Shown in pieces: positions 1-64,000 of a stretch of 64,000 nucleotides of DNA. The stretch is from assembly GCA_905250025.1 (NCBI GenBank), contig CAJNOJ010000390.1, positions 1 to 64,000 of the forward strand, written 5' to 3'. This stretch comes from Adineta ricciae (Eukaryota > Rotifera > Eurotatoria > Adinetida > Adinetidae). Made by a program: the position numbers and the translations under genes. Within the stretch, counting starts at the first letter, position 1. Each line of letters begins with the position of its first letter. The notes beneath the pieces were generated by a model, which searched no databases, was not told where the DNA came from, and saw nothing but the letters and a program-made list of their open reading frames with translations.

Positions 1-893
1 CCAGAACTGAAGGGAGTGTATTGAAAATAATACGAGATAGTAAATAGCAATAAAGAGGCCGTTTTCTTCAACAGGTAGTGAGGTCTAGACCGCGCCAAAA
101 TATATTATTGCATGTTCGTGCATAGTGCTTCTTGAGGGTCTTGTTTTCTCAGATTATTTTTAAAAGCAGCCACGGTTCTTCCATTCGAAAATAAATTTTA
201 GTATCAGTTATGTTTACAATAAGTTCATGAACAAACCAGAAATAGACGAATTGCATAGTTTTCGAAATGAAATTAGACAAAAAAAAAAAAAAACAATTTG
301 AAATACCTATATAGTGAACACTCAGCAGCTTTAATTGGATATTTTTGCTTGAAACAGACCTCTGTGAAGTGTTCACCGACGTATAACGAATATTCTGAAG
401 TCGTGACTGACTGATATGCCTGCTATCAAAATTTGGGTATCGAATTCGGATAAGAACAAGCATTGGCACAGTTTTGTTTTCGTCCTCGCAAAACTAAAAG
501 GTAATTCGGATTCAACAGGGACTAGTTCCACTCATGTCTAGTGAATATGTGCTTTCAGCGATATCCAAAGTATCACACAATGCTGAATTGAGCAAGAGGT
601 GGCCACGAAGTGTAGAAGAAGCAAATCAGACTTGAGTGAAATTTGGCTTTCCTTGCACTAGAAGTGAAAGTAAGACAACAAAGCCGTGGGATTTCTGTGA
701 ATTCTAATGGTTTTATTATTATTGTTAGGCTTTCGGGCCTACTTTATGCGTGTATAATACACGTTGTGTACTACACGACTGTTAGCGACTTGCCCTCGCG
801 AGAGTGACTCCGGTTTAGTATATCTATAAAACATACGCACACACACCCTCAAGATCATATCATGTTTTAGATTATAAAACTAGGGAATAGACA
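1..893. other. Upstream non-coding stretch
   Basis: No convincing gene is visible. There is a homopolymer A run at about 278-293. At 726-776 three short hairpins follow each other: TAGGC/GCCTA, then a perfect CGTGTA-TAA-TACACG stem, then GTGTA-C-TACAC. A CACCCTCAAG motif that recurs elsewhere in the window lies near 845. The stretch presumably holds the 5' flank of the membrane protein gene starting at 894. Confidence 0.5.
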
Positions 894-2279
894 ATGACTT
901 GGTTAGATGTCGGTGGTCGCATTACCGCCTCATGGCACTGGTCTAGGAAGAAAATAGTTGAACTGAACCGTTTTGAAAGTGTCGAATCCCATACAGATGC
1001 ATTTGCATTGCGCACGGAGATCCTTGCCACACGTCTCTATCTAGCTCTTCTCACTGTGGTGGTAGTCATTATTGTTTTCCATCTTTCGCTTGACGTACAA
1101 ACATGGACTGTGGCAGTGCCGCATCCATCACAGGCCACATACGAATATTTGGAAGCTCAATACTCATCGACTCTCAAATGTTCTTGTGAACAAATCAGCA
1201 TACCATTTAGAAAATTTATGACAATTTCAGTCACTTATCATCCTGTATGCTCAAGCTCATTCGTATCCGATAGATGGGTGGACATGCTATTCTCACCCGA
1301 TCAAGGAGATTACTATCCAGTTGACTTTCGTGCTTCGGCAAGCGGTCAGTTTCAAGTACTTCAGTCACTATGTGGACTAGCCAATGCATCTATTGCTGAT
1401 GAACTTGATACTTTGCTTGACGACACGGCTCTGCTAAGTGACCAGTTGATTAACGCACAGAACCTCGAGGTGCAAGGCAGTGTATCCAGTTTGTTCTTTC
1501 GTACTTCAACTGAGAACAAATTTCTTCGAACATTGAGATTGATCCGAGGCACTACTGCAGCTAACAACTTGCAGTCAGCTTTTCAAATACCAGCTACGCT
1601 CGTTCTCGAAAAACTATCACCTGATGAAGTGGATATTGCTGTCAGTGCTAATGGTTTAAAGAACCAAAATGGTACGAAGTTGTGTTTGTGTCACTCGCAA
1701 GCGACATGCTCAATCAATACGTCAGGCTTCTTCAGTGCTGTTGGAGAAGACATGTATGGTATCTTGTATATACCCGAGACACGTGTGCTCGCCTTCGTAC
1801 CTGGCTTTGTAGTCGGTTGCTTTGCTCTCGAATCCCTTTTGCAAGCAAGACTCATATGTCTCTTCAACCAAATGTGTGTCGACATCGTTCAATCATTTTT
1901 TGTTTCGACGAACACGAATTTTGTTTCACTCGATTCTACGAAAACGCGATTTGACCCGGAATCGACGACAGTTGAGATGCTTGTGAATGAACTATTCGTT
2001 GAACAATGGTTAACACGCATATCATTTTCACAATATTATGCACAATGTGCTCCGATCTCATGCTTATATTCGTACTCGAAACGAAACGACATACTCTATG
2101 TAACTACAACAGTGTTGGGACTCTATGGTGGTCTCACAGTAGTTTTACGTCTCATTGTGCCACGCTTGGTCAAATGTGTGCGAGATCGACGGCGGACTCC
2201 TATCACAACAGCAGAAACAATACCAATCAACGATGAACGACGTAAGTATTTATCTGGAGTATTTTACAACCGTTCTTAA
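894..2279 (+). CDS. Two-pass membrane protein with Cys-rich ectodomain, family copy 1
   Basis: Unrecognised family; 461 residues as an uninterrupted frame. Seen: a short basic N-terminus, TM1 at about residues 46-65, a large ectodomain with paired cysteines (KCSCEQ, YHPVCSS, VGCFALES, NQMCVD, YYAQCAPISC) and NX(S/T) sites, TM2 at about 402-423 (containing GLYGGLT), then a basic cytoplasmic tail. It is the first of three tandem paralogues. The topology (two TMs, big extracellular Cys-rich loop, glycine-rich TM2) recalls DEG/ENaC or P2X channels, but I see no signature that proves homology. A consensus splice donor GTAAGT at 2239 lies inside the tail codons, at nearly the same place as in copy 2, so the last 13 residues may be intronic and a further 3' exon may exist. 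An AATAAA-like signal follows at about 2290. Confidence 0.75.
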   Translation: MTWLDVGGRITASWHWSRKKIVELNRFESVESHTDAFALRTEILATRLYLALLTVVVVIIVFHLSLDVQTWTVAVPHPSQATYEYLEAQYSSTLKCSCEQISIPFRKFMTISVTYHPVCSSSFVSDRWVDMLFSPDQGDYYPVDFRASASGQFQVLQSLCGLANASIADELDTLLDDTALLSDQLINAQNLEVQGSVSSLFFRTSTENKFLRTLRLIRGTTAANNLQSAFQIPATLVLEKLSPDEVDIAVSANGLKNQNGTKLCLCHSQATCSINTSGFFSAVGEDMYGILYIPETRVLAFVPGFVVGCFALESLLQARLICLFNQMCVDIVQSFFVSTNTNFVSLDSTKTRFDPESTTVEMLVNELFVEQWLTRISFSQYYAQCAPISCLYSYSKRNDILYVTTTVLGLYGGLTVVLRLIVPRLVKCVRDRRRTPITTAETIPINDERRKYLSGVFYNRS

Positions 2280-2459
2280 GATATGGGGAAATAAATGATA
2301 AACATATAACATGAAAGGTGTATACATCATGTATCATACAAAGCTCGATGAGGTTAGAGTCCTACAAACATATGAATTTTCTACATTCAGTTGTACTTTA
2401 CAATTATTTTCCTATTTTACGCTTATTCGACTCATGAGGTTGATAGAAATTAAATTAGA

Positions 2460-3920
2460 ATGCCACGTAATCAACTTATGATGCATATCTCAACATTCGT
2501 TCTGTTTTTAGCAGCAGTATCTACATTACTTCAGTATATTCGAATGAGTCCAATATGGATGCGAGCAAAGATATTACAGATGAATCTTTTTAAAGGTATT
2601 GAATCACGTACGGACGTCTTTGAACAACGCAGTGACATTATCGCCACGCGTTTATATATTTTTCTTCTCGTCGTTCTTACTGTCGTTCTTTTTCTCTACA
2701 CTACGTTCGCTGTACAAATTCGCTCAGTGACAGTACCCTATCCATCACAAGACACATACGAACGACTCCAAGCTCTATACCCAACAGCTCTTAAATGTCC
2801 CTGTGAGGATATCAGCATAAAATATAGCTCATTTATTTCGATTTCGCCTACATATCATCCGGTGTGCTCCAGTATTTTCCTAGCTGATCCATGGATTAAT
2901 TCAATCACCGCTGCTGACCAAAGTAGTTCGGACAATATTCGTCACTATCAGGACGACTTTATTCTAGGCGGTCAAGATTTCTCTACTACACTCGCCTCTT
3001 TCTGCGAGCTTGCTCAAGCCACAGTCATGGACGCAATTCGCCATTTTAATGAAACATCGATTATTACATCGTTAGTTCTCCCGCCACAAGGTGAATTCAC
3101 TGCCCGAGTTCAGTTAGCCATTGATCAATTTATATTGAGCACGCCGAAAAGTTTTCAAAGAACGCTTGAGCTCATTCGCTATCATGCTCAAGGCAATCAG
3201 CTATTGACAACGACGTCCACGAATGGTGGCCCATTGATTTTGCGTCGAGAATATGCAAACGGCACGGTCGTATATCTCGTTTATTCAGCTACTAATAACT
3301 TATTCAAAACCTCCAATGGAAGTTCATGTTCATGTGCTCTTACCGATCAGTGTCAATCGAATTTGGGATTCTATCTTTTCGATAGTGCGATCAGTTTATA
3401 TCCATTGGGTTATCTTTTTGCTCTTCCATCGATGTTTATCGGATGTCTAGCAACTGAAGCCGTGCTTCAATCATCACTTGAATGTTACTTCAATCAGACT
3501 TGTGTGGATGCGATTCAAGATCAAATTCGTTCGCCCCAATCACTAACTAATGTGTCTGCACTCAGCTACAACGGAACCAGATTTTCATCTACAACGCTCA
3601 TTGAGACATTGATCGACATGCTCATGGTCGACAAATGGGCCTCATCAACTTCATTCTCACAATATTATGCACAATGTGCTCCTGCGTTATGTGTCTATAC
3701 TTATTCATCAAGGTACAACTGGCTTTACGTGATCACTACATTTATCTCTTTGTTCGGTGGTCTGAGTTCTGTTTTGCGACTCTTTGTACCGGTTGTAGTT
3801 AGATGGATACGAAATAAGAAATATCATCGTGATCAGCAGTCACCGCTAGGTAAGTTCATTTTATCGTCAACTTTGAAGGCTTTTTGCTGTGGCCTTGATA
3901 AAACATATCTGAGTAGTTGA
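2460..3920 (+). CDS. Two-pass membrane protein with Cys-rich ectodomain, family copy 2
   Basis: Second tandem paralogue, frame of 486 residues. It shares with copy 1 the N-terminal pattern (NLFKGIESRTD), TM1 (IATRLYIFLLVVLTVVLF), the block SVTVPYPSQDTYERLQ, LKCPCEDISI, TYHPVCSS, the mid-domain ECYFNQTCVD and the pre-TM2 block YYAQCAPALCVYTY, then TM2 with LFGGL. The first 30 or so residues (hydrophobic) have no counterpart in the other copies; there are acceptor-like TTTTTAG and CTTCAG strings at 2507-2533, so the true exon may begin near residue 27 and the upstream part be intronic. A GTAAGT donor at 3849 suggests the tail continues in a downstream exon and that the printed C-terminus is read-through. 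Function unknown; probable plasma-membrane receptor or channel. Confidence 0.72.
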   Translation: MPRNQLMMHISTFVLFLAAVSTLLQYIRMSPIWMRAKILQMNLFKGIESRTDVFEQRSDIIATRLYIFLLVVLTVVLFLYTTFAVQIRSVTVPYPSQDTYERLQALYPTALKCPCEDISIKYSSFISISPTYHPVCSSIFLADPWINSITAADQSSSDNIRHYQDDFILGGQDFSTTLASFCELAQATVMDAIRHFNETSIITSLVLPPQGEFTARVQLAIDQFILSTPKSFQRTLELIRYHAQGNQLLTTTSTNGGPLILRREYANGTVVYLVYSATNNLFKTSNGSSCSCALTDQCQSNLGFYLFDSAISLYPLGYLFALPSMFIGCLATEAVLQSSLECYFNQTCVDAIQDQIRSPQSLTNVSALSYNGTRFSSTTLIETLIDMLMVDKWASSTSFSQYYAQCAPALCVYTYSSRYNWLYVITTFISLFGGLSSVLRLFVPVVVRWIRNKKYHRDQQSPLGKFILSSTLKAFCCGLDKTYLSS

Positions 3921-4558
3921 TTTGGCTTCGTATTGACATTCAAAAAAATATATATTAAAGGCGAGATGTACAAGTCGAAATATACCTTCTTGCTTATGAA
4001 ACTCGATCTGAAAATTGAAAACAAAATTTAAAAATCACTTTAGAAACTTTTAAAGATTTGTATTCTAAGTAGCACATATCCGCTTATGATTAAATAATGT
4101 AAAATATTGTAACATATTGCTGCAAAAGAATATTTCTTTGGCTCTCAGCTTTCAAGATGAATCCTTCCAAAACATTTCATATTATCGTCGTGCAGTTACA
4201 GGAAAATTTATTTTGTGGAGTTTTCAACATCTTCGTGCAGTTGAAAACGACGAAATCACGTAAGACAGTTTTCGAGTAATATATGAATCTCTTGCGCCTA
4301 ATCAAGTTCGCTTCATAATGCTGAATCTGAAGACCTGCCCATTTCCTGTTACACTTTCTCAGATGAAACGCACATAAAACGATTTTCAAATGACAATATC
4401 AGCGTTCCTTGCCTTATGCGTTATTATATATAGAATGAAAAAAGCAGATGAATGAGACCAAGTTTTATTGATTTCTTGGCTCAATATTATTATCTACTAT
4501 AGATACACCTTGGCATCAACGTATTCGTCTTGCATGTCGTTTACTCTATACACACTTG

Positions 4559-5831
4559 ATGAGGCTTAATTTGTTTGAAGACGTTCGCGCTGTCCACAAT
4601 GAACATCGCCGACACACGCAAATATTAACCACTCGTATCTACATAATTATGTTGCTCATTATCATCTGTATTCTTGCTGCCTACAATGGCCTAAGTATTC
4701 AGTTGCAAAATGTTACCGTGCAAGAGCCATCATTAAATGCCTATGAGCAGCTTCAAGCAAAGTATGGATCTACTCTCGATTGTCCATGTCGGAATATCAG
4801 TGTGCCTGTAAGTTCTATAAGCATTTTCTGCACCCTTTCCTACAGAGCATTTATAGAAAGGTGAATACATTTCAATTGTGCCAAAGATTCATCCAGTGTG
4901 CTCCAGTTTCTTTGTGTCAACTGCATGGCAATCAGCTTTGTATAGCATCACGGGACCTGTATATAAAACCTATCGAGACTATCGTGCTTCGACTCTGTTT
5001 CACTTCGAACTTCTTGCCATGCTCTGTCAGCTAGCGAACGATACGATGCAAGATGCACTTGAACTGTTTGCAGCAGATACTATTGTAAACACTCGACTAC
5101 AGGCACGTATGATCATGAATGAACAAGCGAAATTGCTTATTGATCAATTTCAATTGTCGACACCGAAAACATTTATTCGTACACTTGATTTTGTTCGTCG
5201 TATGACACAAGGCAATGCAATTATCACCGGTCCCTTAACAAACTGGATTTTTGTCACATCGCACACTAACGATAACTACGCGATGCTGTATAGCAAACCT
5301 CGAGCGTTTGCTAATCAGAGTTGCTCTTGCGGTATGAAAGCGACATGTGTAGAGCCCGCAATTATCTTTGATAATGATTATGACGATGATGACCCAGCAG
5401 CTGGTGGTCAACCGGTGCCGGGCATGTTGATCGGCTGCTATCCGATTGAATCATTACTACAATCGACATTAGTCTGCCTCTATAATAAGACATGTGTCAG
5501 CCTATTGATGAATGTTAGTACTGACTATAGCGTTCCCTATCTTGATTCAGATCTAGCAATGTCCAATCAAACCGTACAAATGTTGGTCAATGCACTTTTT
5601 GTGGAGACATGGGCAACAAATGTCCAGTACGATGCTTACTTTATTCAATGTAAACCTGTTTCATGTACGTATACATTAAATGAACGACAATCTCCATTCT
5701 ATGTACTGTCACGGATAATCGGCCTGTATGGCGGTTTAATAACTGTACTCAAACTACTCGTACCCATTCCAATCCAATTAGTACGAGAATTGTTTTTGTA
5801 TCGGCAAAATCTCGTACAGCCTATTCAATGA
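4559..5831 (+). CDS. Two-pass membrane protein with Cys-rich ectodomain, family copy 3 (spliced)
   Basis: Third tandem paralogue. Exons 4559-4807 and 4857-5831 with a 49-bp intron (GTAAGT...TTATAG); splicing restores VPKGEYISIVPKIHPVCSS, which aligns with ISIPFRKFMTISVTYHPVCS of copy 1, and gives 407 residues. The in-frame reading extends upstream of the ATG to an acceptor at about 4501 and encodes a WHQR segment matching the W/R pattern before TM1 in the other copies, so an additional 5' exon is likely and 4559 may not be the true start. TM1 is ILTTRIYIIMLLIIICIL; TM2 contains IIGLYGGLITVLKLL. Copy 3 has an acidic insert (DNDYDDDDP) near residue 270 and, unlike copies 1 and 2, a stop directly after the tail. 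AATAAA lies at about 5895. Confidence 0.75.
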
Positions 5832-6253
5832 ACAATCAGTAGCATATTGATGTTGTATGTAAGTGAATTTAGTATGTTTAATATATTATTCTAAATAAAA
5901 CATTGTCGTATTACGTAGATGCTATTGTTCTCATTGAATACAGTAGATCGAAATACGAGTCAGTACCCTGTGCTATGTACTTCGGTTTTTCGAGTTATCC
6001 AAGCAGTGTTTAGTTGTGGAGTGAGTCACATACTCTGCGGTGTGATCTCATGGTGAAATTGAAAAGTTGGATCAGCTTCTCTTATGATGCGAAGTATAGT
6101 AACACTGAAGAGGGCGAAGATGACAAAATGTTTTGAAATATTACGTTGATACGGTTGGAATAATTCCTGAGTACGCTTTGGTGTATTCTTGATGCGCTTC
6201 TCGAGCCGTTAGACGTTAAATTTATCATGGCTTGATATCACATGCATTCCTTG
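5832..6253 (+). other. Intergenic, nothing recognised
   Basis: Holds the probable polyadenylation region of the preceding gene. No frame, RNA or repeat could be supported here. Confidence 0.4.
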
Positions 6254-6255
6254 TA

Positions 6256-7260
6256 TTGGATTGGCAAGAAATTTTTTGCGCTTTTTCAGAAAAATTTCTT
6301 TTTATTTTTTAACTTCAAGCATACAACTACGTTTCAACAATGTATGCACCATTACTATCTATGACTTTTCGCCAATGCTCGGGCAGAGAAAGGATCCTGG
6401 TTTCGTAAAAGTCTTGAGACTTTCGGTCAAAGAAGTTGGCTAGGTCCGTTTTGAGGTCGTTCTCGTCGTGGAAATTTTTCTCACGTAAATAATTAGAAAG
6501 AGAACGAAACAAATGGTAATCTGTTGGAGCCAAGTCAGGAGAATAAGGTGGACGTGGAATTTTAAACCATCCAAGCTTCAATAATTTTTCACGAATCGAC
6601 TTAGCAACGTGAGGTCGGGCGTTGTCATGCAAAAAATAAACGTTATCCTGCTTTTCATGAAGTTTTGCTGCAACTCGGTCTAATTGCTGGCCGTAGAGGT
6701 CAGCAGTGATGGTGCAGCCAGCTGGAAGAATTTCTCGATGAATAGTCCCTTTGGCATCCCACCAGATGCTCAACATGATCTTCTTTGAGTGAAGATCATT
6801 TTCTCATCGCCAGTAATAGGATTGCCGAGCCATTGTTGATTGCGGTGAGACGTCATTAATTGTACACAAGTATCGCCTCTGTGTTGGAACTGATGTGGTG
6901 ACAGATCATGCGGTATCCGAACTGCATATTTCCACGTTTAGCCCAATTCGTACTTATGTGTTTGTACTGTAGTATGAGAGTACCTATGTTGCCCTGATAA
7001 ACATTGCGTAGGTAACCTAGGATCTTCTTTGATAAGCTGCTTTAAATGATCCATGTCCGCCTCTGATGGTCTTCCGGTATGAGGTAAATCGTCGAGTTCG
7101 AATTTGCCATTCTTGAACCGATGGAATCAATGTTGCACTGTGTGAATAGAGAGAGCATCCTTGCCTATGGTTCTACATATGTTACGCGTTGCTTCCATTG
7201 CTTTGCGACCCAAACGGAATTTAAGAAAAACAAAACGGAAAAAATTTCTTGTCAACCTAA
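6256..7260 (-). mobile_element. Deleted mariner (Tc1/mariner) element
   Basis: A 1005-bp element bounded by imperfect terminal inverted repeats of about 26 bp (left TTGGATTGGCAAGAAATTTT from 6256; right end, read in reverse, TTAGGTTGACAAGAAATTTT from 7260) and flanked on both sides by TA (6254-6255 and 7261-7262), the target-site duplication of this superfamily. The TTAGGTTG terminus is the usual mariner end. The element is shorter than the usual roughly 1.3 kb because the transposase has internal deletions. It lies between two host genes and is non-autonomous. Confidence 0.88.
6327..7230 (-). pseudogene. Mariner transposase relic (DD34D)
   Basis: Read on the minus strand. The helix-turn-helix region is present from about 7230 (FRLGRKAMEATRN, WFHRFKNGKFELDD, HTGRPSE), abutting the inverted repeat so that the normal N-terminus is missing. 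The first catalytic region TGDEK lies at about 6800-6815 but is followed after a few residues by a frameshift and a deletion that jumps to HSKKIMLSIWWD. The remaining 149-residue frame (6327-6776) keeps the second aspartate in HDNARPHVA and the third in SPDLAPTDYHLF, exactly 34 residues apart. Further disablement lies between 6850 and 7060. The protein cannot be active as it stands. Confidence 0.88.
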
Positions 7261-7402
7261 TAATTACGTTATGATTCTTAGGCAAAAAAACTCCATTGAA
7301 GAAAAAAATAAAAAGTGTTTGATTCACGCCGCATAACAATTCATTTTGAAGCATAATTAGAAGAACAATTTTAAAAAATGTGTATTTTCAAAGCTCATAA
7401 AT

Positions 7403-8663
<1,261 letters not shown>

Positions 8664-8730
8664 TGCTGTGTGTTTGTTTAGGTCTCTCTATTATCAAGAT
8701 GCAACTTAAAATGACACAAGGCAAGAAGTA

Positions 8731-8741
8731 TACTCTTATAT
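8731..8741 (-). promoter_or_regulatory. TATA-like element of the cathepsin L gene
   Basis: Minus-strand ATATAAGAGTA about 70 bp upstream of the cathepsin start codon, at a spacing suitable for a core promoter. Supported only by sequence and position. Confidence 0.4.
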
Positions 8742-9384
8742 GCGCAAAAAAGACCTGTGACTAACCATCGCATCATGCAAAGATAAGATGTTTTTGAAAT
8801 AGCATTCAAGAATGATTAAAAAAATGTCGCAGCTTGAATGTAATGATGCAGCACAAAGCACAATATTGCGTTTTATCTTTTGTAAATATGGATTGTACAA
8901 TGACTATGCATCTACTATAACTTTGAATAATTTATCTTGAAAATATCGATATTCTTCAGCTGACAGTTAATTCGAAAGATCAAGTTTGAAAAGAAGAAAA
9001 TACAGAAGACATGTAGGAACTTGTCTAATAATTGTCGAAACGGGCAGAACTAGCTCTTGAATATAAAAAAGTTTTGTTTTGAACTGGTTTTGGATGAAGA
9101 TGAAGGGGAGTGTGCGGCGATGTAAGCGTCAGCTTCGATCAGTGATGTCATCCATTCTGACACCCGCACACCCTCACCCTCAAGAAAATTTTCCATTCCT
9201 TAGTTAGTAGCTAGCTAATTGAAACCTTATAAGCTAATAGCAGATTCGAATTCTCCGACCTCGATTACTTACGAAATCTTCATTTCTGACTGGCTTGGAC
9301 AAACAGACTTTTAACGCACCTATAACTCTTTCTTTCAGAAATCATTTCATTGAATGAATTCACACGTTTATCGCTATAGAATGA
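8742..9384. other. Intergenic stretch with GC-rich imperfect inverted repeat
   Basis: No gene seen. Near 9108-9182 GGAGTGTGCGG and CCCGCACACCCTC can pair across about 45 bases, and the right arm continues into CACCCTCACCCTCAAG, the recurring motif of this window. Confidence 0.4.
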
Positions 9385-10195
9385 TGTTTTTATTTTATAA
9401 AGCAATAATCAATTGAATCAAAACGACTAGAAGAATAACTGAATATCCAACTAATATCGGAATAGGTTCTATGATTAACGAAAGAATAATAAAGATGATT
9501 AATGATCCTAAAGGCCCTTTTCATATTGTATGTCCAAAAGGGAATACATCGTCTAATTTTTGTGTATCATTAACAATTAAATGAATCATAAAGCAGAGAT
9601 TCATTCGTTGCCAAGTGATCGATTTGATTGTTAAAGATTTCTTGTAAATAAACGAAATAAATCCATGATGTATTGTATTCGCATTCCAATACGAAGTGAA
9701 TGAAAATCAGCTTGACGATAACATATCGAACTTATTAATGAACAAATAAACAAGAGAATTGTATAGAAATAGATGGTTTATCGTGATATAAAACGTCATG
9801 AATCATCTGTCGAATGAGTAATGGTAAACTTATTTATAAAAATAATGATGGAAGATGAAATAAACCAGCAATGAGATATTCTTTTCCGAATTCTTTAAGT
9901 AGAATTTGTATTATTGATGAATTTTTTCAATTATACGATTGAAATCGAGTTAAAAAATGTGAACTATTGTCCAAGAAAAGTAAATGATCGAGATCATCAA
10001 GTGTTAATAATTGTTTGGAACCAATTGAAAGAATAGGTTTAATCCACCACCAGAATAATAAATGAAAACGACGATTCCAACGAGATTCACACTATTCGAG
10101 ACGTGATGGATTTGAATCGAACAATTTCTCTTTGTTCAGCAATCTTTCATGTTCATCATCGATCTCTCTTCACATCAATTCTTTTCTAAACAATA
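9385..10195 (-). pseudogene. Decayed ABCC (MRP)-type ABC transporter fragment
   Basis: Reading the minus strand and stepping over stops and frameshifts gives, in order, the N-terminal cytoplasmic block RWNRRFHLLFWWWIKPIL, then LLTLDDLDHLLFLD, then LKEFGKEYLIAGLFHLPSLF, a stretch matching LLIRQMI, and finally NDTQKLDDVFPFGHT followed by KGPLGSLIIFIILSLI and two more hydrophobic stretches. This is the order expected in the first transmembrane domain of ABCC transporters, where the DTQ(R/K)L...F helix and W-GPLQ segment are typical. Several in-frame stops (for example after FQSYN) and indels disable it; no nucleotide-binding domain is found downstream, where the reading stops at about 9385. The sequence is strongly A+T rich. 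Function lost; origin probably a truncated duplicate. Confidence 0.65.
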
Positions 10196-11509
10196 TTTAC
10201 CTTTACAATTACCGAAACGGTAGTTTTTTATGGAAAAAACTTTCATTTATATAGTAGATATCAGAGTATGTTATTCTTTTTGTTGATATGTGTGAAGATA
10301 CACCTACGAAATATCCATTTCAATGATATATTTTAAAATGAGAACAGAATGTTCATATCCGAAAACCAACACATGCCATACGCGAAAACGTTAAAGATAT
10401 GAACGAATGATCGAAGTTCGTTTGATAAATCGAGATGTGGAGGAGAATATCGTTGAAAGGATATCACAGTTGAAACGAAGAATTGTTTTATTCTACCGTC
10501 TACCTTTGTTGCAAGTAGGTGTCGTCGGAAAGGAAGCATTACGAGGATATGAATGTTATATGGGAAACAATAGGAAAGAGGAACACGTAACTTTAATTTG
10601 ACTTCAGAGAAATTTTCCAGTGAGAAAGTGTGGGTTGGAATGAAGTGTAAATACCACCTCCATCTTTATTATCTATCTACAATCAGATACTTTCTCTCAT
10701 CTTATATGAAGGTTCGTTTTAGCAAGAAAATAACATGTCAACGTTAATTAGTAAATTTTAAATAGACAAAGAAGTGTAATGAATATGAACAAACAATGGA
10801 TGATTAGTAAAATCGAAGAGACAAGAATTCTTAATTTGCCTTTAAATATGATGTCGAATAGATGTTTTTAAGTTTGTTCTGTGCGTACGAAAAAGAAAGT
10901 AACCGTAGAAGTATTCGTCGCAAAAGAAACTCATTGACGCCAGAGGAGAAAAAACAAAGGTGAATGTTTCTTTCGCCGAATGTATCTAGATGTTTTGTTT
11001 GGTGGATAAAAACAACGGAGAAAATTGTAATATCAGTTCTATTTTCGTCAAAGATATTTATATGTAGTAAAAAATTGGGATTACTCACGGTGATTACGCA
11101 AACTTGTACAAATACACAAAAGTTCTAGGCTAATATTGCTCCTTGTCTGGTTTTCGATTCACGAGCATTTCGTGTGGAAGAGAAAGTAGGTAAAAAGTGT
11201 TTTTTTTCAGGACGCGTTGAGCCGGTTTGTGTGTGTGCTCGTCGAAAAAGAAAGTATCGCCGAAAATGCTGATCTTTTTACGAAAATGTAAGCCAAACAT
11301 TCACCGTCAGATCACATTCTCTATAAATTTTGGAGTATTTGTGAAACATGCTGTGATTAGATGTAAGAGTTAAAGACAAAAAGTCTTTTTCTTCGTCGTG
11401 GATACGATAGTATTGAAGATCGAACTGCAAAATATCTTCAATATTGAACGATTTTTTCGATGAAATTGTTTTTTAGATTGAATCACAATAGACAATCGTC
11501 GCTCAAAAT
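10196..11509. other. Intergenic, no supported gene
   Basis: Several short open frames on both strands, none with recognisable domains or splice structure. The last part (from about 11150) is the 5' flank of the small gene at 11510. Confidence 0.4.
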
Positions 11510-12190
11510 ATGCTGTTCAGGTAATAAGTTTTGATTTGATTACTACTATGTTCGATATCTTTTCTCTTTTTTCTTGTTTATAGTTCAACACCATTGATCT
11601 TGTTGGTGCTTTGCTCTTTTGCCTACTTCGTCGTGATTAGAGGTGGAATCACAATAGAGATTGATTCTTTAAGTTTAGAAGATAGTCATAAACCAAGACA
11701 AACGGGTATGTTTGAGATTGAGATTTATATTTTGAGGTGATACTATATCCTATAGATCCATGTTGTACTGATCGAATGAAAAATCAAGATGAATCTGACA
11801 TTGATTGTGGAGGTTTCAATTGTCCTAAATGTCGAGATATGCAAAAATGCACTTCCCCCAATGATTGTCTCAGTGGTATGTGTATTAATAGTATATGTAC
11901 TCGTAAGTATTACACCGTCTTGTCCTTTCATACAACACGATTTTGTGTTATTTCAGCATCGCTTTCGTGTTGGGATCAAATTCGGAACCGAAATGAGACC
12001 GACATCGATTGCGGCGGCGGCGTTTGTCAGAAATGTCAGGATATGAAGACTTGTAATATTCCGTCTGACTGTATCAGCGGTGTTTGTATAAATAACAAAT
12101 GCATTCGTAAGTATTCAACTCTTGTTTATTTTAGATCTCTAAGAAGTTCGTTTCGTTTCAGCTAGCGGCGGCGCCAAGAATTTAGGATAG
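11510..12190 (+). CDS. Membrane-anchored protein with two DIDCGG-type Cys repeats
   Basis: Five exons: 11510-11520, 11584-11705, 11756-11902, 11957-12106, 12162-12190, all with GT-AG introns of 50-63 bp; the joined frame is 152 residues. The first exon is only 11 bp. Exon 2 encodes a hydrophobic segment (TPLILLVLCSFAYFVVI) that acts as signal anchor or signal peptide, followed by a short linker. Exons 3 and 4 each encode one repeat of the form CW/CD...NE(S/T)DIDCGG..C.KC.DM..C....DC.SG.CIN..C, with ten matching cysteine positions. The last exon adds PSGGAKNLG. Such repeats occur in extracellular proteins of animals and bacteria; the partner is unknown. The two repeat exons are flanked by phase-1 introns, typical of shuffled extracellular modules. 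Confidence 0.8.
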
Positions 12191-13400
12191 GGTGGACTCA
12201 GCATTATTAAATTTTTACACGCTGAAAACGCTATTCAAACCTGTGTAGAACTCTTCAGCTCATCAAAGAGATTTTTTCTATAGTAAATAAACAATGTACG
12301 CGTATAAATCAAAAGAGCTTGATTATTTATTTTCAAACGTTTAAGATAATCCTAACATAACAACATTCTGCTGTTCTTATGATTACGTGCGAATATATCT
12401 ACCACCTGTTCATAATCTATTAGAATGTCACGCTCAATAGCCAAGACCCTCAAGATGGTGTCTTTTAATGAGTTCGTTTCGTACTAAATTAATTTTTTCC
12501 TAAAACAAAAACTATTGATTTTGAACCATCAGATAATTGTCAAGTGGTATAGTAAGTTTATAACATTTTTGTAAGGCATTGCCAGGCCATCGGTCGAATC
12601 CTTGATACGCCACTAGATACAAGTGTGTTAAGACAATCATCAGCCACTTCACCCAGACTATAGATCAGACTCAGTGCTACGTCATTAATCTCTTTCGAAA
12701 AGCAATACATCCACCAATGACAAAAAAAACCACGCCATTTCCAATAAGTAAATATACTAATTTAAATGGATGAAAAACAGCAGATTTTTAATTACAATTA
12801 CTTTTCTGAAATGTACACAGTAATGAATATTGACTCGTAGATCATAAACGGAAATCCATCCAAAATCACGAAAAGATACCTGACCTGAAAACATATTATC
12901 ATTTGAAGAAGAGATTGCCTTAGCAAATCTTGAACAATAACTTTGTTTCATTGTGTCATGAAACATGATTGTGGCTAAACACAAAGAGATACGAAGTTTG
13001 TAACCGTTGTCCCTCATACATATTCGAATATTCGTACAATTTCGAAATAAACCATAGAAATCCAAGTTCCTGTCATTTTAAATTTCTCTACTACTTTTTG
13101 TATTAAATTTAATCTGATGTAATGGAAGTTAGCACCGGAATCGCTTGTGAGAGCTCTCCAATCCTCTCGAAACACTTTTCTAACAGAGCTCGAAGCAAGA
13201 TATCTTAACATTCCATTTGAGTCTCCATAGGAATTATTTGTCCAGATATGCGTTCCAGCGATGTGATATTAGCTGTTCCAAGGACTGAACTTGTTTTCGA
13301 ACCCGAGCAAGATGTAAAAAATCCGCGGGGTTAAACTAGTCTGTTAAGAGTCAATATGTGAATGAACGGAATGGAGACAGCCACCAATTCTATCGAATAC
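12191..13400. other. Intergenic with an open but unrecognised minus-strand stretch
   Basis: Polyadenylation-type AATAAA near 12285. On the minus strand 12757-13263 is partly open in two overlapping frames with no recognised domain, suggesting a decayed gene, but I cannot name it. Confidence 0.35.
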
Positions 13401-14024
13401 GCACTTTCGGACATGAGTTGCCTAATTCGACTTATATTATAAATGGGCCTTCAACAGACTAATATCTATTCGAATATAAATGCATACCAATAGAAATAGT
13501 TTTAGGAATAGATTTAGTTTTACTTATACGTACATACCCCCACAGCCCAGTGAGTTTAGGAATAGAAATAGATTTAGTTTTACTCATACATACATACCCC
13601 CACCCCAGTGAGTTTAGGAATAGAAATAGATTTAGTTTTACTTATACAAACATACCCCACCCCCCTGTGAGTTTAGGAATAGAAATAGATTTAGTTTTAC
13701 TTATACAAACATACCCCACACCCCTGTGAGTTTAGGAATAGAAATAGATTTAGTTTTACTTATACATATACACACTCACACCCGGGGGTATATCTCGATT
13801 GAGGGTGCCGCGGTGGGTGAGGGTGGGGTGTGGGTGTGGGTGTGGGCGAGGCTGAGGGAGGGTATGTATGTATGAGTAAAACTAAATCTATTTCTATTCC
13901 TAAACTCACAGGGGGGTGGGGTATGTTTGTATAAGTAAAACTAAATCTATTTCTATTCCTAAGGGTGGTAGGAATTGGGCACTTATATTATAAGTCGAAT
14001 TAGGCAGCTACTCCTTTCGGAGCG
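13401..14024. repeat. Fold-back element with nested tandem and inverted repeats
   Basis: Outer arms 13419-13442 and 13983-14006 are near-perfect inverted copies (TGCCTAATTCGACTTATA and its complement). Inside, about five tandem copies of a roughly 60-bp unit (core TTTAGGAATAGAAATAGATT) occupy 13500-13770; two inverted copies of the same unit lie at 13862-13962. Between them is a G-rich core. The architecture resembles a fold-back or MITE-like element; no coding capacity is seen. Confidence 0.75.
13829..13846 (+). repeat. Telomere-like (TGTGGG)3 tract
   Basis: Three perfect TGTGGG units within a longer G-rich run (13797-13862) that also holds GTGAGGGTG and GAGGGAGGG. TGTGGG is, as I recall, the bdelloid telomere unit. 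It sits at the centre of the fold-back element. Confidence 0.6.
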
Positions 14025-14210
14025 CACAAAAAACTTGTCAGTAAAGCGTTAAACAATCGTCTCATGATGAAGAAACTTACGGTTATAGATAAAGAAAAAG
14101 AAATTATCTCAGCTCGCAGGTGTTTATTCACATCGACTTGATTCTTATCACACTTATCGAGTCTTTTCTTGTTGTTAGTGCGCAGAAAAAGTTTATATTT
14201 ACATTTCTTC

Positions 14211-15845
14211 ATGAATCGTTTTGGTGATGTTGACACTGAATCTAAACGACTGGCTCCTCTCGAAGATTTTCAGAGTGAACCTTTCGTTCCAATTGAACAG
14301 TCTCTTCAATCTATCGAGTCCCTCATTGCTAACTTGCCATCTTACATCAAAACAGCTAAAACTCATTGTCGTTTCCCATCAGATCATGGATTATCACAAG
14401 ATGAATCCACTGCTATCTATATATATACTATGGACTGGAAAACGGATAACTTATACGCCATGCTAAACGAAGCATTGCGATCAGAAAACAGTGAAACAGT
14501 GAAGATGTGGTTTCCATATTTAAAACTATTTGATTCAGCATTGAGCAAATTACCTACAGTGAAAGAAATACTCTGGCGGGGTGTACCTCTTGACATCGGT
14601 AGTAATTTTACCAAAGATCAGGTTGTAACATGGTGGAGTGTGAGTTCGTGCTCGTCGTCAGTGAACGTCATCAAAAGTTTCCTTGAAGGTCATGAAAACG
14701 CAACTGTTTTCTTAATTGAAGCTCGCCACGGGAAGAAAATATCGGGCTATACGCAATATGAGAACGAGGAGGAGGTTATTCTACGAATGGGAACAAAATT
14801 TCGTGTGAAGAGCAACCCATTTAAACAATCAAACAATTCATACATTGTACATTTGATTGAAATTGGTGACAACAATGAGAATTTATCATTAGCAATTGCG
14901 ACTGATATGCACAAGATCACGGGACCATTCTCACTTGATAGTCAAATAATTACAACCTGGATACAAAATGGTTTTACTATAGTTGGTGGGAACGGAAGAG
15001 GTAATAGACTTAATCAACTTAGATGGCCCACTACGGTCTATATCGATGATGATCAAACGCTCTATGTTGCTGATGTTAGTAATCACCGTATTTTAGAAGT
15101 CAAACATGATGGAACCCATGTTCAAGTAGTTGCCGGTGGAAATGGATCAGGCAAGAAATTAAATCAGTTAAAGGATCCAGCTGATGTACTTATTGATAAA
15201 ATGACGAATGATATCATTGTTTCTGATGGAGGCAACAGAAGAATAATGAGATGGTCTCGTCAAAATAATACGAATGGACAAATACTCATGTCTAATATTG
15301 ACTGTTGCAGATTAGTCATGGATGAACTAGGATATCTTTATGTGTCCGACGTTGTGCGCAATGAAGTGAGACGATACGGAATAAATGATACTCGAGGAAC
15401 AGTGGTAGCTGGTGGGAATGGCAGAGGAAGTCAGTTGAACCAACTCAAAGTTCCCGTATACTTCTTCGTTGATAAAGAACAATCAGTATATGTGTCAGAC
15501 AGAGAGAATTATCGCGTGGTAAAATGGCTAAAAGATGCGAAACAAGGAATTGTTGTCGCTGGTGGCCATGGAAAGGGTAGTTCTTTATCACAACTGTCCA
15601 AGCCTTATGGAATCATAGTCGATCAATATGAAACTGTATATGTGACTGATTCTGACAATCACCGGGTAATGTGTTGGCCTAAAGGCGCCAAAGAAGGAAG
15701 TATCGTTGTTGGTGGCAACGGAAGGGGACAATATGCGAATCAGCTCAGCTATCCATTTGGTTTATCCATTGATGGACAAGAAAATCTTTATGTCGTAGAT
15801 CTCTTCAATAATCGAGTGCAAAGATATGCTGTCAAACGCAGCTGA
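14211..15845 (+). CDS. ADP-ribosyltransferase fused to NHL-type beta-propeller (haplotype A)
   Basis: Single-exon frame of 544 residues from the ATG at 14211 (MNRFGDVD). Residues about 60-215 form an ART domain of the R-S-E class: Arg about 123 in LWRGVPL, Ser about 143 in TWWSVSSCSSS, and E186-x-E188 in YENEEEVILRMG, the pattern of arginine-specific mono-ADP-ribosyltransferases. Residues about 265-540 hold six NHL-like repeats, each with VVGGNGRG, LNQL, a P.(D/G)(V/I)..D segment, LYVAD..N.R(I/V); together a six-bladed propeller for protein or RNA binding. No signal peptide or TM, so probably cytosolic. Expected reaction: transfer of ADP-ribose from NAD+ to target arginines. Such fusions fit the expanded bdelloid ART family. 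An upstream exon is possible, since the frame stays open to 14169. Confidence 0.9.
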   Translation: MNRFGDVDTESKRLAPLEDFQSEPFVPIEQSLQSIESLIANLPSYIKTAKTHCRFPSDHGLSQDESTAIYIYTMDWKTDNLYAMLNEALRSENSETVKMWFPYLKLFDSALSKLPTVKEILWRGVPLDIGSNFTKDQVVTWWSVSSCSSSVNVIKSFLEGHENATVFLIEARHGKKISGYTQYENEEEVILRMGTKFRVKSNPFKQSNNSYIVHLIEIGDNNENLSLAIATDMHKITGPFSLDSQIITTWIQNGFTIVGGNGRGNRLNQLRWPTTVYIDDDQTLYVADVSNHRILEVKHDGTHVQVVAGGNGSGKKLNQLKDPADVLIDKMTNDIIVSDGGNRRIMRWSRQNNTNGQILMSNIDCCRLVMDELGYLYVSDVVRNEVRRYGINDTRGTVVAGGNGRGSQLNQLKVPVYFFVDKEQSVYVSDRENYRVVKWLKDAKQGIVVAGGHGKGSSLSQLSKPYGIIVDQYETVYVTDSDNHRVMCWPKGAKEGSIVVGGNGRGQYANQLSYPFGLSIDGQENLYVVDLFNNRVQRYAVKRS

Positions 15846-16506
15846 AAGATAGGCTGATGTGAGTGAGTAACAACGATTTATAAACGTCCATACTCTCACC
15901 TTCAACATGATTATTCCATAATTCAGTCCAGAAGTTCGTTTTTAAATGTCATCTTTATTTTATGTTCATGGTTAAAGAGAATCTAATGAAAGGTTATTCA
16001 GTTGAAAATCTATCAACTTCTCTCGATCTATACAAACCGAATTGAAGAAGTAAGAAAGTTTTTTTACTATGAAAATGTGGATTCATTCACTATCGTAATC
16101 AACTCGTTCGTCATATCAACGGATACATGTGTTCCCTAATAGATAGTTGTTATCTTTTTCTTCCATTAACATTTTATGGTGCATTAATGTTGTCGGTAGT
16201 GTGTGTGTCGTCTTTAGAGATAAGTTCATGGTTATTTTAGAATGTGATGAAAGGCTGTTTGGTTGAAGAACTAAATACTTGAATCATGTAAGAGCTTTTA
16301 TGACGACAATATTACGCTCTTTGATAAATATGTCCGCTAGATAATTTCTAGATGAGCGGAACCACTTAAATACCTTTTTTTAGTTTTATCTTAAAAATCT
16401 TTCTGTGAAGTGCGAACCAATTTCCTTTTCTTTTTCAAATATCTTGGAAGCAAAGAGAAAACTGACTAGAAAACATTCAACAGTGGTCTTTTCTTCCAAT
16501 TTGAAT
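15846..16506. other. Intergenic between NHL-ART and PAN protein genes (haplotype A)
   Basis: 3' flank of the ART gene and 5' flank of the next gene. Its counterpart 29206-29815 is colinear but lacks about 50 bases near 15905-15955. No gene seen. Confidence 0.5.
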
Positions 16507-17498
16507 ATGAAATTCTTGATTTTCTTATTTCTGTTGATTATTATTAATCAGTCAATTGCACAGAATATACGTATGATAATATTATCAATTATTGATAATA
16601 CACAGTATCGATGTGTTGATCCGCAATGTTCACCAATTACAGTTACTTCGACTTCAACTATGCAAGCTTGCCAATCAGCTTGTTTAATTAATAAAGATTG
16701 TCGGACAGCGACTTTTGATCAATCAAATCATCAATGTGACCTATTCATTGATATTGTTCGACAATATGGTCAAATGATAACAAATGAAAATGTTGTAACT
16801 ATGACTGCAATTGATAATCGACAATTATCAGCTAGTAACTATCATCAATACAATGTTGTTGTTTTTTCTCACACAACTTTGTTTCTAGTAAGCGAAAGAA
16901 ACTGGATCATGAATGGTGATGCAGAAACGGGTCCATGTGCATCAGATAGTAGTGTTGTAAGTCCAACTGATTGGAATCATAATGGAACAGTTACTCAAGC
17001 ATACTATAATAACACATACTCAACTCACAGATCTACAGAACCAGGACCGAGGTGAGACATAAAGTTGGATAAATTATCTGATGAAACTTTTACTTTCCTA
17101 GTGATCGTGGTAGTTGTCATTTCTATGGTCAGGCTAGTCCCACGACAGCGATGTGGCAAAAGCAAAATTTCACAAGTTATTTCTGTTCATTGATTGATGC
17201 CCAAACAGTTCGGTTCAATTTTTCAGCGTGGATTGGCGGCGCTGGTAATCAAGATGACGTTGTTGAAGCTTCACTAAGGTTTTTCAATCAATCAAATCAA
17301 ATGGTCGGAAATACGACGACTATTGGACCAGTACGAGCTGCAGATCGTGGTAATGTGACCTCACTGCTTTTTCGACAAGCGAATGGACTTGTACCAAGTG
17401 GCACTCGCTCGTTTGAAGTTTTTGTTAAATTTACTCGCTCGGGTGGCACGTATGATAACGGTGCTATCGATAATATTGTTCTTATTATGAATGAATAA
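16507..17498 (+). CDS. Secreted PAN/apple-like plus beta-sandwich protein (haplotype A)
   Basis: Three exons 16507-16834, 16889-17051, 17102-17498 (introns of 54 and 50 bp) give 295 residues. The start at 16507 yields a clear signal peptide (MKFLIFLFLLIIINQSIA). Residues about 30-85 contain a PAN/apple-like cysteine pattern (YRCVDPQC, MQACQSACL, DCRTATFD, HQCDLF). From about 115 a domain beginning ERNWIMNGDAETGPC and ending YDNGAIDNIVLIMNE looks like a galactose-binding-type beta-sandwich (carbohydrate-binding module), where the NGDAE start and D-AIDNI end are characteristic. Many N-glycosylation sites. Probable role: secreted carbohydrate- or glycoprotein-binding protein. The exon structure is confirmed by the B copy, whose introns lie at identical positions. 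Confidence 0.8.
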
Positions 17499-17911
17499 TT
17501 AAAAACGATATTAATGCAAAACTTTCCGAAATAAATTGAGGGTGAGGGTGATATAAGAAGAGCCATTTGTGCAATAGATAAAACTGGATAAATATGAACG
17601 AAGCTCGATGAGATGACTTGAAGATAGATATTATTAGGTAAAAATGTCTGAAGCCAACGAATAATAAAAAGTCGGTAAAACTTGAGCGTTGCTCTTGATT
17701 TACAGCAGTGCTCTCATAAAATCCGCAGTTCAACAAAAAAACTATATCTAGTAGATCAAGCACTATTTACACATCATGTATGACTATGAATAGTAATATC
17801 TATATTGAAAATATTCAACAAGACAGAATTGGTACACTGATGACGTCTGATTGCACAATGTCTAATTCATAAAACATTCAAATGAACGTGCCGAACCACT
17901 ACGGCATTTAT
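17499..17911. other. Intergenic between PAN protein and VC0807-like remnant
   Basis: Contains TTGAGGGTGAGGGTG near 17537, absent from the B copy at the same place. No gene seen. Confidence 0.4.
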
Positions 17912-18235
17912 TTAATACTGAAGAGAATCCATGAATGTAAATATGAGCATTTCTATGTCAGACACGAATCCCTCGGAAGTGGGAGTATCTCCTATAGTCC
18001 AAAGGGGAAGATTCGATCGTTGCTCTTGTGGATATCTTATATTCCAACGTCTTTCATTCAATTGTTTCACGAATACTATCGATACGCAAATAATCGTTAA
18101 TGCACCACATGTCGCGACCACCACACCTAAAATAACGTACGCATAGATGGGCAAGAACAAGAATTAATCGACCAATAAATTCCAAGAAAAGGCCGTTATT
18201 ACATAGCACGTTCGACGAAAAGAATATAGAATAAT
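17912..18235 (-). pseudogene. Remnant of VC0807-like multi-pass membrane protein (haplotype A)
   Basis: Only the C-terminal hydrophobic helix (YAYVILGVVVATCGALTIIC) and tail remain, followed on the minus strand by sequence matching the B copy at 31555-31640 and then, after a jump, the flank at 32205. Compared with 31280-32185 the A copy has lost about 570 bp carrying the N-terminal and central helices, plus smaller gaps. Not functional. Confidence 0.6.
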
Positions 18236-19208
18236 GAATCGAAATTTTCGTTGGGGGCAGTACCTAACTGCATGTTTAAATCAAAATCATATACAAATAC
18301 GATAATTACGACTGATAGAGGCTATCTTCAAGCAATAATGTAATACTTTTGATTAACATGAGGAAAAGCGCAATTAGATGTGATTAAATTCGTCAAAAAG
18401 AAGACGGCAATCGCTTCTCAGCTTCGAATTCTCATTAATGTGACGATAATTATATACCTATTGAAAACAGAATACTTTCATATTTTGCAAATGATATGAT
18501 TCTGTATATGTTCCGTGACGACGAAAATCACTGATGCACATGCTAACAATCCCATCAACATTTTCGTTAACTACTCATTTTATAGGTGTCTTTTGCTTCC
18601 TTTTCGATGCATATATCATTAGAGATAGGCGGTATTGATTTCGTAATCAACGACCGCACACATTACTCATATACAATCGATTTTATGATGTAATATTACC
18701 ATGTCTCTTTGGGAAGGTATGGGCATGAACGTCTTGTATTCAAACATGCACTCACGCCCATCTTCCACTAATATTGAGGATCAAAGCCTCACTCTCACTT
18801 TGTGATTTAAAAGAATATTTTTTGATACTCTCCTAGTTTACTTCTACTCTTTGTTTGTGTTGATTTATTTTCTTTTAACCGGAAAAAATCAGATAAAATA
18901 ATAATGTTTCAAGTATCTTGTCAAGTTTCTTGAAGAAATGTTGATTGTCATGAATCTTAGATTCTCGTCAATAACGGAAAGAATTGGAAATGATGCTTAA
19001 CATATTTGAAATGTAATTCAATCAAGAGCTTATTTCCACTGAAAACAATTATTTGCTTTTCTTTATTGAAATACACTGTTGTCAGATGGAGTGTTTTATT
19101 ATAACGTCATTATTTATCAAAAGTACTTCTTCTACTCAAAGATGTTTTAACATAAATATTGGAAAAGTAGACCAGATTTTTCTTCAGCTGCCATTTCCTA
19201 AAAGAAAA
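18236..19208. other. Intergenic, 5' flank of GPCR (haplotype A)
   Basis: Colinear with 32206-33191. No coding frame supported; short A+T-rich tracts only. Confidence 0.5.
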
Positions 19209-20153
19209 ATGAATTCAACAATCGATCTAGTTTTTCTTTCAAATACCACCTTCAGTATCGAATTCTGGCATATTCCACTGGATATTTTCAATATCGTCTG
19301 TCTGATTTTGGTCATTGTATTGTCATTACTATTTTTATCAATCATCATCTTTGATAAAACATGCCATACCGTTCCGATGTTATTCGTAGCAAATTCCTGC
19401 GTCATTGGAGTGTTACATGCAAGTAATATGTTTTGGATCAGCATACTTCGATTACAAAATGATCTTCAAACGACTCAACATCAGGATCGCTCGTGTATCT
19501 TTCAAGCTTATCTTCGATATGCTTTCTGTGCTATCGTTATCTGTTCATTTCTTCTTCAAGCCGTTTATCGATATTTGATTGTTTTCTATCCGAAACATGT
19601 CACTTGGCTCTCATTAAGAAGTCAATTTCTCCTTATCGTTCTCACGTGGCTCTATGGATTGACATTTCCCATGGCTTTTATGTTTAATGGCGACATCGGT
19701 TACATTGCTGATATTGATGTTTGTGACGTTCCTCTTCGACTTTCTTTTGCATTAATTTTTCTCTCACTGTGTGTCTATTCGATTCCACTCTCATTGGTGA
19801 TGTTTATTTATCTGAAACTGATTCGTTATGTTAAGATGATGAACCAACGTGTGACACCGGCGAATGTTTTATTTCGTATTCAACGCGAATTGAAAATGAT
19901 CCGACAGATAGTTATCACAATAACCGTTCTCGTCCCGATCTGTATTCCATATACAATCTTCTTTATTTTGTCGTTTTTCACCGCTCTCCCGGTGTATTAT
20001 TTTCGGATACTGTTTACATTTGCGGTTGGATCATTCTTATTCACAATGCTTACCGTTTTCAAATTTACTGACCCGTTGAAACTATCAATGATGAAGAAAC
20101 TCAATATACGGTCGAAAATACTTATTCCAACAGTGAGAATAACCAAAGTCTAG
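19209..20153 (+). CDS. Rhodopsin-like seven-TM receptor (haplotype A)
   Basis: Single exon, 314 residues, starting at ATG 19209 (MNSTIDLV); an upstream in-frame extension exists but the B copy does not share it. Seven hydrophobic helices are visible. The N-terminus carries N-glycosylation sites. The DRY-box position at the end of TM3 reads QAVYRYLIVFYP, so Asp is replaced by Tyr; TM6 has VLVPICIPYTIFFIL; the NPxxY position in TM7 reads FKFTDPLKL. Helix 8 is basic (MMKKLNIRSK). These departures are typical of divergent receptor families expanded in bdelloids. Expected site: plasma membrane, G-protein signalling; ligand unknown. The partner copy at 33192 differs at about 15 residues. Confidence 0.85.
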   Translation: MNSTIDLVFLSNTTFSIEFWHIPLDIFNIVCLILVIVLSLLFLSIIIFDKTCHTVPMLFVANSCVIGVLHASNMFWISILRLQNDLQTTQHQDRSCIFQAYLRYAFCAIVICSFLLQAVYRYLIVFYPKHVTWLSLRSQFLLIVLTWLYGLTFPMAFMFNGDIGYIADIDVCDVPLRLSFALIFLSLCVYSIPLSLVMFIYLKLIRYVKMMNQRVTPANVLFRIQRELKMIRQIVITITVLVPICIPYTIFFILSFFTALPVYYFRILFTFAVGSFLFTMLTVFKFTDPLKLSMMKKLNIRSKILIPTVRITKV

Positions 20154-20352
20154 ATCAAGTCCGAACGCTTGATGATCTTTTTTCTGTAGTCAAATACTGT
20201 TTGAAACATAAAAGCTATTCTGTTGAACATCTCCACATGTTCATTGATGATTTGTGTGATTATATTTTGACAAACAACAGAAATCGGACACGACTACAAT
20301 TTATTGCAAAGGTCAAATAAAGATAGAAAAAGAATCATTTTAATTGATGCAC

Positions 20353-21610
20353 TCAAAAATAAACTGCCAGTTTAGGATTTGCGGCAAAAATCGATTTCAA
20401 ACGCGCTTTTTCCGTATCATTGATATTGTTATATTGGACATCCAGACCAGTCAATTTCTTCATTTTCACTATTTGCTCTGCTGGCAAAGTCGTCAGCTGA
20501 TTGCCATGTAAAGCAAGATAGCTAAGTGATTCGCTAAGATTGATAATTTCAGGAGGAATGTACTGAATTTGATTAAATGGAAGAAATACTACACTCAAAG
20601 GCGATCGTGACAAGGCAAGTGTCGACAAATCTGTAAGTTGGTTGTAGGACATGTCTATATTAGCCAAAGTTTCGCTCAGTAGGAGTGGTGCGGGGACTTG
20701 AGCGAAGCAATTTTTGCTGAGATCGAGGTAGGTGACACCTCTGGTAAAATTTCGTGGAAAAGCCGACAGACAGTTCGATCCTTGAAATCTCAAGTCTTTC
20801 AGGTTTGTCATGTAGGTGAATTGCCAAGGTAGAACCGACATACCGTCAACATTGATACCAAGAGTGGTTAAGTTCGTTAAGTCTGCAAACGGATCTAAGT
20901 TGACTGAATTTGAAATATCAATTGTTAAAGATGACAAAGTCGGATTTAAATTTCGAAAGAAATCTTCCGGTATTGTAGTAAATCTCCCATTGAGGAGGCC
21001 CAAATGATTCAAAGGAAGAATGCTCAGAAAGGACGGCAGCTCAACTAAAGGTGCGTGGAGAGTCAGGTCTGTTAAATTAGGCAAAGCAGCTAGAGCTCCT
21101 GTTATGTATGTAATTTCGGTCGCAAGTAAATACAGAGTGCGTAACAATTTTAGTTCACCAATTGTCTCCGGAATGTCTTTACCGTCAACATACGATAATG
21201 AAAGATACGTTAAATTGGTAAGTTTGCCGATTTCATAAGGAATAGGCCATGAATAACCCGATGTTATATAACCGAAAATATAAAGGGACTGTAAATGAGT
21301 GAGGCAATAGACTTGTAATGCTGTTGGAACAAGGTGGAGTGCCAAGTCATACACTTGGTTTTGTGCATTGAGACGGGCACAGGCAGAATTTTGCTGACAT
21401 GAAGAAGAATTATCCAATATGGTAACCTTAAATGGAAGCGAATTCAGCACATGACGGTCATCGGAGTATTGACTACAATTTAGTGTGGGTTCAAAGGCGC
21501 TTCCTACGTACGACGATTAATTATTTAAAAGAACTTGGACAATAGCAATGTTGTTGCCTACCTCCTACGAAATGAAATGATAGCACCAGTAATAGCAACG
21601 ACGCGAACAT
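20353..21610 (-). CDS. Secreted leucine-rich repeat protein (haplotype A)
   Basis: Two exons on the minus strand: 21562-21610 and 20353-21503, separated by a 58-bp intron; 399 residues. Exon 1 encodes the signal peptide (MFASLLLLVLSFHFVGG). The N-terminal cap has cysteines (LNCSQYS, SSSCQQNSACARL). About ten leucine-rich repeats follow (for example LTNLTYLSLSYVDGKDIPE, LRTLYLLATEITYIT, LANIDMSYNQLTDLSTLAL, LSYLALHGNQLTTLPAEQI, LTGLDVQYNNI), then a short C-terminus without TM or GPI-type tail. Probably an extracellular protein-binding factor. It is transcribed towards the GPCR gene; stop codons are 200 bp apart. The splice sites are conserved in the B copy. Confidence 0.88.
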
Positions 21611-22507
21611 TGCAGTTTTGCTTCTCTTCGTTGCAAAACACGAGAAATGAATGGTAAGACGTTTCTCTCTGCTATCTTTGTGAAGAATATCGACATCTTA
21701 TCGACACCTACCTGTAAACAATTGCAGTACTTTTTATAACTTCGAACAAAGGTATTTGTGTTAATAGCTGAAAATATAGGACAGTTTCAGGTCAAAAATA
21801 ATCTCTCACAGTGAAACTAGCATGCTTAAAATAGAAGTCGCCATTAATTGAAGGTGTGGAAAAGTGCTGGACACAATAAAAGAATACTGCAAAAATCCAA
21901 CTTGTAAACACCATTAGGTACAGTAAATATGTTCATGTTGATGTCAACCTTATGAGAATATTTGTATCACAGTCGATAAACTAGTTTGTCTGGTGGATAT
22001 ACTTAGTATGAACATATTTGACAATGCCTTCAACCAACTAATTAATCGGAGCCTGTTTTTTTACTGTTGAAATCAGTGAAAGATCTCTATCTCGAAACAC
22101 TAACTCAAATCCATCAAAGGAATATTACACAATATACACTTGTTTTACAATCTATGCTTCTCATGATTTAAAAAGAGCAGCTTCGCGTGGCGACACTACA
22201 ACTCGATCGGCTCGTCCTCTTTTTACTGGATGCAACGATATTGATTGCGATGGCGAGAATCAATACATAAGAAAAATTCCCAATTCTTGCGTTCATGATA
22301 TACGACGGCGCCATCTTTTAGGACAAGTATAGTTTATCTATACGCAACTCTCGACGAATCCAATCAGTATTTCGTTTTGTATAGATCGTCTATTGTTTCA
22401 ATAATTCTTGAACACAACGTTCAATCTACAAATAAGGCGCGAGATACTTTCTCATTAATTCATTTGTACGATACAAAGTCAGTCATAGAACAAGAAAAAC
22501 AAGTCAG
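21611..22507. other. Intergenic between divergent LRR and 232-aa genes (haplotype A)
   Basis: Divergent promoter region. Relative to the B copy (35594-36248) it holds about 280 extra bases near 21905-22185, while B has its own insertion of about 45 bases. No gene seen. Confidence 0.5.
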
Positions 22508-23302
22508 ATGGCTAACGGTGATACAGTCGATTTCAAGATAAAAGCATTTCAGAAATTCAAATCGTTAGAATGGGATTATTTCCAATCATTATCAGATGAC
22601 AAGAAGAAACTTCTCAGTCCCCATGGTCGATTAAAAAATTATAATCCATTTCATTTGTTGGAATGTAAGTATTCCTTAAGAGCAAACTCTATTTGTTATC
22701 TATACTTTAGATGGCGAAATCCTTGCTACATTGTTCGGTATCAAACCGTGTACTCTTTTAGCACATTATGTCATGCACGACTATGCAACAGGTCTCGTTG
22801 ACAAGGCATTAAAACCAATATTCGACGAGTTTCAACTCGAAAAAGAAGGATTCGAATTATGGAAATTGAAACCACCACTCACAGAAGATTACAAAGGCGG
22901 TTGGATCTTTGCAAATAAAGTAAGCACAACTATTTGTCTCGCCGAAGGTCTATTCGTTGACGTGTTTAGAAACACGAACGGTATTCACTTGTAAAGCAAA
23001 TTTTTACAGCCAGTTCATCATCTATCAACATGATCGATATTGGACGTGCACTTGGTTATCCACTTCCATATGGGGAATATACAATTCAGTATATAGACGA
23101 TACCGAATCGAAGGAGCGTAACACATGTTGTGTACCAATGATAGAATACACCGTTGGTGAAGGAAATTTTGGTATTATTGTACGGCATTTCGATCAATAT
23201 GCAACATTATGGAAAAAACTTGGCAGAAATTTGACGATTGATTTTTCCGAACATCCATCACTGGAGAAATGGTTTATGGATATAAAAAATGGACGAATCT
23301 AA
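22508..23302 (+). CDS. Conserved protein of unknown function, 232 aa (haplotype A)
   Basis: Exons 22508-22664, 22711-22919, 22970-23302; introns of 46 and 50 bp. The second intron was placed because only the acceptor at 22969 (GTGTTTAG) gives an open junction (FANK/KHERYSLVKQ), and the same acceptor is kept in the B copy. The product is soluble, without signal peptide or TM. Recognisable blocks are YNPFHLLEYGEILATLFGI, HYVMHDYATG, GYPLPYGEYTIQYIDDTES and CCVPMIEYTVGEGNFG, IVRHFDQY. I do not recognise the family. Both copies are intact and nearly identical, so it is probably functional. Confidence 0.78.
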
Positions 23303-23758
23303 TAATGACTATGAACTGTTTTTCTTCCATTACATTCAGTTAATGTCTCGACTCTTGCAAAGTCGATCGTTTAGGATTTTGTTTCGGAAACCCAATAAAT
23401 GAAACATATTGCACTCATGAAATTCATAGCAGCCTAATCTCGGAAAGCGTTTGGAATTGAATTCATACTTGCCAAGATACTTTGCAGTTGTAAATATTAG
23501 ATAATGTTCTTTTCAAACAAGTAATTACGTTTTTTGCTTTATATGACAACGAAATAAGATTGATGACTCACGGCGTGTTATAAACCTTTTCTAACGCACG
23601 TGGAAGATAGTATTACGTATTGTAATACTGTGCACCTATGTTGTCTGTTCTTATGCACGATTTTGAATATGATCACGTCATGGATGATCGCTCTCACTGT
23701 TAAATTCCCGTTATCAATATACCTATGATGAAGATAAGATAATGTAAATATTCACTTG
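23303..23758. other. Intergenic, 5' flank of exchanger gene (haplotype A)
   Basis: AATAAA at about 23393 for the preceding gene. A GTATTACGTATTGTAATAC near-palindrome lies at 23609-23627 and is kept at 37348 in the B copy. Confidence 0.45.
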
Positions 23759-26700
23759 ATGACTATAACAGACAATTCTACGACAATCGATAATCATGAC
23801 AGCGAAGAAAGTCATGGTACTGTTATTCTCTTTTTATCGTATTCCGTTTTAGCAGCATGTACTTATGAAGTCATCGTATGTAAACTCTTGAAAAATCGAT
23901 TGCCCATTCCATTTACAGTTGTTGTACTTATCTTGGGACTTATTATCGGTGTCATTGCACATCATATCAAGGGCAATCCTAACGATTTTCTAGCTGGTGA
24001 AATTGAACTGAGTGAAATTAATCCTCATCTGCTCTTTTATATCTTTTTACCGGCACTTATATTTCATTCAGCATTTAATTGTCATTTTCATATTGTGAAA
24101 CAACAGCTCCTGTCCGCTATTCTGCTAGCCGGTCCCGGCGTGTTCATATCTATATTTATCGTCGCGATCTGTAGTATCTACATATTTCCTTATGATTGGT
24201 CATGGCTCGAAGGTTTTCTATTTGGGAGTATATTGAGTGCAAAGGATGCGATTGCAGTAATTCCACTATTACAAGATTCAGATGCAAGCAAGTTATTGAC
24301 TTCGTTAGTCGAGTCAGAATCGATATTGAGCGACGGTTCAACGTTTGTTGCCTTTCTGACTTTTAAAAATATTGTTGTCGGCGGTGATCATAGTGCGAAA
24401 ATTATCATAATAGATATTATCAAATATAGTATTGGTATGATGTTGTTGATTGGTTTTCTTATTTTATAAGCGAGTTCTTTTTCAGGTGGACCTGCTTTCG
24501 GATTTGCTTGTGGTATTATTTGTGTATTTATTTTAAATCGAATTTATAACAAACTCAATGTGGAAATTACGATTACATTCGGAGTTGCCTATTTAATCTT
24601 TTATGTTGCAGATGTTGAACTTGGCATTTCTGGCGCTCTTGCCTTAGGTGCAATGGGTTTGTATATGGCAAAATATAAATATTGTATTAGCAGCAAAGTG
24701 CAAATTCCATTGGCTAGTGCATGGCGAATGGTTATTTATATAATTAATATCTTAATATTCACGATTACTGGTATTATTTTAGCTAAATCGTTTCTGGGCA
24801 CAGTTGCAACTATTTCTGGTCGAGATTTTGGATTTTCCATTGTCTTATATCTTGTAATTCTCATCGCACGAGCTTTGACTATTGCTGTTCTCTATCCATT
24901 GATGCGACACACCGGTGTGCATCTATCGTGGAAAGATTGTATCATTCTTATATGGAGTAATCTTCGAGGAAGTATGGCACTTATTCTAGTCCTCATTGTG
25001 TTCTTGGATGCAAGGATCGATCTTCAAACACGTGATCGTTTTCTATTTCATGCATCAATCATCGTACTTCTCACGCTGGTTGTCAATGGAACAAGTAGCA
25101 AGTTTCTTGTGAGAATTTTAGGCTTGAATCGCGGTTTGTTTGTCTTCTTCTAATATTGATAATGGAAAAAAAACGTCTTGATTTTAGGTACGAAAGGAAG
25201 TCAAATTATTTTAGTACAAGCACTTGAACATATGCGCCGACAGACTTTACAACAACTAACCAATATGAAACAGGATGAAAAATTTGCTGATGTTGATTGG
25301 AAAATGCTCAGTGATTATCTACCGGATAAACTCTTGGAAGAATTGGATCAAGAACAGAACACTACTCTTCGGCGAGATCTCTCATGTCATAGTAATCTAA
25401 ATTTTCCAGTGCAAACCGAAGAAATTTCTCGACCACCACCGATAACGACGGAAGGGAATTTGAAACGTGTACCGACAATTTATCAACTAAATTCCATGCC
25501 GAACCGTTCATTAGAAGAACCGAACATCCTTCCTGTAATCAATCCAACTGATACAAATGAAGAAGATCGTGATGATATTCGAAAAGAGATAATAACACGT
25601 TTTCTAACAGCAAGATCTATAGATTATGAAAAACAATGGTACCTCGGAATGATCCGTCGACGGACATTGGATATCCTAACTGAATCAGTTGAACAAGCAA
25701 AACAAAAGTATTCCATCAAAGTTCATTGGAAATTGATTGTTGAGTACTTTCGCTTGTCGATTTTATTGATGAAATTACTAAAATTCGAACGGTTTGACAT
25801 AATTAATCGATGGAAGAATAAACTATTATTCGATCACATATTCTTAACCATTGAACTAACTCTAAGTAAGTCTTTGATTTGAAAAATGCACGTTATCTTA
25901 CTGTTTTTTTTTCAGGTTTCCATTCAGCAAAAACTCGTATGCAGAATATTTTAGTTAAATTTCCCGAACTGATATACATCGATAGAGAAATACACGACGA
26001 ATTATTACGAGAAGTTGATACATGTGAACGAGATGCTATGAACATTCTTCTCGAGTTGAAGCAATCCTATCCTCTCTGTTGGGTAATTCAAATGACTAAA
26101 CGGTGTGCTCAAATGCTTCTCAAGTACGAATCAGTTGCAATCATTCAACTTTACGAAACTGGCATTCTTGCTGACAATGAATATTCTCATATTCTCAAGT
26201 TAATTGAAAGTAAATCATTCGTACTGGAATATGGCCGTATTCAAATGCCACCGGGTCAAAATAAGATTATTGAAAATGCTTTCAACGTGTTACGATTGTT
26301 TCGTTCGTTATCTGACAACGAAAAAGAACATTGGAAATCTGTTTTGAAGCTACGATGTACGTGGTTTCAACCAACAGAAGTTCTCGTACAAAGTAATCAA
26401 ACTATCGGCCATGCCTTTTTGATTATTCGAGGTATTGTTGAATGTGATGACGATCCGATTCCTACTTGTTACAAATCGGGTGCTATGATTGGCATCGATT
26501 CAGTATTCTTTGAACACATGTCGGCTCGTCGTACGTACAAAGCTGGAAGTGGACTTGTCGAAGCATATGCTATCGATAGGGATCTATTGAGCACATTATT
26601 AAACGATAGTAATTTATCACGTTCGATTTACGATGAAATCGCACTTCATACACTTATCAACAATTATCAGACAAGATTACAATTAACTCATGCACAGTTA

Positions 26701-27150
26701 CAGTTGGTTTTGAGTGAAATTGCGAGCTTTTACAAGAATGAATCAGACTTGGAAGTTCATTTAAAGGCAACTGATAGATTGCTCCTACTTTCTGGAACAC
26801 TTGTTTGTCATTCGGATAATAAGGAAACTACTATGAATTCGATCGAATTCCTCTCACTCACGGCACCGACAATGTGCAAACTCAACTCGTCTAGTATAGT
26901 TTACACATGGACACGCGACGATGAAATGTATTCTCCTGATGTCAAACTCTCGAAACTTGATGTTCCAGTACATCACACTGAATCAATATCTGTTCAACCC
27001 TTCTATCCAAACTTTTTGGGCGATACAGTTGGACAATTTATATCACGACATCATTCGTCGCTAGTGACACGCCCTGTGAGCAAGTCTAATTTGCTTCAAT
27101 TTATACCCACAGAAATTGCAGCAAATGTCGATAGTATCGAAATGTTTTAA
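23759..27150 (+). CDS. Na+/H+ exchanger with C-terminal cyclic-nucleotide-binding-like domain (intact, haplotype A)
   Basis: Four exons: 23759-24434, 24486-25133, 25188-25865, 25916-27150; introns of 50-54 bp; 1078 residues. Residues about 20-440 form the NhaP/CPA1 exchanger domain with about 12 helices: PFTVVVLILGLIIG, INPHLLFYIFLPALIFHSAF, SAKDAIAVIPLL, ESESILSDGSTFV, LIWSNLRGSMALIL. The catalytic Asn-Asp pair of the family is Ser191-Asp192 here. Residues about 450-790 are a helical cytoplasmic region; about 810-900 read as a cyclic-nucleotide-binding fold (FQPTEVLVQSNQTIGHAFLI, GIVECDD, YKSGAMIGIDSVFF, AYAIDRDLL). This order resembles plant SOS1 and sperm NHE; no voltage sensor is apparent, which favours the SOS1-like form. 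It is convergent with the KUP gene, 105 bp between stop codons. Confidence 0.9.
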
Positions 27151-27255
27151 TTTTTATATATGTTTATTTTTAAATAGAAGTTTTTTGTAATCTCTATATA
27201 TATCTATCGGTTATCTACAGCGAAAAAATGTCAATCGATCAAAGTTCATCTGAAG

Positions 27256-28884
27256 TTATTTTAGTTTAGCTAATATACCAATATTGATTGTATTCTCCGG
27301 TGCTAATTTAATGTTCACAGCTGCGCCTGGATAAAGACTTTTCAGTATAGCATAGAAATACAATGGCCAACGTCGAATCCAACTAGCCCATCCTACAGTT
27401 GATACTTTAATTGTTTCATTTGGTGTGAATATTGTCACTTTTGATTCGTCGTCAGGTATGGGTAAATTGAATTGTGTTCGAGCAAGTGTTAAAATATCAA
27501 AGGGTTTGATACGATTTTCAGAATAACCGTATAATGCTGTAAGATGAAATATACCTTCTCCATATTGTTTTACAGCGAGCCGTTTATCATCTTCGATTGT
27601 GGACGATTTGATGTGTTCGATACGAAGAAATATGATAACTTGCGGCACTGAATGTGTTCGACTTAAGAAATTTTCAAAAACATGTGGTGTATGTTTTGTT
27701 GAGCTTGTCAGAAAGCAACCAACACTTGGTGTAATGACAGCTGATATAGTATGATCAGGAATATTATTTTGCTCTTGAATATAAGATGAAATTGCAGATG
27801 TTCGTTTAATTGGCACATTTTCTACTAGACGTACTTGGCTTGCAACTCTAGGCAAAGATCCTTTATTTTTCACGTCGATGTCTTCGTCATCGGATTCTGA
27901 GTCGATTTCATCGTGAAAATCAATTCGACTAGCCGTTGAAATTATAGGAAGATCATTGACAGAGCTATTCGAGTTTTGTCGTGTATTCGACTCAGATAAT
28001 CCAAGTCGTAATGCTAAAGTGTGAAGGCTCGTTGTCTGTGAATGAATCTTGAGAAAACGTCGCAAATTCAATTGGCCAAAAAACCAACAAAATCCAAATA
28101 TAAAGAAACCTGTGGAAATAACAATAGCCACCCATCCTCCAGTAGGAATCTTAGTAGCATTCGATGCCCATGTGTATCCATCGATAATAAGAAACAAACC
28201 GAACGGTAAAATCATATACCATGGTTTATGCCATGTGTAATGCATAACACACATATATAATATTGTTGTAAATACCATGACAGTGCAAACAGTCACACCA
28301 TAAGCATTCGTAATACTCGCATTCGTACCAAATCCAATGATAATGATAATAGTCAAAATCATTAAAATATAATTGACCGTTGGAATATAAATTTGACCGA
28401 TGATTGTCTTTGATGTATGATAAATTTTAACAGGAACTGAACATTCCATACCAATGGCTTGACTGACCAATGAGAAGCTACCAGTAATGATTGCTTGCGA
28501 AGCAATGATTGTTGCTACAGTAGCCAGAACAACCATAGGCCAATGGAACCAATTTGGTACTGCATGATAAAATGGATTGTCAACTAGCGATGGATCAACG
28601 ATTAATAATGCTCCTTGACCTAAATAATTGAATAAGACACCGGGAAATACCACAAAGAACCAAGCTGCACGAACTGGCCATCTTCCGAAATGACCTAAAT
28701 CAGCGTACAGAGCTTCGAGACCAGTGACGGATAAAAACACACCACCGATTTGATAGAAACCACGAGTCTTTTCGATCAACAGATAATCAAACGCTTCCCA
28801 TGGGTTAAACGCTTTCAAAATAGAAGGCTTATATGTTATACGCCAAATACCAATGATAAACAAAGTTACAAACCAACAAACCAT
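27256..28884 (-). CDS. KUP/HAK potassium transporter, C-terminal part (haplotype A)
   Basis: The frame of 542 residues covers the part from FGPIMVCWFV to the end (stop at 27256) and is cut by the N at 28885. Its N-terminal part is at 48962-49822 with 204 identical overlapping bases, so the haplotype A gene is whole when the two pieces are put together. Helices GFYQIGGVFLSVTGLEALYADLGHFGR are typical of KUP. The long cytoplasmic tail has an acidic stretch (SESDDEDID). See the complete B copy for the full description. Confidence 0.92.
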   Translation of the reverse strand: MVCWFVTLFIIGIWRITYKPSILKAFNPWEAFDYLLIEKTRGFYQIGGVFLSVTGLEALYADLGHFGRWPVRAAWFFVVFPGVLFNYLGQGALLIVDPSLVDNPFYHAVPNWFHWPMVVLATVATIIASQAIITGSFSLVSQAIGMECSVPVKIYHTSKTIIGQIYIPTVNYILMILTIIIIIGFGTNASITNAYGVTVCTVMVFTTILYMCVMHYTWHKPWYMILPFGLFLIIDGYTWASNATKIPTGGWVAIVISTGFFIFGFCWFFGQLNLRRFLKIHSQTTSLHTLALRLGLSESNTRQNSNSSVNDLPIISTASRIDFHDEIDSESDDEDIDVKNKGSLPRVASQVRLVENVPIKRTSAISSYIQEQNNIPDHTISAVITPSVGCFLTSSTKHTPHVFENFLSRTHSVPQVIIFLRIEHIKSSTIEDDKRLAVKQYGEGIFHLTALYGYSENRIKPFDILTLARTQFNLPIPDDESKVTIFTPNETIKVSTVGWASWIRRWPLYFYAILKSLYPGAAVNIKLAPENTINIGILAKLK

Positions 28885-28885
28885 N
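28885..28885. other. Single-N scaffold join (A to B)
   Basis: One N separates the KUP gene of haplotype A from the NHL gene of haplotype B in the opposite sense. The two sides are unrelated, and each continues elsewhere in the window, so the join is an assembly product. Confidence 0.95.
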
Positions 28886-29205
28886 GGCTAAAAGATGCGA
28901 AACAAGGAATTGTTGTCGCTGGTGGCCATGGAAAGGGTAGTTCTTTATCACAACTGTCCAAGCCTTATGGAATCATAGTCGATCAATATGAAACTGTATA
29001 TGTGACTGATTCTGACAATCACCGGGTAATGTGTTGGCCTAAAGGCGCCAAAGAAGGAAGTATTGTTGTTGGTGGCAACGGAAGGGGACAATATGCGAAT
29101 CAGCTCAGCTATCCATTTGGTTTATCCATTGATGGACAAGAAAATCTTTACGTCGTAGATCTCTTCAATAATCGAGTACAAAGATATGCTGTCAAACGCA
29201 GCTGA
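28886..29205 (+). CDS. NHL propeller, C-terminal end of ART-NHL gene (haplotype B, partial)
   Basis: Starts directly at the join, in the frame WLKDAKQGIVVAGGHGKG, and holds the last two and a half NHL repeats. Only 3 substitutions separate it from 15526-15845, all synonymous by my reading. The ART part of this allele is outside the assembled piece. Confidence 0.88.
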
Positions 29206-29815
29206 AAGATAGGTTGATGTGAGTGAGTAACAACGATTTAGAAACGTCCATACTCTCACCTTTATTGTACGTTCATGGTTAAAAAGAATCTAATAAAAGG
29301 TTATTCAGTTGAAAAACTATCAGCTTCTCTCGACCTATACAAACCGAATTGAAGAAGTAAGAAAGTTTCTTTACTATGAAAATGTGGATTCATTCACTGT
29401 CGTAATCAACTCGTTCGGAATATCAACGGATACATGTGTTCCCTAATAGATAGTTGTTGTCTTTTTCTTCCATTAACGTTTTATGGTGCATTAATGTTGT
29501 CGGTAATGTGTGTGTCATCCTTAGAGATAAGTTCACGGTTATTTTAGAATGTGATGAAAGGCTGTTTGGTTGAAGAACTAAATACTTGAATCATGCAAGA
29601 GCTTTTATGACGACGATATTACGCTCTTTCATAAATATGTCCGTTAGATAATTTCTAGATAGGCGGAATCACTTGAATACCTTATTTTAGTTTTATCTTC
29701 AAAATCTTTCTGTGAAGTGCGAACCAATTTCCTTTTCTTTTTTTCAAATACCTTGGAAGTAAGGAGAAAACTGACTAGAAAATATTCAACAGTTGTCTTT
29801 TCTTCTAACTGGAAT
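29206..29815. other. Intergenic between NHL-ART and PAN protein genes (haplotype B)
   Basis: Counterpart of 15846-16506; about 50 bases shorter. No gene seen. Confidence 0.5.
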
Positions 29816-30805
29816 ATGAAATTCATGATTTTATTATTTCTGTTGACTATTATTAATCAGTCAATAGCACAGAATACACGTATGATAATATTATCAATTA
29901 TTGACAATACACAATATCGATGTGTTGACCCGCATTGTTCGCCAATTACAGTTACTTTGACTTCAAATATGCAAGCTTGCCAAGCAGCTTGTTTAATTAA
30001 TACAGATTGTCGGACAGCGATTTTTGATCAATCAAATCTTCAATGTGAATTATTCATTGATATTGTTCGACAATATGGTCAAATGATAACAAATGAAAAT
30101 GTTGTAACTATGACTGCGATTGACAATCGACAATTATCAGCTAGTAAGTATCGTCAATACAATGCTGTTTTTTTCTCACACAACTTTGTTTATAGTAAGC
30201 GAAAGAAACTGGATCATCAATGGTGATGCCGAAACGGGTCCATGTGCATCAGATAGTAGTGTTATAAGTCCAACTGATTGGAATCATAATGGAACAGTCA
30301 CTCAAGCATACTATAATAACACATACTCAACTCACAAATCTACAGAACCAGGACCAAGGTGAGACATAAAGTTGGATAAATTATTTGATGAAACTTTTAT
30401 TTTCCTAGTGATCGTGGTAATTGTCATTTCTATGGTCAGGCTAGCTCCACGACAACAATGTGGCAAAAGCAAAACTTCACAAGTTATTTCTATTCATTAA
30501 TTGATGATCAAACAGTTCGGTTCAATTTTTCAGCGTGGATTGGCGGCGCTGGTAATCAAGATGACGCTGTTGAAGCTTCACTGATGTTTTTCAATCAATC
30601 AAATCAAATGATCGGAAATGCGACGACTATTGGACCAGTACGAGCTGCAGATCGTGGTAATGTGACCTCACTGCTTTTTCGACAAGCGAATGGACAAGTA
30701 CCAAGTGGCACTCGCTCTTTTGAAGTTTTAGTTAAATTTACTCGCTCGAGTGGCACGTATGATAACGGTGCTATCGATAACATTGTTCTTATCTTGAATG
30801 AATAA
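29816..30805 (+). CDS. Secreted PAN/apple-like plus beta-sandwich protein (haplotype B)
   Basis: Exons 29816-30143, 30196-30358, 30409-30805 have exactly the lengths of the A exons (328, 163, 397 bp) and give 295 residues. The first donor is GTAAGT here and GTAACT in A, which supports the intron call. Signal peptide MKFMILLFLLTIINQSIA, PAN-like cysteines (CVDPHC, CQAACLINTDC, LQCELF) and the NGDAETGPC domain are retained. Intact. Confidence 0.8.
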
Positions 30806-31279
30806 TTAAAAGCGATATTAATGTAAAACTTTCCGAAGTAGTTTTATTGTAGGGTGATATAAGCAGAACCATCTGTGCAATAGATAAAACTGGATAAATA
30901 TGAACGAAGCTCGATGAAATTACTTGAAGATAGATATTATTAGGTAAAAGTGTCTGAAGCCAACGGATAATAAAAAGTAGGTGAGGCTTGAGTGTTGTTC
31001 TTGATTTACAGCAGTGCTCTCATCAAATCCACAGTTCAACAAAAAAAACTGTATCCAGTGGATCAAGCACTATTTACACATTATTTGTGACTATGAATAA
31101 TACTATCTATATTGAAAACATTAAACAAGATAGAATCGTTACACTGACGACGAACTCAAGTGAATAATCATCCGATCGTATAGTGTTACTTTTTTGTGAA
31201 GTAGGGTGCATTCTCAACTAATTCATAAAATATTCAAATGAATGCGCCGAATCGCTACGGCATTTAATACTGGAGAGAA
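30806..31279. other. Intergenic between PAN protein and VC0807-like gene (haplotype B)
   Basis: Counterpart of 17499-17911 with several private indels, including about 50 extra bases near 31155-31205. No gene seen. Confidence 0.4.
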
Positions 31280-32179
31280 TCCATCAATGTAAGTATGAGT
31301 ATTCCTATATCAGGCACGAATCCCTCGAAAGTGGAAGTGTCTCCTATAATCCAAAGGGAAAGATTCGATCGTTGCTCTAGTGGACATCTTATATTTCAAC
31401 GTCTTTCATTTAATTGTTTCATGAATGCTATCGATTTTTTACGTTCTTTCGATACGCAAATAGTTGTTAATGCACCATGTATTGCCACCATCACACCTAA
31501 AATAACGTGTGCATAGATAAAAATTTGCGCGACGCTTAGATGGATAAGAACAAGAATTAATCGAACAACAAATTTCAAGAAAGGACCGACAACCCAAATG
31601 GCCATTATAACATAGCACGTTCGACAAAAAGACGAGCAGTTTGTATATAGCCAATCATACACTTGTGCTACCTCTTGTTTATCAGCTGATTTTGTGTCGT
31701 TGGTAGTAAATCTTGATAGAAATAGTATGTCATTGCCACCATCGACATCGATGGCAGCAGCATCGGATAGGAATTAATGTAACAGCAAAAATAATTGAAA
31801 CAACACCCGTAATCAGGGTTTTTTTCTGGCAACAGTACAGTATCATTCTTTGTAACAAGTGCAACAACCGCCGAAATAACGAAGCCAGCTAGAATAAGAA
31901 AACCAAGTGCGTCGAACGTTCGTGATATGAAGGCTTAAAAAAAATCACGACCAGCGGTGGTACACCTGAGATTAATAGGACGTAAATTGTTGAAAGTTGA
32001 TTTCGTAACACAAAAAACATTACAAGCGGAAGAATAAGATAGAACACGGCAGTGAGAAGAACACGTGGAATATGATGTTTGAATGTATGCCATAGAGAGA
32101 ATTTGATTTCCGGTAATGATTCACGTTGTTGCCCTGATCGTTGAATAGATTGTGTGTGATATCCAGGATCTGCAAGCAT
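31280..32179 (-). pseudogene. VC0807-like multi-pass membrane protein, frameshifted (haplotype B)
   Basis: From the minus-strand ATG at 32179 the reading gives MLADPGYHTQ, then helix RVLLTAVFYLILPLVMFFVL, then STIYVLLISGVPPLVVIFFK. A one-base loss near 31934 shifts the frame; the next frame continues RTFDALGFLILAGFVISAVV and ALVTKNDTVLLPEK. A run of extra A near 31822 shifts it again to TLITGVVSIIFAVTLIPIR, and a third shift near 31750 leads to FCRTCYVIMAIWVVGPFLKF and VVRLILVLIHLSVAQIFIY. The order LLISG(V/I)PP, DALG, TG(V)..IIF, FRRTC..W and VRL..LSV is what I know from bacterial VC0807-type and fungal membrane proteins of unknown function. Shifts could also be sequencing errors in homopolymers. 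Confidence 0.55.
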
Positions 32180-32185
32180 GGTCAC

Positions 32186-33191
32186 TGCTAGCTGACTTTC
32201 TGAAAAAGAATATAGAATACTGAATCGAAACTTTCGTTGGGGACAATACCTAACTACATGTTTGAATCAAAATCATGTACATACACGATAATTACGACTG
32301 ATAGAGGCTACCTTCAAGCAATAATGTAATATTTTTTATTAACATGAGGAAAACAGCAATTAGATGTAAAATTCGTCAAAAAAGAAGACGCCAATCGCTT
32401 CTCGCCTTTGAATTCTCAATAATGTGACGATAATTATATGCTTATTGAAAACAGAATACTTTCATATTTTTCAAATGATATTATTTTATATATGTTCCGT
32501 GACGACGAAAATCACCGACGTTCATGCTAACAATTCCATTGATATTTTCGCCAACTACTCATTTTACAGGTGTCTTTTGTGTCCTTTTCGATGCATATAT
32601 CATTAGAGATAGGCGGTATTGATTTTGTAATCAACGACCACACATTATTCATATACAATCAACTTCATGATTTAATACATATCATGTCTCCTTGAGAAAG
32701 TGTGGGTACGGACGTCTTGTATTCAAACATGCACTCACGTCCATCTTCCATTAATAATGAGGAGCAAAGCCTCACTCTCACATTGTGATTTAAAAGAACA
32801 TTTTTTGATACTTTCCTAGTTTACTTCTACTATTTGTTTGTGTTGATTTATTTTCTTTTAACCGGAAAAAAATCAGATATAATAATAATGTTTCAAGTAT
32901 CCTATCAAGTTTCTTGAAGAAATGTTGATTGTCATGAATCTTAGATTCTCATCAATAACGGAAAGAATTGGAAATGATGCTTAACATATTTGAAATGTAA
33001 TTCAATCAAGAGCTTATTTCCACTGAAAATAATTATTTGCTTTTCTTCATTGAAATACATTGTTGTCAGACGGTGTGTTTTATTATAACGTCACTACTTA
33101 TCAAAAGTACTTCTTCTACTCAAAGATCTTTTAACGCAAATATTGAAAAATAGACCAGATTTTTCTTCAGCAGTCATTTTCGAAAGGAAAA
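32186..33191. other. Intergenic, 5' flank of GPCR (haplotype B)
   Basis: Counterpart of 18236-19208, colinear with small changes. No gene seen. Confidence 0.5.
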
Positions 33192-34136
33192 ATGAATTCA
33201 ACAACCGATCTAGTTTCTCTTTCAAATACCACCTTCAGTATTGAATTCTGGCATATTCCACTAGATATTTTCAATATCGTCTGTCTGATTTTGGTCATTA
33301 TATTGTCATTACTATTTTTATTAATCATTATCTTTGATAAAACATGCCATACCGTTCCGATGTTATTCGTAGCAAATTCCTGTGTTATTGGAGTGTTACA
33401 TGCAGGTAATATGTTTTGGATCAGCATACTTCGATTGCAAAATGATCTTCAAACGGCTCAACATCAGGATCGCTCGTGTATCTTTCAAGCTTATCTTCGA
33501 TATGCTTTCTGTGCTATCGTTATCTGTTCATTTCTTCTTCAAGCCGTCTATCGATATTTGATTGTTTTCTATCCGAAACATGTCACTTGGCTCTCATTAA
33601 GAAGTCAATTCATCCTTATCGTTCTCACGTGGCTCTATGGATTAACATTTCCCATGGCTTTTATGTTTACTGGCGACATCAGTTACATTGCTGATATTGA
33701 TGTTTGTGACGTTCCTCTTCGACTTTCTTTTGCATTAATTTTTCTCTCACTATGTGTCTATTCAATTCCACTCTCATTGGTGATGTTTATCTATCTGAAG
33801 CTGATTCGTTATGTTAAGATGATGAACCAACGTGTGACACCGGCGAATGTTTTATTTCGTATTCAGCGTGAATTGAAAATGATCCGACAGATAGTTATCA
33901 CAATAATCGTTCTCGTCCCAATCTGTATTCCATATACAATCTTCTTTATTTTGTCGTTTTTCACCGCTCTCCCAGTGTATTACTTTCGGATACTGTTTGC
34001 ATTTGCGGTTGGATCATTCTTATCTACAATGCTTACCGTCTTCAGATTTACCAACCCGTTGAAATTATCAGTGATGAAGAAACTCAATATACGGTCGAAA
34101 ATACTTATTCCAACAGTAAGAATAACCAAAGTCTAG
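33192..34136 (+). CDS. Rhodopsin-like seven-TM receptor (haplotype B)
   Basis: 314 residues, same length as the A copy. The receptor signature is kept: QAVYRYLIVFYP after TM3, VLVPICIPYTIFFIL in TM6. At the TM7 position it reads FRFTNPLKL, closer to the canonical NP motif than the A copy (TDPLKL). About 15 substitutions separate the two, several in helix 1-2 and TM5-7. Both alleles are intact. Confidence 0.85.
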   Translation: MNSTTDLVSLSNTTFSIEFWHIPLDIFNIVCLILVIILSLLFLLIIIFDKTCHTVPMLFVANSCVIGVLHAGNMFWISILRLQNDLQTAQHQDRSCIFQAYLRYAFCAIVICSFLLQAVYRYLIVFYPKHVTWLSLRSQFILIVLTWLYGLTFPMAFMFTGDISYIADIDVCDVPLRLSFALIFLSLCVYSIPLSLVMFIYLKLIRYVKMMNQRVTPANVLFRIQRELKMIRQIVITIIVLVPICIPYTIFFILSFFTALPVYYFRILFAFAVGSFLSTMLTVFRFTNPLKLSVMKKLNIRSKILIPTVRITKV

Positions 34137-34335
34137 ATCAAGTCCGAAAGCTTGATGATCATTTTTCTGTAGTCAAATACTGTTTGAAACATCAAAGCCA
34201 TTCTGTTGAATATCTCCACTTGTTCATTGATGATTTGTGTGATTATATTTTGACAAACAACACAAATCGGACATGACTACAATTTATTGCAAAGGTCTAA
34301 TAAACATAGAAAAAGAATCATTTTAATGGATGCAC

Positions 34336-35593
34336 TCAAAAATAAACTGTCAGATTAGGATTTGCGGCGAAAATCGATTTCAAACGCGCCTTTTCTGTAT
34401 CATTAATATTGTTAAATTGGACATCGAGGCCAGTCAATTTCTTCATTTTCACTATTTGTTCTGCTGGCAAAGTCGTCAGCTGATTGCCATATAAAGCAAG
34501 ATAGCTAAGTGATTCGCTAAGATTGATAATTTCAGGAGGAATGTACTGAATTTGATTAAATGGAAGAAATACTACACTTAAAGGCGATCGTGACAAGGCA
34601 AGTGTCGACAAATCTGTAAGTTGGTTATAGGACATATCTATATTAGCCAAAGTTTCGCTTAGTAAGAGTGGTGCGGGGAGTTGGGTGAAGCAATTTTTGC
34701 TGAGATCAAGGTAGGTGACACCTCTGGTAAAATTTCGTGGGAAAGCCGACAGACAGTTCAATCCTTGAAATCTCAAGTCTTTCAGGTTTGTCATGTAGGT
34801 GAATTGCCAAGGTAAAACCGACATACCGTCACCAGTGATACCAAGAGTGGTTAAGTTCGTTAAGTCTGCAAACGGACCTAAGTTGACTAAATGTGAAATA
34901 TCAATTGTTAAAGATGACAAAGTCGGATTTAAATTTCGAAAGAAATCTTCCGGTATTGTAGTAAATTGTCCGTTGAGAATACCCAAATGATTCAAAGGAA
35001 GAATGCTCAGAAAGGATGGCAGCTCAGCTAAAGGTGCGTGGAGAGTCAGGTCTGTTAAACTAGGTAAAGCAGCTAGAGCTCCTGTTATGTACGTAATTCG
35101 GATCGCAAGTAAATACAGAGTGCGTAACAATTTTAGTTCACCAATTGTCTCCGGAATGTCTTTACCGTCAACATACGATAACGAAAGATACGTTAAATTG
35201 GTAAGTTTGCCAATTTCATAAGGAATAGGCCATGTATAACCCGATGTTATATAACCGAAAATATAAAGGGACTGTAAATGAGTGAGGCAATAGACTTGTA
35301 ATGCTGTTGGAACAAGGTCGAGTGCCAAGTCATACACTTGGTTTTGTGCATTGAGACGGGCACAAGCAGGATTTTGCTGACACGAAGAAGAATTATCCAA
35401 TATGGTAACTTTAAACGGAAGCGAATTCAGTACATGACGGTCATCGGAGTATTGACTACAATTTAATGTGGGTTCAAAGGCACTTCCTACGTACGATCAT
35501 TAATTATTTAAAAGAACTTGGACAATAGCAATGTTGTTGCTTACCTTCTACGAAATGAAATGATAGTACCAGTAATAACAACGACGCGAACAT
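34336..35593 (-). CDS. Secreted leucine-rich repeat protein (haplotype B)
   Basis: Exons 35545-35593 and 34336-35486, intron 58 bp; same exon lengths as the A copy (49 and 1151 bp) and 399 residues. Signal peptide, N-terminal cysteines and about ten LRR units are retained; changes cluster in the solvent side of the repeats (for example LLNGRFTT to ILNGQFTT). Confidence 0.87.
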
Positions 35594-36248
35594 TGCAGTT
35601 TTGCTACTCTTTGTTGCAAAACACGAGAAATGAATGGTAAAACATTTCTCTCTACTATCTCGGTGAAGAATATCGACGTCTTATCGACACCTACCTGCAA
35701 ACAATTGCCGTACTTTTTATAACTTCGAACAAAGGAATTTGTGTTAATAGTTGAAAATATAGGACAGTTTCAGGTCAAAAATAATCTCTCACAGTGAAAC
35801 TAATATGCTTAAAATAGAAATAACCATTAATTGAGGGTGTGGAGAAGTGCCGGATAAAATAAAAGAATACTGCGAAAATCTAACTTGTAAACATGATGAC
35901 GCTACAGTTCGATCGGCTCGTCCTCTTGTTACTGGATGCAACGATATTGATTGATTGCGATGGCGAAGATCAACGCTTTCTCTTTTCTCTTCATTACTGT
36001 TAAGATTCTATATAGAAAAAATTCCCAATTCTCGTGTACATGATGTACGAGGGCGCCATCTTCTTGAACAAGTATAGTTTATACATACAATTCTCGACGA
36101 ATCCAATCAGCGTTTCAGTTTGTATAGATTGTCTATTGTTTCAATAGTTCTTGAATATAACGTTCAATCTACAAATCAGGCGCGAAATATTTGTTCATTA
36201 ATTCATTTGTACGATACAAAGTCAGTCATAGAACAAGAAACAAGTCAG
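35594..36248. other. Intergenic between divergent genes (haplotype B)
   Basis: Lacks about 280 bases present in A (21905-22185) and carries about 45 private bases near 35972-36016. No gene seen. Confidence 0.45.
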
Positions 36249-37043
36249 ATGGCTAACGGTGATACAGTCGATTTCAAGATAGCAGCATTTCAGAAATTCA
36301 AATCGTTAGAATGGGATTATTTCCAATCATTATCAGATGATAAGAAGAAACTTCTCAGTCCCGATGGTCGATTAAAAAATTATAATCCATTTCATTTGCT
36401 GGAATGTAAGTTTTCGTTAGGAATAAACTCTATTTGTTATCTTTACTTTAGATGGCGAAATCCTTGCTACATTGTTCGGTATTAAACCATGTACTCTTTT
36501 AGCACATTATGTCATGCATGACTATGCAACAGGTCTCGTTGAGAAGGCATTAAAACCAATATTTGACGAGTTTCAACTCGAAAAAGAAGGATTCGAATTA
36601 TGGAAGTTGAAACCACCACTCACAGAAGATTACAAAGGCGGTTGGATCTTTGCGAATAAAGTAAGCATGACGATTTGTCTCGCCGAACGTCTATTTCTTG
36701 ACGTCTTTAGAAACACGAACGGTATTCACTTGTAAAGCAAACTTTTACCACTAATTCATCATCTATCAACATGATCGATATCGGAGGTGCACTTGGTTAT
36801 CCACTTCCATATGGTGAATATACAATTCAGTATATAGACGAGACAGAATCGAAGGAACGTAACGCATGTTGTGTGCCAATGGTAGAATACACCGTTGGTG
36901 AAGGAAATTTTGGCACTATTATACGGCATTTCGATCAATATTCAACATTATGGAAAAAACTTGGCAGAAATCTGACGATTGATTTTTCCGAACATCCATC
37001 ACTGGAGAAATGGTTTATGGATATAAAAAATGGACAAATCTAA
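36249..37043 (+). CDS. Conserved protein of unknown function, 232 aa (haplotype B)
   Basis: Exons 36249-36405, 36452-36660, 36711-37043 with the same lengths as in A (157, 209, 333 bp). Here the alternative acceptor near the third exon seen in A (TTTACAG) is absent, which shows that the GTCTTTAG acceptor is the real one. Protein differs from A at a few positions (for example IAAFQ for IKAFQ, IDETES for IDDTES). Intact; family not recognised. Confidence 0.78.
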
Positions 37044-37501
37044 TAACCACTATAAACTGTTTTTCTTCCACTACATTCAGTTAGTGTCTATGGGTTCTCG
37101 TAAAGTCGATCGTTTAGGATTTTATTTCGGAAACCCAATAAATGAAACATATTGCACTCATAAAAATCATAGCAGCCTTATCTCAGAAAGTTTTTGGAAT
37201 TGAATTAATATTTACCAAGACACTTTGTAGTTGTAGGTATTAGATACTGTTCGTTTCAAATAAGTTATTAAGTCTTTTGCTTTATATAACAATACAATAA
37301 GATTGACGACTCACGGCGTGTTATAAACCTTTTCTAACGCACGTGGAAGATAGTATTACGTATTGTAATACTGTGCACTTATGTTATCTCTTCTTATGCA
37401 CGGTTTTTAATATGATCACGTCATGGATGATCGCTCTCACTGTTAAATTTCCGTTATCAACACACCTATGATGAAGATAAGATAATGTAAACTTTCACTT
37501 G
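37044..37501. other. Intergenic, 5' flank of exchanger pseudogene (haplotype B)
   Basis: Counterpart of 23303-23758; the GTATTACGTATTGTAATAC near-palindrome is kept at about 37348. Confidence 0.45.
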
Positions 37502-40443
37502 ATAGCTATACCAAACAATTCTACGACAACCAATAATCATGATAGCGAAGGAAGTCATGGTACTGTTATTCTCTTTCTATCGTATTCCGTTTTAGCAGCG
37601 TGCACTTATGAAATCATCGTATGTAAACTCTTGAAAAACCGCTTACCCATTCCATTTACAGTTGTTGTACTTATCTTGGGACTTGTTATCGGTGTCATTG
37701 CACATCATATCAAAGGCAATCCGAACGAATTTCTAGCTGGTGAAATCGAACTGAGTGAAATTAATCCTCATTTGCTCTTTTATATCTTTTTACCGGCACT
37801 TATATTCCATTCAGCATTTAATTGTCATTTTCATATTGTGAAACAACAGCTCCTGTCCGCTACTAGCCGGTCCCGGTGTGTTCATATCTATAATTCTCGT
37901 CGCGATCTGTAGTATCTACATATTTCCTTACGATTGGTCATAGCTCGAAGGTTTTCTATTTGGGAGCACGTTGAGTGCAAATGATGCAATTGCAGTAATT
38001 CCACTATTACAAGATTCAGATGCAAGCAAGTTATTGACTTCGTTAGTCGAGTCAGAATCGATATTGAGCGACGGTTCAACATTCGTTGCCTTTTTAACTT
38101 TTAAAAATATTGTTGTCGGTGGTGATCATAGTGCGAAAATTATCATAATAGATATTATCAAATATAGTATTGGTATGATGTTGTCGATTTGTTTTCTTAT
38201 TTTATAAGCGAGTTCTTTTTCAGGTGGACCTGCTTTCGGATTTGCTTGTGGTATTATTTGTGTATTTATTTTAAATAGAATTTATAACAAACTCAACGTG
38301 GAAATTACAATTACATTCGGAGTTGCCTATCTAATCTTCTATGTCGCTGATGTTGGACTTGGCATTTCTGGCGCTCTTGCCTTAGGTGCAATGGGTTTGT
38401 ATATGGCAAAATACAAATATTGTATTAGCAGCAAAGTGCAACTTCCGTTGGCTAGTGCTTGGCGAATGGTTATTTATATAATTAATATCTTAATATTCAC
38501 GATTACTGGTATTATTTTAGCTAAATCGTTTCTCGGCACAATTGCAACTATTTCTGGTCGAGATTTTGGATTCTCCATTGTCTTATATCTTGTAATTCTC
38601 ATCGCACGAGCTTTGACTATTGCTATTCTCTATCCATTGATGCGACGTACCGGTGTACATCTATCGTGGAAAGATTGTATCATTCTTATATGGAGTAATC
38701 TTCGAGGAAGTATGGCACTTATTCTAGTTCTCATTGTGTTCTTGGATTCAAGAATCGATCTTCAAACACGTGATCGTTTTCTATTTCATGCATCAATCAT
38801 CGTACTTCTCACACTGGTTGTCAATGGAACAAGTAGCAAGTTTCTTGTGAGAATTTTAGGCTTGAATCGCGGTTTGTTTGTCTTCTTTTAATATTGGTAA
38901 TGAAAAAAAAATGTCTTGATTTTAGGTAAGAAAGGAAGTCAAATTATTTTAGTACAAGCGCTTGAGCATATGCGCCGACAGACTTTACAACAACTGGCCA
39001 GTATGAAACAGGATGAAAAATTTGCTGATGTTGATTGGAAAATGCTCAGTGATTATCTACCGGATAAACTTTTGGAAGAACTGGATCAAGAACAGAACAC
39101 TACTATTCGGCGAGATCTATCATGTCATAGTAATCTAAATTTTCTAGTGCAAAACGAAGAAATTTCTCGAGCACAAACGACAACGATGGAAGGGAATTTG
39201 AAACGTGTACCGACAATTTATCAACTAAATTCTATGCCGACCAGTTCATTAGAAAAACCGAACATCCTTCCTGTAATCAATCTAACTGATACAAATGAAG
39301 AAGATCGTGATAATATTCGAAAAGAGATAATAACACGTTTTCTAACAGCAAGATCTATTGATTATGAAAAACAATGGTATTTCGGAATGATCCGTTGACA
39401 GACATTGGATATCCTAACTGAATCAGTTGAACAAGCAAAACAAAAGTATTCCATCAAAGTTCATTGGAAATTGATTGTTGAGTACTTTCGCTTGTCGATT
39501 TTATTGATGAAATTATTAAAATTCGAACAGTTTGACATAATTAATCGATGGAAGAATAAACTATTATTCGATCGCATATTCTTAACCATTGAACTAACTC
39601 TAAGTAAGTCTTTGATTTGAAAAAGCTCGNTCTGTTTTGAAGCTACGATGTACGTGGTTTCAACCAAAAGAAGTTCTCGTACAAAGTAATCAAACTATCG
39701 GCAATGCCTTTTTGATTATTCGAGGTATTGTTGAATGTGATGACGATCCGATTCCTACTTGTTACAAATCGGGTGCTATGATTGGCATCGATTCAGTATT
39801 CTTTGAACACATGTCGGCTCGTCGTACGTACAAAGCTGGAAGTGGACTTGTTGAAGCATATGCTATCGATAGGGATCTATTGAGCACATTATTAAACGAT
39901 GATAATTTATCGCGATCGATTTACGATGAAATCGCACTTCATGCACTCATCAACAATTATCAGACAAGATTACAGTTAACTCATGCACAGTTACAATTGG
40001 TTTTGAGTGAAATTGCGAGCTTTTACAAGAATGAATCGGACTTAGAAGTTCATTTAAAAGCAACTGATAGATTGTTCCTACTTTCTGGAACACTTGTTTG
40101 TCATTCGGATAATAAGGAAACTACTATAAATTCGATTGAATTCCTCTCACTCACGTCATCAACGATGTACAAACTAAATTCGTCTGGTATAGTTTATACA
40201 TGGACACGCGACGATGAAATGTATTCTCCCGATGTCAAACTCTCGAAACTTGATGTTCCAGTACATCACACTGAATCAATATCTGTTCAACCCTTCTATC
40301 CGAACTTTTTGGGCGATACAGTTGGACAATTCATATCACGACATCATTCGTCGCTAGTGACACGTCCTGTGAGCAAGTCTAATTTGCTTCAATTTATACC
40401 CACGGAAATTGCAGTGAATGTCGATAATATTGAAATGTTTTAA
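37502..40443 (+). pseudogene. Na+/H+ exchanger, disabled copy (haplotype B)
   Basis: Same exon plan as the intact A gene (37502-38172, 38224-38871, 38926-39603, then 39631-40443 after the gap). Four lesions are visible: the start ATG is ATA at 37502; five bases (TTCTG of A) are missing at about 37861, shifting the frame in helix 4; Trp TGG is TAG at 37941; Arg CGA is TGA at 39396 within exon 3. Exon 4 lacks about 446 bases because of the scaffold gap at 39630, which is not a biological lesion. Splice sites remain good and much of the frame is conserved, so disablement looks recent. Confidence 0.88.
39630..39630. other. Single-N scaffold join within haplotype B
   Basis: Compared with haplotype A, 25892-26337 (about 446 bases of exchanger intron 3 and exon 4) is missing here, so one N stands for a real gap of unknown size. 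Confidence 0.92.
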
Positions 40444-40483
40444 TTTTCACATATGTTTATTTTTAAATAGAAGTTTCTTGTGA

Positions 40484-40517
<34 letters not shown>
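40484..40517. repeat. (TC)n(AT)n microsatellite
   Basis: A TC run followed by an AT run between the convergent exchanger and KUP genes. The A copy has only a few units at 27192-27206, so the tract is expanded in haplotype B. Confidence 0.85.
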
Positions 40518-40564
40518 GGTTATCTACAGCGAAAAAATGTCAGTCGATTAAAGCTCATCTGAAG

Positions 40565-42850
40565 TTATTTTAGTTTAGCTAATATACCAATGTTAATTGT
40601 ATTCTCCGGTGCTAATTTAATGTTCACAGCTGCGCCTGGATAAAGACTTTTCAGTATAGCATAGAGATACAGCGGCCAACGTCGAATCCAACTAGCCCAT
40701 CCTACAGTTGATACTTTAATTGTTTCATTTGGTGTGAATATTGTCACTTTTGATTCGTGATCAGGTATGGGTAAATTGAATTGTGTTCGAGCAAGTGTTA
40801 AGATATCAAAAGGTTTGATACGATTTTCAGAGTGACCGTATAATGCTGTAAGATGAAATATACCTTCTCCATATTGCTTCACAGCGAGCCGTCTATCATC
40901 TTCAATTGTGGACGATTTGATGTGTTCGATACGAAGAAATATGATAACTTGCGGCACCGAACGTGTTCGAGTTAAGTAATTTTCAAAAACATGTGGTGTG
41001 TGTTTTGTTGAACTTGTCAGAAAGCAACCAACACATGGTGTAATGACAGCTGATATGGTATGATTAGGGATATTATTTTGCTCATGAATGTAAGACGAAA
41101 TTGCAGATGCTCGTTTAATTGGCACATTTTCTACTAGACGTACTTGGCTTGCAACTTTAGGCAAAGATCCTTTATTTTTCACGTCGATGTCATCGTCATC
41201 GGATTCCGAGTCGATTTCATCGTGAAAATCAATTCGACTAGCCGTTGAAATTATGGGAAGATCATTGACGGAGCTATTCGAGTTTTGTCGTGTATTCGAC
41301 TCCGATAATCCAAGTCGTAATGCTAAAGTGTGAAGGCTCGTTGTCTGTGAATGAATCTTGAGAAAACGTCGCAAATTCAATTGACCAAAAAACCAACAAA
41401 ATCCAAATATAAAAAACCCCGTGGCAATAACAACAGCCACCCATCCTCCAGTAGGAATTTTAGTAGCATTCGATGCCCATGTGTATCCATCGATAATAAG
41501 GAACAATCCGAACGGTAAAATCATATACCATGGTTTGTGCCATGTGTAATGCATAACACACATATATAATATTGTTGTAAATACCATGACGGTGCAAACG
41601 GTCACACCATAAGCATTCGTAATACTCGCATTCGTACCAAATCCAATGATAATGATAATAGTCAAAATCATTAAAATATAATTGATTGTTGGAATATAAA
41701 TTTGACCGATAATTGTCTTTGATGTATGATAAATTTTAACAGGAACTGAACATTCCATACCAATGGCTTGACTGACCAATGAGAAGCTACCAGTAATGAT
41801 TGCTTGTGAAGCAATGATTGTTGCTACAGTAGCCAGAACAACCATAGGCCAGTGGAACCAATTCGGTACTGCATGATAAAATGGATTGTCAACTAGCGAT
41901 GGATCAACGATTAATAATGCCCCTTGACCTAAATAATTGAATAAGACGCCGGGAAATACAACAAAGAACCAAGCTGCACGGACTGGCCATCTTCCGAAAT
42001 GACCTAAATCAGCGTACAGAGCTTCGAGACCTGTGACGGACAAAAACACACCACCGATTTGATAGAAACCACGAGTCTTTTCGATCAACAGATAATCAAA
42101 CGCTTCCCATGGGTTAAACGCTTTCAAAATAGAAGGCTTATATGTTATACGCCAAATACCAATGATAAACAAAGTTACAAACCAACAAACCATAATGGGA
42201 CCAAAAGCAACACCAATCCTTGATGTTCCCCATCGTTGTGCGAGGAAAAGTAGAACAATGATAATTATACTAATTGGTACAACCCAAGAGTTTAATTGTG
42301 ATGCTTCTACAGCTACTCCTTCGACTGCTGATAGAACAGATACAGCAGGTGTCAATGCTCCGTCACCAAGTAGCATTGCTGCGGCTACTAATGCAATCAG
42401 TGTTATTCCTCGTTTTACCTTTGGACTCAATTTAACCTTTTCATCTGTTAATAAGCCACACAGAGCAAATGTTCCACCTTCTCCATGATTATCGGCGATT
42501 AAAATAAATGTTGCATATTTCAAACAGACCGACACGATCAAACTCCAAATAATCAAACTGATAGCTCCAATACATTGTGATTCTGTCGGTTGGTAAGTGA
42601 ATATCGTATTCACAACATAGAGTGGCGATGTTCCTATATCCCCAAAAATAACACCCAATGCACGGAGGGTTAAACTGAAGAATAGTTTCGGATTTTTACA
42701 TGGTGTAATTTCAGATACTAAAACATGATCGTCATTTGTTGATTGTTTTATCTTAGATACTGCTGTTCGAATGAGATTAGGTGATGGAGCGGATTCTTCT
42801 TGACGATTAGAATCATTTTTGCTTATATCAACAACTAAACGAGGTAACAT
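40565..42850 (-). CDS. KUP/HAK/KT potassium transporter (complete, haplotype B)
   Basis: Single-exon frame of 761 residues from the first ATG at 42850 (MLPRLVVD). The family signature is complete: GVIFGDIGTSPLY at about 66-78, GEGGTFALC at about 123-131, LGDGALTPAVSVLSAVEG at about 161-178, then about ten more helices and a cytoplasmic C-terminal domain ending INIGILAKLK. Function by family: high-affinity K+ uptake, probably H+ coupled, at the plasma membrane. KUP/HAK transporters are known from bacteria, fungi, plants and some protists and are not part of the usual animal set, so horizontal acquisition is likely. The 5' UTR may hold an intron (donor at about 42899). Convergent with the exchanger gene. 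Confidence 0.95.
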   Translation of the reverse strand: MLPRLVVDISKNDSNRQEESAPSPNLIRTAVSKIKQSTNDDHVLVSEITPCKNPKLFFSLTLRALGVIFGDIGTSPLYVVNTIFTYQPTESQCIGAISLIIWSLIVSVCLKYATFILIADNHGEGGTFALCGLLTDEKVKLSPKVKRGITLIALVAAAMLLGDGALTPAVSVLSAVEGVAVEASQLNSWVVPISIIIIVLLFLAQRWGTSRIGVAFGPIMVCWFVTLFIIGIWRITYKPSILKAFNPWEAFDYLLIEKTRGFYQIGGVFLSVTGLEALYADLGHFGRWPVRAAWFFVVFPGVLFNYLGQGALLIVDPSLVDNPFYHAVPNWFHWPMVVLATVATIIASQAIITGSFSLVSQAIGMECSVPVKIYHTSKTIIGQIYIPTINYILMILTIIIIIGFGTNASITNAYGVTVCTVMVFTTILYMCVMHYTWHKPWYMILPFGLFLIIDGYTWASNATKIPTGGWVAVVIATGFFIFGFCWFFGQLNLRRFLKIHSQTTSLHTLALRLGLSESNTRQNSNSSVNDLPIISTASRIDFHDEIDSESDDDDIDVKNKGSLPKVASQVRLVENVPIKRASAISSYIHEQNNIPNHTISAVITPCVGCFLTSSTKHTPHVFENYLTRTRSVPQVIIFLRIEHIKSSTIEDDRRLAVKQYGEGIFHLTALYGHSENRIKPFDILTLARTQFNLPIPDHESKVTIFTPNETIKVSTVGWASWIRRWPLYLYAILKSLYPGAAVNIKLAPENTINIGILAKLK

Positions 42851-45214
42851 AAACAATTATCTAAAGTTTTGTAGTGTGTAATTACAATTGTTTTTACCTG
42901 TTTCCATAGAACGGTATCAAGCAATGTCAAATTGAAATATATTCATAGTGCATTTACTTGTTTCGTTAGTAATGAACAGGTTAAAAGCACAACTGACGTA
43001 TATGTAGCTCTCATTGATGATGCGCATCAATGCCTCGTGCATGATCAACGAATGGGTATGGTCGTGTTTCTTTCGTATTTTGGGCGTTACCCGTCCTTGA
43101 TCGATGAAAGTAATTTCACATTAAATGAAATTGATTTTTCTATTCATACAGAAAAAGGTCATCAATAACGCCCATTTCGCTGATGACTATCAAATGTAAA
43201 ACTGAGTAAATCTATATCAACAATCATTTATTGCGCTATCGATATTAAAATCAGATTTACACTTATGTTCAAAGCAAAAGAAAAACATTGCGTAATGTTT
43301 TTAATCATAACTATCTAATTGAACAGACGTGCACCGTCTTAATTAACATTCGCATCGTCAATGCCGCAGGATAATTTATTTTGATTGGCTGCTCGTTGTA
43401 ATCCATAATGTGATCGATGGTGGACAGGTTTATCATCATATTTCTCTCCGAAGAGGATCAAGTGCCATCGGATCGTTCCCATCTGATTGTATTGGAGAAA
43501 ATTTTACATCACCGACTGACAATGGAGCAATTGACAAGTATTTAACATTATAATTGTCAGTTGATTGCATATCGATGTCAATTTGATATTGTTCGAAAAT
43601 CTGGCTTCACCCAGTATAAGTGGTGATCAAATTGTAATGCGTCATATCCGTTCGATCCGAGTAATACTCATCATTATCAGAAGTGACTTTTGCACGTAAT
43701 ACACCGTAAATTTTGCTTCTAGAAAAACCGAAGCTGGCTAAGATTTTTTCATCCATCAAAAAAATGAGTAATTCAGCCGAACATATCAACAGGTGTCTTA
43801 CACAGAAAGAGAAAAATATAGTATGACCGTGAAATATACGTGAAATAAGCACGTGGAAATTTTTTTGTCATAGAGCAAACAAAACGCAATAATTGTCAAC
43901 GAAAGATCAATGCATAAAAAGGACTTTATGTTAAAATATACATGTAATAATTAGGATAATTAAGTAACTCATATCATAGCCAATCATTCTTTTACGGTTA
44001 AACCTTAGATTGGATTTATTAAGAAAAAGAGTCTTGCAAACAGACGTTGTCTGTGTATTTGTTGATTTTTATTTCTTTGAATAATTAAAGCACTGTGAAA
44101 ATGAAAAGCAATATGTTTTCGTCACATAGTTATGACCTACACACGTCACAAATGGAAGCAGATTTCAATGGTCTTTCTCCGTAACTAGTTTCTAACCTGT
44201 TCAAACAGATTTTTATGTCACTACTTAAACATGTACAGAAAGGAAAAGATATTCTGAAATATGACCTGAATAATAAAGACTGACGACGGATAGAATCAGT
44301 GTCGGTCCTCAATCTGTACATGAAATAATCCGATTAGAATCAACAGAGTGTCAATGTGAGTGAGGATGGATGTGAGTCGACGGCTCTGTGCACCATTACT
44401 CTACGAACTCTTTTTGAATTTTTCTCTTTTCGTTTCTGTCAGTCATTTTATGTGACACAATAAATTATTTTTGAAAAAAGTATAGTAGAGAAAGCCGAGA
44501 TGTGGTCGTCTTTCGTTTCTACATAGGTGCTGAATAAACATGTGAGTTTAAATCGTAATGTTTTTTATTTGCCGAGCAAGTCGTATTTTTTACTTTCTTC
44601 TTCAGTAAGCTTCACTTGTAAAGTATGTATCCAACGCAAATAATCATAACCATTCGTAGAAACGAAAACTATCTGATACGTACGTTAGTCAATACTGTAG
44701 TAATAGTGAAGATATAGGGTTCGCGTAAGGTGCAGCGAAACGAAGTTTTTTTTTGTACCGATCGTGAACCGAAAAGTAACACTCATCTCATCTCCATAGT
44801 GATTGTTTGCTATTTGACTTTCTTTGGATTTTTTTCAAACGAAAATGAATTGAAGCGGATGTGGGCAGTATGTCGCTTTTTTATCCTCGCGCTCACTCAC
44901 ATCCGCCTTTTCTGGTGCCCTAAGCTGCAGACATTTGTTAGGGAAAAGTTCTCCTGTCTGATATACGAAAAAAAGCTTTATAGTTTTAGCGAAGTGTTTT
45001 CTATAATGTTTTTGAGACGTTGTATGTCTATACAGATCTACTGCGTAAAAAGAAGTTCTATAATGATTTTGTTCTGCGGATAGTTGTGGCTATTGGTAAA
45101 AAACATAAGTACTCATAACTTCACTCCCACCCACATCCACATACTCACCCTCAAGATGGATGTTTCAGTTCGGAGAAATACTTGATATAATATCAAATAT
45201 ATTTTAATGTGTAG
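42851..45214. other. Long intergenic region between KUP and ART genes (haplotype B)
   Basis: Divergent 5' flanks of both genes. No frame with recognisable product; short open frames differ between the haplotypes. Compared with A (49823-51896) it has extra segments near 43325-43610 and 44760-44840. Shortly before the ART start it carries CCCACCCACATCCACA and CACCCTCAAG. Confidence 0.45.
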
Positions 45215-46153
45215 ATGACCCTTGACGACACCGCAAAAGAAACGTCTCCGCTTCGATTCTCGGACGTCGGTGCGTTGCCCAATCGAATGTTCGCACCGAT
45301 CGAAGGATATGAACATATGCCACTTGTTTCACTTGAGGAAGCTGTCGAGCCTCTCGTTAACATTGTGCCCAAAGTACAACGCAATGTTTTTATAGTAAAA
45401 CAGAATTGTCAACATCCAGAAGATGGTCTATCGAGTGATGAATCTGCCTCAATTATGCTGTACACCTTCGAATCGAAACCACATGAATCTTCATTGTATG
45501 TCATTCTGAATGCAGCTTTGCGCTTGGAAAAAAGAGAACAATTAGTTCCATGGTTTCTTTATCTCCGACTTATTTTGACAGCACTGGGAAAGCTTCCATC
45601 AGAGCGTCGTTTTGTTGTTCGAGGGGTCAAAGCCGATTTAAGAGCAGAATATCCAAAAGGAAACACTTTTATTTGGTGGGGATTCTCGTCGTGTACCTCA
45701 ACTGTTGAAGTGCTTGAATGTGAAGGCTTTTTTGGCAAAACGGGAACAAGAACCTTATTCCAAATTGACTGTTATACAGGAAAAGATGTAAAAAATCACT
45801 CGTTCATCCGAGCAGAGGAGGAAATTCTTCTGCTTCCTGCAAGACAATTCCAGATTACATCGTGTCTCGATTCTGGTAACGGACTTCATATAATACAGTT
45901 GAAAGAAATAAAACCATCATTTCCCCTGCTCGAACTGTCGGAAATACCAAATCCAGTATTACTACCTAAGAAAGACTCGACCATTGGACCACAAATCAAC
46001 GTGGAGTCTTCCAAACCAGCACCAGCACTTGCATCAACATTGCCAATCGAAAAACACAATTCAGGTGAGTCAGTATTTGTTGTAATTTCATATGCGTACA
46101 CGCATACACTCTATCTCGAAGTAAACCTTCTAAGATCAAGAATATGCAATTGA
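45215..46153 (+). CDS. ADP-ribosyltransferase domain exon (haplotype B)
   Basis: Frame from ATG 45215 (MTLDDTAKE). ART domain of the R-S-E class: Arg about 136 in FVVRGVKA, Ser about 158 in WWGFSSCTST, E201-x-E203 in RAEEEILLLPA. It is related to the ART of the NHL gene (shared DESASIMLYT, SSLYVILNAALR patterns). A splice donor GTGAGT at 46065 ends the conserved part at codon phase 1; beyond it A and B diverge quickly, so residues after HNS are probably intronic read-through. The donor is in phase with an acceptor at 47557 before the MORN frame, giving a possible fusion. No signal peptide. Confidence 0.85.
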   Translation: MTLDDTAKETSPLRFSDVGALPNRMFAPIEGYEHMPLVSLEEAVEPLVNIVPKVQRNVFIVKQNCQHPEDGLSSDESASIMLYTFESKPHESSLYVILNAALRLEKREQLVPWFLYLRLILTALGKLPSERRFVVRGVKADLRAEYPKGNTFIWWGFSSCTSTVEVLECEGFFGKTGTRTLFQIDCYTGKDVKNHSFIRAEEEILLLPARQFQITSCLDSGNGLHIIQLKEIKPSFPLLELSEIPNPVLLPKKDSTIGPQINVESSKPAPALASTLPIEKHNSGESVFVVISYAYTHTLYLEVNLLRSRICN

Positions 46154-47557
46154 AATGCAGATCTTTTTCCCTGCAGTATTTTTAGTAACTATGCCCGAGG
46201 TCCGTACAATGTGCCCTAGGAGAATAATTTCGTTAGTTAGGAATAGCACACTAAGAGGAAAAAGAGAAAAAAAGAACAAATAAGAGTGAAGGAAGAAAAG
46301 TAACAACAAACCAAAACGTTCGTATTCCTTTTCAATCGAAACTCCGAACTATCATAAGTTTTCAAAAATACTTCCATAGTTTCAGAACGTTTAGAAGGCG
46401 ACAACATTTTGTATATGTAAATATGAATATTTTCGAACTATTCATGAGTCGTTTTGTGATACATTTATATCAGTATGAAAATTGAATAAGGCGACGAAAT
46501 TGCGAAAACAAGTAGTTATTAAGTTAAGCAAAACTAAAAAATGTCTATGGGTACCTTTGCCGCTTTTCAAGTTTAGAGAGAAATGAAACCATTTGATAAA
46601 ACCTAATGAAGTCTTGAAGAGCACAGTAAAAAATTTCCACCGATTTGGAATAACATTTCGCAGATGTCCTTAATTTCAACAGATGAAAAAAATTTGCTCT
46701 AAAATATCTTGAGATGAAAGCAAGATTAGAAGTATGTTGTTCAAGCACATCCAATGATTCATCTTAAAGCAAACAGAGTAAGATTATTGAATGTCTATAA
46801 TACATGTATTCTTTTTCAAACTTTTGAATACCAAGAAATAACTTAATATTGGAAATGTAGCTTTGTCTCCTCTTCAGATGATGTGGACAGTATGTGTAAA
46901 CTAATAGGAGTCTCTTCTTGTATCTAAACGCAGTTAAATGATAAGTGTGGATGCCATATTTTTATCTAATCTTGATTTATCATTGAAAATTCTTTGAACG
47001 ACTTGATTGCCTCTATATAAAGCATGGGTTTTCATTTCTGGTGTAGGATTTGAATTAATATAGCGATATATGATCATTGCAGTTCGTAGATCATCGGGAT
47101 GAATAGACTGATACGAAACACTAACCAAACCGGCAGATCGATTTTTTATGAGCTCGATAGATATTATATGACTCCTTAGAGTTCATCTTGCTATCATACA
47201 TTCTTTTAAAAGTGAAGACTAAACTACTTGGATAATACTATCATTTGTACGTTTGTCTAGTCCATGAGATAATTTATCAGCTGATTTCCTTAGAAAAGAT
47301 CGCAAAAAAGACTAATTTCTTTTGAAGTATCCAATTAATGTATTTCTTCAACGTGAAAATTTGTTGATTAGGTTTGATACATTTAAAAATAGGTGTCCTT
47401 CGTTACGTGAATTAAGTCAAACAGTTCGTAAAGAATGCAGGATTCGTGCTAAGAAAAAAACTTCTTTCTCATCTGACTTTACCCAATTACTATAGCACTA
47501 ATGTCAATATACTAACTACTGGCGAAGATTTAATATAAAGCTGCACTATGATTATAG
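46065..47557 (+). other. Putative long intron or intergenic spacer, ART to MORN (haplotype B)
   Basis: 1493 bp, versus 1127 bp in A. It is far longer than all other introns of the window. Contains the B-only insertion 46960-47169. Near 47328-47500 a plus-strand open stretch (PSLRELSQTVRKECRI) is preserved in B but broken by about 83 extra bases in A; it may be an old exon. Confidence 0.45.
46960..47169 (-). mobile_element. Haplotype B-only 210-bp insertion with ATAT duplication
   Basis: A reads GCCATATGACTCC without interruption (53462-53474), while B has about 210 extra bases bounded by ATAT on both sides (46956-46959 and 47166-47169). The insert is open on the minus strand across its length (SAGLVSVSYQSIHPDDLRTA, then NQVVQRIFND), suggesting a piece of a coding exon. 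No terminal repeats are evident, so the mechanism is unclear. Confidence 0.6.
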
Positions 47558-48960
47558 TGACCGATGGCTATGGATCTTATACATCACCGGACGGCGGTCA
47601 TTATGAAGGTGAATTCAAAGACGGAGAAATGCATGGTCGTGGTACATATAGATTTAGTGACGGCGATACATATGACGGTGGCTGGGAACATGACTCAAAA
47701 TGTGGCTATGGTATTTATACATGGACCTCCGGTCAACGCTACGAAGGACAGTTTAAAGATGACAAGAGAAGTGGTCAAGGAACTCAAGTGTTCGATGATG
47801 GACGAACATATGTCGGAGAATGGGTGGATGATAATATGTCAGGTTACGGTGTTTGTACGTGGTCGGATGGTGGTCGATACGAGGGTCAATTTCAGGATGA
47901 TAATCGACATGGGCAAGGAACACATGTATTTGCCAATGGATGTAAATACGTTGGTGAATGGAAGGATGATACTGTGTGTGGTCAAGGTACATTCACATTC
48001 TCAGACGGTGCTACATATGAAGGTCAATTTCAGAATGGCAACAGACATGGGAAAGGAACACAGATCTCTGCGGATGGTGCTAAATACGTTGGAGATTGGG
48101 TAGAAGATAGTATGACTGGCCAAGGCGTTTATACATGGGCCTCTGGTCAACGCTATGAAGGACAGTTCAAAGATGACAAAAGTCATGGTCAAGGTACTCA
48201 AGTATTCGATGATGGACGAATATATGTTGGAGAATGGAAAGATGATAACATGTCAGGTCACGGTGTTTGTACGTGGTCGGATGGTGGTCGATATGACGGT
48301 CAATTCCAGGATGGTAACAGACATGGAAAGGGTACGCACATTTTTGCAAATGGGTGTAAATACGTTGGTGAATGGGAAAATGACACCATGTGTGGGCAAG
48401 GCATTTATACGTGGCCTGACGGTAGTCGTTACGAAGGTCAGTTCAAAGATGGAAACAGTCACGGACGAGGTACACAAATATTCGATGATGGGCGGATATA
48501 CGTCGGAGAATGGGAGGATGATAAAATGTCAGGGCACGGTGTTTATACATGGGCTTCCGGTCAACGCTATGAAGGTCAGTTTAAAGATAACAAAAGCCAT
48601 GGGAAAGGCACTCAAGTATTCGATGATGGACGAGTATATGTTGGAGAATGGGAAGATGATAACATGTCAGGTCCAGGGATTTGTACATGGTCAGACGGTG
48701 CTACATATGAAGGCCAATTTCAGAATGGCAACAGACATGGGAAAGGAACACAGATCTCTGCGGATGGTGCTAAATACGTTGGAGATTGGGTAGAAGATAG
48801 TATGACGGGCCAAGGCGTTTATACATGGGCCTCTGGTCAACGCTATGAAGGACAGTTCAAAGATGACAAAAGTCATGGTCAAGGTACTCAAGTATTCGAT
48901 GATGGACGAATATATGTTGGAGAATGGGAAGGTGATAACATGTCTGGTCGAGGTATGTAT
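47548..48960 (+). CDS. MORN-repeat protein, truncated by scaffold end (haplotype B)
   Basis: Starts at MIIVTDGYGSYTS if read from ATG 47548, or joins the ART exon at 47558. About 20 MORN repeats of 23 residues alternate between YEGQF and YVGEW types, so the real period is 46 residues (138 bp). The piece ends at the N of 48961; the remaining C-terminus is seen in the A copy. The last 260 bp are almost identical to 48001-48270 of the same gene. Confidence 0.88.
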
Positions 48961-48961
48961 N
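48961..48961. other. Single-N scaffold join (B to A)
   Basis: Joins the middle of the MORN gene of haplotype B to the middle of the KUP gene of haplotype A on the opposite strand. The 204 bases right of it repeat 28681-28884 exactly. Confidence 0.95.
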
Positions 48962-49822
48962 TCTTCCGAAATGACCTAAATCAGCGTACAGAGCTTCGAG
49001 ACCAGTGACGGATAAAAACACACCACCGATTTGATAGAAACCACGAGTCTTTTCGATCAACAGATAATCAAACGCTTCCCATGGGTTAAACGCTTTCAAA
49101 ATAGAAGGCTTATATGTTATACGCCAAATACCAATGATAAACAAAGTTACAAACCAACAAACCATGATGGGACCAAAAGTAACACCAATCTTTGATGTTC
49201 CCCATCGTTGTGCGAGGAAAAGTAGAACAATGATAATTACACTAATTGGTACAACCCAAGAATTTAATTGTGATGCTTCTACAGCTACTCCTTCGACTGC
49301 TGATAGAACAGATACAGCAGGTGTCAATGCTCCATCGCCAAGTAGCATTGCTGCAGCTACTAATGCAAGCAGTGTTATTCCTCGTTTTACCTTTGGACTC
49401 AATTTAACCTTTTCATCTGTTAATAAACCACACAGAGCAAATGTTCCACCTTCTCCATGATTATCAGCGATTAAAATAAATGTTGCATATTTCAAACAGA
49501 CCGACACGATCAAACTCCAAATAATCAAACTGATAGCTCCAATACATTGTGATTCTGTTGGTTGGTAAGTGAATATTGTATTCACAACATAGAGTGGCGA
49601 TGTTCCTATATCCCCAAAGATAACACCCAATGCACGGAGGGTTAAACTGAAGAATAATTTCGGATTTTTACATGGTGTAATTTCAGATACTAAAATATGA
49701 TCGTCATTTGTTGATTGTTTTATCTTAGATACTGCTGTTCGAATAAGATTAGGTGATGGAGCAGATTCTTCTTGACGATTAGAGTCATTTTTGCTTATAT
49801 CAACAACTAAAAGAGGTAACAT
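48962..49822 (-). CDS. KUP/HAK potassium transporter, N-terminal part (haplotype A)
   Basis: From ATG 49822 to the join at 48961, about 287 residues, with GVIFGDIGTSPLY, GEGGTFALC and GDGALTPAVSVLSAVEG. It completes the C-terminal piece at 27256-28884 through an identical 204-base overlap that differs from the B copy at two positions (near 42031-42041). Relative to B there are a few substitutions (MLPLLVVD for MLPRLVVD, SVIIIV for SIIIIV). Confidence 0.93.
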
Positions 49823-51896
49823 AAACAATTATCTAAAGTTTTGTAGTGTATAATTAGAATTATCTTTACCTGTTTCCATAAAACGGTATCAAGCAATGTC
49901 AAATTGAAATATATTCATACTGCATTTACTTGTTTCGTTAGTAGTGAGCAGGTTAAAGGCACAACTGACGTATATGTAGCTCTCATTGATGCTACGCATC
50001 AGTGCCTCGTGAATGATCAACGAATGGGTATGGTCGTGTTTCTTCTATATTTTGGGCGTTACCGTCATTGATCGATGAAGGTAATTTCACATTAAATGAA
50101 ATTGATTTTTTTCTATTCATACAGAAAAACGTCATCAATACGCCCATTTCGCCGATGACTATCAAATGTAAAACTGAGTAAATCTATATCAACAATCATT
50201 TATTGCGCTATCGATATTAAAATCAGATTTACACTGATTTTCAAAGCAAAAGAAAAATATTGCGCAATGTTTTTGATCATCAGTATCTAATTGAACAAAC
50301 GTGTACCGTCTTAATTAACGTTCCCATCTGATCTCACCCAGTATCAGTGGTGATCAAATTATAATACGTCATATCCGTTCGATCCGAGTACTAACTTTTA
50401 CATGTAATACGCCGTAAATTTTGCTTCGAGAAAAATCGGAGCTGCCTAAGACTTTTTTGTCCATCAAAAAAATGAGTAATTCAGGCGAACATATCAAAAG
50501 GTGTCTTACACAGAAAGAGAAAAATATAATATGACCGTGAAATATACGTAAAATAAGCACGTGGGAAAATTTTTGTCATAGAGCAAACAAAACGCAATAA
50601 TCGTCAACGAACGATCGATGCATAAAAAAGATTTTATGTTAAAATACTATTGTATACGTATAATAAATAGGGTAATTAACTAACTCATATCATAGCCAAT
50701 CGTTCTTTTACGGTTAAACCTTTGATTGGATTTATTGAGAAAAAGAGTCTCACCAACATACATTGTCTGTGTATTTGTTGATTTTTATTTCTTTGAATAA
50801 TTAAAACGCTGTGAAAACGAAAAGCAATGTGTTTTCGTCACATAGTTATGACCTACACAAATCACAAATGGAAGCAGACTTCAATGATCTCTCTCCGTAA
50901 CTAGTTTCTAACCTCTTCAAACAACTTTTTATATCGCTACTTAAACATGTACAAAGAGGAAAAGATATTCTGAAATATGACCTGAATAACAAAAACTCAT
51001 AACGAAAAGAACCAGTGTCGGTCCTCAATCTGTCTATGAAATAATCCGATTAGAATTAATCAAGCGTCAATGTGAGTGAGGATGAATGTGAGTCGACGGC
51101 TCTGTGCACCATTACTCTGCGAACTCTTTTTGAATTTTTCTCTTTTCGTTTCTGTCAGCCATTTTACGTGACACAATAAATTACTTTTGAAAAGAGTATA
51201 GTAGAGAAAGCCGAGATGCGGTCGTCTTTTGTTTCTACATAGGTGCTGAATAAACATATGAGAGTTTAAATCGTATTTTTTTTTGTTTGCCGAGCATGTC
51301 GCATTTTTACTTTCTTCTTCAGCAAGCTTCACTTGTAAAGTATGTATCCAACGCAAATAATCATAACCATTCGTAGAAACGAAAACTATCTGATACGTAC
51401 GTTAGTAGATACTGTAGTAATTGCGAAGGCATACCGTTCGCGTAAGGTGCAGCGAGACGAAGTTTTTTGTACCGATCCTTAACCGAAAATGAATTAAAGC
51501 GGGTGTGGATAGTGTGTCGATTTTTTACCCTCGCGCTCACTCTCATCCGCCGTTTTCTGGTGTCATAAGCTGCAGACATTTGTTAGGAAAAAGTTCTCCT
51601 GTATGATGCACGAAAAAAATCTTTATAGATTTCGCGGAGTTTTTTGTATTATGTTTTTGAGACGTTGTATGTCTATACAGGTCTACTGCGTAAAAAGAAG
51701 TTCTATAATGATTTTTTTCTACGGATGGTTGTGGCTAATGGTAAAAAACATAAGTACTCATAACTTGACTCCCACCCACACCCACATACTCATTGCGCTC
51801 ACTCGTTCATAATTAATCACATCCAGAAGATGTGTGTGGATGTTTCAGTTCGGAGAAATACTAGATGCAATATATCAAATATATTTTAATGTGTAG
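49823..51896. other. Long intergenic region between KUP and ART genes (haplotype A)
   Basis: Counterpart of 42851-45214, shorter by about 290 bases. No gene seen. CCCACCCACACCCACA, resembling reversed TGTGGG units, lies at about 51771 upstream of the ART start. Confidence 0.45.
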
Positions 51897-52746
51897 ATGA
51901 CCCTTGACGACACCGCAAAAGAAACGTCTCCTCTTCGATTCTCGGACGTCGGTGCAGTGCCCAATCGAATGTTTGCACCGATCGAAGGATATGAACATCT
52001 GCCACTTGTCTCACTTGAGCAGGCTGTCGAGCCTCTCGTTAACATTGTGCCCAAAGTACAACGCAATGTTTTTATAGTAAAACAGAATTGTCAACATCCA
52101 GAAGATGGTCTAACGAGCGATGAATCTGCCTCAATTATGTTGTACACCTTCGAATCGAAACCACATGAATCCTCATTGTATGTCATTCTGAATGCAGCTT
52201 TGCGCTTAGAAAAACGAGAACAATTAGTTCCATGGTTTCTTTATCTCCGGCTTATTTTGACAGCACTGGGAAAGCTTCCCTCAGAGCGTCGTTTTGTTGT
52301 TCGAGGAGTCAAAGCCGATTTAAGAGCAGAATACCCAAAAGGAAACACTTTCATTTGGTGGGGATTTTCGTCGTGTACCTCAACTGTTGAAGTTCTTGAA
52401 TGTGAAGGCTTTTTTGGAAAAACTGGAACAAGAACCTTATTCCAAATTGACTGTTATACAGGAAAAGATGTAAAAAACCACTCGTTCATTCGAGCAGAGG
52501 AGGAAATTCTTCTGCTTCCTGCAAGACAATTCCAGATTACATCATGTCTCGATTCTGGTAATGGACTTCATATAATACAGCTGAAAGAAATAAAACCATC
52601 GTTTCCCCTCCTCGAACTGTCGGAAACACCAAATCCGGTATTACTACCTAAGAAAGACTCGACCATTGGACCACAAATCAACGTCGAGTCTTCCAAACCA
52701 GCGCCAGCACTTGCATCAACAGTACCAATCGAAAAACACAATTCAG
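51897..52746 (+). CDS. ADP-ribosyltransferase domain exon (haplotype A)
   Basis: 850-bp exon, the same length as in B, ending at a GTAAGT donor (52747) in phase 1. R-S-E residues are conserved: Arg about 136 (FVVRGV), Ser about 158 (FSSCTST), E201-x-E203 (RAEEEIL). Few residue changes from B (for example AVPNRM for ALPNRM, EQAVE for EEAVE). If spliced to 53874 it forms the N-terminus of a 923-residue ART-MORN protein; if not, the frame stops at 52817. Confidence 0.86.
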
Positions 52747-53873
52747 GTAAGTCATTGTTTGTTGTAATTTCATATGAGTATACGCATACATTCTGTCCCG
52801 AAATAAATCTTCTGTGACCGAGATCCTTACAGTGTGTCTTAGGAGAACAATTTCGTTAGTAAGAAATAGCACACTAAGAGGACGAAGAGAAAAAAAGAAC
52901 ACATGAGAGTGAAGGAAGAAAAGTAACAATAAACCAAGACGCTCGTATTCCTTTTCAATCGAGACTCCGAACTATCACAGGTTTTCAAAAATACTTCCAT
53001 AGTTTCAGAACGTTCAGAAGGCGACGAAATTGCGAAAAAAATAGCTATCAATTTAAGCAAAACTAAAGAGAATGTCTATGGATACCTTTGCCGTTTTTCA
53101 GATTTAGAGAGAAATGAAGTCTTGAAGAGTGCAGTGAAGAATTTCCACCGATTTGGAATAACATTTCGCAGATGTCCTTAGTTTCAACAGATGAAAAAAA
53201 AAGTTGCTCTAAAATATCTTGAGATGAAAGCAAGATTAGAAGTATGTTGCTCAATCACATCCAGTGATTCATCTTAAAGCAAACAGAGTAAGTTTATTAG
53301 ATGTCTATGATACATGTATTCTATTTCAAACTTTTGAATACCAAGAAATAACTTAACATTGGAAATGTACTTTTGTCTTCTATTCAGATGATGTGGATAG
53401 TATGTGTAAACTAATAGAAGTCTCTGCTTGCATCTAAACGCAGTTAAAGTATAAGTGTGAATGCCATATGACTCCTTAGAGTTCATCTGTATGTTTGCGT
53501 ACTCCACGAGATAATTTATCAGCTGATTTCCTCGGAAAAGATCGCAAAAACACGGTTTTCTTTTGGAGTGTCCAATTAATGTATTTCTTCTACGCGAAAA
53601 TTTGTCGATCAGGTGTGATATATTCAAAAATAGGTGTCATTCGTTAAAATATTGTCAAATAACAATCTTAATATTATTGATGACATCTATATCTGACCTT
53701 CACTCTACATTTAATTCTTACCGCGAATTAAGTCGAAAAATTCATAAAGAATGATGCAGGAGTCGTCTTAAGAAAATCTGTTTCTCATCTGACTTTATCC
53801 AATTACTATAGCATTAACGTCAATATACTAACTACTGCCGAAGATTTAATATAAAGGTATGCTATGATTATAG
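52747..53873 (+). other. Putative long intron or spacer, ART to MORN (haplotype A)
   Basis: 1127 bp with GTAAGT at the start and GATTATAG at the end, both kept in B. Within it lies an 83-bp segment at about 53647-53729 absent from B. No supported gene. Confidence 0.45.
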
Positions 53874-55795
53874 TGACCGATGGCTATGGATCTTATACAT
53901 CATCGGACGGCGGTCATTACGAAGGTGAATTCAAAGACGGGCAAATGCATGGTCGTGGTACTTATAAATTTAGTGACGGCGATACATATGTAGGAGACTG
54001 GGAACATGACTCAAAATGTGGCTATGGCATTTATACATGGGCCTCCGGTCAACGCTATGAAGGACAGTTTAAAGATGACAAGAGAAGTAGTCAAGGAACT
54101 CAAATGTTCGATGATGGACGAACATATGTTGGAGAATGGGTGGATGATAGTATGTCAGGTTACGGTGTTTGTACGTGGTCGGATGGTGGCCGATATGAGG
54201 GTCAATTTCAGGATGATAATCGGCATGGGCAAGGAACACATGTATTTGCCAATGGATGTAAATACGTTGGTGAATGGAAGGATGATACTGTGTGTGGTCA
54301 AGGTACATTCACATTCTCAGACGGTGCTACATATGAAGGTCAATTTCAAGATGGCAACAGGCATGGGAAAGGAACACAGATATCTGCGGACGGTGCTAAA
54401 TACGTTGGAGATTGGGTAGACGATAGTATGACTGGCCAAGGCATTTATACATGGGCCTCTGGCCAACGCTATGAAGGACAGTTTAAAGATGACAAAAGCC
54501 ATGGTCAAGGCACTCAAGTATTCGATGATGGACGAATATATGTTGGAGAATGGGAAGATGATAATATGTCAGGTCACGGTGTTTGTACGTGGTCGGATGG
54601 TGGTCGATATGAAGGTCAATTCCAGGATGGTAACAGACATGGAAAAGGTACGCACATTTTTGCAAATGGCTGTAAATACGTTGGTGAATGGGAAAATGAC
54701 ACCATGTGTGGGCAAGGCATATATACGTGGCCTGACGGCAGTCGTTACGAAGGTCAGTTCAAAGATGGAAACAGTCACGGACGAGGTACACAAATATTCG
54801 ATGATGGGCGAATATACGTCGGAGAATGGGAGGATGACAAAATGTCAGGGCACGGTGTTTATACATGGGCTTCCGGTCAACGCTATGAAGGTCAGTTCAA
54901 AGATAACAAAAGCCATGGAAAAGGAACTCAAGTATTCGATGATGGACGAATATATGTTGGAGAATGGGAAGATGATAACATGTCAGGTCCAGGCGTTTGT
55001 ACATGGACAGACGGTGCTCGTTATGAAGGTCAATTTCGGAATGGCAACAGACATGGGAAAGGAACACAGATATCTGCGGATGGCGCTAAATACGTTGGAG
55101 ATTGGGTAGACGATAGTATGAATGGCCAAGGCGTTTATACATGGGCATCCGGTCAACGCTATGAAGGACAGTTCAAAGATGACAAAAGCCATGGTCAAGG
55201 TACTCAAGTATTCGATGATGGGCGAATATACGTCGGAGAATGGGAAGATGATAACATGTCAGGTCGAGGCATCTATACATGGCCGGACGGTCAAAGATAT
55301 GACGGGCAATTTAAAGAGAACAATCGTCATGGTCACGGGCGGTGTCAATATGCCAGTGGTGATAAGTACGATGGCGAGTGGATAGATGATCAATTCTCAG
55401 GTTCCGGTGTGTACACCTGGAAGGATGGGCGACAATATAAGGGACAGCTCAAAGAAGGCAAAAGTTGCGGACAAGGTACTCAAATTTATCCTAATGGAGA
55501 TAAGTATGAAGGCCAGTGGGAAGCTGATGTGTTTTCAGGAGAAGGTATTTTTACTTGGGCATCTGGTCAGCGTTATGAGGGACAATTTAAAGACGGAATT
55601 CGTTGTGGCTGGGGTAAACTTCGATCTCCTGATGGACAAACAAAAGAAGGCATATGGTTGGATGAAGAATGCACACCTGGCACACGGCCGCAGCTTTCAA
55701 CGAAGAGTAACACAACATCGACGTCTCCTGCATCGTTGCCTTCTGCCGCCAGCCATGGAACATCTAAAAACTCGAAGTCATGTGTTCTTTTGTGA
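53864..55795 (+). CDS. MORN-repeat protein with C-terminal CAAX box (complete, haplotype A)
   Basis: 643 residues if started at ATG 53864. About 25 MORN repeats of 23 residues (consensus G.RYEGQFKD...HG.GT..FDD alternating with GR.YVGEWEDD.MSG.G.YTW.D) run from residue about 16 to 600. MORN repeats bind membranes or phospholipids and act as spacers. After a Ser/Thr-rich linker the protein ends KSCVLL, a CAAX prenylation box whose final Leu favours geranylgeranylation, so membrane anchoring is expected. The frame upstream of the ATG is closed, yet the acceptor GATTATAG at 53866-53873 would splice the ART exon in phase (HNS-V-TDGYG). Both readings remain possible. No signal peptide or TM. Confidence 0.9.
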   Translation: MIIVTDGYGSYTSSDGGHYEGEFKDGQMHGRGTYKFSDGDTYVGDWEHDSKCGYGIYTWASGQRYEGQFKDDKRSSQGTQMFDDGRTYVGEWVDDSMSGYGVCTWSDGGRYEGQFQDDNRHGQGTHVFANGCKYVGEWKDDTVCGQGTFTFSDGATYEGQFQDGNRHGKGTQISADGAKYVGDWVDDSMTGQGIYTWASGQRYEGQFKDDKSHGQGTQVFDDGRIYVGEWEDDNMSGHGVCTWSDGGRYEGQFQDGNRHGKGTHIFANGCKYVGEWENDTMCGQGIYTWPDGSRYEGQFKDGNSHGRGTQIFDDGRIYVGEWEDDKMSGHGVYTWASGQRYEGQFKDNKSHGKGTQVFDDGRIYVGEWEDDNMSGPGVCTWTDGARYEGQFRNGNRHGKGTQISADGAKYVGDWVDDSMNGQGVYTWASGQRYEGQFKDDKSHGQGTQVFDDGRIYVGEWEDDNMSGRGIYTWPDGQRYDGQFKENNRHGHGRCQYASGDKYDGEWIDDQFSGSGVYTWKDGRQYKGQLKEGKSCGQGTQIYPNGDKYEGQWEADVFSGEGIFTWASGQRYEGQFKDGIRCGWGKLRSPDGQTKEGIWLDEECTPGTRPQLSTKSNTTSTSPASLPSAASHGTSKNSKSCVLL

Positions 55796-57985
55796 TACAT
55801 TCATTATTTCACCTAGTACGACACATGTCTGTTGTGTAGTTAGTTCCATCATAGTGGAAACTACTTGCATTTTTTCTGTGTTAAAAGGGTGGGTGAGGGT
55901 GAGAATGAGGTTGTGGATGTGCGTATGATGATTGAATATGAATGATTTCGTTGCTAACCATTCTCACTCACAGAAAAGTTGAAATTGAGTCTGTGACAAA
56001 AACGCAAACTCGATAAACGAAATTTCGATAGATAAGTAGGATCTGGTCGCAGTATTCTAACATACAATCATGAGCACAATTCAGGTAAACGAAGAACGAA
56101 AGAAACGTGCTGTTGTTGCGCTTAAAAGCGTCGTCCGTGAGATTATGAGTATTATTTTATTTGTGACCCATCTGCATCTGATCAACAAAAATTAGAATAA
56201 GTATATAGGTATTACATCCCCTGCCTTCTACTCCTCATCATTCAATGATTGTCAGATATATTCGTTTGTTCTCAATCGAACCGGTTCTACTGAACGCACT
56301 GTTCCAATCATGGCGATCACCATTGTTTCCTATATTTCGGAGAGAAACTCATCCTTCATGTTCATTTGAACAATAATTTAAAAATTCAAAACAAGACTTA
56401 GTAGAGTATTATTTAAACGTAAACATTAAGACAAATATGGTGGTTTTCGTCTTCTTTATTGTCAAGTAGTGTCTCAACCATAACTTCGACACCAGATTTT
56501 AAAAGTAACTAGCTCTTGCTCAATTTAAAACATTCTAAGATACACTGATACCAATGGCTTTCTTTTCACTTAAGTCATTCTTTTTCAATCGAAGAATGAA
56601 AAGAGCATTCGTACCGAATATCTCAACAGATTCTAAATTGCAACTCGTTGAATTAAAAATTATTCATCGGCATGTTTTATGTTCTTATACTGCTCTATCG
56701 TTATCAATCGTCTATTCGGTTGAACTACTTCCACGATAGACTTTATTTTTAAGCATTTCTTTTACAGATCGATACCTGAAATGCAGATAAAGTCAACAAA
56801 GATGTGATCAATACTTCTTCATTTTCCATCGATATTGTTCATTTAACAATTGACGTAGATCAGAATTTTGAAAAATCTTGTTCTTTCATAGATTGTTAAA
56901 CATCGCTCTGTAATTTAGTCGCGAATGACGTCGGTTAGTTTGTGTAAATGCATGTGAATACATGGAACTCAGCTGTTCCGGACACTACATTTGTCCAACC
57001 GGATCCATCTCTTTCTAGCTTTAGCCCTCCAGCCAAATTTCCCATGTAAAGATTGACCAACCATGAATTTCACGATACTGTCGTTACCGTTATACAATAT
57101 ATCGAAGGTTCTCGATGAAGTCATTACAGACACTGAAACAACAACATCAGCGTACTAAAATCAATCATAAAAATAATGTTCTAATGATTTTTTTGTCAAT
57201 TTTCAATATCGGACTTTCGACTATCTTATAAATTCTCATGGTGTCGGACTAAATGCAACGGTGCAGATCCGCGTCTGGTGGCATCATCGTGGCCCACTCC
57301 CTTCTAAGTGTGATATATATATATATATCTTACCAAGAGAACCGCACAAGTGACCGTTCGGTGAAGTCGTCACGTGAGATTTTCGACGCAAATATTATCG
57401 AATTCAAACTGCGTTTGACAGAAAAACTGATGAAAATAAGTGTTATTCTCTCTCGTGTACACACAGAAATGAGGAAAATATTTTTCTTTTCCTTAAATAG
57501 CGTTGTGCACTTTTTAAAAATATTTCCTAATTATTTGCTCGCCAAGTAGGAAATTAAACATCTGTTTTTTTTTTCTATTTGTCGTCTTCTTGCACTAGAT
57601 ATATAACTTGCTTGCTTGTTAACAATTGCTTCAATTCTTCGTCTACTCGTGTTTTACTAAAGCAACGCTTGTTGATCGCCACATTGAGACAAATTGCTTT
57701 TTTCATACTACTTTTGACGAAAGATCTTTTTTTCCTAATTCTTCCTGAAATTGAGATTTAAGAAACTAAATCCTACACTGTGTTCAAATACGAAAAGTTC
57801 AAAAACAGAAAAATACACGTGCTTTATTTGTATGAATATATTTTTTTCACTAAAGTCTCAAGTTCTTATCTAGACAATGTAAGATTCTCTGCTAATTAGA
57901 TTGTCTTCTTTCGAAAAGCTGATCTTATTACCAATGTTAAACAAAAAATATCGAAGTAAGTTCGGGATCATATTTCATAGTCGTC
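55796..57985. other. Intergenic, mostly non-coding
   Basis: Contains GGGTGGGTGAGGGTGAG at about 55887. A 41-residue frame at 56070-56195 (MSTIQVNEERKKRAVVALKS) with a possible donor may be a 5' exon fragment, but no continuation was found. An (AT)n tract lies at about 57317-57330. Nothing else supported. Confidence 0.4.
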
Positions 57986-60853
57986 ATGATAACATGTGTT
58001 TACAATATTTTAGTGATGTCGACATTTTGTTTACTTTTACAAATCTGTCTTACCTTTTCCTACACTAAAACGTCCAATGATTATGATCTGTATGGAATGA
58101 AAGTAGCAATGAATGATTATATCATGGTTAGTGTTGATAATCTGAATATGGTTTGGTATGTCATTCCAGTGGTACCGAATAATTCTATATACAATGCCAT
58201 CGCTTTCAACGAAACAAGCTGTGATTTTGTTTATAGTGTCGTTGTTCCTGTTTTGAATATAAGTTCATTCGTTTACAACTGTATCGATTATCAAGGCCGG
58301 AATGCGATTGGTCATTTTGCTAGTAGTAGTATACTTTCATTTTCATTGGCAGATGAGCAGATAGTGTCAAACTACTCGACACAAGACAATTTTATTATTA
58401 ATATTGATGGACAAGGTACAGGTGTATATGGATTTGCTGATGATTTCATGTTTTACTATGAACTGAATCCAGCATATTCACTAACAATATGGTCTAATGC
58501 ATGGAATATGTCTCCACGAGCGCTCGATATCGGTTCAAATGTTGATTATGGTGTGATCGCTGGTTATTGTCAAATAACATCGTCCTTAGCGCTAGAATGT
58601 GCTTTCATCGTTCAGTTAAACAGGTCTTTGTCATATCCTGTCCGTACAAATGAATTCGCTATTCAAAATTACACTCAATTTCCCTATTCTGATCCACGTA
58701 CTAATCATCATATCACACAGAGCCGTCTGTATTCTGCCCAAACAGTTTTATCGATAGCCATCACATGGCGCACTCGTCGCGTTCTAATAGGTATTCCATC
58801 ACTAAATATAGTATTACTGTATTCATTCGATAATCCTCAAAATTTGACCGGTAGCCGTCAGAATGGATTAGGACTGATGGGATTTGGAAAAAGTGTTGCA
58901 TGGTTGAATGATCAAGGTGAGAAAGCAGTGATTATGGCCAACAAATATGCCTATTCATCTTATCAATGGATGTCTTCGTCTATTCACATATATGATATAC
59001 AGTCCGATGGATTCACCAATGGTGCACGACCCATTCTTATCTATCCGAACAGCCAACAGATATTGTTTCCATGGATTAATCCATCATTCTTACGCCTTAT
59101 CTGCTCAACTTCTGGACATGTGACCGTATTTGATTTATTGGGCAATGCAGCTATTCTCTTTGCTGCATCAGCAGGTACTTATCCGAGTACAAACTCAGAT
59201 TTTTATACGTCGATTATTGTGCCTTGTATTCGTGGCACCTATCGAAACTATACTGGAGTTGAATTGTGTTTTCCGTGTCCAGAAGGAACATATTCAAGCG
59301 ATTGTTTGCCATGCAGATCAAATGATTCATTTTGTCCATTTGGTGCCGTTGAGGATATCGCATATTCGACATTTGAATCAAACGAACAAGATCAAGATTA
59401 TCCAGAATCACCTGAAAACACCGTATTTGATGATATACTCATGCAGAATATGTTCAGTTTCAATGTACAATCGATCCATTGTCTTCTTGTATCACCTATC
59501 ACTTGGGTATTCGTTGTCATCATGTTATCTGTCATCATAGCTATTGTAACAACAATTCATGAATATTTTGGCCCAGGTAAACATAACATACGTGATTGGA
59601 TAAAACAGATCTTGAGAAAAGTCGATCTTATTGGTGAAGGACAGGTAAAATAGATCTCTGTCAAATGTTTGCTCTATTGATATATTTGAATTAGTTATGG
59701 ATTGGCGGCCTGGTATCGGCAGCTATTGTTGTCCTCATCGTTTCGGCTTACGTATTTTCGAGTAAATATACCTATGAATACCCACTTGAACAGTCTACAA
59801 GCGATAGTTCATTTGCATGCGATGTCTCATTGCGTAATGCAAAATTTAGTACTACTCTGCAAAAACTACCAAACTCACGCAGTGCTACAAAAGATATTCA
59901 AGCTATTTTCGATCTACTCAATCTACAATCATTTACACTCAACATTGATCTAGTACAAACGGCATTTATATGTAATGACACTTTATTTGTACAACGTTTC
60001 ATTGGGTACACCGGAACAAATTTAACAATTTCAAGTTGCGAAACAAGATTTAACGATAGCATTCTTTCGCTAGCTATCCGATTACCAGTTCAAGAAATCA
60101 GTTTACAAATGACTTTATTAGGACTAAAGACTATCGGTGCCATTCGTATTGGATTGTATGGATCAGGTTCCACCACTGCCAACAACAGGTAAGAGCTATC
60201 AGTTGAAATAACGACAAGACTTCAGTTGTTCTCTTTTTTGCACGGATAAAAGGTACAAGCTCGTGTCACTCAATTTCTCATCAACTTTTGTTCCTCTTTC
60301 GGTTAATCAAGTTCTTGCTTCAGCTACTCTTTTTTCTCTACAATTAACTCAAAATGTAAATCGAACCGCTCCGTTGAGTACCGATGGTTATTCGACTTAC
60401 AGTGCCATGTGGTCTCCTTCATTCAATGTCAACACGGATGAATTGTTCTCGGAAGAAACTCGATATACTTTGTTTCAACGAATGTATACGAACATCAGTA
60501 TTACTATCGAAAAGTCTATCTTTTATGTCAGTAATGTACAAGAGCCAATTGCACGACGTACTGAGATCATTTTTCATAATCTTTTGTTTACGATCGTTGT
60601 TTTGGAATTGTTTGGTTTATTCTTTCTTATTTTTAAATTGCTTCTTTTCCCGTTGATGCAATCAATAATCGAACTTATATCGACAAAGAAATGTGGTGTC
60701 ATTAGCAAAGACTTCTTCTTGTCCAAAATAGTTATCAATAAGACTACTCCTGCAAAAACTGATCAACTGGATCTTAATAAAAAATCGTATTGTGAATGGT
60801 CAACAGTTGTTGAAGATGTAGAAATGGCTACGACTGAAATGAGTTATTCGTAA
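57986..60853 (+). CDS. Large membrane protein with propeller-like ectodomain and GCC2/GCC3-type Cys segment
   Basis: Exons 57986-59644, 59695-60188, 60253-60853; introns of 50 and 64 bp; 917 residues. The N-terminus is hydrophobic (MSTFCLLLQICLTFSY), a signal peptide. Residues about 30-410 form repeating beta-type segments (YGMKVAMNDYIMVSV, IGHFASSSILSFSL, LMGFGKSVAWLND) reminiscent of FG-GAP propeller blades. Residues about 410-450 hold RGTYRNYTGVELCFPCPEGT and SSDCLPC, a short ephrin-receptor/GCC2-like Cys module. Three TMs follow: SPITWVFVVIMLSVIIAIV (about 505-530), IGGLVSAAIVVLIVSAYVF (about 555-575) and LLFTIVVLELFGLFFLIFKL (about 835-855), with a glycosylated loop between the last two. 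Function unknown; a surface receptor-like protein, probably bdelloid-expanded. Confidence 0.78.
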
Positions 60854-63070
60854 CGCTTAATTTCAAAGTATTATATTTTGTATGAGATATTTTGTTTTTA
60901 CATATTCATTTATGGACAGCAATAAAAAATGAGGTTTGGATGACTTTGACAATTAAAATTCGATTATTGTTCTCATTCCAACCAAGTTCATCAAATGGAA
61001 ATTCGTCATATGAATGGTTTGTGAGGAATGTTACAATAAATGTAATATTTGAAAGCGTTTCTTCAATCAAATATGGAATTTCTATCGAGATGTCTTCAAC
61101 AAATAATTCATTGATATTCATATAGAGAATTGTGTTTATACTTCATTGCAAAGCATTGTTCTGAAGATATTGATGGGCGTCAAATGGACATATGTCAACT
61201 GGTGCTGGTCTCATTGTATCTAATTTGAACATTTATTATACTCTATAGTTGATGCCACTCTAGTCATACTTGATAGCAATAGTGTTTTCTTGGCATAATA
61301 AGCTTTGCCGAAAACATTCCAATAACCAAAATTAACGAATGGACCAGAATAAATGGACCTTCCTCTACTTTGCATATTTCTTCGCTATTTTTAGACATGA
61401 AAAAAAGTTTGTTTTTTTCTATCAAAAGATTTCTTGTCAAATCCCTTACAAAATCGTAACGGAACATATTTCTATAACAAGCGAAGAAAGAAAACTAGAC
61501 GAAGAATATTGTACATATATGAAGTACCCAACTTTTGAAGCTAGCATGTGTCTTACCGATAGATAATGTCTCTATGTTTTCTATCATTGCTAACACCATT
61601 TGTCTTAGAACTAAAGCGTATGCTAAGGTACAGCGTGAAAAGCTCTATAAGCTACAAGCAAAATCTGATTATATAAATATATATTTTGCTATTAAAAATG
61701 AACAGAATTGCATATAACTGATTTCTGATTCTATGAATCAATTCATTTTTTCTTTGCATTGAATTCTGCTTGTTTAAAGAACGAATGATACATAGACTGT
61801 TCGTTACCAATTGTAGAGCTTTTCATACTTCATCTGGAGGCACATTTTGCATTCTCTTAATCAACTATATTAAACGATAAGACAATGAAAAATGGAAGAA
61901 ATTCGTGCTTGATCAAAATAGCTGGAAAGCGTCTAATATTTATGGGAAAAAAATATTTTTCCTAGTATGCCTTGATTTTAAAATAGGCGATGCGAATCCT
62001 AAGCGTTTCATGTGTGTACAAATAATCTTCGTCTAGTTTTCTTCCTTCGCTTGTCATAGAAATATACTTCATTACGAGTTTGCAAAGAATTCGACAAGAA
62101 ATCTTTTGATAAAGAAACTCTTTGTTTTTCATATCTAAAAATAGCGATGAAACATGCAAAACATAGGGTGGTCCCTATCCGTTAGTTTAATTTTTGTCTT
62201 ACACGATATCGATATTATCTCACAGTGACTTTGATTGATCGATCTATGGTCATATCATCGAATACATCATTACAAGAATGAAGCATACGTCGTTTATCTT
62301 ATCGATCGATTGCTGCAATAAAATTATTTAGCTATCCAATTATTTTAAACAATCTAATTACTTCCTATAGGCTACTGTTATCTATGTTTGCACATCTAAC
62401 ATAGAGAAACCTTTATCCAGCCCGAAATCAACCAATGAATGTCACTCAAATCCAGTCAAATACTAATGGTTCGAAAGATTGTCAATTGACTATTTTAATT
62501 TTGCCTGGTATCTTGGCTTTTACTCAGAATATCAACGATATAGTAATTAGCTTAGGTGTCTATTTATACCAATATTATCTCGCCAAAAAGCGATGGAAAT
62601 CTTTTTCAAACGGTTATTGTGAGTAAAATTTCACCTAAGTAAGAAATCAACAAATGGAAAATCTCTTTTTTCGTCGTTCTATGTTGTTTAAACTAGAAAG
62701 TAAATTGAAGGTGCATATGAAGGCAGCAGATGAGGCTGTGAACGCATATATGTCAGGTCATTTCTTGAAAAGTATCGAGAACACAATTGCGTTTCTCAAT
62801 GTCAACGACATTTTCGATTACTTTTGTCACTAGCAGAAGTTATTTCTTCCGATGACATAAAGAAAAAGAAAAAGTGTACGTAGTACTTCTTTATTTGTTA
62901 ATTTTTTCATCTTGATAACTTTTTTCATATGACAAAACCAGTTCTTCCAGCAAATGTTAAAATTGAATCGACAATCCTTTACAAAACAGAATAATGGCTG
63001 CGACATTTTATTATCAGAAGATACGGTCAAAGTCATTTGTTTGTTCATTTATTCAGTGGTAAGATTATCT
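60854..63070. other. Intergenic with inverted repeat and a small open frame
   Basis: Besides the inverted repeat at 61362-62165 there is a 63-residue frame at 62435-62626 (MNVTQIQSNTNGSKDCQLTI) containing one hydrophobic stretch; it could be a truncated receptor N-terminus but lacks any supporting match. Confidence 0.4.
61362..62165. repeat. Diverged inverted repeat with arms of about 165 bp
   Basis: 61362-61530 and the reverse complement of 62000-62165 match over their whole length (shared ATCAAAAGATTTCTTGTC, AAGCGAAGAAAGAAAACTAG with few changes), separated by about 470 bases. The arms contain no recognised coding signal. Could be a decayed transposon or an inverted duplication. Confidence 0.7.
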
Positions 63071-64000
63071 ATGTCTTCAATGATCAACGCACTCGCTGCA
63101 TTAAGCTCAACACAATATTATTTATTCCGATTCGTTTCTCCAGTTGTGATCTTTTTAGGCACTGTAGGTTGCATCATAAACCTAACGGTGTTCACTCAAA
63201 AGATCTTGAGAAAAAACACATGTTCAGTGTATTTTATCGCATACAATATTGGTAACTTTATATACATTTATGCTGCGCCATTTTACGTAACATTGAACGT
63301 CGGCTATAGTATTGATGCGAGTATTCAATATCTGGTTCTTTGTCGTCTACGGTTTTATACCACAGTTCTGCTCAATTGTTTGTGCTCATTTTATTTAGTA
63401 ATGGCTTCTATTGATCGAGTCTTAATCACTTCATCAAATGCTCGTACACGACAGAAAAGTACTCTTCGTATGGCTTATGTGTGTGTAATCGGAGGAAGCA
63501 TATTTTGGGCATTGTTTCATTCTCACGTGTTGTTTTTAACAAATATCATACAAATTATTCCTAACGTTTTTCAATGCTATTCAGAACAAGGTATTTATCG
63601 AGTTTTTCTTAGCTATTATGTGCTTATCAAAGAAATTCTGGCACTTGTATTACTTATAATGTGTGGATTGCGATCGGTAAAGAATATTCGACGTAGTGTA
63701 CGTCGTATTGAAGATGCTACCGGTGCACTTTCAAGGACAGCTGCTGGAGGAAATAGCACACATTCTACTGTAGCAAGAGACAGACAACTTGCGTTTATGT
63801 TACTGATGGACATCCTGATCTATGGTCTATTCTGTTCAACCTTTGCGATTTTTCTTCTCTATCAACAACTAACACAATACAATGTGAAAAGTCCGGTGCA
63901 AATACAAATTGAAAGCATTGTTAGAAATCTTGCTCAATTCGCTGCCAGTATTCCAGTTTCTACAAGTTTCTACACGAATATGATAGCGTCGAAAACATTT
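63071..64000 (+). CDS. Rhodopsin-like seven-TM receptor, cut by window end
   Basis: Open from ATG 63071 (MSSMINALAALSS) to the last base with no stop, 310 codons. Helices: FVSPVVIFLGTVGCIINLTV (TM1, with the GN-like motif replaced by CIIN), VYFIAYNIGNFIYIYAAPFY (TM2), LLNCLCSFYLVMASIDRVL (TM3, with IDRV at the DRY position), MAYVCVIGGSIFWALFHSH (TM4), VLIKEILALVLLIMCGL (TM5), LAFMLLMDILIYGLFCSTF (TM6), then the start of TM7 (AQFAASIPVSTSFYTNM). The third loop is basic and Ser/Thr rich. It fits the peptide-receptor-like (FMRFamide-type) GPCRs that are numerous in bdelloids. Ligand unknown. Not closely related to the receptor at 19209. Confidence 0.85.
   Translation, partial: MSSMINALAALSSTQYYLFRFVSPVVIFLGTVGCIINLTVFTQKILRKNTCSVYFIAYNIGNFIYIYAAPFYVTLNVGYSIDASIQYLVLCRLRFYTTVLLNCLCSFYLVMASIDRVLITSSNARTRQKSTLRMAYVCVIGGSIFWALFHSHVLFLTNIIQIIPNVFQCYSEQGIYRVFLSYYVLIKEILALVLLIMCGLRSVKNIRRSVRRIEDATGALSRTAAGGNSTHSTVARDRQLAFMLLMDILIYGLFCSTFAIFLLYQQLTQYNVKSPVQIQIESIVRNLAQFAASIPVSTSFYTNMIASKTF

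What the first reader, a model, noticed from the sequence alone, without database searches (positions are those of the whole stretch)
28681..49165. Window is a misordered mosaic of two haplotypes (A1-B1-B2-A2)
Single Ns at 28885, 39630 and 48961 separate pieces that continue elsewhere. 28681-28884 and 48962-49165 are identical over 204 bases, while the B copy of that stretch (from 41990) differs at two positions. So 1-28884 and 48962-64000 are one chromosome and 28886-48960 is the homologous copy put in between. Anyone counting genes here would report false tandem duplicates.
Basis: seen in the sequence. Interest (0 to 1): 0.85.

Follow-up and report, generated by a model that had tools for sequence, protein, structure and literature searches.

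The report
Two haplotypes interleaved in one scaffold
This stretch of a rotifer genome looks as if it carries a 20-kilobase tandem duplication, but it is almost certainly the animal's two chromosome copies laid end to end by assembly software, so the extra genes should not be counted.

Summary
The window has three single Ns (28885, 39630, 48961). 28681-28884 equals 48962-49165 without a mismatch; the B copy differs at two sites. A1 (1-28884) and A2 (48962-64000) are one haplotype; B1 (28886-39629) and B2 (39631-48960) are the other, 5.8-6.2% diverged. Joining A1 to A2 gives an open 763-codon K+ transporter frame, as long as B's.

Searches of the whole assembly add stronger evidence. The tested B1 core has two full-length places, both on this scaffold. 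B's left continuation lies on another scaffold, C503, and stops at a single N. Past the window the scaffold goes on with another B piece: A1-B1-B2-A2-B3, ordered by start position. Three other scaffolds (C479, C475, C525) also hold allele-like copies with a single N between them.

Correction: N 39630 is no haplotype switch; it joins B1 to B2 in order, about 450 bp missing. The source is probably the bdelloid Adineta ricciae. This is a known artefact class (false heterotype duplication): low biological interest, useful as a warning. No reads were available.

The parts
1..28884 (+). Piece A1, haplotype A; its right end lies inside a KUP-type K+ transporter gene
28681..28884 (+). Right end of A1, identical to the first 204 bases of A2 (unmerged overlap)
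28885..28885 (.). Single N, false join A1 to B1 (haplotype switch and jump back of about 13 kb in the locus)
28886..39629 (+). Piece B1, haplotype B, colinear with A 15526-25886; starts inside the NHL-repeat part of an ADP-ribosyltransferase-NHL gene whose 5' part lies on C503
39630..39630 (.). Single N, in-order join B1 to B2 with about 450 bp missing relative to A 25887-26337
39631..48960 (+). Piece B2, haplotype B, colinear with A 26338-28884 and on to A2 55276; ends inside a MORN-repeat gene
48961..48961 (.). Single N, false join B2 to A2 (haplotype switch and jump back in the locus)
48962..64000 (+). Piece A2, haplotype A; continues to C390:70445, followed by a single N and piece B3 (C390:70447 on)
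40565..42856 (-). Uninterrupted B allele of the KUP-type K+ transporter (763 aa, K_trans E 2.2e-160)
27256..28884 (-). C-terminal part of the A allele of the transporter, cut by the contig end; the rest is in A2
48962..49828 (-). N-terminal part of the A allele of the transporter, cut by the contig start
53864..55795 (+). A allele of the MORN-repeat gene (643 aa); the B allele is cut at 48960
14169..15845 (+). A allele of the ADP-ribosyltransferase-NHL gene (558 aa); the B allele is split between C503 and B1

Best explanation
The window is part of a draft scaffold of a highly heterozygous bdelloid rotifer, most likely Adineta ricciae. The two homologous copies of one locus were assembled as separate contigs and then placed one after another in one scaffold. 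Shown: two colinear copies about 6% apart; an unmerged exact 204-base overlap between A1 and A2; an open gene frame when A1 is joined to A2; two full-length genomic places for the tested core, both on this scaffold; the left continuation of B on another scaffold, ending at a single N. Inferred: a scaffolding step sorted contigs by the position where each starts along the locus (A1 at 1, B1 at 15526, B2 at 26338, A2 at 28681, B3 further right) without noticing that they overlap, and wrote one N wherever it did not merge the neighbours. The result is A1-B1-B2-A2-B3, a false tandem duplication of the kind called false heterotype duplication.
For: Exact overlap bounded by the Ns at 28885 and 48961. 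A1+A2 gives a 763-codon open transporter frame, the length of B's. Divergence 618 of 10009 sites (6.17%) for A1/B1 and 497 of 8526 (5.83%) for A/B2. Pooled Ks over six gene pairs 0.132, Ka/Ks 0.10-0.24, against a published homologue mean Ks of 0.135 for A. ricciae (PMC5916493, passage seen). Window 33150-35500 has two full-length places, 100% (itself) and 95%, both on C390; the remaining matches cover at most 643 of 2351 bases at 65-78% (14 of 14 candidates scored). The B left flank is on C503, 96% to A 14014-15305 and stopping at the single N at C503:27906; its reading frame is open to that N and B1 resumes the same protein about 73 residues on. C390 continues with B3 after a single N at 70446. 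C479, C475 and C525 show allele-like linked copies with a single N between. Some other single Ns also hide near-exact overlaps: 3 of 13 outside C390 within the flanks held.
Against: No reads were available, so no join was tested directly. The 204-base overlap has only two sites that tell A from B. Ten of the 13 single Ns outside C390 showed no overlap or duplication within the flanks held. The SSPACE-LongRead paper says that contigs overlapping a better-scoring contig by 200 bp or more are dropped from a read (passage), which does not by itself predict an A1-B1 link, so the program step is not identified. On C503 the sequence on the other side of the N has a 93% relative on C391 and ends in a dispersed repeat; why that join was made is not explained. 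No B copy of window 55800-58000 was found. The species name rests on agreement of GC, divergence and assembly size, not on a named record.
Confidence: 0.95

Rival explanations
1. A real tandem duplication of about 20 kb on one chromosome, old enough to have diverged by 6%.
For: Two colinear copies in the same orientation on one scaffold.
Against: Both junctions between copies are Ns with a cut gene on each side; the copies are staggered (A1, B1, B2, A2, B3), not unit after unit; A1 and A2 overlap exactly and together give an open gene frame; B's left flank is on another scaffold. A real duplication in an assembly that keeps homologues apart would tend to give four places; two full-length ones are found, although alleles of each duplicate could in principle have collapsed.
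Confidence: 0.02
2. Real linkage of homologous copies on one chromosome, as once proposed for Adineta vaga as a sign of evolution without meiosis.
For: Linkage of allele-like copies recurs in three more scaffolds and probably in two others, C466 and C154.
Against: In each of the three where the space between the copies was read, wholly (C479) or in part (C475, C525), a single N lies between them. In the 2018 A. ricciae assembly only 2 linked homologous blocks were found, both tandem, and the authors say that many collinearity breaks span scaffold gaps (PMC5916493 section 9). A later A. vaga assembly showed a single palindrome (PMC7749112, passage).
Confidence: 0.02
3. The copies are homoeologues (ohnologues) of the ancient bdelloid tetraploidy, not alleles.
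For: Bdelloids carry such copies, and the transporter has one here: C479 at 71-73% identity.
Against: A and B differ at about 6% of sites, with Ks 0.132, while the homoeologous region is at 71-73% and has its own 94.7% pair. The published mean Ks for A. ricciae ohnologues is 1.267 (PMC5916493, passage).
Confidence: 0.01

Closest known systems
False heterotype duplication (term of the Vertebrate Genomes Project; PMC9516828, passages seen)
   Same: Both alleles of a heterozygous region are placed in one assembly as if they were paralogues, here on the same scaffold with assembly gaps between the copies.
   Different: Here several contigs of each haplotype alternate (A1-B1-B2-A2-B3), and the gap is one base long even where two contigs overlap. 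Read depth, read pairs and k-mers, part of their test, could not be checked.
Linked homologues in the Adineta vaga 2013 assembly, and the two tandem blocks of the A. ricciae 2018 assembly (PMC5916493, section 9 read)
   Same: Homologous blocks on one scaffold in an Adineta species.
   Different: Most of the A. vaga cases were palindromes (23 of 25); here the copies are tandem. Those authors also suspected scaffolding errors for some breaks.

Membership tests
False heterotype duplication | Two copies at allelic divergence on the same scaffold | tested here: met
   6.17% and 5.83% substitutions; pooled Ks 0.132
False heterotype duplication | Assembly gap between the copies | tested here: met
   Ns at 28885 and 48961
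False heterotype duplication | Half read depth over each copy | not testable with these tools
   no reads held
False heterotype duplication | Discordant linked reads or read pairs at the joins | not testable with these tools
   no reads held
False heterotype duplication | Haplotype-specific (one-copy) k-mers | not testable with these tools
   needs read k-mers
Real tandem duplication | Junction sequenced without a gap | tested here: not met
   both junctions are Ns
Real tandem duplication | Copy number above that of an ordinary two-allele locus | tested here: not met
   two full-length places for window 33150-35500; for 53600-55598 itself and one other copy, also on C390
Adineta ricciae assembly | GC about 35.5%, homologue Ks about 0.135, span about 135.6 Mb, few gap bases in ARIC003 (65 kb) | tested here: inconclusive
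   window GC 36.6%, fetched loci 35.1%; Ks 0.132; 130.46 Mb in 1033 contigs held; 85 N in 197,383 unique bases. All agree, but no named record was compared

The most novel reading that the evidence does not exclude
Homologous copies really are linked in tandem on one chromosome in this bdelloid, at this locus and several others, so that the genome cannot be split into haploid sets.
Probability: 0.02. Interest if true: 0.8.

Novelty: already known. Interest (0 to 1): 0.22.

Why it matters
Gene counts, gene-family expansions and claims of linked homologues taken from this assembly would be inflated by such joins. In bdelloids that matters more than usual, because linkage of homologues on one scaffold was once read as evidence of evolution without meiosis (PMC5916493 section 9). 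The small, non-random survey here (C390, C479, C475, C525) suggests that the fault recurs, so the single-N joins of this assembly deserve a systematic check.

Tried and rejected
Rejected: real tandem duplication, real linkage of homologues, homoeologues (see rivals). Considered and not settled: which program made the order. SSPACE-LongRead sorts contigs by position on reads (PMC4076250, passages) and was used for the 2018 A. ricciae assembly (PMC5916493 section 16). The held genome's low gap content fits the later ARIC003 assembly better (PMC7943196 Table 1, passage), but the assembly section of that paper does not say how A. ricciae was scaffolded. RaGOO, named there for other species, would fit an order by start position; that is recalled knowledge of its behaviour.

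Led nowhere: a phage-collection search with window 24000-28884 (two hits of 66.5% over 269 bases to kup genes), Rfam at gathering scores (none), tRNA scan with the bacterial code (none). Long queries to the own-genome search dropped expected matches: searches do not list the query's own place, and not the A1 copy either, so absences in those three calls are not used. One search found no B copy of 55800-58000; contigs under about 10 kb seem not to be held (the shortest contig in the list has 10,353 bases), so this says little. The three largest indels between A and B showed no clear target-site duplication by eye, and the inserts matched none of the loci compared except, for one, the same place in C390 (the set compared was the 69 loci). 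L013 and L019 of C261 showed no homology, but they were hits to different parts of the query. Paper searches were seen as listings; PMC8178825 was seen in passages and not used further.

Of eight linked pairs asked for, three were fetched (C525, C466, C154; 97.2, 97.6 and 93.2% over 250 bases). C248, C331, C295, C221 and the C503 pair were not examined. For C466 and C154 the stretch between the copies was not read; for C525 43756-45999 and for C475 10422-17961 were not read.
Full report
Observation. The window contains three Ns, each single, at 28885, 39630 and 48961. The last 204 bases before the first N (28681-28884) equal the first 204 bases after the third (48962-49165) without a mismatch; the B copy at 41990-42193 differs at two sites, 28723 and 28732. 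Self-comparison gives colinear plus-strand blocks: 15526-25886 with 28886-39624, 26338-28884 with 39631-42193, and, in several blocks, 48962-55276 with 41990-48960.

Which pieces belong together. A1 and B1 differ at 618 of 10009 aligned sites (6.17%), A and B2 at 497 of 8526 (5.83%). A1 therefore is not the haplotype of B1 or B2, and A2 is not that of B2; with two haplotypes this leaves A1+A2 and B1+B2. The exact A1-A2 overlap agrees, though only two of its sites tell A from B. Joined over the overlap, A1+A2 hold a 763-codon open frame of a KUP-type potassium transporter, equal in length to the uninterrupted B allele (K_trans on the B allele, E 2.2e-160). As printed, the A allele is cut in two and its parts lie 20 kb apart. 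Ks over six A/B gene pairs is 0.115-0.175, pooled 0.132, pooled Ka 0.019, Ka/Ks 0.10-0.24: two copies under purifying selection at an allelic distance.

The join at 39630. B1 ends near the equivalent of A 25886 and B2 begins at A 26338. The order is correct and about 450 bp of B are missing inside an ion-exchanger-like gene. This N is not a haplotype switch.

The rest of the assembly. The window is bases 1-64000 of C390 (84,278 bases) in an assembly of 130,461,839 bases in 1033 contigs. Window 33150-35500 has two full-length places, itself and A1 19168-21513 at 95%, both on C390; the other 13 matches cover at most 643 of 2351 bases at 65-78%. The MORN region likewise matches only itself and the B2 copy, on C390. 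B's left continuation lies on C503 in reverse: C503:27907-29201 is 96% identical to A 14014-15305, and C503:27906 is a single N. The frame of the ADP-ribosyltransferase-NHL gene is open up to that N, and B1 begins about 73 residues further along the same protein. The sequence on the other side of that N has a 93% relative on C391 and ends in a dispersed repeat; it was not followed. To the right, C390 has a fourth single N at 70446, and what follows matches A2 62048-68948 colinearly at 83-92% identity including gaps. Still further right, C390:81412-83280 (B3) has its best partner, 88-94%, on C612, a candidate for the continuation of A; it was not followed. The scaffold therefore reads A1-B1-B2-A2-B3. 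The start positions on the locus (1, 15526, 26338, 28681, and for B3 a first homology at 62048) rise in the printed order; the first 1.2 kb of B3 have no colinear counterpart in A2. No B copy of 55800-58000 was found.

Recurrence. The homoeologous transporter region on C479 (71-73% to the window) has its own pair of copies, 94.7% alike, with a single N at 27397 between them. On C475 two copies are 93.7% and 89.5% alike in two blocks, and the first copy's homology ends exactly at the single N at 9239. On C525 two copies are 97.2% alike over 250 bases, with a single N at 48356 between them. C466 and C154 have pairs 97.6% and 93.2% alike over 250 bases, unread in between. These contigs were noticed because searches gave two hits in each, so they are no random sample. 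Among 68 loci (197,383 unique bases) there are 18 gaps, 16 of them single Ns, 3 of these in C390. Of the 13 others, 3 show an overlap of 194-235 bases at 99.5-100% at or close to the two sides of the N, and 10 show none within the flanks held. A single N in this assembly can thus stand for an overlap that was not merged. The shorter flank was 440 bases or less for 7 of the 18 gaps, so overlaps and duplications may have been missed.

Organism. Gene content (ADP-ribosyltransferase-NHL and MORN genes, a KUP transporter; the link of these to bdelloids is recalled), GC 36.6% in the window and 35.1% in the loci, and Ks 0.132 fit Adineta ricciae: GC 35.5-35.6% and homologue mean Ks 0.135 (PMC5916493, passages; PMC7943196 Table 1 passage) and allelic heterozygosity 5.5% (PMC7953838, passages). 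The density of N (85 in 197,383) fits the 65 kb of gaps reported for ARIC003 (135.6 Mb) better than the 2.1% reported for the 2018 assembly. No named record was compared, so the name is an inference.

Mechanism. Several contig ends lie in repeats or unmerged overlaps: B1 starts in the NHL part of its gene, B2 ends in MORN repeats, A2 ends in a dispersed palindromic repeat (C390:70268-70445), B3 starts in a short tandem repeat. A scaffolder that sorts by start position and writes one N at unmerged joins would give the printed order. SSPACE-LongRead is described as sorting contigs by alignment position and merging or inserting N (PMC4076250, passages), but its filter against overlaps of 200 bp or more does not by itself predict an A1-B1 link, and the program used here is not established.

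Comparison with what is known. PMC9516828 (passages) calls this false heterotype duplication and lists gaps between duplicated pairs on one scaffold among its marks; that mark is met here, while read depth, discordant reads and k-mers could not be tested. PMC5916493 (section 9) reports for A. ricciae only two linked homologous blocks, both tandem, and warns of scaffolding errors at gaps. The finding is a clear case of a known artefact, not new biology.

Noticed in passing
39396-39398: The B allele of the exchanger-like gene has a stop codon (TGA) where A has CGA, about 230 bases before the N at 39630: a possible nonsense allele on one homologue, or a sequence error.
   Followed up: partly
31633-32203; 21911-22190; 43357-43601: Insertions or deletions of about 577, 277 and 245 bp distinguish the haplotypes. 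No clear target-site duplication was seen by eye, and the inserts matched no other place in the fetched loci compared.
   Followed up: partly
C390:70268-70445 (L069:6268-6445): A perfect 178-base palindrome at the end of A2; similar sequence of up to about 350 bases occurs in more than ten contigs, like a short hairpin transposon.
   Followed up: no
6251-7227: A mariner-like transposase fragment (resemblance recalled; ORF 6327-6803) with many relatives at 68-93% in the assembly.
   Followed up: no
13503-13962: A 59-base tandem array (4.5 copies) beside a G-rich stretch, with an inverted copy; related arrays on C121, C89, C152 and C711.
   Followed up: no
1-614: The start of A has two matches on C475 (95% and 92%) that are also about 93.7% alike: three similar copies, which two haplotypes alone do not explain unless it is a repeat.
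   Followed up: partly
28735-29205; 47539-49008; 48857-49828: Open reading frames run through the Ns and fuse unrelated genes; an automatic annotation could report them as chimeric proteins.
   Followed up: yes
C503:52206-53311 and 15714-16856; C248, C331, C295, C221: More contigs with two similar-scoring hits each; possible further interleaved haplotypes, or gene families.
   Followed up: no
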